From positions 6,758,001-6,822,000 of the forward strand of contig NC_071331.1 of NCBI RefSeq assembly GCF_010183535.1: a stretch of DNA of 64,000 nucleotides, in the 5' to 3' direction. The stretch's first letter is position 1; each line of letters opens with the position of its first letter. Both the position numbers and the translations under genes were made by a program. Of this stretch, positions 1-64,000 are shown piece by piece. The stretch comes from Caenorhabditis remanei. Taxonomy: Eukaryota; Nematoda; Chromadorea; Rhabditida; Rhabditidae. The notes below the pieces were generated by a model. The model saw only the letters and a program-made list of their open reading frames with translations, was not told where the DNA came from and did no database searches.

Positions 1-382
1 GGAAACATCGAAAAATTTAGTCAGGAACTGTCTGTAGCAGTGATAATGGAAATTTCGCGGAGCAATTAAAAGAGATTTCAAAAAAATGTTACATCAGTGA
101 ACAGACTGAACGTTTCCAGCTTTATTGGAGTGTTTTTGAGAAGACGTTGAAACATAAAGTGAGTAGTAGAAAATGGGGAAATTAATTGTTGTCAGGGATC
201 TGGTATTAGGGTTAACATTTTGAGGAGAAGTTAAGAGTAAACAGCGTCACTACTGATTCACTCTCATCGTTCCGAGTTTTAGAATCTGTTTCAGTTTCAA
301 TGACTCCTTAAAGGTATTTTCCATTTTTTCATCCCATTTAGCCATTTTCTGCCAGCTATAAAATGATAGTTCATTCTAATAT

Positions 383-486
383 CTGAACTCATGCCAAGTC
401 GGTAAATAATGGAGATATATCAGAAGAGAGAGCTGGAAGCCAGATATTTGGAGTTTATGAAGAGATTTGTGATTAGGGATGGAGAG
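383..486 (+). pseudogene. Isolated copy of CRTAP-like exon 5 (fragment)
   Basis: This stretch matches the 3' half of exon 5 of the CRTAP-like gene (4794-5011) but lies on the opposite strand. It reads through [14 protein letters not shown] and ends in GGAGAG followed by a GTGAGT donor, as in the intact exon. An in-frame TAA lies just upstream, one Glu codon of the parent (MEKRF) is missing, and neighbouring exons are absent, so it is a non-functional fragment of an inverted partial duplication that also includes 2799-2947. Confidence 0.75.
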
Positions 487-489
487 GTG

Positions 490-1832
490 AGTGAGGTCTA
501 TAAGAATAAAGAGATATTATGGAATGAGTAAATACTAAACAAGGTTGTTATCTCGATGCAGATTTACGCATGCAATTTGTTCGTCGCTCGATAGTTAACT
601 GTTTCATCTTCATTATAATTTTCAAATGGCGTTGAAACACTAATTAGTAATACATTAATTGTGAAACATTTGGCTACATTAATTTATGTTATTAGTTAGG
701 AGTGAACAGCGCCACTATTGCTACATTCTTTTATTTATTTTTGCTCTGCTACTCAGAAATACTTGCATAATTGTTTCTGAATGTGATAATTATACGTCTC
801 ATGGCTCTACTTTTGAAGTTCTGTTTATCAGATCTAATAAAAAATTGCGGATTCAGTTACACCCGAAAGTGTTGGGAACCGTTTCCGAAAACATTGATCG
901 TTCTGTTCTACACATTGAAAGTGAACTGTTTTTCAAGCTGGTGAAGATACTATTCTTCAACTTCTGGGCATTGATTGATCAGCAAGACATTGGCGATCAA
1001 GACGTTTTTTGACTTGCATTAGCCCGAAGTGGAAAATTGATACGTTGCCAAATACGTTTACTGAATCTGTGAATAAGAATTGAATAATTATTCGTGGATG
1101 CCGATATTTTTGGAATCGGTTCGGTGATTTTTTTGGAAATAATACCAAAAATAATAAGCTGGCCAGTTCTGATAAAGGTGAAACCGGTATGTTTGCAATA
1201 GTTTTTGAAGTGAAAATGAGTAAGACAGTCTCATCAAAAATTGAAATTTTTTCTTCGTAAAAATCAAATTTTTGACAACCATTCAGAATGAGAAGAAATT
1301 CTGAAAATTCATCAAAAATGGTTATATTCTCGATGAAAAATTCAAAAAAATTCAAAAAACATTTTTTGAAGCCGGGCCTTAAAGATTTTTTACCGGCCCT
1401 GGCCTTGGTAAGTCTGTTTTTTGGAATAAATCATTTTCATGTTTCGATTCAAGATCATGTAAGCACACATCGAAAAACTGACTGTTTGGAGCGCCAGTGA
1501 TAATAATAGTAACCTGAAACTGAGTTAACCATACTTGTTTTGTCTAGGCCTTTAGAAAAAAACTATGCAATTTAAATAAATAATACTTCTTATTGGGTAC
1601 CCGCCAGGCTGATACTTAATTATCTACCAGTCGGTTCTCGTCGCCTAACGGCGACTAAACCTCCTTCTTAACACCACCCTTCTATGTCTTACAGTAAATC
1701 GTAATTAATCCGAAGACGGACGACACGTTCGGAATTCCCCGTTTTTTCTGACTCAGACGATAACAAAAAATCTTTCATATCGACTCTGAGGATAAATCCG
1801 GAACGGACGACACGTTTCGAATTCTTTTTTTC
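490..1832. other. Non-coding stretch with degraded repeats
   Basis: No gene is visible. The part around 1040-1200 resembles 8765-8940 in the same orientation (shared blocks around GTGAATAA and GAAACCGGTA), which shows repeated material on both sides of the CRTAP-like gene. A small GGGCC-rich remnant lies near 1370-1410. Confidence 0.5.
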
Positions 1833-2282
1833 CAGACTTGCAAAGTTCCGAGCAGGCCCGGTTTTGGTCCGGCCCAGCCCGGTCGGCCCGGATTTGAATT
1901 TTTGAACTTTTTCCACTACAATTTTTTGTCCAAAAATTTATTTTCTGAAAATTTTTCATATTTTTCCTCAAGTATATTTTTCAACAACCTTCAAAACCTA
2001 CAAAAAGTTGTTCTTAAGAAATATTTTTTGAAGTTCAGTACTGAAAAAATTCAAAATTTTTTTTCGAAAATTGCCCGATTTTTTTGAAAAATATTTCTTA
2101 AGAACAACTTTTTGTAGGTTTTGAAGGTTGTTGAAAAATATACTTGAGGAAAAATATGAACAATTTTCAGAAAATAATTTTTTCGACAAAAAATTCTAGT
2201 GGAAAAAGTTCAAAAGTTCAAATCCGGGCCGACCGGGCCGGGCCGGGCCAAAACCGGGCCGGCCCGGAATCTTGCAAGTCTG
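1833..2282. mobile_element. GGCCCGG fold-back element, near-perfect palindrome
   Basis: The two halves are reverse complements over roughly 210 bp per arm, meeting near 2065-2085. The ends read CAGACTTGCAA and TTGCAAGTCTG, each followed inward by GGCCCGG-rich blocks and then the same AT-rich sequence in opposite orientation. I saw no clear target-site duplication. The ends resemble the CATACTTGCA ends of the element at 8402-8704, so it is probably a relative of that family. There is no coding capacity. Confidence 0.8.
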
Positions 2283-2798
2283 GAGATTTCTATCATAGCA
2301 CGTTATCTATTTTCGAGGGACAAGACAAATAGTTTACTACTCTTTAATGTTTCAGCATCTTATGAAAAACGCTCGAATAAAGTTAGAATATTAGTTCCTG
2401 GCATGACGTCAATCATTGTAAAATCTCTGCTAACTCATGAAGAAAAATTGTTATCATCAATGTTTCGGAATGTTCCAGCAACTAGTTTTTTAATTTTTGT
2501 TTTAACAATTTTACGGTTTCAGATATCTATCATAACATGTTACCTATTCTCTATGGACAATCAATAGAGATTTCAAAACACGTTAAACCAGTGATCGAAA
2601 TATTATCATTCCAGCTTTATTGGAGTGTTCTTTGAAAAGACGTTGAAACCTTAGTTAGTAATTGTAAAGATTGGAAAGAATGTCTTCTCGACTTTTGCGC
2701 AGAAAACCTTACGGTGGTAAGGATGTTTCAAGCAATAATTGAAAAATTCTCAATGAAGCGCCTTCAAATCGACTTCAATTTCCATCAATACATTCCAG

Positions 2799-2947
2799 AC
2801 AATACCAAGATGACACTGTGAGCTGTCGAAAGAAATGTGATCGTCGTATCAAAACTGCCACGTCATCTGCCCCGAAAATCGCCAAGTACCACGAGACAAG
2901 TGAGATTGCATTATGTCTTTTGAGATGTCGGAAAGATATGTTTGGAG
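2799..2947 (+). pseudogene. Inverted copy of CRTAP-like exon 2, reading frame intact
   Basis: This 149-nt block has the same length as exon 2 of the CRTAP-like gene (5997-6145) and encodes nearly the same peptide, including both CXXXC motifs (CRKKC, CLLRC). It keeps an acceptor (ATTCCAG) and a donor (GTATAG). It lies on the opposite strand, and no start exon or in-order partner exons were found, so it is most likely a stranded exon from an inverted duplication. Its intact frame and splice sites imply the duplication is recent. Confidence 0.8.
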
Positions 2948-3102
2948 GTATAGATAACACAATGCAAATTCGCTCTACTGAAATCTAGTTTCAGACCATC
3001 AAACAACTAATTGTTTTAGAGTTAATTAAAAAAATATACGGTTTCAGATATCTATCATAGCATGTTACCTAGTTTCAATGGACAGTAAACCAAGCTTTCT
3101 CA

Positions 3103-3403
3103 CGGCCCGGATTCAAAAATGGGTACCCATTTTTTACCGATTTTTTTTGAAATTTTTCGAAAAAATAGAGTAAAAATGCTTAAATTATTGTACACATTCA
3201 CATTTTTATTCAATTTTGAATTTTTATTCGAAAACTATACTTTTTTCAAAAAATTTCAAAAAATTTCCAAAAATTTCCAAAAAAATTCAAAAACTGAAAG
3301 TTTTTTCAAAACATGTTTCCAAACGGGCCGAGCGGGCCAGGCTGGGCTACGGGCCGGGCCGCCCCGAGATATTTTCTGATTTTGGCCCGGCCCGTGACAC
3401 GTA
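3103..3403. mobile_element. GGCCCGG element, left end truncated
   Basis: CACGGCCCGG at the left and a GGCCCGTGACACGTATG end at the right enclose a T/A-rich interior. The right end matches the terminal repeat of the element at 47401-47895 (CATACTTGTCACGGGCC in the other orientation). The left terminal repeat appears to be lost. Confidence 0.6.
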
Positions 3404-4302
3404 TGTTCAAAACATTTAGAAAAATATGGAAATTCCTTTTTTTTATACTCGAAAACCCTTCAAAATATTCACATTTTCGGCCTGAAAATGTTTTTGCCGG
3501 CCTAACTTTTTAAAATTAATGTTTCTAGGCCATGGAGAGTTTTTGTAATTTTTAGAAAATTGTATGTCGTGTGAAAAGATCCATTTTATTACTGTACCGA
3601 CAGTGTGATAAAATTATTTCGATAAGTTTTCCCGGTAGTCAGGTCTATATATGTAGGAGGCGTTATTTATAAAACTTTAAAAACTCTCTAGTTAACAGTG
3701 TTGAAATCTGTTTGATTTGAATCGGTAATCTGACTTCGGTTATAATCATGCAATAACGCTCTACCGCTCATAGACGTGTCTCGTTCTGTGGATCACATAG
3801 ATCCTGTATCCCTTTTTTGTCATCTTTACTCTCGAGAAACATACATTGATATTGGAATTATCAATCCTTCCGATTTCAATGCTACCTGAAACACAATGTG
3901 ACATAAATGTGAGAGTTCGTTTTCAATCGGATGATTGATTGTTTCAAAGAATTACCAAAAAGTGAGACAACTGGCACTGATGGCTACAAGAAAACGTGTA
4001 TATTGCCCTTTTTAATCTTTGAAATACCTAGACACTAAAAGTATGTGAGTTCCTGGTTAACACAGTTTCAGGTAACTAGTATTATCACCGGGGATCCCAA
4101 CAGTCAGTAAGCCACCGTCATAGAAAACACTCACTTAGCTCTTCCTCGTCATTTTGAAAAAAACTCAGGGGGGTTCCAAAGAAGATAACTTTTTTCAATA
4201 TCAGAAGTTAAATGCACCAGTTTCTTGGAGAACGTGAAAACGGTTTATTCCAAAAAGAAAATCCATCAACAAAACAGAGAATAAATTAATCGATCCCAAT
4301 AA
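3404..4302. other. Intergenic region, nothing recognised
   Basis: No exon with supported splice sites is seen between the truncated element and the 3' end of the CRTAP-like gene. The region must hold the 3' UTR signals of that minus-strand gene near its right edge. Confidence 0.4.
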
Positions 4303-7300
4303 CTAAGCCAAGACATGTTTGTGATCACAGAATACAACAACACATCCCGTGAACCATTTACCCAACCACTCCCCACAATCATTCGACTCCGACGAGAAGA
4401 CGATGGCTCGTTCGCATTTCGATTCACGCACATGGCTTCCACAGGACACCGAGGAGAACGATGAGTTGGGCCAGAGCACCTGAAAATGAGGAAGGGATTT
4501 ATTGGATAATGAGGATCCACTTATGTACCTTGACCCTCGCTTCCAACTCCTTCACAAAGATATCTCTCTCCTTCGTGTCGAATTCCGCCCGAAGAATCTT
4601 GCATTCAGAAGGTGTCAACAGTTTCGAAATCTCGGAATACGGGAAATTATCCTCCACGTGGAAATCAATTGGAAGAGGGTTATGGTCATCGGCTTGTTCT
4701 GGTGGGAGCTGAAAAACGGTTTCAGATAATCAATATGTGTGGGTAAGTTCGTGACCTATTTAGTGAGAATAAAACAAAGAAATCCCAAATCACCTCTCCA
4801 TCCTTAATCACAAATCTCTTCTCCATAAACTCCAAATATCTTGCTTCCAGCTCTCTCTTCTGATAAATATCCATCATTTCCTGACTTGGCGTGAACAGCT
4901 CATCCTTCTTGTATTGTTTCCCATAGAAATACTTATTTCTCTTCATAAGCGGGTTGTCATCAAACAACATATAGTTAGCGACAGCTTGCGCGGCTTCAGC
5001 TCCTCGTTGTACTGAAATTTAAGACTAAGATTCTAAAGCAGTCTTTACTAGGGAAGGTCATGGAGACAGTTTGGAGTTATGGGACGTGACCTATATAATT
5101 GGAAAGACGAGAAAACACTGATTCCAAATGTTTAATCAGTTTTTGCCTTTGAGGTCAGGTATTTGAGAAAAGCAAGGTCAAACAAAAGTCAAAAAGGTAA
5201 TAGTTTTCAATTTTTGCAAACTTTGACCTTTTTTCTCAAATACCAGGCCTCGAGGGCTAAAAGTAAAGATATATTTGGATTCAGCGTTTTCTCAGCTTTC
5301 CAATGATATAGGCCACTACTCATATCTCCACACTGGCTTCACTTGTCCGTAATAACTTACACTTAAAGTGACAGTAATGAAGATATTCAAAATGGGCGGC
5401 CAACAAGTTTCCAACATAATGACCATTGATATTCGATAGCTTGTAAAGACAGTTATGCTCACATCGGATCACTGAAGATCTCATACTAGCCAGTAGAATA
5501 TCCAGCTCTGGATTTCCGTCCACCACACTCCAATCTATTTTATCTTGACACAGAATCCGGCACTTTTCATCTTGAATCAAAGATTTCTCGAGAGAAGTCT
5601 CGAATTCATGCACACATCTTCCCCAGTCCTGTTCATCGTATGCCTCCGCACCATTCATGAATTTCGCCTAAAATATTTTTTTATTTGAAATCAAACCACC
5701 GCTTTCCAACTCCACCTCATGATCCTTTCTTTCCATATCTATCAACATCTCATCCGAATATCCATCTCTATCCATATACCAATTCAAACTTTGAATTATA
5801 TCCTTATCATCTGAATTGGCCACCAAAAATGTGTACGCTGACTGCACTGCCATCGCAAGTTCGCCCTGATGATAATAGCATATATGCATGTATTGATAGG
5901 GTTTCCGTTCCTCCAAGTCGTGATATGTGGACATCTTTCGGACGGTTTGATGGTCTGAAGCTAATTAATGAAATTTCAGTGGATTATTGCACATACCTCC
6001 AAACATATCCTTCCGGCATCTCAAAAGACACAATGCGATCTCACTTGTCTCGTGGTACTTGGCGATTTTAGGGGCAGATGGCGTGGCAGTTTTGATACGA
6101 CGATCACATTTCTTTCGGCAGCTTACAGTGTCATCTTGGTATTGTCTGAAATTTTATTGATGGAATTTCAAGTCGAGGTAAAGGCGCATCGTTGAGAATT
6201 TTCAATTATTGTTTGAAACATCCTACACATATTAGGTTGATTCATAATTTTCTGCAATTTTCGAGGTTGCCGGGTGTCGTTTCGATTTCTCGGCACAGGA
6301 GTAGTTTTTCGATGTAGTTGTTTTTGTGTTTGGTAGACCTACTCAAGTTCTTGTTACACTTTCAAAGTTTAACTTCTCGCTCTTTTTCTCGCCCTGAACG
6401 GAGCTTGGATTTACACGCAACTTTTTGCGTTTTTGAAACGTTATTTTGTTTTCATTCGTTTCTGGTTTAAAAATTACGTCATTCAAAAAGAAGTCGCTGA
6501 TGTATGTTAACAAAAGTCTCCTTGTTTTAACCCGAATACATTTTGATTCAAAAAAATTGAAACAAGAAACTTGGATCTGACTGAAAAAGTTCTTCTCTTT
6601 CAGCGGTCCGAGCTAGATTTGGAGTTATAGCAGGGAATCGTAGAAACGGATCTGTATCAAACCACCCTTAGGTTGTCAACTTCATTAAGGGTGACTAATG
6701 TAACTGTAGTTCATGGATAGAAACCATTTATCGGAATGAGAAAATTCGTCGTTACATACCACACGTTTTGGAACAATATAAAATGGCACATCACATGGAC
6801 CTAAATTGGTTCTTAGTACTTTTCCCCCCAACACACGTATGGTCGGATTTTTTATTTATTAGAAATAAGTAGTGGAATTGTTACTCTAACGATCTGAGAA
6901 AAGTACAATGTGTGGACTAAGATTTGCGCGCTGTGTATGTTCTAAAACCTAAAAAAAAGTGGTTACTTGAATCTGAGATTCAGTACTCTGGGTGGCGCGG
7001 TCGGAACTCCAGCGCTTGTTCATGTGCTGCGAAAGTAACCCACAACAATCTGTTGCCATCTGGCTGGACAATTCTTTTTTATTCATCGTGTTGATCCATC
7101 CTTTTTCTCTTGAATTACAAACATTTAGCTTGACTCCGACGACATTTAAATGTAGAAAATTCCAAATAAAAAGGGGATATCAAAAATAAGCAAGTTTCCT
7201 TTTCAAATGATTTCGAATGGATGGTCTACGCGGAGAGAATCTGTAAACTACCAAAATCTTGTCAGAAGACCATCGATGCTGATAAACAATATTTCGAATT

Positions 7301-10300
7301 CTAGAAATCTTTTTGGATTTGAGAAAATAAAAACAAAATTGTATCGAAAAATTGCAGAAAATTATGAATCAACCTAATAGTTGTGAGACTAAAAAGGATG
7401 AAAGTTATCTTTCGAAAAACAGATAAATCTTTACTACCGTAAGGTTTTCTTAGTTCATCCGGTACCGCTTCAACTTGTGGTTTAAACTGCACAAAAGTCG
7501 AGAAGACATTCTTCCCAATCTTTACAATTACTAACTAATGTTTCAACGTATTTTCAAAGAACACTCCAATAAAGCTGGAATGATAATATTTCGATCACTG
7601 GTTTAACGTTTTCTGAAATCTCTATTGATTGCTGCGGAAATTCCTATTATAACTGTTTCAGACAGTTGGCTTAATTTTTCGGTGTTCGATTTCAGTCGGT
7701 GTAAAGGCGCTCCATTGAGGTTTTTCAATTATTAAATACGTTTATGTGGAAATAATTTATATTTGACGCTTGAAACATCCTATACATAATTTAGGCTGAA
7801 AAGGATGAAAGTTGTGTTTCAAGAAACAAATAAATCATTCACGACCGCAAAGTTTTCTTAGTGGTCGTGATGTAGAATCTGACAGCTTTCATTCGATGTG
7901 ATGAATAAAAACTACATAGAAAGAACTTTAATTGGATTGCCAGAGAATCACTTAATGGGACGAAAAAAAGAAAAAAATCTTTGTAGAGTCATTGAAACTG
8001 AAATAGGTTCTAAAACTCGGAATGATAAGAATGAAGCAGTAGGTAGTGACCAGAGTTGCATGGAAGTGAAAATTTCTTATACGGAAGTCGGAAATCGGAA
8101 TTCCATGCAACTCTGGTAGTGACGCTGTTCACTAATAAATTTATCTAATACGGTTAACACTCCTACCGGATCACTAACAACAACGAATCTTCCCAATTTT
8201 TACACTAATGTTTCAACTTTTTTTCTCCAATAAAGCTGAAATGTTAATCTTTCGATCAGTGGTTTAACGTTTTTTTTTCAAATCTCTATTACTAAATATC
8301 CAAAAAACTGTTACAGACAGTTCCAGACTAAATTTTTCGGTGTGTCATTTTAAACAATATACCGGATCAGAAATTTATCATAGCATGCTACGGGTTTTCG
8401 ACATACTTGCAAATTTACGGCCCGGCCCAAGGCCCGGGCCAGTAGAGAATTTTCTAGGCCCGGCTTCAAAAAAAGGTACCTATTTTTTACCAAATTTTTT
8501 GAATTTTTTTGAAATTTTACATTAAAAATTTCAATTTTTTGATGCATAACTAGCTTTTGATTCAATTCTGAAGTATAGTCAAAAATTCGACATTTTTGGG
8601 AAAAAATTCAAAAAAATTCAAAATTTCGTTCAAAACTTCAGTTCAAATTTTTCAGCCGGGCCGGGCCGTGGAAATTCTCGTCACGGCCCGGCCCTGCAAG
8701 TATGGTTTTCGATGATTAATTCGATAGCCCAACAGTATGAAAGATTTCCGTAAGAAAGCTCTGGAGTTACTGAAACCGTGAATAAAAGTTGAATATTTCT
8801 TTTCGTTGAAAACGATATTTTTTGAAATCTGTTCGGTGGTTTTTTGTGGTTTATAAATTCAGATGAGCGTCTTGTACTTAAAGTAATATGCTCGCTGCCA
8901 GTTCTGAAAAATATGAAACCGGTACAGTTGCAATAGTTTCTGTCGACAACTCCACGACAAATTATACACATTAAATTTTCTTTCTAGAAATCCCACAATT
9001 GGAACAATAATTATTATCATGGGAACATCAAAGCCAAGTATGAGTGCTTGAGACATTGTCCGTAGAGAATAGGCAACATGTTATGATAGATATCTGAAAC
9101 CGTATAATTTTTGAAACAAAAATTTTTAAAAACTAGTTGCTGGAACATTCCGAAACATTGATGATAACAAATTTCTGTAGGAGTTAGAAGAGATTTCACA
9201 ATAACGGATGTCACACGAGTGCCTAATATTCTAACTTTATTAGAACTTTAAAAAAAAGATACTGAAACATTAAAGAGTAGTAAACTGATTGCCTCGTCCG
9301 GCGAAAATAAGTAACATGTTATGATAGAAATCTCGAGCGATATACTTTTTGAACACAATATTCAGTACGGAATTTCTGGAACTTCAACGAAAAGAAATAT
9401 TCAACTTTTATTCACGCTTTCAGTAACTCCAGATCTTTCTTAAGGAAATCTTTCATCGTTTTCGGCCTCTTCTCTCGAATTACATAATGTTTTGAATTTT
9501 TTTTTTAAACTTTAAAAAACACGTTAATTCAAAGTGAAACTATGCAAACGCGCTTTGTTGAGACTACATTTTTGGTAATACTATTTGAGGCCTAAATTGC
9601 AATTTTCAAATATTTTTTGTTCTTTCAAAAATTTGGCCTTTCTCGGTTATTTGTCTCCTTAAAACTATTTCTTGTCAAAGTTCTTCAGCTTGAACAAAAA
9701 AATTTAGGTAAGCGATTTTTCTGAAAAGGGCGCGTTTGCATAGGTTCACTTTGAAATATCGTGAAAAATTAATCAGCCTCATGTCAATTTTCCAATTCGG
9801 GCTAAATCAAGTGAAAAAAACCGAAAATTCGCTTTAGCACAGTCAAAAATGCCTACTGTAACCTTAATATTAGCGTTAATCAGTAGATCACTACCAGCAG
9901 GAAATTCGCGGCTACGCCGCGATTTCGCTGGATTTTTAGTTGATCTATGAAGTTCCTAAGCAAGAACTGGAATCCTTTTTCTGAGCTCAAATATGCTTTT
10001 GAGACGATGATTAATGATAATTTTCTTATGAATCTCTTTTTCTAGAAAGATTCTGGAATATTTGAATTTCCTTCAAAGTTCAAAAAATTTTCTGGAAGCT
10101 TCTGGAAGATTCTGGAATATTTGAATTACCGCCAAAATGGAAAATTTGAATTCCCTCCAAAGTTCAAAAGATTTTCTGGAAGATTCTGGAAGATTCCGGA
10201 ATATTTGAATTACCGCCAAAATGGAAAATTTGAATTCCCTCCAAAGTTCAAAAGATTTTCTGGAAGATTCTGGAAGATTCCGGAATATTTGAATTACCGC

Positions 10301-11772
10301 CAAAATGGAAAATTTGAATTCCCTCCAAAGTTCAAAAGATTTTCTGGAAGATTCTGGAATATTCGAATTTCCGCCAAAATGGAAAATTTTGAATTTCCTC
10401 CAAAGTTCAAAAGATTTTTCTGGAAGCTTCTGGAAGATTCTGGAATATTTGAATTCCCTCCAAAATTCAAAAGTTTTTCTGGAAGCTTCTGGAAGATTCT
10501 GAAAGCCTTTGAAATTTTCTCAAACTCTCTGGAAGTTTCTGGAAGGTTCTGGAAAAGTTTGGATTTTTCTGGAACATTCTGGAAACTCTTGGGAATTTCT
10601 GGAAATTGCGGCCAAACTTACTCAAATTTTTCGGAGTATTGTCTTAAGTTGCCAAGGGTGTCACGGCCAAAGTATTGGCCCCGTATATTCAGTTTGCACC
10701 TGCTTTCCCGATTTTTGGGTTACTGTAGCTACAGTACCCCTTCAGGGGTATGGCAGTGGAAAATCTGCAAAGTGTCTCGAGGAAAAGTACGGGACTGCAG
10801 AGTTAATAAATTTATCAACGTACTCGATCAGTGGGGATCTGAACCTTCCAAGATATTCAGGAGCGACTGTAAATGTTCAAAACTCTGTAACTACCGTAAT
10901 CCTACAGTAACCGGCCCAATTTTTTTTGGTCTTATACTGAGGCGCCAAGGTTGTTACCACCCAAGTCTGGTGTTCCATCGTTCTGTTTGGAACCCTTTTT
11001 CATTTTTTGGGTTACGGTAGCTACAGTAATCCTACAGTAATCTGACACCCGGGGTCCAAAAAATTGAAGCGCTCGTGTTTACCCCAAAACTTCTTTTGAA
11101 ACGGTTCAAAGAGAAAAAAGTTATTCAGGGAGAAGCGTCGGACGGACAGACAGAACTATTCCATTAGTAGGAAGAAGATGGTACTGTACATTGTCTATAG
11201 AGCGCATGTACAGACATTTTTGTTACATAATTCGGATGTCGGTTAAGCAAGTGCGCTCTACTAGACAAACCAAAACTTTTCTGGAATCCGGAATTCTTAC
11301 AAATATGCTATGAATGCTGTTTCACATTTTTGTTATCATGAGTTTCGAAAAATTGGAAATAATCATGATTGTCTAGGTTGTCAATGCAATCGCGCTCTAC
11401 AGGACTAACTGGAAAACCTTAAAAATGAAATAGAAAAAATCTTCAGTTTCACCAACTCCGTGAATTTGTCAAAATAAATTCAATATTTAGTCCACACTAC
11501 ATACTATGCAAACCCTCTCCCCTGCACACTCCTCATTGGCAATAGAGCGCTCTTCTCTATCCCAAAATTCCCCAATAAAAAACCAACTTAAAATCATCGA
11601 TCGCTCTCTTCATAAAAGCCACACAATCGGGCCAATTCTTCGCCGTGTACTCATTCTTGCCAAACTGAAAATAGTCCTCAAAAGTGACACGTTTCTCGTG
11701 TTGTTGTCCACTGCATCCACGTGGCACAAAAATCAATAGAATCGGGAGGAATAGGGAGAAGAAGTTGGTCAT
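4303..11772 (-). CDS. CRTAP/leprecan-family ER protein (collagen prolyl 3-hydroxylation complex type)
   Basis: Seven exons (11588-11772, 5997-6145, 5716-5954, 5361-5667, 4794-5011, 4529-4708, 4303-4479) join in frame to 484 codons. Residues 1 to about 22 form a signal peptide (hydrophobic core [12 protein letters not shown]). The mature part starts with a TPR-like segment ([17 protein letters not shown]) and carries four CXXXC motifs, CRKKC, CLLRC, CRILC and CEHNC, the hallmark of the CRTAP/P3H family. The length is nearer CRTAP (about 400 aa) than the 700-aa prolyl 3-hydroxylases, and I see no HxD...H dioxygenase core, so it is predicted to be a non-catalytic partner that acts on procollagen in the ER. 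Intron 1 is 5.4 kb and full of repeats; the others are short. Inverted copies of exons 2 and 5 lie at 1-3 kb. The family call is strong; orthology to a named worm gene was not checked. Confidence 0.85.
6146..8050. repeat. Intron 1 of the CRTAP-like gene: dispersed repeats
   Basis: The intron contains copies of a dispersed repeat with the core AATAAAGCTGGAA (near 7570; relatives near 110, 2600 and 8230), and sequence at 7430-7620 that matches 2590-2745 in inverted orientation. This extends the inverted duplication around the 5' part of the gene. Confidence 0.55.
8051..8115. mobile_element. 65-bp hAT-like MITE, GGAAGTC family
   Basis: The terminal inverted repeat CAGAGTTGCATGGAA / TTCCATGCAACTCTG encloses only about 35 bp with GGAAGTCGGAA. 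It is flanked by a perfect 8-bp duplication, GTAGTGAC (8043-8050 and 8116-8123). An 8-bp duplication is typical of hAT transposases, which must act in trans because there is no coding capacity. It is a miniature relative of 14201-14657. Confidence 0.92.
8402..8704. mobile_element. 303-bp hAT-like MITE, GGCCCGG family
   Basis: The ends are CATACTTGCA / TGCAAGTATG, with GGCCCGG-rich blocks at both ends and an AT-rich core. It is flanked by a perfect 8-bp duplication, GTTTTCGA (8394-8401 and 8705-8712). It lies in intron 1 of the CRTAP-like gene. Confidence 0.92.
8713..9890. repeat. Intron 1: inverted relatives of 2.4-2.6 kb
   Basis: 9050-9240 is a diverged reverse complement of 2380-2570 (shared CAACATGTTATGATAGATAT, GGAACATTCCGAAACATTGA). 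Nothing coding is supported. The rest is AT-rich intron. Confidence 0.5.
9892..9934. other. GC-rich hairpin next to the heat-shock-element repeat
   Basis: CGCGGC-TAC-GCCGCG forms a perfect stem inside a longer imperfect palindrome bounded by CCAGC and GCTGG. A hairpin followed closely by CTGG would fit a Helitron 3' end (hairpin then CTRR), but the spacing is short and I cannot show the other end. Confidence 0.35.
10030..10600. repeat. 84-bp tandem repeat dense in heat-shock-element motifs
   Basis: About five units, three of them near-identical with an 84-bp period (10121, 10205 and 10289 onward), consist of a spacer and runs of TTCTGGAAGATTCTGGAA. In such runs GAA and TTC blocks alternate every 5 bp, which is the HSF-1 binding rule (inverted nGAAn pentamers). 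Because 84 is a multiple of three, one frame stays open for 299 codons; this is a by-product of the repeat, not a gene. The array lies in intron 1 of the CRTAP-like gene, about 1.2 kb downstream of its first exon. Confidence 0.85.
10601..11587. other. Intron 1, 5' part, with TACTGTAG repeats
   Basis: Contains several copies of a palindromic TACTGTAGCTACAGTA-type repeat (near 10720 and 11015) and related CTACAGTAA words. This kind of short repeat is common in Caenorhabditis introns. No coding evidence. Confidence 0.5.
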
Positions 11773-12069
11773 GATCGTAGGGGGGAAGATGGGGAAATAG
11801 TGAGTAAGTGACCGCTTCGGACGCCTGTTGGGAGCATCTGGCGTCTGTTGGAATGAGAGAGAGACTGTGGGGAATGAGGAGACGCAGAAAATAGAGGGAA
11901 GAGATTACACAAAAAACATTACAAAGGTCAGAAATGTGTATATTAAAACATAAACGTATTTTATATCTATTTTCTGAATTCTGAGCAAAAAAAGTAATAC
12001 AACCCGAATCCGGATTTAGACTCGAAAAAGGAAAAAATGTGGAAAAAGAAGTATAAAACAAGAAAATAA
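11773..12069. promoter_or_regulatory. Intergenic: CRTAP-like promoter and ferredoxin 3' flank
   Basis: The 297 bp between the CRTAP-like start codon and the ferredoxin stop codon, both minus strand, must hold the promoter or trans-splice acceptor of the former and the 3' end of the latter. The close head-to-tail spacing would allow co-transcription, ferredoxin first. No specific motif is recognised. Confidence 0.4.
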
Positions 12070-15366
<3,297 letters not shown>

Positions 15367-15642
15367 TATTGGAGCTGAAAATCATGAAAATCAGCTCAAA
15401 ATGCATTATTTTTATCAGTTTAAGGTCAAAAATCATATTTTTAATCGTAAAAATGATAAAAAATGAAGCAAAAACGAGAAATGCGCCAACAAACTGAAGG
15501 AATGTCTGCGTCTCCACTCTCTAACGCGTAGCAATAGAGCGCGTTTGCTTATTTTTCTATTTCTCGATTTTTTTTATTTCTGCTTCAAATCATGATTTTT
15601 CCTTGTTTTTCAATCAATTTTATCGGAATTTTTTTAGGTAAA
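15367..15642. promoter_or_regulatory. Divergent promoter between ferredoxin and CNOT11
   Basis: Only 276 bp separate the two start codons, so both genes must be driven from here. Each ATG has an AG-terminated polypyrimidine-type acceptor 5-8 nt upstream, consistent with spliced-leader addition. The GC word TAGAGCGCG near 15535 resembles TAGAGCGC near 11540, by the CRTAP-like start, but that word also occurs in repeats, so its role is unknown. Confidence 0.6.
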
Positions 15643-18600
15643 ATGACGAGAAAAAAGCAGAAGAAAGATAAAAAAGCGGCTGCCGCCGCGGCCGCACTGA
15701 ATAATGAGCAAAAAGAGAAGGAGGATGATTTGGATATGTTGGAAGACATAAAACGTGATGAGGATTTGTATATTTCGGAAAGCGATGTGACCAACATTTC
15801 GAAGTGAGACGATTTGCGATGAAGAATTTGTGAAAGATGGAAAAAATATAAGAAAATCGAAAAAATTCGATTTCTGAAAAAAATGGAGAAAATACTTAGA
15901 TTGTCACTGTTTTTCCCTACAAAATAATCAAAAATTGATAAAATCTCGTTTTACAATCCGAAACTCAAGAATATCGCTCGCAAATCACCGAAAATCGATA
16001 TTTTCGAATTTTCGTTCAAAAAAATTCGAAATTTTCCAAAAAGTATCTTTTTGAGGCGATTTTTGTCAATTCTAACTGAATTTTTATTCAAAAAACCGAG
16101 ATTTTCACATCTAAAACCATGAAAATGAGTTATTTCGAATTTAAATTGATTTAAATCGCTAATTCCTGAAAACTAGGCACCTAATGATGGATTTTGGTCG
16201 ATTTTTCATCATTTTTCACTCAAAAATACCAAATTTTTGGACTTTTCACGACAAAACCTGTATTTTTGGCTCCAGAAGTCAATTTTCCCATTCAAAGTGT
16301 CATTTCCTGTAAAATTTCAGCTCTCGGGAACCCGAAATTCAACTGATTTCGAGTTCCCTGAAATTAGCTAAAAGTTTACCGATTTTCAAGCTGTAAACGT
16401 GGATTTCTACCATTTTTCTCTTCAAAATACCAGATTTTCTGAAATTTCAGCTCGTTGGAGCTCAAAATCCCACTAATTCCAAAAATTAGCGAAAAATTAG
16501 CCGATTTTCAAGCTAATTCCCGAAAACTAGGCACCAAATGATGAATTTTGGTCGATTTTTCAGCATTTCTTACCGTAAAATACCAGATTTTTGGGATTTT
16601 CACGATAAAAACTGTATTTCCTATAAAAATTGGCTCCAGAAGTGCCGATTTTCAGTGTTTATCATATTTCCAACTAAAAGTGCCATTTTCCGTGACTTTC
16701 CAAAAATTAGCGAAAAATTAGTTGATTTTCAAGCAAATTTCCGAAAACTAAGCACGAAATGATGGATTTTGGTCGATTTTTCGAGCATTTTTCACCCAAA
16801 ATACCAGATTTTTCGAATTTTCATCGCAAAAAAACCGTATTTCCCATAAAAATTGGCTCCAGAAGTGCCGATTTTCAGTTTTTATCATTTTTCGAGCTAA
16901 AAATTATATTTTCTGAGAAATTTCAGCTCTTCGCAGCCCAAAATCTAACTGGTTTTGAGTTCCTTGAAATTTTCTGAAAATTAACCGATCTGCAAGCGAA
17001 TTCCCGAACACTAAGCATCAAATGATGGGTTTTGGTCGATTTTTCGAGCATTTTTCACTCAAAATTACTAGATTTTCGGAATTTTCACCGAAAAACTGTA
17101 TTCTTGGCTCGAGGAGTTCCGATTTTCAGTTCTTGAAGTGTTCCCTTATAAATTACTTTAAAATTGGATTTTTATCATTTTTTCGAACTAAAAATGATAT
17201 TTTCCTTGAAATTGCAGCTCTCCGGAGCGCGAAATCCAGCTGGTTTTGATTTCCCAAAAACTATTATCACGGCAGGCATCTTACCACCGCGCTCTACCGA
17301 AACCGAATAAAATAATATGCGAAATTGAGAGACTTAGAGAAAAAGAGACATTTCTCGAGGGGATTTCGGTAGAGCGCAGTTGTAAGAACTTTGGCGAGCT
17401 AATAGCTAAAAATTAGTCGATTTTCAAGCAGTTTTCACCCAAAAATACTAGATTTTTGGGCTTTTCACGACAAAAACTGCTTTTTTTTTGAAAATTAGCC
17501 AAAAACTACCGATTTTCAAGCAGTTTTCACCATTTTTACCCTCAAAATACCTTTTTTACGACAAAAGTGTATTTTTCTGAGAAATTTCAGCATTTTTTCA
17601 CCCGAAAAATCAAATTTTTGAAGTTTTCACGACAAAAACTGTATTTTTAGCTTTAAAAATCCATTTTTCGCCCCAAAAATCACTTATTTCCAGTTTCATC
17701 CGAACCACCAACAAATCGTTCGCCTCTCTCGGCAACACGGTCGTCGAAAAATTCAACAATCGCTGCTCTCTAGCCATTCTTCACGCCCTCACAGCCCTCT
17801 TCGATCTCGATTCGACAGACCGTGATGACGTCATCCGTCGTCTAAATATCATCTATATCGTATGGCGTCTTCCAGAACTAGAACAAGAACTCCGTCTGAA
17901 ACCGACGAAATCGATGAGCGACGTCTATTCTCATCCATTCGCCACGTTTCTTTTCTACGCCGAACAGTTGGAAAAACACAAATTAGAATCGATTCTTGCG
18001 CGGATTATTGTCACTAATAATGTTAGTGTTATGGAGAAATTGACGGCACCGGATTTTATGCAAAAAGCGGAAAGTTTGGATATTTATAAGGTCGATCGGT
18101 TGGGATTTGAGAAATGGACAGAGGCGAATACAGATCATTGGCCAGAGATCACTGAAGAGATGGTCTCCTTGTCAAAGGCGATGAGAGAGATGGGAACGTA
18201 AGTTTGGAGAGAAAATGTGGAGAATTTGTGCTTTCTGGCGCGCGTTTGACGCGTTTATCTCCTTAAAACCGTATTTTTTACGAGAAAATGCGGAATTTTA
18301 GGCTCTCTAAACCGAAAATTTGAGAATTTCAGCGCTCTGGCGCGCGTTTGACGCGTTTTTTCTCATTTGGAATGCTCAAAACTGCATTTTTACCTAAAAT
18401 TCAAGTGGGAACGTAAGTTTCGTGGAATTTTAGGCTCTCGAAACCGGAAAATTTGAGAATTTCAGCTTTCTGGCGCGCGTTTGACTTGTTTTCTGGCTTA
18501 AAAGTAGCCAAAAATCCAGTTTTTAAAGATCAAAACTGTATTTTTGCCTATATTTAGCTCACAGAATGCGAAAATTTGAGCCTGCTGGCGCGCGTTTGAC

Positions 18601-21600
18601 GCGTTTTTTTCATGTGGAATGCTCAAAACTGCATTTTTACCCAAAATTCAAGCTCTTTTCTATTTAAAAACGAGAATTCACAAGACTTCTGATTGGAAAT
18701 TTGATGCCTGGGGCGCAATTTTCTGGAGTTTTTCGAAAAATTTGGATCATTTTCAACTGTTTTTAGCTAGTTTGGAGTTTGGAGTCGATTTTAGACCAAA
18801 AAGCTGAATTTTCAGCCCAGGTTTCCAGATTTTTGAAGTTTTTTAGATGAAAAATTCATTTTTGAATCAAAAATCTGGTTTTTAGACCAATTTCGATGCA
18901 ATTTCACTGAAAAATGTGAGTTTCTTAACTAGAAATTCAGTTTTTGAGCGCAAAAAGACCATTTTCAGTGAAAAATAGCGAAAATTTCCGCATTTCAAGT
19001 AGAAAAATCTCTGATTTTCAGTAAAAAGAAAAGCCTGTTTGAGATTTTCATCGGGTTTCTGTCTGTGGCGCGTTTGAAGCTATATTAGATAAATTTTAGC
19101 GCGATTTCAGGATAGAAAACTGAAAAAGTAGCGAAAAAAAAGCTAATTGAAACCGATTTTCGAGCAAATTTCAGTAGAGCTGAATCTGGCGTTCCTTTAG
19201 CGCGTTTCTATGAAATCTCGAAAGAAAGTGTATTTAGCTTTTGGGAAAAACGCGTCAAAGACGCCCCGGACTCGATCGAGTTTTTTCCAAGCTGGCTGAA
19301 ATTGCTGAAAATTATCCAAATTTTTCGAAAAATTCAGAAAAGCGCGCCAAACGTGCCCCAGGCACCCAAACCTCTTGAAAATCTCAAACGAATTTGGATC
19401 AGACGTTTTCCCCACCCCGTTATAAAGTTTCAGTGAACGAAAAGACTACGAAGCGGGAATGGCCGAAGCATTCTATCCACTCGTCCACAATCCACCAACA
19501 ATGCTTCCCCCTCGAATGCCTCCTCTCGATGCGGAAGATCCACTCGTCAAAGCGTATCGACAGAAGAAAGATCCACAGAATGAAGATGCGGTTCGAGTCG
19601 TCTATTCGGTATCTGCTGGAACCGATATGCAAGAGAAATTGAGACAAGCTTTCATTGATTTGGAGCCAAGTGGGTGGTTTTAGAGCAGAAATAGAGAGCT
19701 AAATGTGACATTTTTTCAGCTATCGAGGAGTATCAAGCAGAGATTTTCAGTGGAATGACACAAGCTGAATGTAAGGGAGTTTTTTTCGGTAGAAATCGCT
19801 GAAAAAAACTGAAAAAGTCTTTAAAATTTTGATTTTTGGACGGTTTTGAACATTTTCAGCATAGTTTTGGGAGTAAATTGATTTTTGACGTATTTTTTGC
19901 CTAAAAATGGTCAAAAATTGCTCTAAAACTGAAAAAATTCTTCAAATTTTTGATTTTTGCGCGATTTTTGCCGATTCTGAGGGAATTCTGAGCACGTTTT
20001 AGCATAGTTTGGACTCATTTTTCATAATGAAAGAGCTCCACAAATATTCTGTAAGTGGGCGGAGCCTATGATCATTTTATTCAAAAATTCGATGAAAAAA
20101 CTGTTTTTCAGCAGTTAAAACCCATTTTTTGCTCTATTTTCAGTCAAATTTGCATAAAATTCAATTTCGAGCGTTTTTTGAGCATTTTCAGGTGATTTTG
20201 AGCAAAAATTGATCAATTTTAGTTAGATCTGACTCAATTTTGATGAGGAAATAGTGTTCCGATAATTCTGAAAATGGGCGGAGTCTCTGAAAATGGGCGG
20301 AGCTTCTGACATTTTGGCATCGAATTAGCGTTTTTGTACCATTTCAGGCTCTTCCAGTCCACTTTTCAGCTCATTTCTCTCTGTTTTTATAGTTTTTGGC
20401 CTATTTTGACCAGGAATCGTTCAATTTTTTTCCAGTTTTCGATTTGTAGTTTGTAGTTTTCACGTCAAAAATGTTTTATTAAAAAAAAAGACGAATTTTA
20501 CGTGAAAAACCGATTTTCCAACTAAAAATCCGCATATTTTTTCAATTTCCAGTAGACGAAGCGCAACGAGTGATCACATTCAACGAAACGATGGCCGAAT
20601 CATCGGATTCCGACGACGGACCGATCGAAATCGACTCGGATTCAGAAGCGGAAGCCGAATCGGAATTCAGAAATATGACACAAACTGTGAATTATGAGTT
20701 GAATGATAAGACACTCGAAGGGTGTGTCGATCGAGTTTTGGCTGGAACTGGATTGACGTAAGGAGTGATTTTGAGTGAAAAAATTGACTGAAAATGGAAT
20801 TTTTAGCGATTTTTTATATGAAAAACACCCAAAAACCATATTTCCAGCACCTTAAATGAGTTTTTTGGAGGAAACATTGACTGAAAATGAGATTTTTATA
20901 TGAAAAATTAATAATTTTTACCAATAAAACACCCAAAACCTCATTTCCAGCACCTCAAAAAGGTTTTTCTGGCGTACCTTTGGCGCGTTTTTCTCGAAGT
21001 CTCAAAAATTGGCTAAAAATGCATACAATGACCCATGAAGTAGATTCCCGTTCATCACAGACAATAAAAAAAACTTTTACTGTCTGGGGCACCTTTGGCG
21101 CGTTTTTTAACAAAAAAGTTGTAAATTTGCCGAAAAATCGAATCCCCTTCAAACCCCATTTTCTCCATTTTCAGCAGCTTAAAAGAGTTTTTTGATGAAA
21201 AAATTGACTGAAAAAGGGATTTTTAACGTTTTTTCATATGAAAAATCCAGTTTTTTCCAATAAAACACTCAAAAAACCTCATTTTCAGCACCTCAAAATC
21301 GGAAACTCTCGCCTCATTCGTTCGAAAGACCAACATGTCTCATCCCCAATACCAACGACTCCTTCAGTGCTCTGAAAGCGATGAAAATGTGATAATGATG
21401 TGTCGAACGAATGTGAAAGTGGCCGGAGCATTTATGGTTCGAAACGCGCTCAGCGATCCAAATTCGTTTGAAATTTTCAAGAGGTTTGTGGTGACTGGGG
21501 CGCGTTTGGCGCAGTTTTTCTGAATTTTTCGAAAAATTTGGACAATTTTCAGCGATTTTCAGCCAGCTTGGAAATAAAACTCGATCGAGACTGGGGCGCT

Positions 21601-24600
21601 TTTGACGCGTTTTTCACAAAAAAAACTAGAGAGTGGCTGTTCGTGATTTTGAGCTGTTATATAGAAATTTTAGAGCGTTTGGGGCGCCTTTGACGCGTTT
21701 TTCAAAGAAAAAGTGATAAATTTGCGGGAAAATAACAAATTGAAACCAGTTTTTGAGAAAAATTCAGTCATTTTAGGTTTCTGGCGTACCTTTGACGCGT
21801 TTCTATAAAATCTCGAAAATTGGCGGAAAACTGCACAAAATAGCGCATTGAAGTCGATTTTCGACCAATACAGACGATTTTTTGAAGAAAAATATGTAAT
21901 TTTTGCTTGGTTGGGGCACCTTTGACGCCTTTTTAAAAAGGAAAAAGTTGTAAAATTGCCGAAAAAATGGCAGTTGTCTGGCGTTCCATTGACGCGTTTT
22001 TTATTAAATTTCGAAAATAGGCTCAACATTGCCTAAAATATACCATTGAAGTAGACTTTCATGTAATTTTTGCTTGTCTGGCGCATCTTTGACGCGTTTT
22101 TTTTAAAGAAACAGGTGTTAATTTGCTGAAAAATAGCAGCTTGAAACCAATTCTCAGCGATTTTTGCTTGTTTGGGGCACCTTTGACGCGTTTTTGACAG
22201 AAAAAGTTGTAAATTTGCGGGAAAATAACAAATTGAAACCAATTTTTTTGTGAATTTCAGCAATTTGAGGTGACTGGCGTACCGTTAAAGCTTTTAATGG
22301 AATCCCCAAAACAGGCAAAAAAGTGCAAAAAAGCTGAAAATTAGACTAAAACTGGCATAAAATATCTCCTCAATGTAGATTTCCTGCCATCACAACCGAT
22401 TTTCAAAAAATAAATTCTTGCTTATCTGGCGCATCTTTGACGCGTTTTTAAAGAAAACACTGTAAATTTGCCGAAAATCGCAGCTTTTCAATCATTGTTT
22501 GCTTGTCTGGCGTACCTTTCACGCGTTTTTTTCGCTGAAAATCTCTCAAATCTCCATTTTCTCCATTTCCAGATATCTCCACATCGCTGAACAACTCAAT
22601 TCGATAGTTCACGCACTAGAATGTGTACTGAAACTGTCGAAAGAGTTCGCAACGAGTAATCGTCTCTCGGATAAACATCGTGATTGTGTCATCGGTTACA
22701 TTCATCACACAATAAAATCGATCGAAGAGACGGAAAGTCCACCCGCAAGATCGATTCGACTCGTCGCAATGCTCGTACGGAAGCTGATATGTGAGGGAGT
22801 TCTTACTGTAGAGGTAAGCCACGCCCACTTTTCACCGAATTTTTTTTTTTAAGTTTTTCGACTTTTTTTGACCGAAAAAACCGAAAAATTAGAAAAAAAT
22901 CTTGAAAAAATCTGAAAAAACATGTTTTTCGGAGTCAAAAATCTTGAATTTGTATTTTAAGACCCCTATTTTTGAGTACAAAATTAGTAAAAATTTCAGA
23001 AAAATAAAAAATCCTCAATCTTTTTTACTTAATCAGGCATGTCCGGCATAGTTGTCCGGAATCCGGATTCCGGAAATTCCGGATTCCGGAATCCCGGGTT
23101 TTTTTTGACATTCCGGTTCCGGTTCCGGATTCCGGAAAATGAAAATTTTCATTCCGATTCCGGATTCCGGATTCCGGTTTTTTGAATTTTTTTTTCCGGA
23201 ATCCTGAAGTTTAAATTTTAAAAATGTTTTTGAGTTTTAAAGACAACTGCATTACTTCTTTTTCGGTTTTGAACCTCAAAAGTAGTTTTAAACTTTATAT
23301 ATCATTAAAAACACTCGAAAAAATGACTTGGCCTTGTCGAATCATTCCGGATTCCGAGAAATTCCGGAATTCCGGGTTTTTTCGTCATTCCAGTTCCGGA
23401 TTCCGGATTCCGTATTCCGGAAAATCTAAAATCTCATTCCGGTTCCGGATTCCGGAAACTGAAAAATCGCATTCCGTACAACTAACTTGAGTCTTCTCAA
23501 CTCGAAGACCGCACGCACGCACGCGACGCGAGTGAGCGCACTGACAGCCGGTCGCGGAATGTGATTTTTCTACGGGTTTCTCGTGAATATTATTCATTTT
23601 TTCGCACAGTTTCTCAAATAAACGAACGAAAAAAGATTTATTAATTTTTTTAACATATTCAAGGAACATTTTATGCAATTTTCAACCTATTTTTCAAAAA
23701 TTTATTAAGAAAACGCGTCAAAGATACGCCAGACGAACAATAATTACACGAAAATCAATTCAGAGTGATATTTTGTGCAATTTTCAGTATATTTTAGAGA
23801 AACGCGCCAAAGGTGCCCCAGACAAGCTAAACTGACTGAAATTCGCTCAAAAATCGGTTTCGATTTGCTTTTTCTTCGGCAAATTTACAGCTTTTTTTTA
23901 ACGTGTCAGAGGTGCGCCAGATAAGCAAAAATTACATGGCAATCCCTTTCAATGAACTATTTTATGCAATTTTCAGCCTATTTTCTAGATTTCATAGAAA
24001 CGCGCCAAAGGTGCCCCAGACAAACTAAAATGACTGAAACTACCGAAAATTTTTCGAAAACCACCGGAAAAAACCGAAAAATAGCGATTTTTTGATTTTT
24101 CAGAATTTTTTTATTAATTTTGTACTCAAAAATAGGTTTTCTATATAAATTCAAGATTTTTGACTCCGAAAAATTCATTTTTCAGACATCTCTTTTTTAC
24201 AGCAAGTGACCGCAGACATCCGGGCGTTTTGTCTGAAACACACTGAAAATCGCGAGTGCACCGCCCTCTACAAAATGTTGACCGGCGAGAAATCCGAGGA
24301 GACGACGACGTCGACGAAAGTGGACACACAGAATCAGCTGACGACTACAACGACGACGACGACGAACGTCGCCACGAATGCGACGTCGACGACGACGACG
24401 ACTACTGTAGTGAAGCATTGTGGACCCGCTGTCATTAAGCAGACGTCGAGAAAAGTCGTCTTGCAGGTAGGGATTTGGGGGGAGCGCCTAAGGTGCGCCA
24501 GACATCAAAAATCGCATATTTCAGTTCAAAAATACATCTCAAAATGGACATTTTTAAAATGAAATTCTCTATTTCCTCAGTGAGTTCTGGAGCATGTTCA

Positions 24601-26575
24601 GTTTTGCATGAAAATTGTATGAAAATAACCCTCACTTTTCTGTTTTTTGTTGGTTTTTTGGTTTTTTTGGCCGAAAATGAGTTCGAGTAAACATCTGGAC
24701 GTACAGAAACACAGATAGAGCTAAACAGATTTAGAATTGAAGTGTGGAACATCTGGACGGGTGGAGATACAGATTGATGAACATCCGGACATTCGGATAG
24801 ACAGACATTAGAACAGATTTTGAAAATGGGGGCATCTGGACGAACAGAACCATTTCGGATATCTGGACAGACAGATAGACAGATTCCTGGTGACATCTGG
24901 AACAACATACGGTAGAAAGGGACGTGGGCCAAATCCCTTTATTCTGAGCCATCAGACATCCGGACATACAGATGAACAGATAGATAGATATGAACTGGTC
25001 ATCCAGACAGACAGACATGATAACAGGTTTGAAGGAAGAATCCGGACAAACAGAAACGCAGACAGACCTTTTTCTGAATCTCGCTTGCTAAATCTCGATA
25101 TCACCTCTATCACTAATCTTATCGCTATCATGATCGCTATCCCTGAATCTCGCTGTCACCTCTATCGCTATCCCTGAGTATCGTTATCATGATCGCTATC
25201 ACCTCTATCACTAATCTTATCGCTATCCCTCGATATCGCTATCATGATCGCTATCCCTGGATCTTGCTATCACCTCTATCGCTGCCCTAATCGCTATCAC
25301 CTCTTTCACTAATTTTATCGATATCCTGATCGCTATCTGTATCGCTATAACCTCTATCGCTAACCTGATCGCTATCCCTGAATATCGCTATCCCTGAGTA
25401 TCGCTATCACTTCTACCGCTATCACATATATCCCTAACCTGATCGCTATCACCTCTATCGCTATCCCTGTATCTCGCTACCAACATCTATCGGTATCCCT
25501 GAATCTCGCTATCACCTCTATCGCTATTACCTCTATAGCTATCCCTGAATCTCGCTACCAACATCTATCGGTATCCCTGAATCTCGCTATCACCTCTATC
25601 GCTATTACCTCTATAGCTATCCCTGAATCTCGCTACCAACATCTATCGGTATCCCTGAATCTCGCTATCACCTCTATCGCTATTACCTCTATAGCTATCC
25701 CTGAATCTCGCTACCAACATCTATCGGTATCCCTGAATCTCGCTATCACCTCTATCGCTATTACCTCTATAGCTATCCCTGTATCTCGCTACCAACATCT
25801 ATCGGTATCCCTGAATCTCGCTATCACCTCTATCGCTATTACCTCTATAGCTATCCCTGAATCTCGCTACCAACATCTATCGGTATCCCTGAATCTCGCT
25901 ATCACCTCTATCGCTATTACCTCTATAGCTATCCCTGAATCTCGCTACCAACATCTATCGGTATCCCTGAATCTCGCTATCACCTCTATCGCTATTACCT
26001 CTATAGCTATCCCTGAATCTCGCTACCAACATCTATCGGTATCCCTGAATCTCGCTATCACCTCTATCGCTATTACCTCTATAGCTATCCCTGAATCTCG
26101 CTACCAACATCTATCGGTATCCCTGAATCTCGCTATCACCTCTATCGCTATCACCTCTATCGCTATTACCTCTATAGCTATCCCTGAATCTCGCTACCAA
26201 CATCTATCGGTATCCCTGAATCTCGCTATCACCTCTATCGCTATCACCTCTATCGCTATCCCTGAATCTCGCTACCAACATCTATCGGTATCCCTGAATC
26301 TCGCTATCACCTCTATCGCTATCACCTCTATCGCTATTCCTGAATCTCGCTATCACTTCTTCTTGCATGCACCCCACTCACTCTCTCACCCTCCTCGTCT
26401 CCAAAACGCCACAATCCCATTTCAGTTTCAGACAAACGCCTTCAAAAACCTGGGTAGTCTCCGTAAACAAGCGACCGCCTTCTTCCGTCGTGAATCCTCG
26501 TCCCGCCCATCGACTCAATCCGCTCCATCCTCACCGTCACCACGTGGATCGGAGGGACCGCCCCCGTCGACATAA
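15643..26575 (+). CDS. ntl-11: CNOT11, subunit of the CCR4-NOT deadenylase complex
   Basis: Nine exons (15643-15803, 17694-18197, 19434-19669, 19720-19770, 20553-20757, 21289-21483, 22573-22813, 24203-24466, 26426-26575) give 668 residues. The N-terminus is Lys- and Ala-rich. Exon 2 carries the CNOT11 N-terminal repeat region (RRLNIIYIVWRLPELE, then HPFATFLFY), where CNOT11 binds CNOT10 and CNOT1. Exons 6-8 carry the C-terminal conserved domain (NALSDPNSFEIFKRYLHI; IRLVAMLVRKLICEGVLTVE; VTADIRAFCLKH). A Ser/Asp/Glu-rich linker (exon 5) and a Thr run (exon 8) separate or follow them. The complex shortens mRNA poly(A) tails in the cytoplasm. The introns hold satellites and MITEs and account for most of the 11 kb. 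The symbol follows C. elegans usage. Confidence 0.92.
16150..17060. repeat. Imperfect long repeat in CNOT11 intron 1
   Basis: Four copies of a unit containing AAATGATGGATTTTGGTCGA (near 16181, 16532, 16754 and 17016), each preceded by a TTTTCAAGC...CCCGAAAACTA block, with 220-350 bp spacing. It is diverged and has no coding potential. Confidence 0.7.
17265..17402. mobile_element. Small MITE with CGCTCTACCGAAA ends
   Basis: CCGCGCTCTACCGAAA on the left and TTTCGGTAGAGCGCAG on the right form an inverted repeat; the outer flanks also contain inverted TTAC.AC/GTTGTAA. Related copies lie at 33875-33968 and 34698-34915. It belongs to a low-copy family; the target duplication is not clear. Confidence 0.65.
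18220..24500. repeat. Intronic GACGCGTTT repeat cluster in CNOT11 introns 2-8
   Basis: More than twenty copies of a 25-bp word of the type TCTGGCGCACCTTTGACGCG are spread at about 80-150 bp spacing. In introns 2-6 nearly all read forward; two copies at 19258 and 19350 and all copies in intron 7 (23710, 23810, 23905, 24000) and at 24485 read in reverse. Between copies there are related AT-rich stretches (AAGTTGTAAATTTGCCGAAA). Exons interrupt the cluster but never contain the word. Confidence 0.75.
23047..23484. mobile_element. CCGGATTCCGG-rich MITE in CNOT11 intron 7
   Basis: The ends CATAGTTGTCCGGAAT and ATTCCGTACAACTA are inverted repeats with one mismatch. Just inside both ends are amplified CCGGATTCCGGAA words, then an AT-rich core. 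The plan matches the other hAT-like elements here, but I could not find a convincing 8-bp target duplication. Confidence 0.65.
24680..25060. repeat. Degenerate GACATCTGGACAGACAGA repeat, CNOT11 intron 8
   Basis: About ten loose copies of a 30-40-bp unit containing ACATCYGGAC followed by RACAGA. The same words reappear in intron 5 of the p52 gene (29763-29880 and 30395-30590), on both sides of a MITE. Confidence 0.7.
25061..26356. repeat. 78-bp satellite built from CTATCGCTAT subrepeats, CNOT11 intron 8
   Basis: The left part is a degenerate mix of CTATCGCTATCCCTGAAT words. From about 25473 it becomes a regular array with a 78-bp period (CTCGCTACCAACATCTATCG at 25473, 25551, 25629, 25707 and so on), about ten units, nearly identical. 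It lies entirely inside the last intron. Confidence 0.9.
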
Positions 26576-26855
26576 TTATATATATACAAATTTCAATTTT
26601 TTCGGTTATTTTTCTGTAAAAATATTATTTAAATTCTCATTTTCCCCCCTATCTTGGCAATGTTTTAAAAAGTGTGTATTTGACTGAATCTCCCAGAAGG
26701 CTCCGCCCCTTTTCCCCCTATTTGTCCGAAATGAATTGAAATATTCTGATTATTGTATCATCCCTCAAGATGTTCCTCCTATCTAGGATCCAATCAATAT
26801 CTCTTTGACTCCGCCCCCTTTTTCAGAATTTTCCAGAATTCCAGACAAATTCCAG
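26576..26855 (+). promoter_or_regulatory. Short intergenic spacer, probable operon with SL2-type trans-splicing
   Basis: 280 bp separate the CNOT11 stop from the p52 start on the same strand. A string of acceptor-like sites (TTTTCAG, TTTTCCAG, AATTCCAG) ends directly at the p52 ATG. In Caenorhabditis, downstream operon genes usually begin 100-400 bp after the upstream poly(A) site and receive SL2. No canonical AATAAA is visible in the spacer. Confidence 0.6.
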
Positions 26856-29800
26856 ATGTCCCAAGAATCGACGTCAACCGCCGCGCCGAACACCACCGGC
26901 ACGTCATCCAAAAATTCGTGTCTTTTTCTCGATTTTTTGATCTCCGTACCGCCGAAAGAGCGCCAACGAATGCTTCAGAAGCCGTCGTGTTGTAGGGGAA
27001 TTCTGATGGAATTTCAGAGAGAAAATTTGGAAAATTTCAGGTTTTTTCATCTATCGAATGCTTCCACCCATTGCTCAACAAGTCACGATTCAGTTGATTT
27101 GGAAGGGAAGCTTTCCGTAAGGAAATGAATTTTTTTTTGGTTTTTGGAGTGAAAAATGGGGATTTTTGACTGAAAATAGCCAGAAAAATAGGTTTTTGAG
27201 TGAAAATTGGGAAGTTTTAAACCGAAAATTGCTGAAAAATAGGTTAAAATTCAAGAAAAATTGATTTTTTGACTGAAAAATGTTACTTTTGAGTGAAAAA
27301 TAAAGGTTTTGAAGCAGGAAAAGTGATTTTTGACTGAAAATTCAAGTTTTCTGAGTGAAAATAGCCAAAACATCATCAAAAATGATCGAAATCCGGGTTT
27401 TTAAGTGAAAAATTGATGCAAATTTCAGAAAAATCCTTCGAAAATTGATTTTTTGACAGAAAATGACGAAAATTTTGAAATTTTGGTCTTAAAATTAGTG
27501 AAAAATTGGTTAAAACCAGCCGTAAAGCACTTTTCGTAGTGAAAAATGCAGTTTTTGAGAGAAAAATAACTGGAAAATGGGTAAAAACACCAAATTTTAA
27601 CAATAAAATTGAGTTTTCAGGCTTAAAATCAGTGAAAATTGGTTAAAAACACCCGAAAATTAATAAAAATTTGAGAAAACTCACATTTTAAGCACTTTTC
27701 GTATTGAAAAATGCAGTTTTTAAGTGAAATATAGTGAATTTTTGACTGAAAATATCTGAAAAATAGCTGAAAAATCCCCCATTTTTTCCAGAAAAGCCGA
27801 CGATCTGGAAGTGACGAAATCGATTGAAGATCAAGTGAAATTGTTGGAAGATTTGGGAATTGTTACCAAACAGGCAAACGGAAAATATCTCATTGATGTG
27901 GGTAAAAGGCTGAAAATGTGAAAAAAAACGACAGATTTTGAGCCAAAAAAGGGGCGTGGCCTATTCGATTTTCTCATTTTCAGAATGACTATAAACGATC
28001 GTATATGTATGCGGCGATGCTCGGCGCGGCGAGCATTTCATCACTCGTTTTGGAGACGAATGACGAGAAACGAAGAGGAAAAGAGGTGGAGAAGAAGGCG
28101 GTGGAGAGATGGGATTGTATATTGAGGTATACTGGCTGGAAATTGAGAATTTTCGAGTCAGATAAAGCTGAAAATCGATAAAATTTGAGTCAGAAAAAGC
28201 TGAAAATTTAGAAATTTTTATTCGGAAAATCGGAAATTCGAAAATTGTTGAGTTAGAAAATGCTGAAAATCTAGATTTTTTGAGTCGGAAAAACTGAAAA
28301 TCGGAAGAATTTTCGAGTCAGAAAAGCTGAAATTCCAGAATTTTTGAGTCAGAAATTCTGGACATGGAGAATTTTTTAGTGAAAAAAAAGCTGAAAATCG
28401 AGAATTTTTTAATCGGAAATGCTGAAAATCGGAAGAATTTTTGAGTCTAAAAAAGCTGAAAATCGGGGAAATTTGGGTCGGAAATGCTGAAAATCTAGAA
28501 AATTTTAGTTTGAAAAAGCTGAGAATCGAGAGAATTTGAGTCGAAAAAAGCTGAAAGTTGAGAAAATTCGAGTCAGATAAAGCTGAAATTCGAGTTTTTT
28601 TGAGTCTGAAAATCAGAAAATCAAGAATTTTTGATTCCGAAAAACCTGAAAGTTCGAGAATTTTTGAGTCAGAAAAGGCTGAAAACTGAGAATTTTTGAA
28701 TCATAAAAGCTGAAATTCAAGAATTTTTGAGCTGGAGAAAGCTGAAAACTGAGAATTTTTGAGTCAAAAAAAGCTGAAATTCAAGAATTTTTGAGCTGGA
28801 AAAAGCTGAAAACTGAGAATTTTTAAGTCAAAAAAAGCTGAAATTCAAGAATTTTTGAGCTGGAAAAAGCTGAAAACGGAGAATTTTTGAGTCAAAAAAA
28901 GCTGAAATTCAAGAATTTTTGAGCTGGAAAAAGCTGAAAACTGAGAATTTTTGAGTCAAAAAAAGCTGAAATTCAAGAATTTTTGAGCTGGAAAAAGCTG
29001 AAAACTGAGAATTTTTGAGTCAAAAAAAGCTGAAATTCAAGAATTTTTGAGCTGGAAAAAGCTGAAAACGGAGAATTTTTGAGTCAAAAAAAGCTGAAAT
29101 TCAAGAATTTTTGAGCTGGAAAAAGCTGAAAACTGAGAATTTTTGAGTCAAAAAAAGCTGAAATTCAAGAATTTTTGAGCTGGAAAAAGCTGAAAACGGA
29201 GAATTTTTGAGTCAAAAAAAGCTGAAATTCAAGAATTTTTGAGCTGGAAAAAGCTGAAAACTGAGAATTTTTGAATCAGAAAAGCTGGAAGTCGAGAATT
29301 CTTTTATTCAGATTTTCTCTATAAGAACGTTCCAGAAGTCGCTTCGAGACCAGAATTTTGGGATTTTCAGCTCAAAATTTCTCTATTTTCCGCTTTTTTG
29401 ACTCAAAAACTCTCGATTTTCAATATTTTTGACTCAAAAAAACTCAAAATTCTCTTCCAGATACCTTGCGCTCCCATCGGAAGAAAACACTCAAGCGGTG
29501 TCTGAAACGACTCGAAACCTGTTCAAAAAGGCGAATTTCACGAGTGGAGACTCTCGAATCGAAATCACAACGTCCGGATTTCAATTCCTTCTTCTGAGTC
29601 CAGTGAAACAAATGTGGACATATGTGATCGAGTATTTGAAGTTGGAAATGAGTCAGGGACAAGATATTGTTGAAGTGATTGAACCACTCATTCAGATTGT
29701 TCTTTTAGCTAATCGAGGTACTGTAGTTGATGATGATGAGAGAGTTGGGGATGGTGGTGGAGGGGGACATCCGGATGGATAGACAGACAGAATTGTCGAG

Positions 29801-32648
29801 AAAATTCGGATGATAGACATCCGGACATACAGATGCACTGACAGACAACACTAGCTGAGATTGCTATTCTGGACATCCGGATCAGGGCTGTGCGAAAAAA
29901 AGTTTCCGAACAACTTTTTTTTCGAAATCTTGGTACCGAAAAAACCGAAAAACTTTTCTTTTTCGAAAACTTCGGACCGAAAAAAATCGAAAAACTTTTT
30001 TTTTTGAAAAATTTTGACCGAAAAATTCGAAAAAAAAAGTTTCCAGAAAACTGTCTGAAAAATGTGTTTTTCGGGCCAAAAATCTTGAATTTGTGTGAAA
30101 ACTGTAAGTATTTCGAAGAAAGACTGATAGAAACCTGTTTTTGAGTACAGAATTTCAGGAAAAATCGAAAAATCACTATTTTTGTAACTTTAATTTTGAA
30201 ATTTCAGGAGTAATTTCCAAAATTTTTCGAACGGTTTTTTCGAAAATGATCCGAAAATTTTTCGTCCGAAAAATTTTTTCGAAAAAATTTTTCGCCGTAA
30301 AGTTTTTTCGGAAAATTTGGCCCGAAAAATTTTTCGCCCCAAAATTTTTCGAAAACCACCAAAAAAACCGAAAAAATTTTTCGCACAGCCCTGATTCGGA
30401 TGAGCAGACACACAGACAGACATTCTGTGAAAACGGAATGTCTGTCCGGCTGAAAATTACTATTAAAAAACACTTGTAAAAATTGGATTTTTTTAATTTA
30501 AAAAAGTCGAAAATAAGATTTTTTCTATATGTAGGTTTTGTCCGGATGTCCAAAAGTCTGTCTGTGTATCGGGATGTCCTTCTGTCCAATTTTAAGACGA
30601 TTTTCCAATTTTCGGCTTCTCAGAATGTCGAAAAAAAATTTTTGGAAAAGCTAATTCTCACCTCGTCCCAGTTCAAGTTGCAGGATTCAAAGCAGAAAAG
30701 GAATGCTATCAAATCGATCCGTCATGGAGTATCCCACAACAAGAACTTCTCAATCATTTGAGAGAATTGGGTGTGATATTCATCAGAAAACGAAAAGACG
30801 GCGTCTTCTTTCTCACACATCTTCTGACACATCTGGCGACGAACGAAACGATTGACGACACGTCGGCTGAGAAAGTTTCCAATGGAAAAGTGATTGTTGA
30901 GACAAATTTCAGAGTGTATGCATACACTTCGTCACTTCTTCAATTGGCTATCATCGCATTGTTCACCGAAATGACTTATAGGTATGGACAAAAATTTTAA
31001 AAATTCCAGCAAGCTCCGCCCACTTTTTGCAAAAGTGCCGCACGCTTCATCACTTTCTGGCCGATTTTCCACTATTTTCTCCTATTTTAACACCAAAATT
31101 TATCGTGAATTGAAAAACAGAAACCCTTACAAAAAATTTCAGCAAGCTCCGCCCACTTCTGCATAAAAAGGGGCGGAGCTAGTCTCCGCCCATTTTTTGC
31201 AAAAATCCCGCATATTTTTCGATTTTCATAAGTTTTTGAGCGATTTTCGGCAATTTTCTTCTTTTTTAACTCCAAATTTCATCGAAAACTAAAAAAAGGA
31301 ACACTTTTAGAATGTTCCATTAGGGTCCGCCCACTTTTTGCAATCTTGCCGCACAATTTTTTTCATTTTTTGATTTTCACGGATTTTGACCGATTTTCGA
31401 CAATTTTTCCCAATTTGAACCAGGGTTGGGAAATTCCGGGCTGGCCCGGTCGGCCCGGATTCAAAAAATGTGCACCATTTTTTCACAAATTTCTGCAAAA
31501 TTTTCATTTTAAAAAAGTCAAAATTTCTCGTACGCTAATGTTTTTACCGATATTCTAAAACACAGTCGAAAAATCCACTTTTTTGCAAAAAAAATCAAAA
31601 AAAAATTCAAGATTTTTTCAAAAAATTTCAAATTTCTACAGGAGCCGGGCCGACCGGGCCGGGCCGGGCCGAGGAAAATTTCTCAGTCGGCCGGGCCCGG
31701 CCCGGCCAGGAATTTCCCAACCCTGATTTGAACACCAAAAATTCATCGCAAATTGAAAAAAGATACACTTCCAGAAATTTCCAGCAAGCTCCGTGAATTT
31801 CCTGTAGGCTCCGCCCATTTTTGCAAAAGTGCCGCATACTTGTCGATTTTCATCGTTTTCGATCGATTTTTGCCTGTTTTCACCTATTTTTACACCAAAC
31901 TTCATCGAAAATTGGAAAAAAAACATACATTTCCAGAAATTTTCATTAAGCTCCTCCCACTTTTGCAACAGTGCCGCATACTTTCGATTTCCCTTGATTT
32001 TGAGAGTTTTTTTTCTTGATTTTAAGATTAAAAACGCAAATATTATGACATTTTGCAATCTTGCGTGTTATTTCTGGGGTTCGAGATTGAAAAAATAAAA
32101 CTGTGCGGCATTTTTGCAAATAAAAGGGCGGAGCTTTCCACTTCACAGCCTGCAAACCCTTAAAATTGGGAAAAATCTATGAAAATCAAAGTCTATTAAA
32201 AAAAATATAGCAATAAGAGGGTCCAACAATCCCAAAATTTCCTTCCAGATTTCAAGACATGTCTGTCGGAATGATCACCCGTGAATCAGTGCGTGGCGCC
32301 CTTCAACACGGAATCACCGCCGCCCAAATCATCTCATTCCTCCGTGCCAACGCCCACCCGCAATGCATTGCCACGTCGGGCGCCATCAATTGTCTCCCGA
32401 TAACAGTCGCCGATCAAATCCGTCTTTGGGAGGATGAGAGACGTCGAATGGACCTAAAAGACGCGTATATTTACTCGCATTTCGAGTCGGAAGACGAGTT
32501 TCAAGGAGTCTGTGATTATGCTCAGGAGCGGGGAATACTGCTATGGGCCAATGCTCAACAGAAGTTGGTTATTGTGAATGAGGAGGGACACGAATACGTT
32601 CGACAATGGTATAAGAGGTCGAAAGGGGGAGAGACTTCTACTTCGTGA
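26856..32648 (+). CDS. gtf-2H4: TFIIH core subunit p52 (GTF2H4/Tfb2 family)
   Basis: Seven exons (26856-26991, 27041-27116, 27792-27897, 27984-28126, 29461-29717, 30672-30981, 32249-32648) give 475 residues, against about 460 in human p52. The order of conserved blocks matches the family: FLDFLISVPPKERQRML near the start, MLPPIAQQVTIQLIWKG, SGFQFLLLSPVKQMW, LLNHLRELGVIFIRKRK, VETNFRVYAYTSS, and the C-terminal MITRESVRGALQHGITAAQI...DQIRLWEDERRR, which binds p8/TFB5. p52 anchors and stimulates the XPB translocase in transcription initiation and nucleotide-excision repair. The gene lies just downstream of CNOT11 and is probably co-transcribed. Introns 4-6 carry a minisatellite and two MITEs. 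The symbol follows C. elegans usage. Confidence 0.95.
28670..29290. repeat. 64-65-bp minisatellite in p52 intron 4
   Basis: About nine units of GAATTTTTGAGTCAAAAAAA plus GCTGAAATTCAAG and TTTTTGAGCTGG. Units at about 28792-29250 are almost identical; the upstream part from 28140 is a looser version of the same words. The array ends 170 bp before exon 5. Confidence 0.85.
29883..30393. mobile_element. 511-bp hAT-like MITE, CGAAAAATTTTT family
   Basis: The ends CAGGGCTGTGCGAAAAA / TTTTTCGCACAGCCCTG are perfect inverted repeats. The interior is made of CCGAAAAACTTTTTTCG-like palindromic words. The flanks ATCCGGAT (29875-29882) and ATTCGGAT (30394-30401) match at 7 of 8 positions. It sits in intron 5 of the p52 gene. 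Confidence 0.9.
31421..31725. mobile_element. 305-bp hAT-like MITE, GGCCCGG core with CAGGGTTGGG ends
   Basis: CAGGGTTGGGAAATTCC / GGAATTTCCCAACCCTG terminal repeats, GGCCCGG blocks inside both ends and an AT-rich core. A perfect 8-bp duplication, ATTTGAAC (31413-31420 and 31726-31733), flanks it. It sits in p52 intron 6. Confidence 0.93.
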
Positions 32649-33143
32649 ATGGATGGAAGATCTCGATTATTTCACTTTTTATTCGATTTTTGTTTTATTT
32701 CATGTTGGGATATCAAGTTTAAGAGTGAATGATTACATACACAAGTATATGAGGATGTAGACATTTTTCGCTTAAAAACCGCTCATTTGAAAAATTTAAC
32801 TGCGTATCCTTCGTCCACGTTATAAGGAGGCGCTTTTGCTGAGCGGCGACTCAACTTCCAAGTCGTCATATTCAAAATGAGTGCAAACTATAATCTTGAT
32901 ATTGACTCAAATGATAAAAATCTCATAACATCATAAAAAGGGATTAACTAATTAACTTCACATTCACCTCGTGAGATTAGATCTACAATACAGGGACAGA
33001 TGTTCTCGTTATGTCCCCTGTCACTTATGGCAATGAGTGCTAACGGTTTGAATAGTCCGACATTCTCATTCTCATTTGTCTTTTTTTCTTGTTTTTGTTT
33101 GTATTGTCCATAATTCTAACAACTTTTTCTTTATTTCTTCATG
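32649..33143. other. p52 3' flank, nothing recognised
   Basis: AT-rich, no exon supported and no clear repeat. It should contain the 3' UTR and poly(A) site of the p52 gene. Confidence 0.4.
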
Positions 33144-33145
33144 TA

Positions 33146-33638
33146 CAGTGCCGATCAAAATGTTATGGACTTTGGCCGTTTTCAGTTGAAATTGCCCTAC
33201 TTTGAAAGAGCGGTATCACTAATTATCCCACCAGGTAAATTTTTGATGGATCATACAGATCAAAAGAAGAGCTTCATTTTTGTAGTTGACAACTTTTTTG
33301 TACGGACACTTCCTAGAGAGTTATGGTCATTTTTAGATAATAGCTCAAAAATCGCACTATTTTGCACTGAAATTAGTCAGTTTTTCTCTCAAATCTACCT
33401 ATTTCAGAGCAAAATAGATTGATTTTCGAGCTGTCCCCTTAAAATGACCGTAACTCTCTAGGGATTAACCGTAGAAAAAAGTTGTCAACTACAAAAATGG
33501 AGCTCTACTTTTGATTTGTATGATCCATCAAAAATTTTACTTGGTGGGATAATTAGTGATACCGTAAGACCTTCTTAAAATTGGACAGTTTCAACTGAAA
33601 ACCGAAGGTCGAAGTTCTTAGAATTATGGTCATTACTG
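33146..33638. mobile_element. Tc1-like palindromic MITE
   Basis: The left end TACAGTGCCGATCAAAA resembles the Tc1 terminus (TACAGTGCTGGCCAAAAA); the right end in reverse reads TACAGTAATGACC. TA dinucleotides flank both ends (33144-33145, 33639-33640). Arms of about 190 bp are inverted copies of each other (TTGATGGATCATACA against TGTATGATCCATCAA; TTGTAGTTGACAAC against GTTGTCAACTACAA). There is no coding capacity. Confidence 0.8.
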
Positions 33639-33874
33639 TAGTCAGGGTGGAGCGGAATTCCTTCATTCGATTTCCGTCTTTTGAATATTTTTGTCAGTGT
33701 AAAAATTTTGTCAGTGTAAAATGTTCAGAAAATTTTTGAATATTTTACACTGACAATTTTCTGAATTTTGCTGGTTTTTGATGAAAATTTGTACAAAAAC
33801 AACGCCTGAATTCGTTTTCAGTGATGATTACAAAATTTTACTTCCGTATTCAATATATTTGCACGGCACACTTC

Positions 33875-33968
33875 TTACAAATACGCTCTACCGAAACCTA
33901 AGAAAATTGCGCGCGAAATTGAGAGACTCAGAGAAAGTGAGCGCAGTTGTAAGAACGTGGCCGAGCTA
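33875..33968. mobile_element. Relic of the CGCTCTACCGAAA MITE family
   Basis: Contains CTTACAAATACGCTCTACCG, an internal AATTGAGAGACT shared with 17265-17402, and ends in GCGCAGTTGTAAGAACGTGG. It lies 70 bp upstream of the HMG-box gene start, so it may form part of its promoter or 5' UTR. Confidence 0.6.
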
Positions 33969-34040
33969 ATAGTTCTTCACTCCATTCAAATTTCCGAAAT
34001 TCCAAAAAACATACAATTATTTTCTCAGACCTTCAATAAA

Positions 34041-35203
34041 ATGGACCAAGAACCAGAATTCATCGAAGCTCCCAAAAGCGCCTACCTGCTTTATTGTGAC
34101 GCTAAACGCCCAAATATTCGTCGAGAAAATCCGTACTTAAGGAATAATGAAGTCAACAAAATAATATCATCCCAATGGAAGCGTGCGACGTCTCACGAGA
34201 AATTGCCATTCGTTACGGAAGCGAAACGGCTGAAATCTATCCAGAAGAAGTATTTCGGTGAGATCCAGAAACCATTCAATGCGTATCTCATATGGATAAA
34301 TGAGCAACGAAAAGAGCTCAAGAATCAAGAAAAAGAAAAAGCGCAGAGTAAAACTATTGTGTCTGAATTGGCAGCGAAATGGAAGACAATGACAATGGAT
34401 GAAAAACTACCGTATTTGGAGCAAGAGAGGATTCAAAAAGAGGAATATCAGAAGGCAGTGAATCAAATCAAAACTGATCTCAACTTGAAGTATCGAGCGA
34501 AACCTGGCAGGAACCAGCCGAGAAATTCCTATATGATTTTCTATAAAATGAAAAAAGAGGAGAGTGGGAAAGTGAACAAAGCGTTGGTTGAGGAATGGAG
34601 AAAAATCTGGAAAAATATGAATGATGAAGAGAAGAAGCCGTTTAGAGAGGAGGCGGAGAAAGGGAAAGCTAAGGTGAGATTTATTGATTTTTTGTATTCT
34701 TACAACCGCGCTCCACCGCAAACGAGAAAGTATCGGCGAGCACCGACACAGGTTTACACAGTTTTTGGTATATTTTTGCTGTTTTTCAATAATTTACAAA
34801 CAATTTCTCAAAAATAGCAAAAAAAGACCAAAAACTGTGAAAACCTGTGTCGGTTTTGGTCGATACTCTCTCGTTTGCTGTGGAGCGCTGCTGTAAATAC
34901 TGTGCCGATCTAATATTTCATCACAATAAGTATTTTCAGACAGAGATCTCGAATCCGGAAGACGCAATTCAAGAACATGATGAAGAGAGCGACTCGTCTC
35001 TTTCAAATCCACTCTCTCCAATATCTGAGGCTCACTCGAAAAGCGGGAATCCGTCACGATCTTCCTCTCTCGAACCATTAGACTACTTTTCTGAAATTGT
35101 GGTGTTGGACAATGACGAACAGAAGAGTCTTGAAAATATCGAGCCAACATTGAAAATTTCTGAAAACTTTCCATGGGAACTTGCTTTGAAAAGTATTCTT
35201 TAA
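34041..35203 (+). CDS. Three-HMG-box protein
   Basis: Two exons (34041-34673, 34940-35203) give 298 residues. Three HMG-box-like segments follow each other: about residues 8-70 (PKSAYLLYCDAKRP, ending PFVTEAKRLK), 74-140 (KPFNAYLIWINEQRK, LAAKWKTMTMDEKLPYLE) and 155-211 (PRNSYMIFYKMKKEE, WKNMNDEEKKPF). Each keeps the family's aromatic residue near its start, a central W, and the K-x-P-[FY] turn. The tail from exon 2 is acidic and Ser-rich (EHDEESDSSLSNPLSP), as in many HMGB-type proteins. It should be a nuclear or mitochondrial DNA-bending protein; three boxes are uncommon (UBF has more, TFAM has two). TTTTCTCAG 10 nt before the ATG is a likely trans-splice acceptor. The only intron is largely a MITE. 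Confidence 0.85.
34698..34915. mobile_element. MITE that makes up most of the HMG-box gene intron
   Basis: Arms of about 95 bp are inverted copies: TTACAACCGCGCTCCACCG against the complement of GGAGCGCTGCTGTAA, then CGAGAAAGTATCG against CGATACTCTCTCG, and an inner pair around ACACAGGTTT and AAACTGTG. It belongs with 17265-17402. It fills about 218 of 266 intron bases and does not touch either splice site. Confidence 0.8.
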
Positions 35204-35223
35204 ATAGGTTTTGTGTGAATTGA

Positions 35224-35229
35224 AATAAA
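35224..35229 (+). terminator. Poly(A) signal of the HMG-box gene
   Basis: AATAAA begins 21 nt after the stop codon. Confidence 0.7.
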
Positions 35230-35780
35230 GTTTCAATGAGGCTACTTATCGTTAAGATTAAAAATTTAGCCTCACTTAGAAAATAGCATTCCCTGGAAAT
35301 TGACCAACTTTGAGAGAACTATGTATATCGGGCTACTAAGTTATGACATCCGGTTGTATTTCAGATACACACAAAACTGTGAATTTCAGATCGAGCAGTA
35401 ATATGAATCCGGCTTGGAATAGTCGATTGATATAATGGAGGAACGTGTTGTTTGTAGGGATCTTTTAGTTGGAGTAGCACTCACATTTTCTTTTTTAGTC
35501 TACTCCCCTCGAGTAGTCTATTCCGCCTGAAGTAGATTACTCAAAGAGAAAAAGAGTCAGACAGAAATACAATTACTTTCCCTTTCAATGATTTGTGTAT
35601 ACTTTGTTTTTTCAATAAGTTAAACTACCTTATCGATAGCGGGAGGATAAAAATACTTATTTTTATTTTGAATTCAGCGTGAAGTAGTGCCAACAATACG
35701 GAAATGTCGTTGAAATCAACTCATGAATAAAATAGAAATAACGAAGATTCGCCATCCTTCCAACAGAAAATTAGTCCTTC
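35230..35780. other. Intergenic, nothing coding seen
   Basis: Contains a short inverted arrangement of TCTACTCCCCTCGAGTAG near 35500 but no supported exon. Confidence 0.4.
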
Positions 35781-36250
35781 AGATCGTTGAAACTTCGGGA
35801 CGTTGACATATCGACGAAATCTGTAAAGATAACTTTTCGCGGAGAAGAATAAAGCCGTTCTGAGAAGAAACTAACCGCAGAAAAACGAAGATAACGGAAA
35901 CTGACATGTGGATGCTCCGGATAAATTCTGATTTCTAATTTTTGTTGTTGAATCTTGGGGCGATCTGTAAAAAGATAGGCGGAGAAGAATTTTCTGAACT
36001 TTTGTTCGACTAACCGCATATGATTCCTTCGTTATCGATTTTGTCAAACAGTGCTTGTCTCACGTCCCTTCTCGAAAGCCAAATCCGCTGAAATTATGCG
36101 TCTTCGTGACGTCGACTGACGAAATCTGTAACAAAAACGTTCGGCGGAGAAGAATTCACCCGTTCTGAGAAGAAACTAACCGCAAAAAATAAAAATCAAT
36201 CGACAGAAACGGGAGATCAATGACGATGACGACGACGATGAAGATTTGAG
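35781..36250 (-). other. Possible exons separated by three near-identical short introns
   Basis: On the minus strand three GT-AG introns (36126-36180, 35965-36014, 35821-35875; 55, 50 and 55 nt) share the start GTTAGT, the internal word ATTCTTCTCCGC and a TTACAG end; introns 1 and 3 share their first 21 nt. Between them, exon-like segments read RIWLSRRDVRQALFDKIDN and PKIQQQKLEIRIYPEHP. A full frame with a start codon cannot be assembled: with all three introns removed the upstream exon runs into a stop unless an extra acceptor near 36090 is used. It is either a small unrecognised gene or its remnant. Confidence 0.35.
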
Positions 36251-37000
36251 TTACCTGAAAGCGAAAAAATCGATAAAATTGCCATAAAAGTGATAAAATA
36301 TGACGGCGATTGTCAAATAAACAAGAAAAAGCAAGTATAAACGAGTAAAAAAACCAAAAAAAGGTTGAAAATCGATAAAAATCGCTCAAAAATTAATTAG
36401 GGGAAAATAAATTAATTTAAATTCTCAAAAATACTACTGTAGCACTCGTTGTCAGCTGTGTCCGAGTGACCGCATTTTCGTGTCGAGACCCTGAACTTTG
36501 TTTTTTTGTTTGTTTTCGTTTTATAATAAATACCTAAAATCATTTTTGTTTTATAATACCTAAATTCGGGTTGAATTTTTGATTTTTTTTTTCCTTTTTC
36601 TCGGTTTTAATGATTGAAGAATGCATTTTGAACTATTTTTCGATGAAAAATTCAAGAAATTTCCCGACTAACTTTCGAAAAAACTTCTCGAGTAACTTTT
36701 CGAATATTTTCGAAGAAAAAATCCGGGGTTTTCGGAAATTTCTGAACCTCCTAGAATGTTTTCGCAATTTTTCGAAATTTTTTTCGAACGATTCACGATG
36801 AATTTTCGAAAAATATTCAAATTTTTTTTACTTCTCATGTTTCTCTCGGTGATTTTTTTTTCGGAACTTCCTCTTACACTATCAATTTATAAACTTTTAA
36901 TTTTACATTATCACCGAAAATTGTTTCTTGATTTCAGGAGTCTAAGGGCTAGCCCCGACACCGCACACCAACACCAAGCTCCACACCAAAAAAACAAAAA
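36251..37000. other. 5' flank of the 260-aa gene
   Basis: Mostly AT-rich and low in complexity. A TTGATTTCAG acceptor at 36938 is the probable spliced-leader or 5'-UTR acceptor for the gene starting at 37001. Nothing else is supported. Confidence 0.4.
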
Positions 37001-38081
37001 ATGATAACAAATACCTTCGAAGATCCGTTGAGAGAGCTTCACCGCCGCTTTCCCCTCCAGTGCGACGGCCACAGCAACCTAAATAACATCATGCGGTTCC
37101 GGGAAAAATGTGGTTTCCCCTTGCGTCAGATGGTTTTAGAGAAACCCCATAAGCGGTTTCGGAAGGACGAGACGCCGTTGGAATGGTTTGCACCACTATC
37201 TGTGCTCGATCAAAAATCGTGCGACTTTGGAGTATACGTTGTTAATCATTATGGGTGCGTTGCTCTTTATATACAACTTTCATTATTTGATTTACAGAAA
37301 CAATTGGTTCACCGCTGTCCCAAAAATCAAGCTTGTCGCTGCTAAGCCGCTGAGAGCTCTTGAAAAGATTCAGCTGCAGCATGGATCGATTGATCGTCTA
37401 AACCGAACGTTTGTTAACGAGAACAACGAAACGCTGGAGTGTTCTCATCTAAACAGTCTAAGAATTGGAGATATAATCCAAGTCTTTGATGTTGTTGAAA
37501 CCAAGATTAAAGATGATTGGATTCCTACTGTCAAGGAATATGCTATTATCGAACGCCGTCTTACAGTGAGTTGAAATTTTGCCACAAATCATGATAGTTT
37601 TTATTCATCCGATCTGCTAAGATTTAACTCATTTCGAGACCGAATTTGACAACCCAGAAATCAATTTTCTGTGACTTCTATCTTGATTTATACACCTCAT
37701 TGGTTGAAAACAGTGGGATAATCATTTACTCGTCAAATCCGACCTTGAAATTAATTAAATTTTTTTCAGTCACGTGAAAGTGGTGCATCTACAGGCGAAC
37801 CAAAAGCCCCAAACACGAGAATCACTCAAGCGCCAGTGGCACCAGTCGATGTTGGAATCAAAGACGAAACCAAAGGTAACCTTACACCAGCTATATAACA
37901 AAGTAATAACTGAGTTAATTTTCTAGAGACAACGAGTGACACGGTGACAATTGAGACACGTCGAACTGTGAAGCGTGAAGGAAAAATTCACTTCGAAGAG
38001 GCCACCACTATCTGTTTTCCACGTGTTCTACCGTCAAACGTGCACATCATCAAAGCTCAGATTTTGCCCGTCCCACAATGA
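37001..38081 (+). CDS. Unrecognised 260-aa protein
   Basis: Four exons (37001-37254, 37298-37565, 37770-37875, 37927-38081) with good GT-AG sites join in frame to 260 residues. The first two introns are 43 and 204 nt. The protein is basic at the N-terminus (KPHKRFRKDE) with a WF...WFTAVPKIKL core that looks globular, then a Ser/Pro/Thr-rich linker in exon 3 and a Val/Ile-rich C-terminus (FPRVLPSNVHIIKAQILPVP). No signal peptide, membrane segment or known motif is seen. AAAACAAAAA precedes the ATG. I do not recognise the family; it may be restricted to nematodes. Confidence 0.75.
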
Positions 38082-38164
38082 TCACAAATTCATCATGATT
38101 ATCATCATCGTCGTCGTCGTATTCGACGCATGATGAAACTGTTAAAGAACATTTTTTAAAGTTG

Positions 38165-38170
38165 AATAAA
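38165..38170 (+). terminator. Poly(A) signal of the 260-aa gene
   Basis: AATAAA begins 84 nt after the stop codon. Confidence 0.65.
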
Positions 38171-38234
38171 ATATAATTCGAATGTTCGTACAAAATTCAG
38201 TTCAATTTTTTGAGCAGGGCCGTCAGGTTCATTC

Positions 38235-38448
38235 GTTTTCATCAGTCATTACGGTAATGTTTTCATCAGTCATTACGGTAATGTTTTCATCAGTCATTAC
38301 GGTAATGTTTTCATCAGTCATTACGGTAATGTTTTCATCAGTCATTACGGTAATGTTTTCATCAGTCATTACGGTAATGTTTTCGTAAGTCATTACGGTA
38401 ATGTTTTCGTAAGTCATTACGGTAATGTTTTCATCAGTCATTACGGTA
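38235..38448. repeat. 24-bp minisatellite, nine units
   Basis: GTTTTCATCAGTCATTACGG plus TAAT is repeated nine times; two adjacent units carry CGTAAGT instead of CATCAGT. Because 24 is a multiple of three it stays open on both strands (SSVITVMF one way, NITVMTDE the other), which is not evidence of coding. It lies just beyond the 3' end of the 260-aa gene. Confidence 0.92.
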
Positions 38449-38982
38449 AGGGAAAAATCTGGAAACACCGGAGTGTTTCATTCGGGTCAATGAGAAAATA
38501 GTCAAATGAAACTGTTAAATATATTTGACTTAAACCTAAAATCGTTTAAATTTCAAGCTTAAAAACAAGAAAAAAAGACACTAGTTGAGCTAAGTGCATT
38601 TTCTGATTTTCTGAAATATCACAAAACTGAAAAAAAATTAGCCATCGAAAATGTCTATAACTGTTAATCTAGCAATCTACTTTGGTCCCTCAGTACACTG
38701 ACGATAAAGAATTTTTGTGCTAAAATTTACTTTCACGAAACAGAAACAGTTTCAAAAACTTTAAGATTTCAACTTTGTTTGCAGTTTCGAGGCGTCTCAA
38801 TACCCCGTTTTCCGCATGATCATGTTTAGAAAAAAGTTCATTACGCAAAAAAGAAAAACATAAGCAAGAATCAAAGAGAAAGAGTTACACGTAAAAACCG
38901 GCTGGAAAGTAGAAAAGAATGTAACGAATTATGCCACCGGAAAAGTGAAAGAGCACACAAAAAAGAAATACAGTAAGCCTAT
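38449..38982. other. 3' flank of NHR copy 1
   Basis: No gene. The last 150 bp (ATTACGCAAAAAAGAAAAAC; TATGCCACCGGAAAAGTGAA) are conserved downstream of all four NHR copies (44760-44906, 52940-53085, 58670-58815) and mark the repeat-unit boundary. Confidence 0.6.
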
Positions 38983-41900
38983 TCAAGACGCGTATTGATT
39001 CTGAAAATTGTTATGATGATGTGGATAATTTTGTGGGTTTTGGTTGTAGAAATATGGTTGAGGTGGGGGAATGTCTTGAGAATATGGGTAAGTTTGATCT
39101 ACATTTTGAGCGGGAAAATTGTAATATTGGGGTTGTTGATAGAGTTGAGGATAGTTGATATTTGGAGTATAACCAGCGTTAAGAGGTGGATAACCGGGTG
39201 GAGGGGGGAAGTTATAAAATGTTGACGGATTCTGATTGGAACACGATGGTTGCTGATCGTAGACTGGTCTCGCAGCGACCGGTGGTACTGTAGGTACTGT
39301 AGGAGGATGAGCAACTCCATTACTGCTCACACCATTCTGTATCGTAGATGCATCATAATTCAGGCCCATCAGATGATTCTCGGCGTGATTGTTCTGAAAA
39401 AATGGGGAATTTCGAGATAAGATGAAATGATACAAGTACCATTGGTGCAGTGCTGGTGGGATGGTATTCATCTGGGGAGGAGAGGGAAATAGAGGAGGAC
39501 GGTGCCTGGAAACGAGCAAACAGATGGAGGGGTTAACATGGGGGAAGAGAGGGGAGAGGGGACGGAGTTGGATAGGGTGTCATGAATAGTACTTTCAGCA
39601 AAAAATTTTGTGTTCTTAAAGCTGCGATTTTTTCTAAAACACGGTAACTAACAAAATAAATAATTTCCGTGTTTATACATGTTTAAAAACGGTAAATCGG
39701 TGAATCTACATTGACAAAAAATATGAAGGTAACAAGAAACTGGTGGCACCGTAACTCTTTCAGATTTATCAAAACTGTGAAACAGAATACAAAACTGACT
39801 TTGAGAACAAAGTGAATAGACTTTAGTTTTCAAGCAAATTTTCTTATTGATAAAGATTGTCACAGAATGGATTGTCCGAAAAGTTATAGCTCTACGGTGT
39901 TATTTAACGTTTCAAGAGATCCACATAAGTCGACAAACGTGTTTTAATGAATTCATGGAGAATAATTGTCAATTTAAGTGGTCAGCTCAAAAACGTGCTC
40001 GAAGTAGAAAGAGCACGGCGTATAGATATGGAAAACTGGTTTGATGAGAGGCCAGCTGGGTAATCCTCCAAAAAACGAGCACACAATCTGCTGTCAAGTT
40101 AACTATTTGAATTTATTATTCACGTGAATAATTATATTCCAGTATCGCTAAAAAGTTTCATTACAAATTTCTCCAACGTTCTGTATAATTTATTAGGTAA
40201 GTATCACTCTGAAAACATGTCTAGGTTAAAATCGGGTAATCCTTAACATATTCTCTAAGATTTTTATTTCCAGCTGGAAACGTTCAAAAACTAATATGTT
40301 CTGTTGGCATTGTATGTTTCAAATTCTCTATAAGTTTCAGAACTATCTGCATTATTTAATGGATAAGTTGATGGTGGGCACCAGTTTCATCAACCTTATA
40401 GATTTGTCTGAAACTATGCTATTCTATCGGGGTGGGTAGCACATGCAACAAAACACCAAAGAACAAATATGTGCCCAGAAGTAAAACTCACTCTCAAATC
40501 ATCCAACATTTCCGTAATATAGAAATTATTCGGTGGTTGTAGAAGTCGGAAGTTCTGTCGGGCAGGTTCTTCACTCTCCTCGTCTATAGTTGCTTGCCGT
40601 TTCTGGAATTTCTGATAATCCGATGGGAAAATTTAGACGGGATTACTTATGGACTCCCAAAAATTTAAAGATTGCACACTTCTAATGATAAAACCTTCAA
40701 AATTCCAAAAAAAACCCTTACCAACAAAGCCCTCGGGGGTGGAACTCGATCAGTCTGGGTACTAATTTCCTTCTTCTCAGTCAACGCCTTTTCCAGACTC
40801 AACGCTGCCAACTCATCGACTTCCTTGAAAAATGGTTCAACAGTGAAGCATCCGAACAGATCAGTCAACAAAGGAATTTCACCTTGATTCGAAAATGTTT
40901 GAGCGAATTGGAGATTCTCGCTCATCGCGTTGGCTAGTTCCTGAAAGAAATTTTCTGTTTTAAGAAGTCGTTTCATTTTTTGGGGATTATGATTATAATA
41001 TTTCTTGTACAAATTACTCACCGTAACAGTAGCCAACGACAACAGAATATGCCCATAGCAAACATTCGGTGTGGGGCTTAACCTAACTTCCTTGACAATT
41101 GAAAACAAGCAATCCGCTATTCGATTTCTCAACTCCACTATCTTCTCAAAAAGTGAATCCGACACATCCTTCGCCAGGGGATTCAAACAAATCATTGCAT
41201 TCACACAGACTATTTCCTCTTCTCTCATTCCATACTCCCTGTAAACCGCTACGAGTTCATTGAGCGCCCGTTCGACAAGCCCGTTTCCAAGATGACTGAA
41301 ATAAGGAATTAGTTGGGGGCGTAAGAGTTGAAAGGGCCTTACTAAGTGTCTTCATATAGTTTAGAGATATTTCTCGGTACATATGCAAAATTACAGAGAC
41401 GTCTTGGCAGGCTTCAGCGGTCCTGGCGCAGAAGTTGAAGACCATCAGGGGAGCGAAGGAGGATTTTATGAGTGCTATCTGAAAATGTGGTGTAGATTGT
41501 AGGTCAACTCTTTCAGATTAATTACCTTATCATCCACGGTTAAGTGTCCCAACAATGGCGATAAGCTCTCGACCCAATCAATAGCCGCAATCAATCTCCT
41601 ATACGCAATCGCACACAACTCATCATTTCCAGCCATTCGATATGTTTCATATCTCATTTCCGTTCGTTTTCCCTTCAAACTAATCGGTGTCTCCACAATA
41701 TTCCTCAATTTATCAATCCCTTTTAGTGGATACAACTTCGATGCCTCCTGCTGAGTGTCTCCTTTCATAACTTTTGTCTCAATATTCAACAAAGTCATGA
41801 GTATAGTTCTCATGTCAACTGTCATCTTCTTCATCCATTCCTCAAGTGTTTTTGTGGTCCTGCGACGATCAGTTAGGTCACATGAGGCTACGGTAGTTGT

Positions 41901-43601
41901 GGGTTTACGTGGTTCTGGAGGAGTTATTAAAAATTTTTTAGATTATTCTACCGGTCTACGTGTGGAGAAAGGAAAGTTAAAAATACTCACAAGCAGGATT
42001 CATTCCTTCTCGAAGGCACTTATTGAATAGACAACTCCTGCATTGGATTTTTTCTGAAAAATGGATATATTTAGAAACAATATTAAGCTGTATACATACC
42101 TAGGCTACCAATTTTTCAACATTCTGGAATCATTTTTCTGTTTCCAGAACTTTTTGAATTATAACTGTCTGAATCAAACTAATCGGGTCCATTTTTGTCC
42201 ATCTTTGAAAATTTATTTTTACTAACTGTTAATCGAAATAATTTGAAGGTTCTTAATCACACCAGTTCTAAAATCGCTGGTTCTAAAATGGCTGTTTTCC
42301 AGCCCACTTTGTCCAAATGTCATGTTTCAGCTAGTTTTTATTTTCGTGCTTGAAAAATTAATTTTTGCCACTATTTGTCGTAGCGTTTTTTCCCGCTTCT
42401 AGTGCTTCTTGAATTAGAACCGGTCGGATCGAAATTAATAACGAACAGATGTGTCAACTGTAATTTCAATTCTTCAATTCTTGCTTTTTGTTTTTGACGG
42501 TTCTAAAACGGGTGGCTTTAATTCAAACAGTTATGAAACTGTTCGCAGTTTTTCAGTCCAATTTGTACAAAATTTCTGTTTCAACTAGTTTTTATTTTAG
42601 TGCTTAAAACTGATTAAACATTAGATTAGGTCCCCTCTCGCAAAAACTATTCTACGAGCTTTGAACACGAAGCAATTTCAGAGACACAAGATGCAGAAAC
42701 GCGAAAATAATATGTGGAATGTGTGTTCCAAGACAATTTTTATAGAACGCAATTACTAAAAACCATTTTTGCATTACACAGTTGAAACTTAATCAAAACA
42801 CTACCTTTCAAATAACTCATTTCCTTCATGATTTCTTCAATTCATCAATCACTCAGCTCAATGCAAAAATCCACAAAACTCACGCAAAACACTAACTGTA
42901 CACTCTCCATTCGCCGCACATTCCAACTGATCCGCCTTGAGAAGTGCTCGACGGAAAAATCCTTTACATCCGACACAACTGAGAGCTCCATAGTGTTGGG
43001 CGGCTTTTTCGGCTCCGCAGACCTGAACATTTTACTTTTTTATTCTGCTTTTAAAAGTTTTTAATTTGAACAGACTGGTGTAGTATGGGTTAAAAATGTT
43101 TCTTCATTTCTCCAAAGTTAGTCCACCTCATCAGAAGTCTGATTCAAAACCAAACAACAAATATTTCCCTATTTTCCGTTCTCTTCCCTTTTCATCGGAT
43201 TACCGAATTGAGGGTAGTTTGCATCATCATCGAATCAGTCTACTTCCTTTTTTTTTTGCAAAATCACGTGGACAAATTTGTTCTGTACTTTGACAACAGT
43301 TTCTAGTTTGGGGAATTTCAGATATGTAGCATACTTATTGTTCAAGTTAAAAAAATTGTACTGAGAAAACAAAAAACTTACTCTACAAAGATTCAAGGAG
43401 GCACTTGAACTACTTGTACTTAATGGATTGCTGTCTTCCGTTTCTTCATCGGAATCTGGAAAAAAGTTAATGTTTCAGTATAGTTTTATTAAAAATTCTG
43501 TACAGGAATATATAATTACGAAAAGGAAATTTTATATACTTACCATTCAAAGTGATCACATTATTTTCGACGGTTCTATTTACATTTTGACCAGAAGCCA
43601 T
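38983..43601 (-). pseudogene. Nuclear hormone receptor copy 1 (most complete of four; two frame lesions)
   Basis: Exons: 43544-43601 (ATG, MASGQNVNRTVEN), 43382-43455, 42884-43022 (first zinc finger, P-box CVGCKGFFRR), 41991-42053 (second finger, IQCRSCLFNKCLREGM), 41526 to about 41920, about 41342-41478, 41022-41295, 40722-40940 (end of the ligand-binding domain, LLTDLFGCF), 40492-40602, 39440-39505, 38983-39393 (Tyr/Gln/Asn/Pro-rich tail ending QYAS). All DNA-binding cysteines are present. Two lesions are visible. Exon 5 has lost its usual acceptor, so the next AG would give an immediate TAA. Exon 6 has lost 13 nt near 41400 relative to copies 3 and 4, which shifts the frame into a stop after splicing. 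A donor 40 nt further on (GTACCG) could restore the frame at the cost of about 15 residues. Thus it is a likely pseudogene, or a gene with altered splicing. Confidence 0.7.
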
Positions 43602-44354
43602 CGATTGAAATACTAGTGAATTTTATGATTTGGCACCAGGGGGCCTGGAAAACAGAGTTTGGATAAGATTTCAATCGTAACAGCAGTTTGAAAAAATAGA
43701 AAGTATTGAAAATGGTTTGTGAATACAGTGGAGAAAATAATTCAAATGCTAAAATCTGGTTTTGTAACAGAGATTTTATGACAGAAACAGTTGAAATTAT
43801 GATTACATTTTATCGGAGTTTTTTTTAAAAATTTTATGGTTGTTCAATCTAATATGAAATTAATTTTTGTACATTATTTAAAAAAATTGTTTTTTTTCCA
43901 TAAATAGGCTTTATGAAACAGCAAAATTAAAACGGTTGATATCGATTTCACTGATGCATAATTATGTTCTTAAACTTATCATAACATTGAAGTGGTGAAT
44001 TTTCTAACAAAACTGAAATTCTGGCAGGCTTCAAAAGAGCTAGTTGCTGGACAAAAACTGCTGTATGACTGATTCAGCTATGAAAACTTTCCGGATCAAT
44101 GAGTTTTTGCCCTTTAATGAAAATAAATATGTTTCATGGAACAGTGATCTCCGAAAAATGGAATTAGTGGCTCAACTTCTTTGAGATTGTACCGTTTTCC
44201 ATTTCGATTCACTCATGAAAAACTAATCTTGTAACTCATGCGTAACTAAAAAACGAAACTTATTATAATTTTGAATAGGTCAATTTTATTCAAAAAACTT
44301 AAATTCTGACTACTTCCAAAAGAAACCATCAAAAACTTTCTATACCAGAGAGCT

Positions 44355-44457
44355 TACCGTAAAAACTGTAATATAGGCGCATGCGCCTCTGTTTTTCAAA
44401 CCTCGTTTGCATACGCGCCTCTATTACAGGGGCGCTTCTATTGCAGTTTTTACGGTA
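44355..44457. mobile_element. 103-bp MITE with TACCGTAAAAACTG ends, paralogous empty site known
   Basis: TACCGTAAAAACTG / CAGTTTTTACGGTA inverted ends enclose GGCGCATGCGCC-type sequence. The homologous place in the copy 3/4 spacer (near 57705) reads straight through from AGAGCT to CAAAATAATTGAG without the insert, so it transposed after the units duplicated. It lies upstream of copy 1 and downstream of copy 2. Confidence 0.8.
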
Positions 44458-47400
44458 GCAAAATAATTGAGCTCCTGACTACAATCTGATCGGAGAATTT
44501 TTTTTCGTTAGTGTCAATGAGAAAATAGTTAACTGAAACTGAGAATTATTTCTGAATTGAACCTAAAAACGGTAAAATTTCAAGCTTAAAAACACATTTG
44601 GAACACCATCGGGTCAGACTAATTGAGCACAGTGCATTTTCTGTTTCATTGAGTTTCCGAAATATTACATACTAATAAACACATCCGGCCAAAAATAATG
44701 TTTGATTTATGGGCAGGCCAATCCGACCATGTCTGCTGGAAAATAATTAGATAAAAATTCATTACGCAAGTAAAAGAAAAACATTAGCAAAAATCAAAGA
44801 GAAGATGTTACACGTAAAAATCATCTGGAAAGTGTTGAAAAGAATGGAACGAATTATGCCACCGGAAAAGTGAAAGAGCACACAAAAAGAAATACAATAA
44901 GCCTATTCAAGACGCGTATTGATTCTGAAAATTGTTATGATGATGTGGATAATTTTGAGGGTTTTGGTTGTAGAAATATGGTTGAGGTGGGGGAATGTCT
45001 TGAGAATATGGGTAAGTTTGATCTACATTTTGAGCGGGAAAATTGTAATATTGGGGTTGTTGATAGAGTTGAGGATAGTTGATATTTGGAGTATAACCAG
45101 CGTAAAGAGGTGGATAACCGGGTGGAGGGGGAAGTTATAAAATGTTGACGGATTCTGATTGGAACACGATGGTTGCTGATCGTAGACTGGTCTCGCAGCG
45201 ACTGGTGGTACTGTAGGTACAGTAGGAGGATGAGCAACTCCATTACTGCTCACACCATTCTGTATTGTCGATGCATCATAATTCAGGCCCATCAAATGAT
45301 TCTCGGCGTGATTGTTCTGAAAAAATGGGGAATTTCGAGATAAGATGAAATGATAAAAGTACCATTGGTGCAGTGCTGGTGGGATGGTATTCATCTGGGG
45401 AGGAGAGGGAAATTGAGGAGGAGGGTGCCTGGAAACGAGCAAACAGATGGAGGGGTTAACATGGGGGAAAAGAGGGGAGAGGGGACAGAGTTGGATAGGG
45501 TGTCATGCATAGTACTTTCAGCCGAACAATTTGCTCGTAAGTTTTTGAGTTCTTAGAACTGATAGTGAGATTGAAGAACAATTACTTTAACAGTAAAATA
45601 AAATATATAAGTTACAGGTTTAAACAAGTTCAGAAACGGCAAACCGGCTAATCTACATTGTCAAAAAAGTTAAGCAACAACTAACTGTTGGCACCATAAC
45701 TTTTCCAGGTTTAACAAAACTGTGAAACTGAATACGGAGCAGGAATTGAGAGAAAAGTAAATAAATATAATCTTAAAAAACTTTGTACTGCTCCATGACA
45801 ATATTTAACGTTTCAAGTGAACCACATAAGTCTACAAACGTGTATTACTGAATGGACGCGATCTATTTTGTTGTGCAAAAATTGATACAATAAGGAAACT
45901 TGTGACTGAGTGAGAAAGTCTAACTGCAAGTTAACTGCATATTAATTCGGGAAAAAGAATGGCGAATTTTTTAGCTCCGCAAAACCACAATCTATCTGTT
46001 TAGTCATGTCCTGTGTGAAACGGTAAACCAGTTGATCTGATTCAAATTGAAGAAATTGGTGACACAGTAACTTCTCCAGATTTGAAAAAGTTATGAAACA
46101 GATTTTAAATTGTCCTCCATAAAAATAAAACCAATTCCACAAGTAAACCGCGGTAGCTACAATCGTTTTCGTCCCGGTTTGGTCTGGACCGGACAACACG
46201 AAGGAGGACAAGCCTGTATTGGCTCGTGTGATTTGTTTGCAAGAATGTTTTTGTTCTTTATATGTATATGATGATTTAAAATACCTCCGTTTTGAGTTAT
46301 CAATAAACCTGGTACGATATTTATGAGAAAAAAAACTATTCAAGAAAAACAATCGGCCCGGGTTGGTCTATAAAAGTTGTAAACAAAAAATGGTGATTCA
46401 CATATATTTATCACTTTTAGCTGAATTTATCTGTTTCCAATTCTCCAAAAAGTTTCAAGCTGACTGATAGAGTTTATTGAATTCGTGATTCAGCAAAACA
46501 GTTTTATTCACTCTACAAATTATTTCATCGTTCTGAGTGATTGATGATTGGTAAGCCCATTTAATAAATGTTCACGATGAATCGGATAATCAATGGCATA
46601 CTCTCCAAGATTTTTATTCCCAACTGGAAACGTTTAAAAACTAATAAGTTCTGTTCGAATTGTATGTTTCAAACTCTCTATAAGTAGATAGCGAAAATAA
46701 TTTGCTAATGGCAGTGTTTCATCAACTTTACACATATGTTTGAAGCTTTGACTGATAGTTAATATCTCAATCGCAAAGTATACACGTCTTCTTTTCTGAC
46801 TAACACATGGAACAAAACACCAAAGAAAAAATATGTGCCCAAGAATAAAACTCACTCTCAAATCATCCAACATTTCCGTGATATAGAAATTGTTCGGTGG
46901 TTGTAAAAGTCGGAAATTCTGTCGGGCAGGTTCTTCACTCTCCTCGTCTATTGTTGCTTGCCGTTTCTGCGATTTCAGATAATCTTACGGGAAAATTACT
47001 CTTCGATTTTAAGTTGAAAAAAAAAATTAAAACCACTCACCAGCAAAGCCCTCGGGGGTGGCACCCGATCAGTCTGCGCACTAATTTCCTTCTTTTCAGT
47101 CAACGCCTTTTCCAGACTCAACGCTGCCAACTCATCGACTTCCTTGAAGAATGGTTCAACCGTGAAGCATCCGAACAGATCAGTCAACAGAGGAATTTCA
47201 CCTTGATTCGAAAATGTTTGAGCGAATTGGAGATTCTCGCTCATCGCGTTGGCTAGTTCCTGGAAGAAATGTTCTGTTTCAAGAAGTCGTTTTCTTTTTT
47301 GGGGTTGTGATTATTACAATGGATGTAAAATGGTTGTCGGAATAACCCACCGTAACAGTAGCCAATGACAACAGAATATGCCCATAGCAAACATTCGGTG

Positions 47401-47895
47401 CATACTTGTCACGGGCCGGGCCGGGCCGGGCCGGGCCCGCTAAAAAAATCTTCCGGCCCGGCCCGGCCCGGCCCGTTCGGCCCGTCAAAATATTGAAAAA
47501 AAAATTTTTCGTCGTTTTCCCATTGTTTTTTCGTTTACTACTTTATGGCAAACATATTATTGATTAGAAATTATAAAAAGACAACAAGTGCAAACGGAGA
47601 TTGTCAGAATAAGTTATTTTGTCACTATAAACTTTGAGCTTCTCAAAGTCTCTGTGATTATCAGCCGATGATCAGAATCAGGATCAAGAACTTGCTGGAG
47701 GCTTCTGAAAGTAGTCTAATCGAATCCCCCGACCTTGATTTAGTATAGACCGAAGAAAAAATTTAATTTCCAAGACTTTCAATTCTATTTTTCAAAAATA
47801 ATTTTTTGGTTCCGGGCCCTGAAATTTTCAGCGGGCCCGGCCCGGCCCGGCCCGGGCCGGGCCCAAACGGGCCGGCCCGTGATTTGACAAGTATG
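47401..47895. mobile_element. 495-bp hAT-like MITE inserted in an NHR coding exon
   Basis: CATACTTGTCACGGGCC at the left and GGCCCGTGATTTGACAAGTATG at the right, followed inward by GGGCCGGGCC runs. The perfect 8-bp duplication ATTCGGTG (47393-47400, 47896-47903) lies within the codons for SPTPNVCYGH of copy 2; copies 1 and 3 show the uninterrupted site. Confidence 0.96.
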
Positions 47896-48350
47896 ATTCG
47901 GTGTGGGGCTTAACCTAACTTCCTTGACAATTGAAAACAAGCAATCCGCTATTCGATTTCTCAACTCCACTATTTTCTCAAAAAGTGAATTCGACACATC
48001 CTTCGCCAGTGGATTCAAACAAATCATTGCATTCACACAGACTATTTCCTCTTCTCTCATTCCATACTCCCTGTAAACCGCTACGAGTTCATTGAGCGCC
48101 CGTTCGACAAGCCCGTTCCCAAGATGACTGAAATAAGGAATTAGTTGGAGGAATCTGATGGGAGAAAAGGCCTTACTAAGTGTCTTCATATAGTTTAGAG
48201 ATATTTCTCGGTACATATGCAAAATTACAGAGACGTCTTGGCAGGCTTCAGCGGTCCTGGCGCAGAAGTTGAAGACCATGAGGGGAGCGAAGGAGGATTT
48301 GATGAGCGCTATCTGAAAATTTTGAAAAATGTTTCAAAGCTATTTGATGT

Positions 48351-48865
48351 AATTTAGACTTGTTTTACTGAATCTTGTCAACAAAGTCGAAACAGACCTA
48401 ACTTGCTTAAAACTGAGTTTTATGAGCCGAAAAATATACTAAATTGTAGATCTCAACGACATCTATGTCTGTGACCTACTAAGGACTTCGAGAGTAAAAG
48501 TAAAAATGGCTAGAGTGAACTAAAATTATTGAAAAATTCAGTATGGAAAAGAGTTATATGACACAGTGTGTTTTTGATTTTGGCTTAAATTTCAACTTTC
48601 TATTGCAAAAACTTTATTTTGTTAAAATAAGCCGTATGACTAATTAATGTGCCGCGGACCGTGACAGAGTTTCAAAAACGCAAAAATGATTAAAAAATGA
48701 CCTTTCAAGCTTGGCCCGTGGTCCATTAACTATTAACCTCCTGCCTGTAATAAGTCACAGATATAGATCTCATTGAGATCTACATTTTGGTATATTTTTA
48801 GCTCATTTAGCTTATAAAACTCAGTTTGCAGCGAGTTACGCGTCGGTCCGGTCGACAAGTATTGT
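48351..48865. mobile_element. Palindromic element in an NHR copy 2 intron
   Basis: The arms are imperfect inverted copies: AAACTGAGTTTTATGAGC against GCTTATAAAACTCAGTTT and GTAGATCTCAACGACATCTA against a reversed TAGATCTCATTGAGATCTAC. The same intron in copies 1, 3 and 4 is 70 bp or less, so this is an insertion. The exact ends and target duplication are unsure (possible TTGTTTT flanks). Confidence 0.65.
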
Positions 48866-51142
48866 TTTCAATTAGTTTGATTACCTTATCATCCACCGTC
48901 AAGTGCCCCAACAACGGTGACAAGCTCTCCACCCAATCAATAGCTGCAATCAATCTCCTATACGCAATCGCACACAACTCATCATTTCCAGCCATTCGAT
49001 ATGCTTCATATCTCATTTCCGTTCGTTTTCCCTTTAAACTAATTGGTGTCTCCACAATATCCCTGAATTTATCAATCCCTTTGAGTGGATACAACTTCGA
49101 TGCCTCCTGCTGAGTGTCTCCTTTCATAACTTTTGTTTCAATATTCAACAAAGTCATGAGTATAGTTCTCATCTCAACTGTCATCTTCTTCATCCATTCC
49201 TCACTTGTTTTTGTGGTCTTGCCACGATCGGTTAGGTCACATGAGGCTACGGTAGTTGCGGGTTTACGCGGTTTTGGAGGAGCGTCTCGGTTCGGGCGAA
49301 CAACTGGAATGATGGACGTTTCAAATAGAACTTTTCAAGGTTTCAGAGAGTTTAAAAAAAAACAATGAGATTATTCCACCGTACTGTGTTAGAAAAAAGG
49401 AAGTAAAAAAACTCACAAGCAGGATTCATCCCTTCTCGAAGGCACTGGTTGAATCGACAACTCCTGCATTGGATTTTTTCTGAAAAATTATATATTTGGA
49501 AAAGATAATACGTATACCGATTATACTCATTTTTCCGTTTCCAGAATTTCTTGAATTATGACTGTCTCAATCACAACTAATGATCCACTTTTTTATCGAA
49601 TTATTTCTATTAACTGTGAATTGAAAAAAAAGTTCTATCATATTTTGAAGGTTTTCAGTCAAACCGGTTCTGAAACTGGCGTTTCTAAATCGATCGTTTT
49701 CCAGCTCACTTTGTACAAACTTCCTGTTTCAGCAAGCTTTTCTTCACGTGCTAAAAACGCATAAAACGTTAAAACAAGTCCCTCAAATGTATGAACTGCA
49801 CAAAAACCTTTAAAAATTTTATTTAATACACTTTTATTTAATAAAAAAACGCAACAATATGCATATTTTTCCGTTTCAAGTTGTTCGCAATATTAGAACC
49901 GGTCGGATGGCAATTAATCAACTCTTGACGGTTCTAAAACGGGTGACTCTTACTTAGAAGATTATGAAAGTGTTTCCAGTTTTGCAGTCGACTTTGTACA
50001 AAATTTCTGTTTCAACTAATTTATATTCACGTTTTCGAAACTCATCAAACGTTAATTCAGTGCCTTCTTTCACTTAGTTTTTATTCATTTGTTCGAAACT
50101 GATGGAACATTGTATAGAATCCCGCTTTATGGACACTACATATTGTGCTGTCTGACACCGAGCTGACCACTTTTTCGAAAAAAAAAAACATTCTATCGTT
50201 ATTTTCGTCATAACGAATGACTCTCAATGCCAAAATATACACACCCAACACCAAATCAAAGTTTCTATTGTCGTTTTCGAAAATCTTCGAAAGTTTTTCT
50301 ACTCGCTCCATACGTATTCACGAACACCAATACCTATGATCACAAAGAAATTTTCAGAGACACAAGATGCAGAGACGCGAAAATAATGTGTGGAATGTGT
50401 GTTCCAAAGGAATTTTTATAGAACGCAATTACTAAAAACCATTTTTGCATTACACAGTTGAAATTAAAGCCTTAATCAAAACACTACCTTTCAAATAACT
50501 CATTTCCTTCATGATTTTTTCAGTTCATCAATCACTCATCTCAATGCAAAAATCCACACCCAAATCGAGAAAACTCACGCAAAACACTAACTGTACACTC
50601 TCCATTTGCCGCACATTCCAACTGATCCGCCTTGAGAAGTGCTCGACGGAAAAATCCTTTACATCCGACACAGCTGAGAGCTCCATAGTGGTGGGCGGCT
50701 TTTTCGGCTCCGCAGACCTGAAATTATTATTTATTTAAATGTACATTTTTTCAGTTTTTGAAGTTTTTATTTTGAGCAGTCTGGTGTAGTATGGGTTAAA
50801 CGTTTTTTCTTTATTTCTCCAAAGTTAGGCCATCTCATGAGAAGTCTGATTCAAAACCAAATAAAAAATATTTCTCTATTCTCTGTTCTCTTCTCTTTTC
50901 ATCGGATTACCGAACTGAGGGTAGTTTGCATCATCATCGAATCAGTCAACTTCTTTTTTTTTCAAAATCACGTGGACAAATTTGTTGTGTATTTTGACAA
51001 AATTTTCTAGTTTGGGGAATTTCAGATATGTAGCATACTTTTTGTACAAGATAAAGAAAAATTACCCTACAAAGATTAAACGAGGCACTGGACTACTTGT
51101 ACTTCCGAGATTGCTGTCTTCCGTTTTTCATCGGAATCTGGA

Positions 51143-51812
51143 AAAAGAAAAAAAGATGTTTCAGAAAAGTTTTATTTCAATTACTGCTTAGCTGCTAGGC
51201 AAAAATTACTGTATGAGCTGAATCAGCTGTGAAAACTTTCCACATTAATGAGTTTTTGCCAATTCATGAGAATAAATCTGCTTCATGGAACAGTGATAAT
51301 GAGACACGAATTACTACCCAATTTTATTGGATATGTCCGATATACTCATTTACTCATTTATTCATTTGTTTTTATATAAATATGTGAAAACATAGAGAGA
51401 AATCTGTACACTAAACGGAGAATTTTGTGGTAGAGCAAAATGAATTTTCCGTTTTATCGACTTTCCGAAATATCACAAAATTGAACAAAAAAATTAGTGA
51501 TTGGACATGCCGCTAATCTAGCAGCCAATCTCGGTTCCATATGTAATCTAAATGATGATAAAGAGTTTTTGTGATAAAAATACTTTCGTGAAACAGAGGA
51601 AGTTTAAAAGAAATTTAGGATAGCGAATAAAGTAAAAGAGCCGGTTTTATGAAAAAATGAAAGAATCGCATAACTCTGATATTCGTTTTATAAAGATGAA
51701 GGTACTTATTTTTATGTATGAAAAAAATATAGAATGGGACATACCTTACATAGTCTCAGGGTTCTTTTGCTCTGGAACCCAGGATGTTAGTGCTGAGAGC
51801 ATATTCAGAATA
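51143..51812. other. Spacer between NHR copies 2 and 3
   Basis: Matches part of the spacer upstream of copy 1 (TGAAAACTTTCC..., ATGAGTTTTTGCC) but is rearranged and shortened. No gene. Confidence 0.45.
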
Positions 51813-52843
51813 TAAGACGGTTGAAATTTCAAAAGTTCAGAAAGTTGAAGAAAATTTTCAAAAATGCAAAATTTTTTGGACCTCTCTAATTAATACTGAG
51901 CAGATTTATTAAAGTATAAAAAATGGACAGAAGAACGGGGGCAGATTTTCCAAGTTTAAAATTCTGGACCAACATTGAGGGGCAGATTTTCCAAGTTTGA
52001 AATTCTGGACAAAATTTGAAGATCTGAAAAAAAGAAAAATTTCACGTGAAGTTTATTTTGGAGCAGATTTTTCAATTTGAAAAATCTGGACAGAAAAAAT
52101 AAATTTTGATATTTTTGCCGTGAGTTCCAACTCATCCGTTTTTCGTGGAAGTTGAAAACTGAAACTTTTGGATCGGGCGGTGTGTTGAGAAGCTGAAAAA
52201 ATGTAAATCTTCTGCTTCTGAAATATAAAATATCTCATTCAACACCGAGCTGCAAATATTATTAATTTTTGAACAGAACCGAAACAGTAGCAACAAAATC
52301 TTTCAAAATTTACAGAACACTTGATTAGACTTCAAGTGTTTTGAGAATTCAGCATTTTCTTCTTCTTTTTCGGTTCTGTTCAAAAATTAATAATATTTGC
52401 AGCTCGGTGTTGAATGAGATATTTTATATTTCAGAAGCAGAAGATTTACATTTTTTCAGCTTCTCAACACACCGCCCGATCCAAAAGTTTCAGTTTCCAA
52501 CTTCCACGAAAAACGGATGAGTTGGAACTCACGGCAAAAATATCAAAATTTATTTTTTCTGTCCAGATTTTTCAAATTGAAAAATCTGCTCCAAAATAAA
52601 CTTCACGTGAAATTTTTCTTTTTTTCAGATCTTCAAATTTTGTCCAGAATTTCAAACTTGGAAAATCTGCCCCTCAATGTTGGTCCAGAATTTTAAACTT
52701 GGAAAATCTGCCCCCGTTCTTCTGTCCATTTTTTATACTTTAATAAATCTGCTCAGTATTAATTAGAGAGGTCCAAAAAATTTTGCATTTTTGAAAATTT
52801 TCTTCAACTTTCTGAACTTTTGAAATTTCAACCGTCTTATATG
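51813..52843. repeat. Near-perfect 460-bp inverted repeat (about 95-bp spacer)
   Basis: The left arm (51813-52275) and right arm (about 52369-52843) are almost identical in inverted orientation; the same 61-codon open frame occurs in both. The outer ends read ATATAAGACGG and CCGTCTTATAT. The spacer contains CTTGATTAGACTTCAAG. Such a fold-back would give a long hairpin RNA if transcribed. It lies between NHR copies 2 and 3 and has no counterpart elsewhere in the window. Confidence 0.92.
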
Positions 52844-53085
52844 CTATTTTTAACATTTCATAAAACTTGTAAAGTATTTTTGTTTGAATTGCTGAGCCGT
52901 GATATTCGGAACTACCTTTTCATAATTAAATAAAAGTTCATTACGCACGAAAAAGAAAAACATTAGCAAGAATCAAAGAGAAAGAGTTACACGTAAAAAT
53001 CATCTGGAAAGTGTTGAAAAGAATGGAACGAATTATGCCACCGGAAAAGTGAAAGAGCACACAAAAAGAAATACAGTAAGCCTAT

Positions 53086-54862
53086 TCAAGACGCGTATTG
53101 ATTCTGAAAATTGTTATGATGATGTGGATAATTTTGAGGGTTTTGGTTGTAGAAATATGGTTGAGGTGGGGGAATGTCTTGAGAATATGGATAAGTTTGA
53201 TCTACATTTTGAGCGGGAAAATTGTAATATTGGGGTTGTTGATAGAGTTGAGGATAGTTGATATTTGGAGTATAACCAGCGTTAAGAGGTGGGTAACCGG
53301 GTGGAGGGGGGAAGTTATAAAATGTAGACGGATTCTGATTGGAACACGATGGTTGCTGATCGTAGACAGGTCTCGCAGCGACTGGTGGTACTGTAGGTAC
53401 TGTAGGAGGATGAGCAACTCCATTACTGCTCACACCATTCTGTATCGTAGAGGCGTCATAATTCAGGCCCATCAGATGATTCTCGGCGTGATTGTTCTGA
53501 AATAACGGGGAATTTCGAGATAAGATGAAATGATACAAGTACCATTGGTGCAGTGCTCGTGGGATGGTATTCATCTGGGGAGGAGAGGGAAATTGAGGAG
53601 GAGGGTGCCTGGAAACGAGCAAACATTTTTTTCCTGAAAGAAATTTTCTATTTTAAGAAGTCTTTTTCTTTTTTGGGGTTGTGATTATTACAATGCATTC
53701 GGGAATGTTGTGCAAATGACTCACCGTAACAGTAGCCAATGACAACAGAATATGCCCATAGCAAACATTCGGTGTGGGGCTTAACCTAACTTCCTTGACA
53801 ATTGAAAACAAGCAATCCGCTATTCGATTTCTCAGCTCCACTATCTTCTCAAAAAGTGAATCCGACACATCCTTCGCCAGGGGATTCAAACAAATCATTG
53901 CATTCACACAGACTATTTCTTCTTCTCTCATTCCATACTCCCTGTAAACCGCTACGAGTTCATTGAGCGCCCGTTCGACAAGTCCGTTTCCAAGATGGCT
54001 GAAACAAGAAATTAGTTGGAGGAATCTGATGGGAGAAAAGGCCTTACTAAGTGTCTTCATATAGTTTTGAGATATTTCTCGGTACATATGCAAAATTACA
54101 GAGGCATAACACGTTTTCGTCTTGGCAGGCTTCGGCGGTCCTGGCGCAGAAGTTGAAGACCATAAGGGGAGCAAAAGAAGATTTGATGAGTGCTATCTGA
54201 AAATGTTGAAAACTGTTTCAAAACTTTTTTATGTAAATAGTCGGAAAAATAGTTTGATTTTGTTCAAAAAGAATGATTACCTTATCATCCACTGTCAAGT
54301 GTCCCAACAACGGTGATAAGCTCTCCACCCAATCAATAGCTGCAATCAATCTCCTATACGCAATTGCACACAACTCATCATTTCCAGCCATTCGATATGC
54401 TTCATATCTCATTTCCGTTCGTTTTCCCTTCAAACTAATCGGTGTTTCCACAATATCCCTCAATTTATCAATCCCTTTGAGTGGATACAACTTCGATGCC
54501 TCCTGCTGAGTGTCTCCTTTCATAACTTTTGTCTCAATATTCAACAAAGTCATGAGTATAGTTCTCATCTCAACTGTCATCTTCTTCATCCATTCCTCAC
54601 GTGTTTTTGTGGTCCTGCCACGATCAGTTAGGTCACATGAGGCTACGGTAGTTGTGGGTTTACGCGGTTTTGGAGGAGCGTCTCGGTTCGGAATGATGAA
54701 CTTTTCTAATATAAGTTTTCAAGGTTTCAGAGAGTTATAAAAAAATAATGAGATTATTCCACCGTACTGTGTTAGAAAAAAGGAAGTAAAAATAGTCACA
54801 CGCAGGATTCATCCCTTCTAGAAGGCACTTGTTGAATCGACAACTCCTGCATTGGATTTTTT
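53086..54862 (-). pseudogene. Nuclear hormone receptor copy 3 (lacks 5' exons and two 3' exons)
   Basis: Present: 54800-54862 (second zinc finger; donor changed from GTGAGT to GTGACT), 54281 to about 54695 (ligand-binding domain start), 54048-54196 (exon 6, with the 13 nt that copies 1 and 2 lack, giving an open ACQDENVLCLCNFAY frame), 53725-53998, about 53543-53608 and 53086-53496 (tail, intact to QYAS). Missing: the start exon, exon 2 and the first zinc finger (deleted between about 56990 and 57010 relative to copy 1) and the two exons that end the ligand-binding domain (junction at about 53626-53634). It cannot make a receptor. Confidence 0.88.
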
Positions 54863-55051
54863 CTGAAAAATGGATATATTTAGAAACAATATTAAGCTGT
54901 ATACCTAACATAGGCTACCAATTTTTCAACATTCTGGAATCATTTTTCTGTTTCCAGAACTTTTTGAATTATAACTGTCTGAATCAAACTAATCGGGGCC
55001 CATTTTTGTCCATCTTTGAAAATTTATTTTTACTAACTGTTAATTGAAATA

Positions 55052-56299
55052 TTAGGGTGTTTCAAAAGTCTTTGCACTTTTTCTATCAATTTTCATCAAA
55101 TTTTTCTTAATGAGAAACGAGTTCTAATAAGTTATATATTGTCCATGAGTACTGGTTACATCTTGCCAACATTGTGGTAGTTGGGCAATTCCGGCCGCGT
55201 AGAACTATGGCGGCTGTGAGCTGGAGAAGTGATCAAGGTATGATTTCACTTGCATTCGACCATCGAATTTTTGTCCAGCTAACGAGTTTTACAATGATCT
55301 AAAAAGATGATAATCAGCTGGAGGGAGGTATGGAAAATACGCCAAATGGGGAAGAACTTCAAGTCCCTGACCCTGTAAGTAGGTGCAAGCCTTGGTAGCA
55401 GTGTGTTGGCGTCCATTGTCATGCAACAAAGCCAAATGATTGATTTCCGGGTGAGAGGAGCGATGAAATCGGATCATTTTTTGGATTTGTTGACAGTAAA
55501 TGTCGGCTGTTATTGTACCATGTTCCGGAAGAATTTCGTGGTGAATGACACCGTTGCTGTGGCACCAAACCGATAGCATAACTTTTTTCTCATGCAGCTC
55601 TCCTTTCTACCCCGTCAGAGATTCTTCATTAGCCAGAACCCACAGCTTTTTACTGTATGGTATACATAGAGACCCCATTTCTCATTTTCCGTAATAATAT
55701 CAAAAATCCAATTGAAACTACGCTTGCCACTGAGGGAAGACAGCGACAGGTCACATCTGAGCTTTAACTGAGCATCTGTCAGTTCATGAGAAATAACTTG
55801 TCCGTATTTTGCTGTTCTTCCAGAATCTTTCAGATGTCTGAATATTGTTGCGAATGAAGTACCAGTATGTGAAGATACTTCACGTACACTTGATCTAGGC
55901 TCATCCTCCAAGACATCAGTGATATCATCGTCTTTATCTAAACGAGGGTGCCCAGAACGAGAGTTATCTTTAAGATTGTAGTCTCCTTCTTTGAAGTTTT
56001 TGGACCAAGTCGCTACTGTCCAATAAGATAGGATATCCTCAGCAAGAGTTTCGCTTATATTTCGATAAGTTTCCATTGTACTCAATCCTAGGGAATAACC
56101 TAGTAGAAAACACCCATTTAGAGCTTTGCGATCTTTGGCGCGTACTTCTGCCGTGGTACGCTGTTCTGGGGACTTGCAAAACATAAATGTTTCTTGGGGG
56201 TAACAGTAATAGTTAATAATAAAAAAAGGACAAAAAAATGTCATGGGGTCAAAGGGCAGTACATTGAAAAAAAGTGCAAAGACTTATGAAACACCCTAA
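55052..56299 (-). mobile_element. mariner-family transposon, 1248 bp, TA target duplication
   Basis: TTAGGGTGTTTCAAAAGTC and its inverted match at the right end (GACTTATGAAACACCCTAA) are the terminal repeats. TA flanks both sides (55050-55051, 56300-56301). The orthologous position in copy 1 (near 42238) reads GAAATAATTTGAAGG without the insert, a clean empty site. The length fits mariner (about 1.3 kb). It lies in the equivalent of the first long intron, upstream of copy 3's remaining 5' exon. Confidence 0.95.
55289..56244 (-). pseudogene. Inactive mariner transposase
   Basis: Two open segments on the minus strand, 55615-56244 and 55289-55579, are separated by stop codons and a frame change at about 55580-55614. 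The first has a mariner N-terminal helix-turn-helix region and the RSGHPR linker motif; the second has the HDN(x)RxH-type motif (LLHDNGRQHTA) and the DYHLFRSL block near the C-terminus. The catalytic aspartate of the (V/I)TGDEKW motif is Asn here (TENEKW), and the last one, normally SPDL, is Tyr (FPYL). With two of three metal-binding residues changed and a broken frame it cannot be active. Confidence 0.92.
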
Positions 56300-56301
56300 T
56301 A

Positions 56302-58042
56302 ATTTGAAGGTTCTTAATCACACCAGTTCTAAAATCGCTGGTTCTAAAATGGCTGTTTTCCAGCCCACTTTGTCCAGATGTCCTATTTCAGCTAGTTTTT
56401 ATTTTCGTGCTTTAAACTCATCAAACGTTAAAAAGATACAATATTGACATTATTGAGCTGTGTTACACCGAGCTGACCATTTTTTTTTTGAAAAATTAAT
56501 TTTTGCCACTATTTGTCGTAGCGTTTTTTCCCGCTTCTAGTGCTTCTTGAATTAGAACCGGTCGGATCGAAATTAATAACGAACAGATGTGTCAACTGTG
56601 ATTTCAATTCTTCAATTCTTGCTTTTTGTATTTGACGGTTCTAAAACGGGTGGCTTTAATTCAAACAGTTATGAAACTGTTCGTAGTTTTTCAGTCCAAT
56701 TTGTACAAAATTTCTGTTTCAACTAGTTTTTATTTTAGTGCTTAAAACTGTATGAACATTAGTTTAGGTCCCCTCTCGCAAAACCTTTTCTACGAGCTTT
56801 GAACACGAAGAAATTTCAGAGACACAAGATGCAGAAACGCAAAAATAATATGTGGAATGTGTGTTCCAAGGCAATTTTAATAGAACGCAATTACTAAAAA
56901 TCATTTTTGCATTACACAGTTGAAATTCAAGCCAAAAAACTTCTGTTTCAAACAACTCCTTTCATTCCTGACTTGTTCGATTCATCGATTCATTTATCAA
57001 GAAAACTTTATGATTTGGCACCCGGTGGATCTGGAAATTTTTTTAAATAAGATACTAACAAAAGCAGTGTGAAAAAAATTGAAAGTGTTGAAAATGGTTT
57101 GTGAATACAGTGGAACAATTATTGATCAAATGCTAAAATACGGTTTTGGAATTGAGATTTTATGACGGGAACAGTTAAGATTAAAGTAGTATTTTTATCG
57201 GAGTTATTTTTAAATTAACGAATGTTTATCCACTAATAAAACAATTAACTTTGTCCATAAATAGGCTTTATGGAACAGCAAAATTAAAACGGTTGATTTA
57301 GATTTGACTGGTGCATAATTATGTTCTTAAACTTATCATAAATTTGAAATGGTGAATTTTCTAACAAAACTGAAATTCTGGCATGCTCCATAAGAAGCTA
57401 CCCGTTATCCAAAAATTACTGTATAAGTTGATTCACTTGTAAAACACTTCTCATATCAACTCATGAAAGTAAATGTTTCATAGAACAGTGATTATAAAAA
57501 TACTCCGAACAAACTAATTGCAATTTAAAATTAAATTTGTTTATTTCGTACCGTTTTTTCTTCGATTCACTCAGCATGTTCTGTTCATCTAACTCATTCG
57601 TGTTCATTAATTTATTATAATTATGAATAGGGTAATTTTATTCGAAAAACTCTAACTCTGACTACCTCCAGATGAAGCTAGCAAAAACTTTCTATACCAG
57701 AGAGCTCAACAAAATAATTGAGTTCCCGGCTGCGCCGCTTCTTTTATTTAAATTATCAGGAAAGTTAATGGAAACAAAGTTTTACAAAAAAAAAAATCGG
57801 GAGAAGTCTGATTTGGATCACAGTGATTTTTTTCGTTAGTTTCAATTATTAAATGGTTAAATGAAACCGAAAAATGTTTTTTGACTTAAACCTAAAAACG
57901 TTAAAATTTCAAGCATGAAAAAAGACACAAATTCGGAGTACTATTATAGTTGAGCAAAATGCATTTTTTGTTTCATTGATTTTCCGAAATATCACAAAAT
58001 TTTCGAAAAAATTAGTGATCGTAGAAAATTTAACTGATGTAG
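56302..58042. other. 5' flank of NHR copy 3 with remnants of the DNA-binding-domain intron
   Basis: Follows the copy 1 intron closely up to about 56985 and then jumps to sequence that in copy 1 lies upstream of the start codon (TTTATGATTTGGCACC), which defines the deletion of the first three exons. Contains two CTGTTTCA words (56714, 56943). No gene. Confidence 0.65.
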
Positions 58043-58593
58043 CAGAGCTGTGCGGAAGTAAAATTTTCAAAAAAGGAAGAAGGAAGAAGGAAGAAGGAAT
58101 AACATTTTCAAAAAGGAAGAAGGAAGAAGGAAGAAGGAACGAAAATTTTCAAAAAGGAAGAAGGAAGAAGGAAGAAGGAAGTGAAAAAAGCCCGGAAGAA
58201 GGAAGAAGGAAGGAAGAAGGAAGGAAGAAGGAAGTTGGGCTCCAAACCGGGAAATCGGAAGTTAATTTTGAAAATGACAAATTTGAGGAAACTTTTTTCT
58301 AGTCATCTCTGAAAACGAATTTTGATGTTGTTTCATACAAAATTCCGTCAAAAACCCCCAAAATTCCGCCAAAATTCCGTCGAAAATTACAAAATTTTTG
58401 TGAACTTTTAACACGGAAGTCGAACAATTTCAACGGAAGAAGGAAGAAGGAAGAAGGAATAAAATTTCAAAAAAGGAAGAAGGAAGAAGGAAGAAGGAAT
58501 AAAATTTCAAAAAAGGAAGAAGGAAGAAGGAAGTGAAAAAATGCCCGGAAGAAGGAAGAAGGAAGAAGGAAGAAGGAATTCCGCACAGCTCTG
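58043..58593. mobile_element. 551-bp hAT-like MITE, GGAAGAA family
   Basis: CAGAGCTGTGCGGAA / TTCCGCACAGCTCTG terminal repeats with a perfect 8-bp duplication TGATGTAG (58035-58042, 58594-58601). Both ends are followed inward by arrays of GGAAGAAGGAAGAA separated by AAAATTTTCAAAAA, and the centre is unique AT-rich sequence. The open frames rich in KEEGRRK or FFLLPSS are by-products. Confidence 0.95.
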
Positions 58594-61500
58594 TGATGTA
58601 GTCAAAAATAATGTAAAAATTATGGGCAGGCCAATCCGAGCATGTCTGCTTGAAAATAATTAGATAAAAGTTCATTACGCAAAAAAAAAACATTAGAAAG
58701 AATCAAAAAGAGAAAGAGTTACACGTAAAAATCATCTGGAAAGTTGAAAAGAATGGAACGAATTATGCCACCGGAAAAGTGAAAGAGCACACATAAAGAA
58801 ATACAGTAAGCCTATTCATGACGCGTATTGATTCTGAAAATTGTTATGATGATGTGGATAATTTTGAGGGTTTTGGTTGTAGAAATATGGTTGAGGTGGG
58901 GGAATGTCTTGAGAATATGGGTAAGTTTGATCTACATTTTGAGCGGGAAAATTGTAATATTGGGGTTGTTGATAGAGTTGAGGATAGTTGATATTTGGAG
59001 TATAACCAGCGTTAAGAGGTGGGTAACCGGGTGGAGGGGGGAAGTTATAAAATGTAGACGGATTCTGATTGGAACACGATGGCTGTTGATCGTAGACTGG
59101 TCTCGCAGCGACTGGTGGTACTGTAGGTACTGTAGGAGGATGAGCAACTCCATTACTGCTCACACCATTCTGTATCGTAGAGGCGTCATAATTCAGGCCC
59201 ATCAGATGATTCTCGGCGTGATTGTTCTGAAATAACGGGGAAATTCGAGATAAGATGAAATGATACAAGTACCATTGGTGCAGTGCTGGTGGGATGGTAT
59301 TCATCTGGGGAGGAGAGGGAAATTGAGGAGGAGGGTGCCTGGAAACGAACAAACAGATGGAGGGGTTAACATGGGGAAGAGAGGGGAGAGGGGACGGAGT
59401 TGGATAAGGTGTCATGCATAAAAGTTTCAGAAAAACGATTTGCTCGTAAGTTTTTGAGTTCCTAGAGCTGATAGTGAGATTGAAGAACAATTACTAAAAA
59501 AGTAAAATAAAATATTGTTACAGGTTTAAACAAGTACAGAAACAGTAAACCGGCTAATCTACATTGTCAAAAAAAGTTAAGAAACAACTAACTGTTGGCA
59601 CCATAACTTTTCCACGTTTAACAAAACTGTGAAAGAGAATGCATAACATTAATTGAGAGCAAGTAAATAGGTATCGTTGCTTTCAAGCGGGTACTCTTAT
59701 TTTTCAATCGCAAAAAAGAGTTTATGCAGCTCCACGGTGTTATTTAACGTTTCAAGTGATGAATGTAAGTCTATAATCTGTTACAGTTTATTGGATCCAA
59801 ATGTCTTCTAGGTCCGCTAAACACTTTCAATTACTCTAAAAATTATTTCAACGTTCTGCAAAACTTATTGGTAAGCTTAAAAATATTTCGGTTAAGAAAT
59901 GTTCAAAAACGAATATGTTCTGTTGGTATTGTATGTTTCAAATTGTCTATAAGTTCATGATCTACACATCTGTCTTAATATTTTGATATTGAGCCAGCGG
60001 AAATACTTTGCTAATGATAATGTAAACCAGTTTCATCAACTTTACAAATCCGTTTGAAGTTTTGATTGGTAGTAGTTATTGTCTTTTTGGAGTCTGGACA
60101 TGGCTTCTACTTTTCTAACTAACACATGCAGCAAAACAAAAATGAACAAATATGTGCCCAAAAGTAAACTCACTCTCAAATCATCCAACATTTCCGTAAT
60201 ATAGAAATTGTTCGGTGGTTGTAAAAGTCGGAAGTTTTGTCGAGCAGGTTCTTCACTCTCCTCGTCTATAGTTGCTTGCCGTTTCTGCAATTTCAGATCA
60301 TCACTTGGAAAAGTTACAAGCGATTGATTATCGACATCTGGATGTGCCAAACTGAAAATTTAGGAATCCCGAGAGGGACGTTTCCGATTTTTTTTTGGAA
60401 ATTTAGGAACGTAAAAAAGTTCTGAAAAGTGTCGGAAATTTCGAAAGTTCCGGAATTTCAGATTTCCGTTTCGCACGTTCTTGACCGACATACCCCATCA
60501 AAATTAGAAACCAACAAAGCACTCACCAACAAAGCCCTCGGGGGTGGCACCCGATCAGTCTGTGTACTGATTTCCTTCTTCTCAGTCAACGCCTTTTCCA
60601 GACTCAACGCTGCCAACTCATCGACTTCCTTGAAGAATGGTTCAACAGTGAAGCATCCGAACAGATCAGTCAACAGAGGAATTTCACCTTGATTCAAAAA
60701 AGTTTGAGCGAATTGGAGATTCTCGCTCATCGCATTGGCTAGTTCCTAAAAAAAACTTTCTGTTTGAAGACGTCGTTTTGGTTTTCAGGTTTGTTATCTA
60801 ACAGTTGTATGTTTTGGATCACTGTCCTAGTAACTCCCTGTAAACCGCTACAAGTTCATTGAGCGCCCGTTCGACAAGCCCGTTTCCAAGATGACTGAAA
60901 TGAAGAATGAGTTGGGGGAGAATGATAGGAGACAGGGTCTTACTAAGTGTCTTCATATAGTTTAGAGATATTTCTCGGTACATATGCAAAATTACAGAGG
61001 CATAACACGTTTTCGTCTTGGCAGGCTTCAGCGGTCCTGGCGCAGAAGTTGAAGACCATAAGGGGAGCAAAGGAGGATTTGATGAGTGCTATCTGAAAAT
61101 TTGATGTAGTTTGTAGTTCAACTCTTTTTTACCTTATCATCCACCGTTAAGTGTCCCAACAATGGCGATAAGCTCTCCACCCAATCAATAGCCGCAATCA
61201 ATCTCCTATACGCAATCGCACACAACTCATCCTTTCCAGCCATTCGATATGCTTCATATCTCATTTCCGTTCGTTTCCCCTTCAAACTAATCGGTGTCTC
61301 CACAATATCCCTCAATTTATCAATTCCTTTGAGTGGATACAACTTCGATGCCTCCTGCTGAGTGTCTCCTTTCATTACTTTTGTCTCAATATTCAACAAA
61401 GTCATGAGTATAGTTCTCATCTCAACTGTCATCTTCTTCATCCATTCCTCACGTGTTTTTGTGGTCCTGCCACGATCAGTTAGGTCACATGAGGCTACGG

Positions 61501-62709
61501 TAGTTGCCGGTTTACGCGGTTTTGAAGGAGCGTCTCGGTTCGGGCGGACAACTGAAATGATGGGATTCTCGAATAACATTTTTCAAGGTTTCAGAGAGTT
61601 ATTAAAAAAATAATGAGATTATTCTATCGTTTTATGTGAGAAAAAAGAAGCAAAAATACTCACAAGCAGGATTCATCCCTTCTCGAAGGCACTTGTTGAA
61701 TCGACAACTCCTGCATTGGATTTTTTCTGAAAATATTATTTATATAGTTGAAACAGTATTAAGTTGCACCAACATCCAGTTTGACATTTTTCAACATACT
61801 ATTATAGAATCCTGTTATTCGTTTTTCTGTTTCCAGAACTTTTAAAAATTTGACTGTCTGAATCAGAACTAATAATCTTCAGTTACGTTCTTTAAAACTC
61901 TTTTCACTTAAATTTTTATTTATTAATTGTGAATTGAAATCTTTTGTATAACGGTTCTAATTTGAAGGTTTTTAGTCATACCGGTTCTAAAACGGGTGGT
62001 TCTGAAACGGCGATTTTCAAGCTTTTTACTACTTTCCTGTTTTAGATAGTTCTTATTCATGTTTCCGAAATTCATCAAACGTGGAACCAGGTGCCTACAC
62101 AAAACTGCACAACAACAACATTGACAATATACATTGAGCTGTCTGACACCGAACTAACCACTTTTTCGAAAAATGAGTCTCTGGCGTTTATTCCCGTTTC
62201 AAGTGCTTTTTGAATTAGAACCGCTCGGATCGAAATTAATAGAGTAAACATATTGATAGATTAGAATAAACTGTAATTTGAAGTCGTCAGTTTTTGCTTA
62301 TTGTATTTGACGGTTCTAAAACGGGTGACTCTAATTCAAACGGTTAGGAAGCAGATATAAGTTTTCCAGCCCACTTTGTACAAAATTTCTGTTTTAGTTA
62401 GTTTTTATTCACGTTATCGAAAATTATCACACTTTTTTTTCAGGACTCCTTTGGATTCACAAACATTAAATGCATTCAACAGGGAACAAATTCCAGATCC
62501 TCCAAAATAATGCTTAGAAGATAATGTGTTTTAAGAGAATGTCATTAGAGCGCAATTACTAAAAACCATTTCTGCAATACATGATTGAAATTCAAGCCAA
62601 AAAAAAACACTTCTGTTTCAAATAACTCATTTTCTCACTGCACTTTTCAATTTATCAATTCTTTTATCAAGTTTAATACCAGCTTAATGTCAAAATAATA
62701 AACCCAACT

Positions 62710-63726
62710 CACGGCGGGGCAGCCGCGACGCGCGGACTCCGCAGCCAAATTCCTCGGCCCCGATGAGGCGGCGCGCGAAATTCAAACGCCAATTTTTCTC
62801 ACAAAGCGCGCTGACAGGCTTTTCCACGTTTTCTGGAAAGTATTGGATATATTTAACACATTACAGATGATGTTAACTGAAACAGACAATTTTACAATAG
62901 TGCAAATTATGGAGTAACAAAAAATCTCGATTATAATTACTTTTTATCAAAGAAAACGAGTATTTTGAGAAAAAAGGTCATTTTCTAAAAAACTGAACTG
63001 GATTTTTTGCTGAAACAGTTTTCTAAAGTAAAATGAGGGTCTAGAATTCAATAAAAACATCAGTTTCGGGCTATTGAAACATTTTGAAGGTTGTTTTTCT
63101 TTGAAAATGTCGAAAAATTAGAGAAAAAAACAATAAATTATTTATTTTCTCAAAAACTGAACTGGATTTTTTTCTGAAACAGTTGTCTAAAGTAAAATGA
63201 GGGTCTAGAATTTGATTAAAACATCAGTTTCAGTCTATTGAAACATTTTGAAGGCCGTTTTTTTGGAAAATGTCGAAAAAATAGGCAAAAATAGTTTATT
63301 TTTCAATTTTTTTCAAAAACTGGACTGGATTTTTTGGTGAAACAGTTCCCTATAGTAAAATCAGGCTATAAAATTTAATAAAAAGATTAGTTTCAGTCGA
63401 TTGAAACATTTTGAAGGTCTTTTCAGTTTATTTCTCACATCAACACAAACTTCTAAGCCCTCACACTTAATTTTCCATATACGTTATCTGAATTAGTGTT
63501 TTTATTTTCGTTCAAAGCAATTTTTGCCGATAAAGTCTTTTTCTCACAAAAAAAACCACATTTTATCATTTTTTATGTGGTTTTCTGCACTTAAAATCAT
63601 TTCTATATCATTTTCGGGTTACTGCATACACGAGTCCGCAATCACCGTGTGAAGTGTACACAACTTTTTCGGCTGAGTATTTAATGCGGATTTTTCTAGG
63701 CCACGCGTCGCCTCAGCCCCGCCGTG
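62710..63726. mobile_element. 1017-bp element with CACGGCGGGGC ends
   Basis: Imperfect terminal inverted repeats of about 26 bp (CACGGCGGGGC, then CGACGCG, then GG at both ends) with a 5-bp duplication CAACT (62705-62709, 63727-63731). The GC-rich ends contrast with an AT-rich interior. It sits in the long intron between the two zinc-finger exons of copy 4 and is absent from the same intron in copies 1-3. No transposase is encoded; the superfamily is uncertain. Confidence 0.8.
62990..63420. repeat. Three tandem units of about 163 bp inside the CACGGCGGGGC element
   Basis: Each unit carries AACTGGATTTTTT, a GAAACAGTT word, AGTAAAATGAGGGTCTA or a variant, and TATTGAAACATTTTGAAGG. Units start near 62990, 63158 and 63318. 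Each includes TGAAACAG, the complement of CTGTTTCA. Confidence 0.85.
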
Positions 63727-64000
63727 CAACTCCAAATCAAACTCACGCAAAACACTAACTGTACACTCTCCATTCGCCGCACATTCCAACTGATCCGCCT
63801 TGAGAAGTGCTCGACGGAAAAATCCTTTACATCCGACACAGCTGAGAGCTCCATAGTGTTGGGTGGCTTTTTCGACTCCGCAGACTTAAAAGTTTACAGT
63901 TTTTCTGTTTTTTAAAGTTTTTATTTTGTGCTGACTGATTCAGGCTGGAATTGTTGTTCATCAATGGACTAAATTCTGATTCAAAACGTTAGGCCATCTC

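Follow-up and report, generated by a model that had tools for sequence, protein, structure and literature searches.

The left half of chromosome IV of Caenorhabditis remanei PX506 contains a tandem array of nuclear-receptor (NHR) genes in which the octamer CTGTTTCA recurs, which raises the question of whether the array is itself a piRNA-forming locus or lies by position within a larger domain of 21U-RNA (piRNA) genes. Type-I 21U-RNA domains are recognized by an enriched core octamer, by a YR start and 5' U (the motif known as YRNT) at a fixed distance from it, and by Mb-scale clustering on chromosome IV, on both strands. Further marks of such domains are a lack of piRNA genes where genes are active, 21-nt 5'-U small RNAs associated with PRG-1, and occupancy by PRDE-1/SNPC-4/TOFU-4/TOFU-5 with H3K27me3. 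We looked for the first three features in a 64-kb stretch of DNA (the window), in the surrounding 264 kb, and in samples from elsewhere in the genome. Within the window, the interval 39778-63345 had been credited by a sequence-only reading with about 16 octamers on both strands; the strands were right, with 9 octamers on each, and the count was slightly low, since there are 18.

Counting both strands, the exact octamer occurs 22 times in the window, compared to a mean of 3.88 (sd 1.88, maximum 9) in 100 dinucleotide shuffles of the same DNA. Paralogy among the sites, already noticed at 42576, 50007 and 56714, extends past these three, and the 18 sites of 39778-63345 collapse to 11 families. 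The enrichment persists after this collapse, since the 840 octamers with the letter composition of CTGTTTCA (itself among them) have on average 0.70 families and 0.95 raw sites in the interval, and the runner-up has 7 families. In the surrounding 264 kb, CTGTTTCA was found 132 times, placing it at the top of the 840 permutations (mean 10.9) and at 4.9 times the order-3 Markov expectation of 26.9. An excess of this kind might simply follow from AT-rich composition or from the presence of the nematode splice acceptor TTTCAG, and 6 of the 22 window octamers do precede a G, and so contain the acceptor sequence. However, the shuffles, the permutations and the Markov model all fail to explain the count, the right half of chromosome IV has no octamers in 24 kb of similar GC, and the acceptor-like control TTTTCCAG is followed by YRNT at the spacing described below in 7.2 of 44 families, which is near the base rate. 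Both explanations were therefore rejected, and we give them almost no credence.

Offsets were counted from the first base of the octamer, and the predicted 21U-RNA begins with the U of YRNT. A scan for the octamer together with its downstream signals, as suggested in the sequence-only reading, placed YRNT at offset 42 or 43 downstream of 13 of the 18 array octamers, and of 15 of the 22 sites (9.33 of 15 families) in the whole window. Permuted octamers, used as a control, had YRNT at these offsets in 122 of 767 cases in the array stretch (0.159) and in 1347 of 8900 in the 264 kb (0.151). Tested against a base rate of 0.174, the array sites (not collapsed here) give a binomial p of 5e-7, and the window families, counted as 9 of 15, one of 3e-4. 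The two offsets were first noticed with a weight matrix made from all 110 flank sites (both flanks), and then held in families free of window members; the matrix was dropped as a test because right-flank paralogues of window sites raise the scores of such sites. Flank scores were instead taken from a model of 73 sites in 50 families, none shared with the window. Among 50 chromosome IV families that likewise share none with the window, 30.8 carry YRNT at 42/43, and a set of 52 families, drawn from the left flank and from the samples of chromosome IV, has a YRNT fraction of 0.24 at offset 42 and 0.37 at offset 43, versus 0.02-0.17 at the other 24 offsets in the range 30-55. Offsets of 42 and 43 imply a spacer of 37-38 nt, which falls within the range of ~35-42 nt described in C. 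elegans (PMC3597512). The available text of that paper does not contain the word YRNT, and the YR dinucleotide at the start is taken from PMC9683057. Octamers with one mismatch partly show the same spacing, with YRNT at 42/43 in 9.5 of 29 families for CTATTTCA and 11.3 of 25 for CTGTTTTA, so exact CTGTTTCA is not alone in having this spacing. YRNT was also raised at the permuted octamers TCAGTTTC (16.5 of 55) and ACTGTTTC (peak at offset 44), as expected if these overlap real sites, since both overlap the GTTTC core when shifted.

Window sites that combine octamer and YRNT are candidate 21U genes. The candidate at 42576-42642 (plus strand; octamer 42576-42583, offset 43, predicted 21U 42622-42642) has a flank score that beats all but <0.05% of random positions and belongs to a family with nine members in the 264 kb; by our reading it is non-exonic, and antisense to the NHR genes. 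Its close paralogue (96.4% over 307 nt) lies at 56714-56780 (plus strand; offset 43, predicted 21U 56760-56780). An apparent intron is shared by the candidates at 49724-49790 (plus strand; octamer 49724-49731, offset 43, predicted 21U 49770-49790) and 50007-50073 (plus strand; octamer 50007-50014, offset 43, predicted 21U 50053-50073, flank p=0.005), the first of which scores like random positions (p=0.26) and is located between exon-like pieces of the two NHR zinc fingers (49400-49555 and 50544-50699, minus strand). On the minus strand, the candidate at 39719-39785 (octamer 39778-39785, offset 43, predicted 21U 39719-39739, flank p=0.062) belongs to a nine-member family that also includes the one at 46035-46101 (minus strand; octamer 46094-46101, offset 43, predicted 21U 46035-46055, flank p=0.046), and a further candidate is found at 51531-51596 (minus strand; octamer 51589-51596, offset 42, predicted 21U 51531-51551, flank p=0.018). 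The candidate at 47274-47340 (plus strand; octamer 47274-47281, offset 43, predicted 21U 47320-47340, flank p=0.12) has five intact copies in the 264 kb and, as we read it, sits directly upstream of an NHR exon's apparent 3' splice site. At 54213-54278 (plus strand; octamer 54213-54220, offset 42, predicted 21U 54258-54278, flank p=0.002), the octamer is gapped in 6 of 8 aligned paralogous copies. The candidates at 56943-57009 (plus strand; octamer 56943-56950, offset 43, predicted 21U 56989-57009, flank p=0.018) and 62613-62679 (plus strand; offset 43, predicted 21U 62659-62679, flank p=0.027) are paralogues.

A weak candidate at 62819-62885 (minus strand; octamer 62878-62885, YRNT offset 43) has poor flanks (p=0.76), and the minus-strand octamers 63011, 63175 and 63338 lie in a ~163-nt tandem repeat (63011-63345) that has poor flanks, related copies near -38.3 kb, and YRNT only at 63175 (offset 42), and they count as weak evidence. 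YRNT is thus present at 49724, 62878 and 63175 with flanks no better than random. It is missing at 42/43 from 5 of the 18 array octamers, namely 63011, 63338, 43914-43921 (minus strand, flank p=0.082), 44641-44648 (plus strand, p=0.27) and 61749-61756 (minus strand, p=0.54).

The sharp contrast inside the window might suggest that the array is a special piRNA-forming locus in which receptor decay and duplication drive octamer gain, since 18 octamers in 24 kb stand beside 28.5 kb that contain none. The octamer-free flank seen earlier was confirmed, with no CTGTTTCA in 11325-39777, where the density elsewhere in the 264 kb predicts 15.9, and four farther left on the plus strand (286-11324), at 286, 599 (YRNT offset 42), 7653 and 11317 (YRNT offset 43). 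This interval also has no ATGTTTCA (10.4 expected), although CAGTTTCA is little reduced (8 versus 11.4 expected), and it holds exons of CNOT11, TFIIH Tfb2 and an HMG-box protein. However, the density is 0.65/kb over the whole array and 0.55/kb over the 111 kb leftward (Fisher p=0.39), with 17 independent families in the 78-kb array and 38 in the 111 kb. The contrast reflects a local hole in the domain at 11325-39777, and not the start of a domain at the array. Along chromosome IV, 4-kb samples at 1-12 Mb had octamers in 6 of 6 cases (20 in 24 kb), and those at 14-24 Mb in none of 6 (24 kb), so that octamers on both strands cluster on the Mb scale as judged from samples rather than a full count. 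The other five chromosomes yielded 4 octamers in 20 kb sampled, which is too little to fix a background. The proposal that the array and its spacers lie in a 21U domain is supported as to location, by octamer and YRNT spacing, and the narrower idea that the array itself is the domain finds no support in the comparison of densities. No octamer map of this kind for C. remanei was found in a limited literature search.

The array reads on the minus strand. Its first four units occupy 40668-61582, as copies of the ligand-binding stretch, which continue to C4 6.873 Mb and number 11 altogether; PF00104 matched 2 of 5 ORFs searched against Pfam from this region. The zinc-finger exon of the next unit (PF00105) lies at 63622-63885, minus strand, and a tRNA scan found none. 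The 132 octamers of the 264 kb form 71 families, with 87 of them in families of at least two members there (single linkage), and the same cassette is present in up to nine intact copies, alongside broken ones. Octamer sites in the array have paralogues somewhat more commonly than random positions (50 of 51 versus 363 of 431, Fisher p=0.005), and the ligand-binding stretch is interrupted by stops in several array copies, both of which would favor the special locus; introns were read through there, however, and the stops may be intronic. In contrast, octamer sites were duplicated no more than random positions to the left (43 of 61 versus 431 of 651) or right (8 of 20 versus 128 of 245).

Retention among paralogues tells against the special locus as well, since there was no excess conservation of the octamer, with 26 of 76 kept versus a null mean of 27.7 (sd 8.8), when ten of the 18 array sites served as references, a pair of which came from one family. 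With one reference per family (11 families), 27 of 78 were kept versus 27.2, and without collapse 59 of 147 versus 49.2, or 46 of 121 versus 40.7 when only array sites as far as 62613 are counted. Retention was uneven, being above control at 39778, 42576 and 44641, and below it at 47274, 51589, 54213 and 61749. Because other 8-mers are retained just as well as the octamer, and with density like that of the left flank, the suggested link between gene decay, duplication and motif gain found no support, there is no sign that cassettes were gained because genes decay, and a special locus seems to us very unlikely. The same figures would suit octamers that are mostly fossil promoters whose transcription has ended, as would the six-base core GTTTCA, whose retention (41 of 78 versus 32.3, sd 9.3) is not significantly raised. 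YRNT loss did not differ with octamer breakage, YRNT being present in 14 of 20 scorable array copies with a broken octamer and 29 of 39 with an intact one, excluding copies with indels in the octamer. However, a paralogue test inside one array has little power, and CTGTTTCA tops the 840 permutations and keeps its YRNT spacing across unrelated families, as one might see if selection is ongoing or the sites arose recently; we regard fossil promoters as unlikely.

The sequence itself shows the octamer excess, the fixed YRNT spacing, the presence on both strands, the sampled extent and the hole over housekeeping-type genes. The stretch very probably belongs to a domain of type-I 21U-RNA genes in the left half of C. 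remanei chromosome IV, with the array there by position. The domain is of an already known kind and reaches far beyond the window. By analogy with C. elegans and C. briggsae, from which transcription, processing, PRG-1 loading and chromatin state are extrapolated, live octamers would each bring in the upstream sequence transcription complex together with RNA polymerase II, the latter starting at the YR of YRNT, 42-43 nt past the first base of the octamer. A short capped precursor would result, and trimming would turn it into a 21-nt RNA whose first base is the U of YRNT, to be loaded on PRG-1. Promoter cassettes would be carried by the NHR tandem units in apparent introns and spacers, and since they ride in these units, they would multiply and diverge with the genes. 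Promoters appear to hitchhike on gene duplication, and the part of the receptor genes seems limited to taking some promoters with them. It is conceivable, though we hold it tentatively, that new 21U-RNA genes arise mainly when ordinary protein-coding gene units in the domain are duplicated in tandem and the 21-nt part then diverges, with the NHR array as a cassette multiplier. A tandem array inside a piRNA domain places intact and broken cassette copies side by side for observation, and the samples give a sequence-only outline of an octamer-rich region covering about half of the chromosome.

According to the available text of a review, 21U-RNAs of C. remanei are known from small-RNA sequencing, resembling the C. 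elegans ones in their features and exceeding them 2-3 times in number; this is the same species, and that text does not give chromosomal positions (PMC6468775). As far as the available texts describe them, the type-I clusters of C. elegans are alike in the core CTGTTTCA, the ~35-42 nt spacer, the Mb-scale clustering on chromosome IV, and subclusters interrupted by piRNA-free stretches (PMC3597512, PMC6436959). They differ in forming two regions, of 2.5 and 3.7 Mb, whereas the C. remanei samples, judged from sequence alone, are positive over the wider range of 1-12 Mb. C. briggsae is described as having the octamer with a YR start and a large left cluster on chromosome IV (0.02-7.1 Mb), but differs in having further clusters on IV (13-15 Mb) and on I (9.8-12 Mb) (PMC9683057); in C. 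remanei, the single 4-kb sample taken at 14 Mb of IV contained no octamers, and chromosome I was sampled at 9.0 Mb and the left end only. P-type piRNAs, as in Pristionchus, are reported from introns of active genes (PMC6436959), and some cassettes here likewise lie in apparent introns, but the cassettes here cluster densely and are absent from the stretch with housekeeping-type genes, which would be in line with the C-type (PMC6436959).

The window, at C4:6758001-6822000 on chromosome IV of C. remanei PX506, contained 22 exact copies of CTGTTTCA, the core promoter motif of type-I 21U-RNA (piRNA) genes in Caenorhabditis, compared with 3.88 obtained in shuffles of the same window. The array of tandem, minus-strand nuclear-receptor (NHR) genes held 18 of these octamers in the stretch at 39778-63345, 9 on each strand, so the excess described in the sequence-only reading stood, and its figure of about 16 was slightly low. 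A further 4 were detected by window scan left of a hole at 11325-39777, and exact search within the window found no CTGTTTCA in the hole itself, confirming an octamer-free stretch to the left of the array. Enrichment in the array stretch persisted when paralogous sites were collapsed into families, with 11 CTGTTTCA families remaining, against a mean of 0.70 and a next best of 7 among the 840 octamers composed of the same letters.

YRNT is the candidate start signal whose T/U is the predicted 5' end of a 21U-RNA. Around octamer sites outside the window, with distances counted from the octamer's first base, YRNT peaked at offsets 42 and 43 and was found there in 30.8 of the 50 families sharing none with the window. 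Within the window, YRNT occupied these offsets in 15 of 22 octamer sites (9.33 of 15 families), and in 13 of 18 in the array, the signal being absent from 5; permuted octamers, with the same letters rearranged, gave 1347 of 8900, and 122 of 767 in the array stretch alone. The excess was significant at array sites when paralogous sites were counted as independent (p=5e-7), and in the window after collapse (p=3e-4). Flank columns alone, excluding octamer and YRNT, also scored above random positions at the 22 window sites (p=6e-6, uncollapsed). The spacer of 37-38 nt falls inside the C. elegans range, given as ~35-42 nt (PMC3597512), and for C. briggsae a Y at 3 nt and an R at 2 nt upstream of the U are described (PMC9683057). 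We regard the octamer sites as candidate 21U-RNA promoters, none individually proven; the tandem repeat at 63011-63345 was weak as a candidate. This octamer-bearing repeat of ~163 nt, spanning 62861-63495, appeared again ~100 kb off, at about -38.6 to -38.1 kb.

The variant core ATGTTTCA, which in C. elegans is tied to female expression (PMC3597512), was present at 2.6 times Markov expectation, with YRNT spacing in 23.9 of 59 families. In the whole window, 10 of 22 ATGTTTCA sites had YRNT at 42/43; ten sites between 40314 and 59933 were on the plus strand, six of them with YRNT at these offsets. The ATGTTTCA site at 42322 was a paralogue of the CTGTTTCA site at 42576, and therefore the first base of the octamer changed among copies; this base is reported to alter germline sex bias in C. 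elegans (PMC3597512).

The array had been proposed to be a 21U-RNA domain itself, and the surrounding counts do not support this. The 264 kb surrounding the window contained 132 CTGTTTCA, the highest of the 840 permutations, and 15 reversed octamers (bins summed). The 111 kb of the left region had an octamer density of 0.55/kb, the hole (11325-39777) 0, the 78 kb of the whole NHR array 0.65/kb and the 46 kb of the right region 0.43/kb, with no difference between array and left region (Fisher p=0.39). Along chromosome IV, twelve small samples of 4 kb contained 5, 2, 6, 3, 1 and 3 octamers at 1, 3, 5, 8, 10 and 12 Mb, and 0 at 14, 16, 18, 20, 22 and 24 Mb; five 4-kb samples from other chromosomes contained 0, 1, 2, 1 and 0. 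The flank densities and the chromosome IV samples thus put the array inside a much larger octamer-rich region, which it does not start; it follows a hole. Genome-wide (130,466,896 bases, 186 contigs), there were 19,000 CTGTTTCA (9483 + 9517 by strand) versus 6,781 reversed octamers. On C. remanei chromosome IV, the octamer-rich half overlaps the left arm (C4 0-8.6 Mb), whose 1.447 cM/Mb is listed as the lowest recombination among autosome arms, the right arm of this chromosome having 3.615 (Table 1, PMC10461856). Since a review credits C. remanei with 2-3 times more 21U-RNAs than C. elegans (PMC6468775), this kind of domain is already known; our additions would be the chromosomal outline of the octamer-rich region and the NHR array as a putative multiplier, the whole domain reading being drawn from sequence.

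The hole lacked both CTGTTTCA (0 vs 15.9 expected) and ATGTTTCA (0 vs 10.4), and GTTTCA was reduced (24 vs 76), with CAGTTTCA only slightly depleted (8 vs 11.4). Exons of an HMG-box protein, of CNOT11 and of Tfb2, a subunit of TFIIH, lie within it. In C. elegans, piRNA-depleted H3K36me3 stretches are reported to break up the piRNA clusters (PMC6436959), and by analogy the hole may be one of these. Long open frames in the window, at 10046-11017, 25382-26572 and 38214-38498, were built from short tandem repeats, and are probably satellites rather than genes.

The NHR ligand-binding stretch was present in 11 copies from C4 6.799 to 6.873 Mb, and its best match elsewhere, among the 150 of 182 candidates that were scored, was 51% identical. 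Cassettes such as those at 49724 and 50007 lie, in our reading, between exon-like pieces of two zinc fingers, antisense to the NHR genes, and 8 of the 13 YRNT-bearing array sites were on the plus strand, opposite to the genes. The largest family of intact octamers had nine members, and octamers were retained in paralogous copies no better than other 8-mers. Because octamer sites to the left and right had paralogues roughly as frequently as random positions, copying together with host DNA is the simplest account of octamer duplication. In the array, 50 of 51 octamer sites had paralogues versus 363 of 431 random positions (p=0.005), and there may be a small additional effect in the array beyond host-DNA copying. 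The suggested link to gene decay found no support in our analysis of the array. Two NHR copies 32 kb apart (L019, C4 6826030-6826449; L022, C4 6858393-6858812) had the same score, identity and stop pattern against the query, suggesting recent duplication or conversion. A mariner-type transposase in two pieces (HTH_48, Transposase_1) was also found within the array, on the minus strand at 55292-56283.
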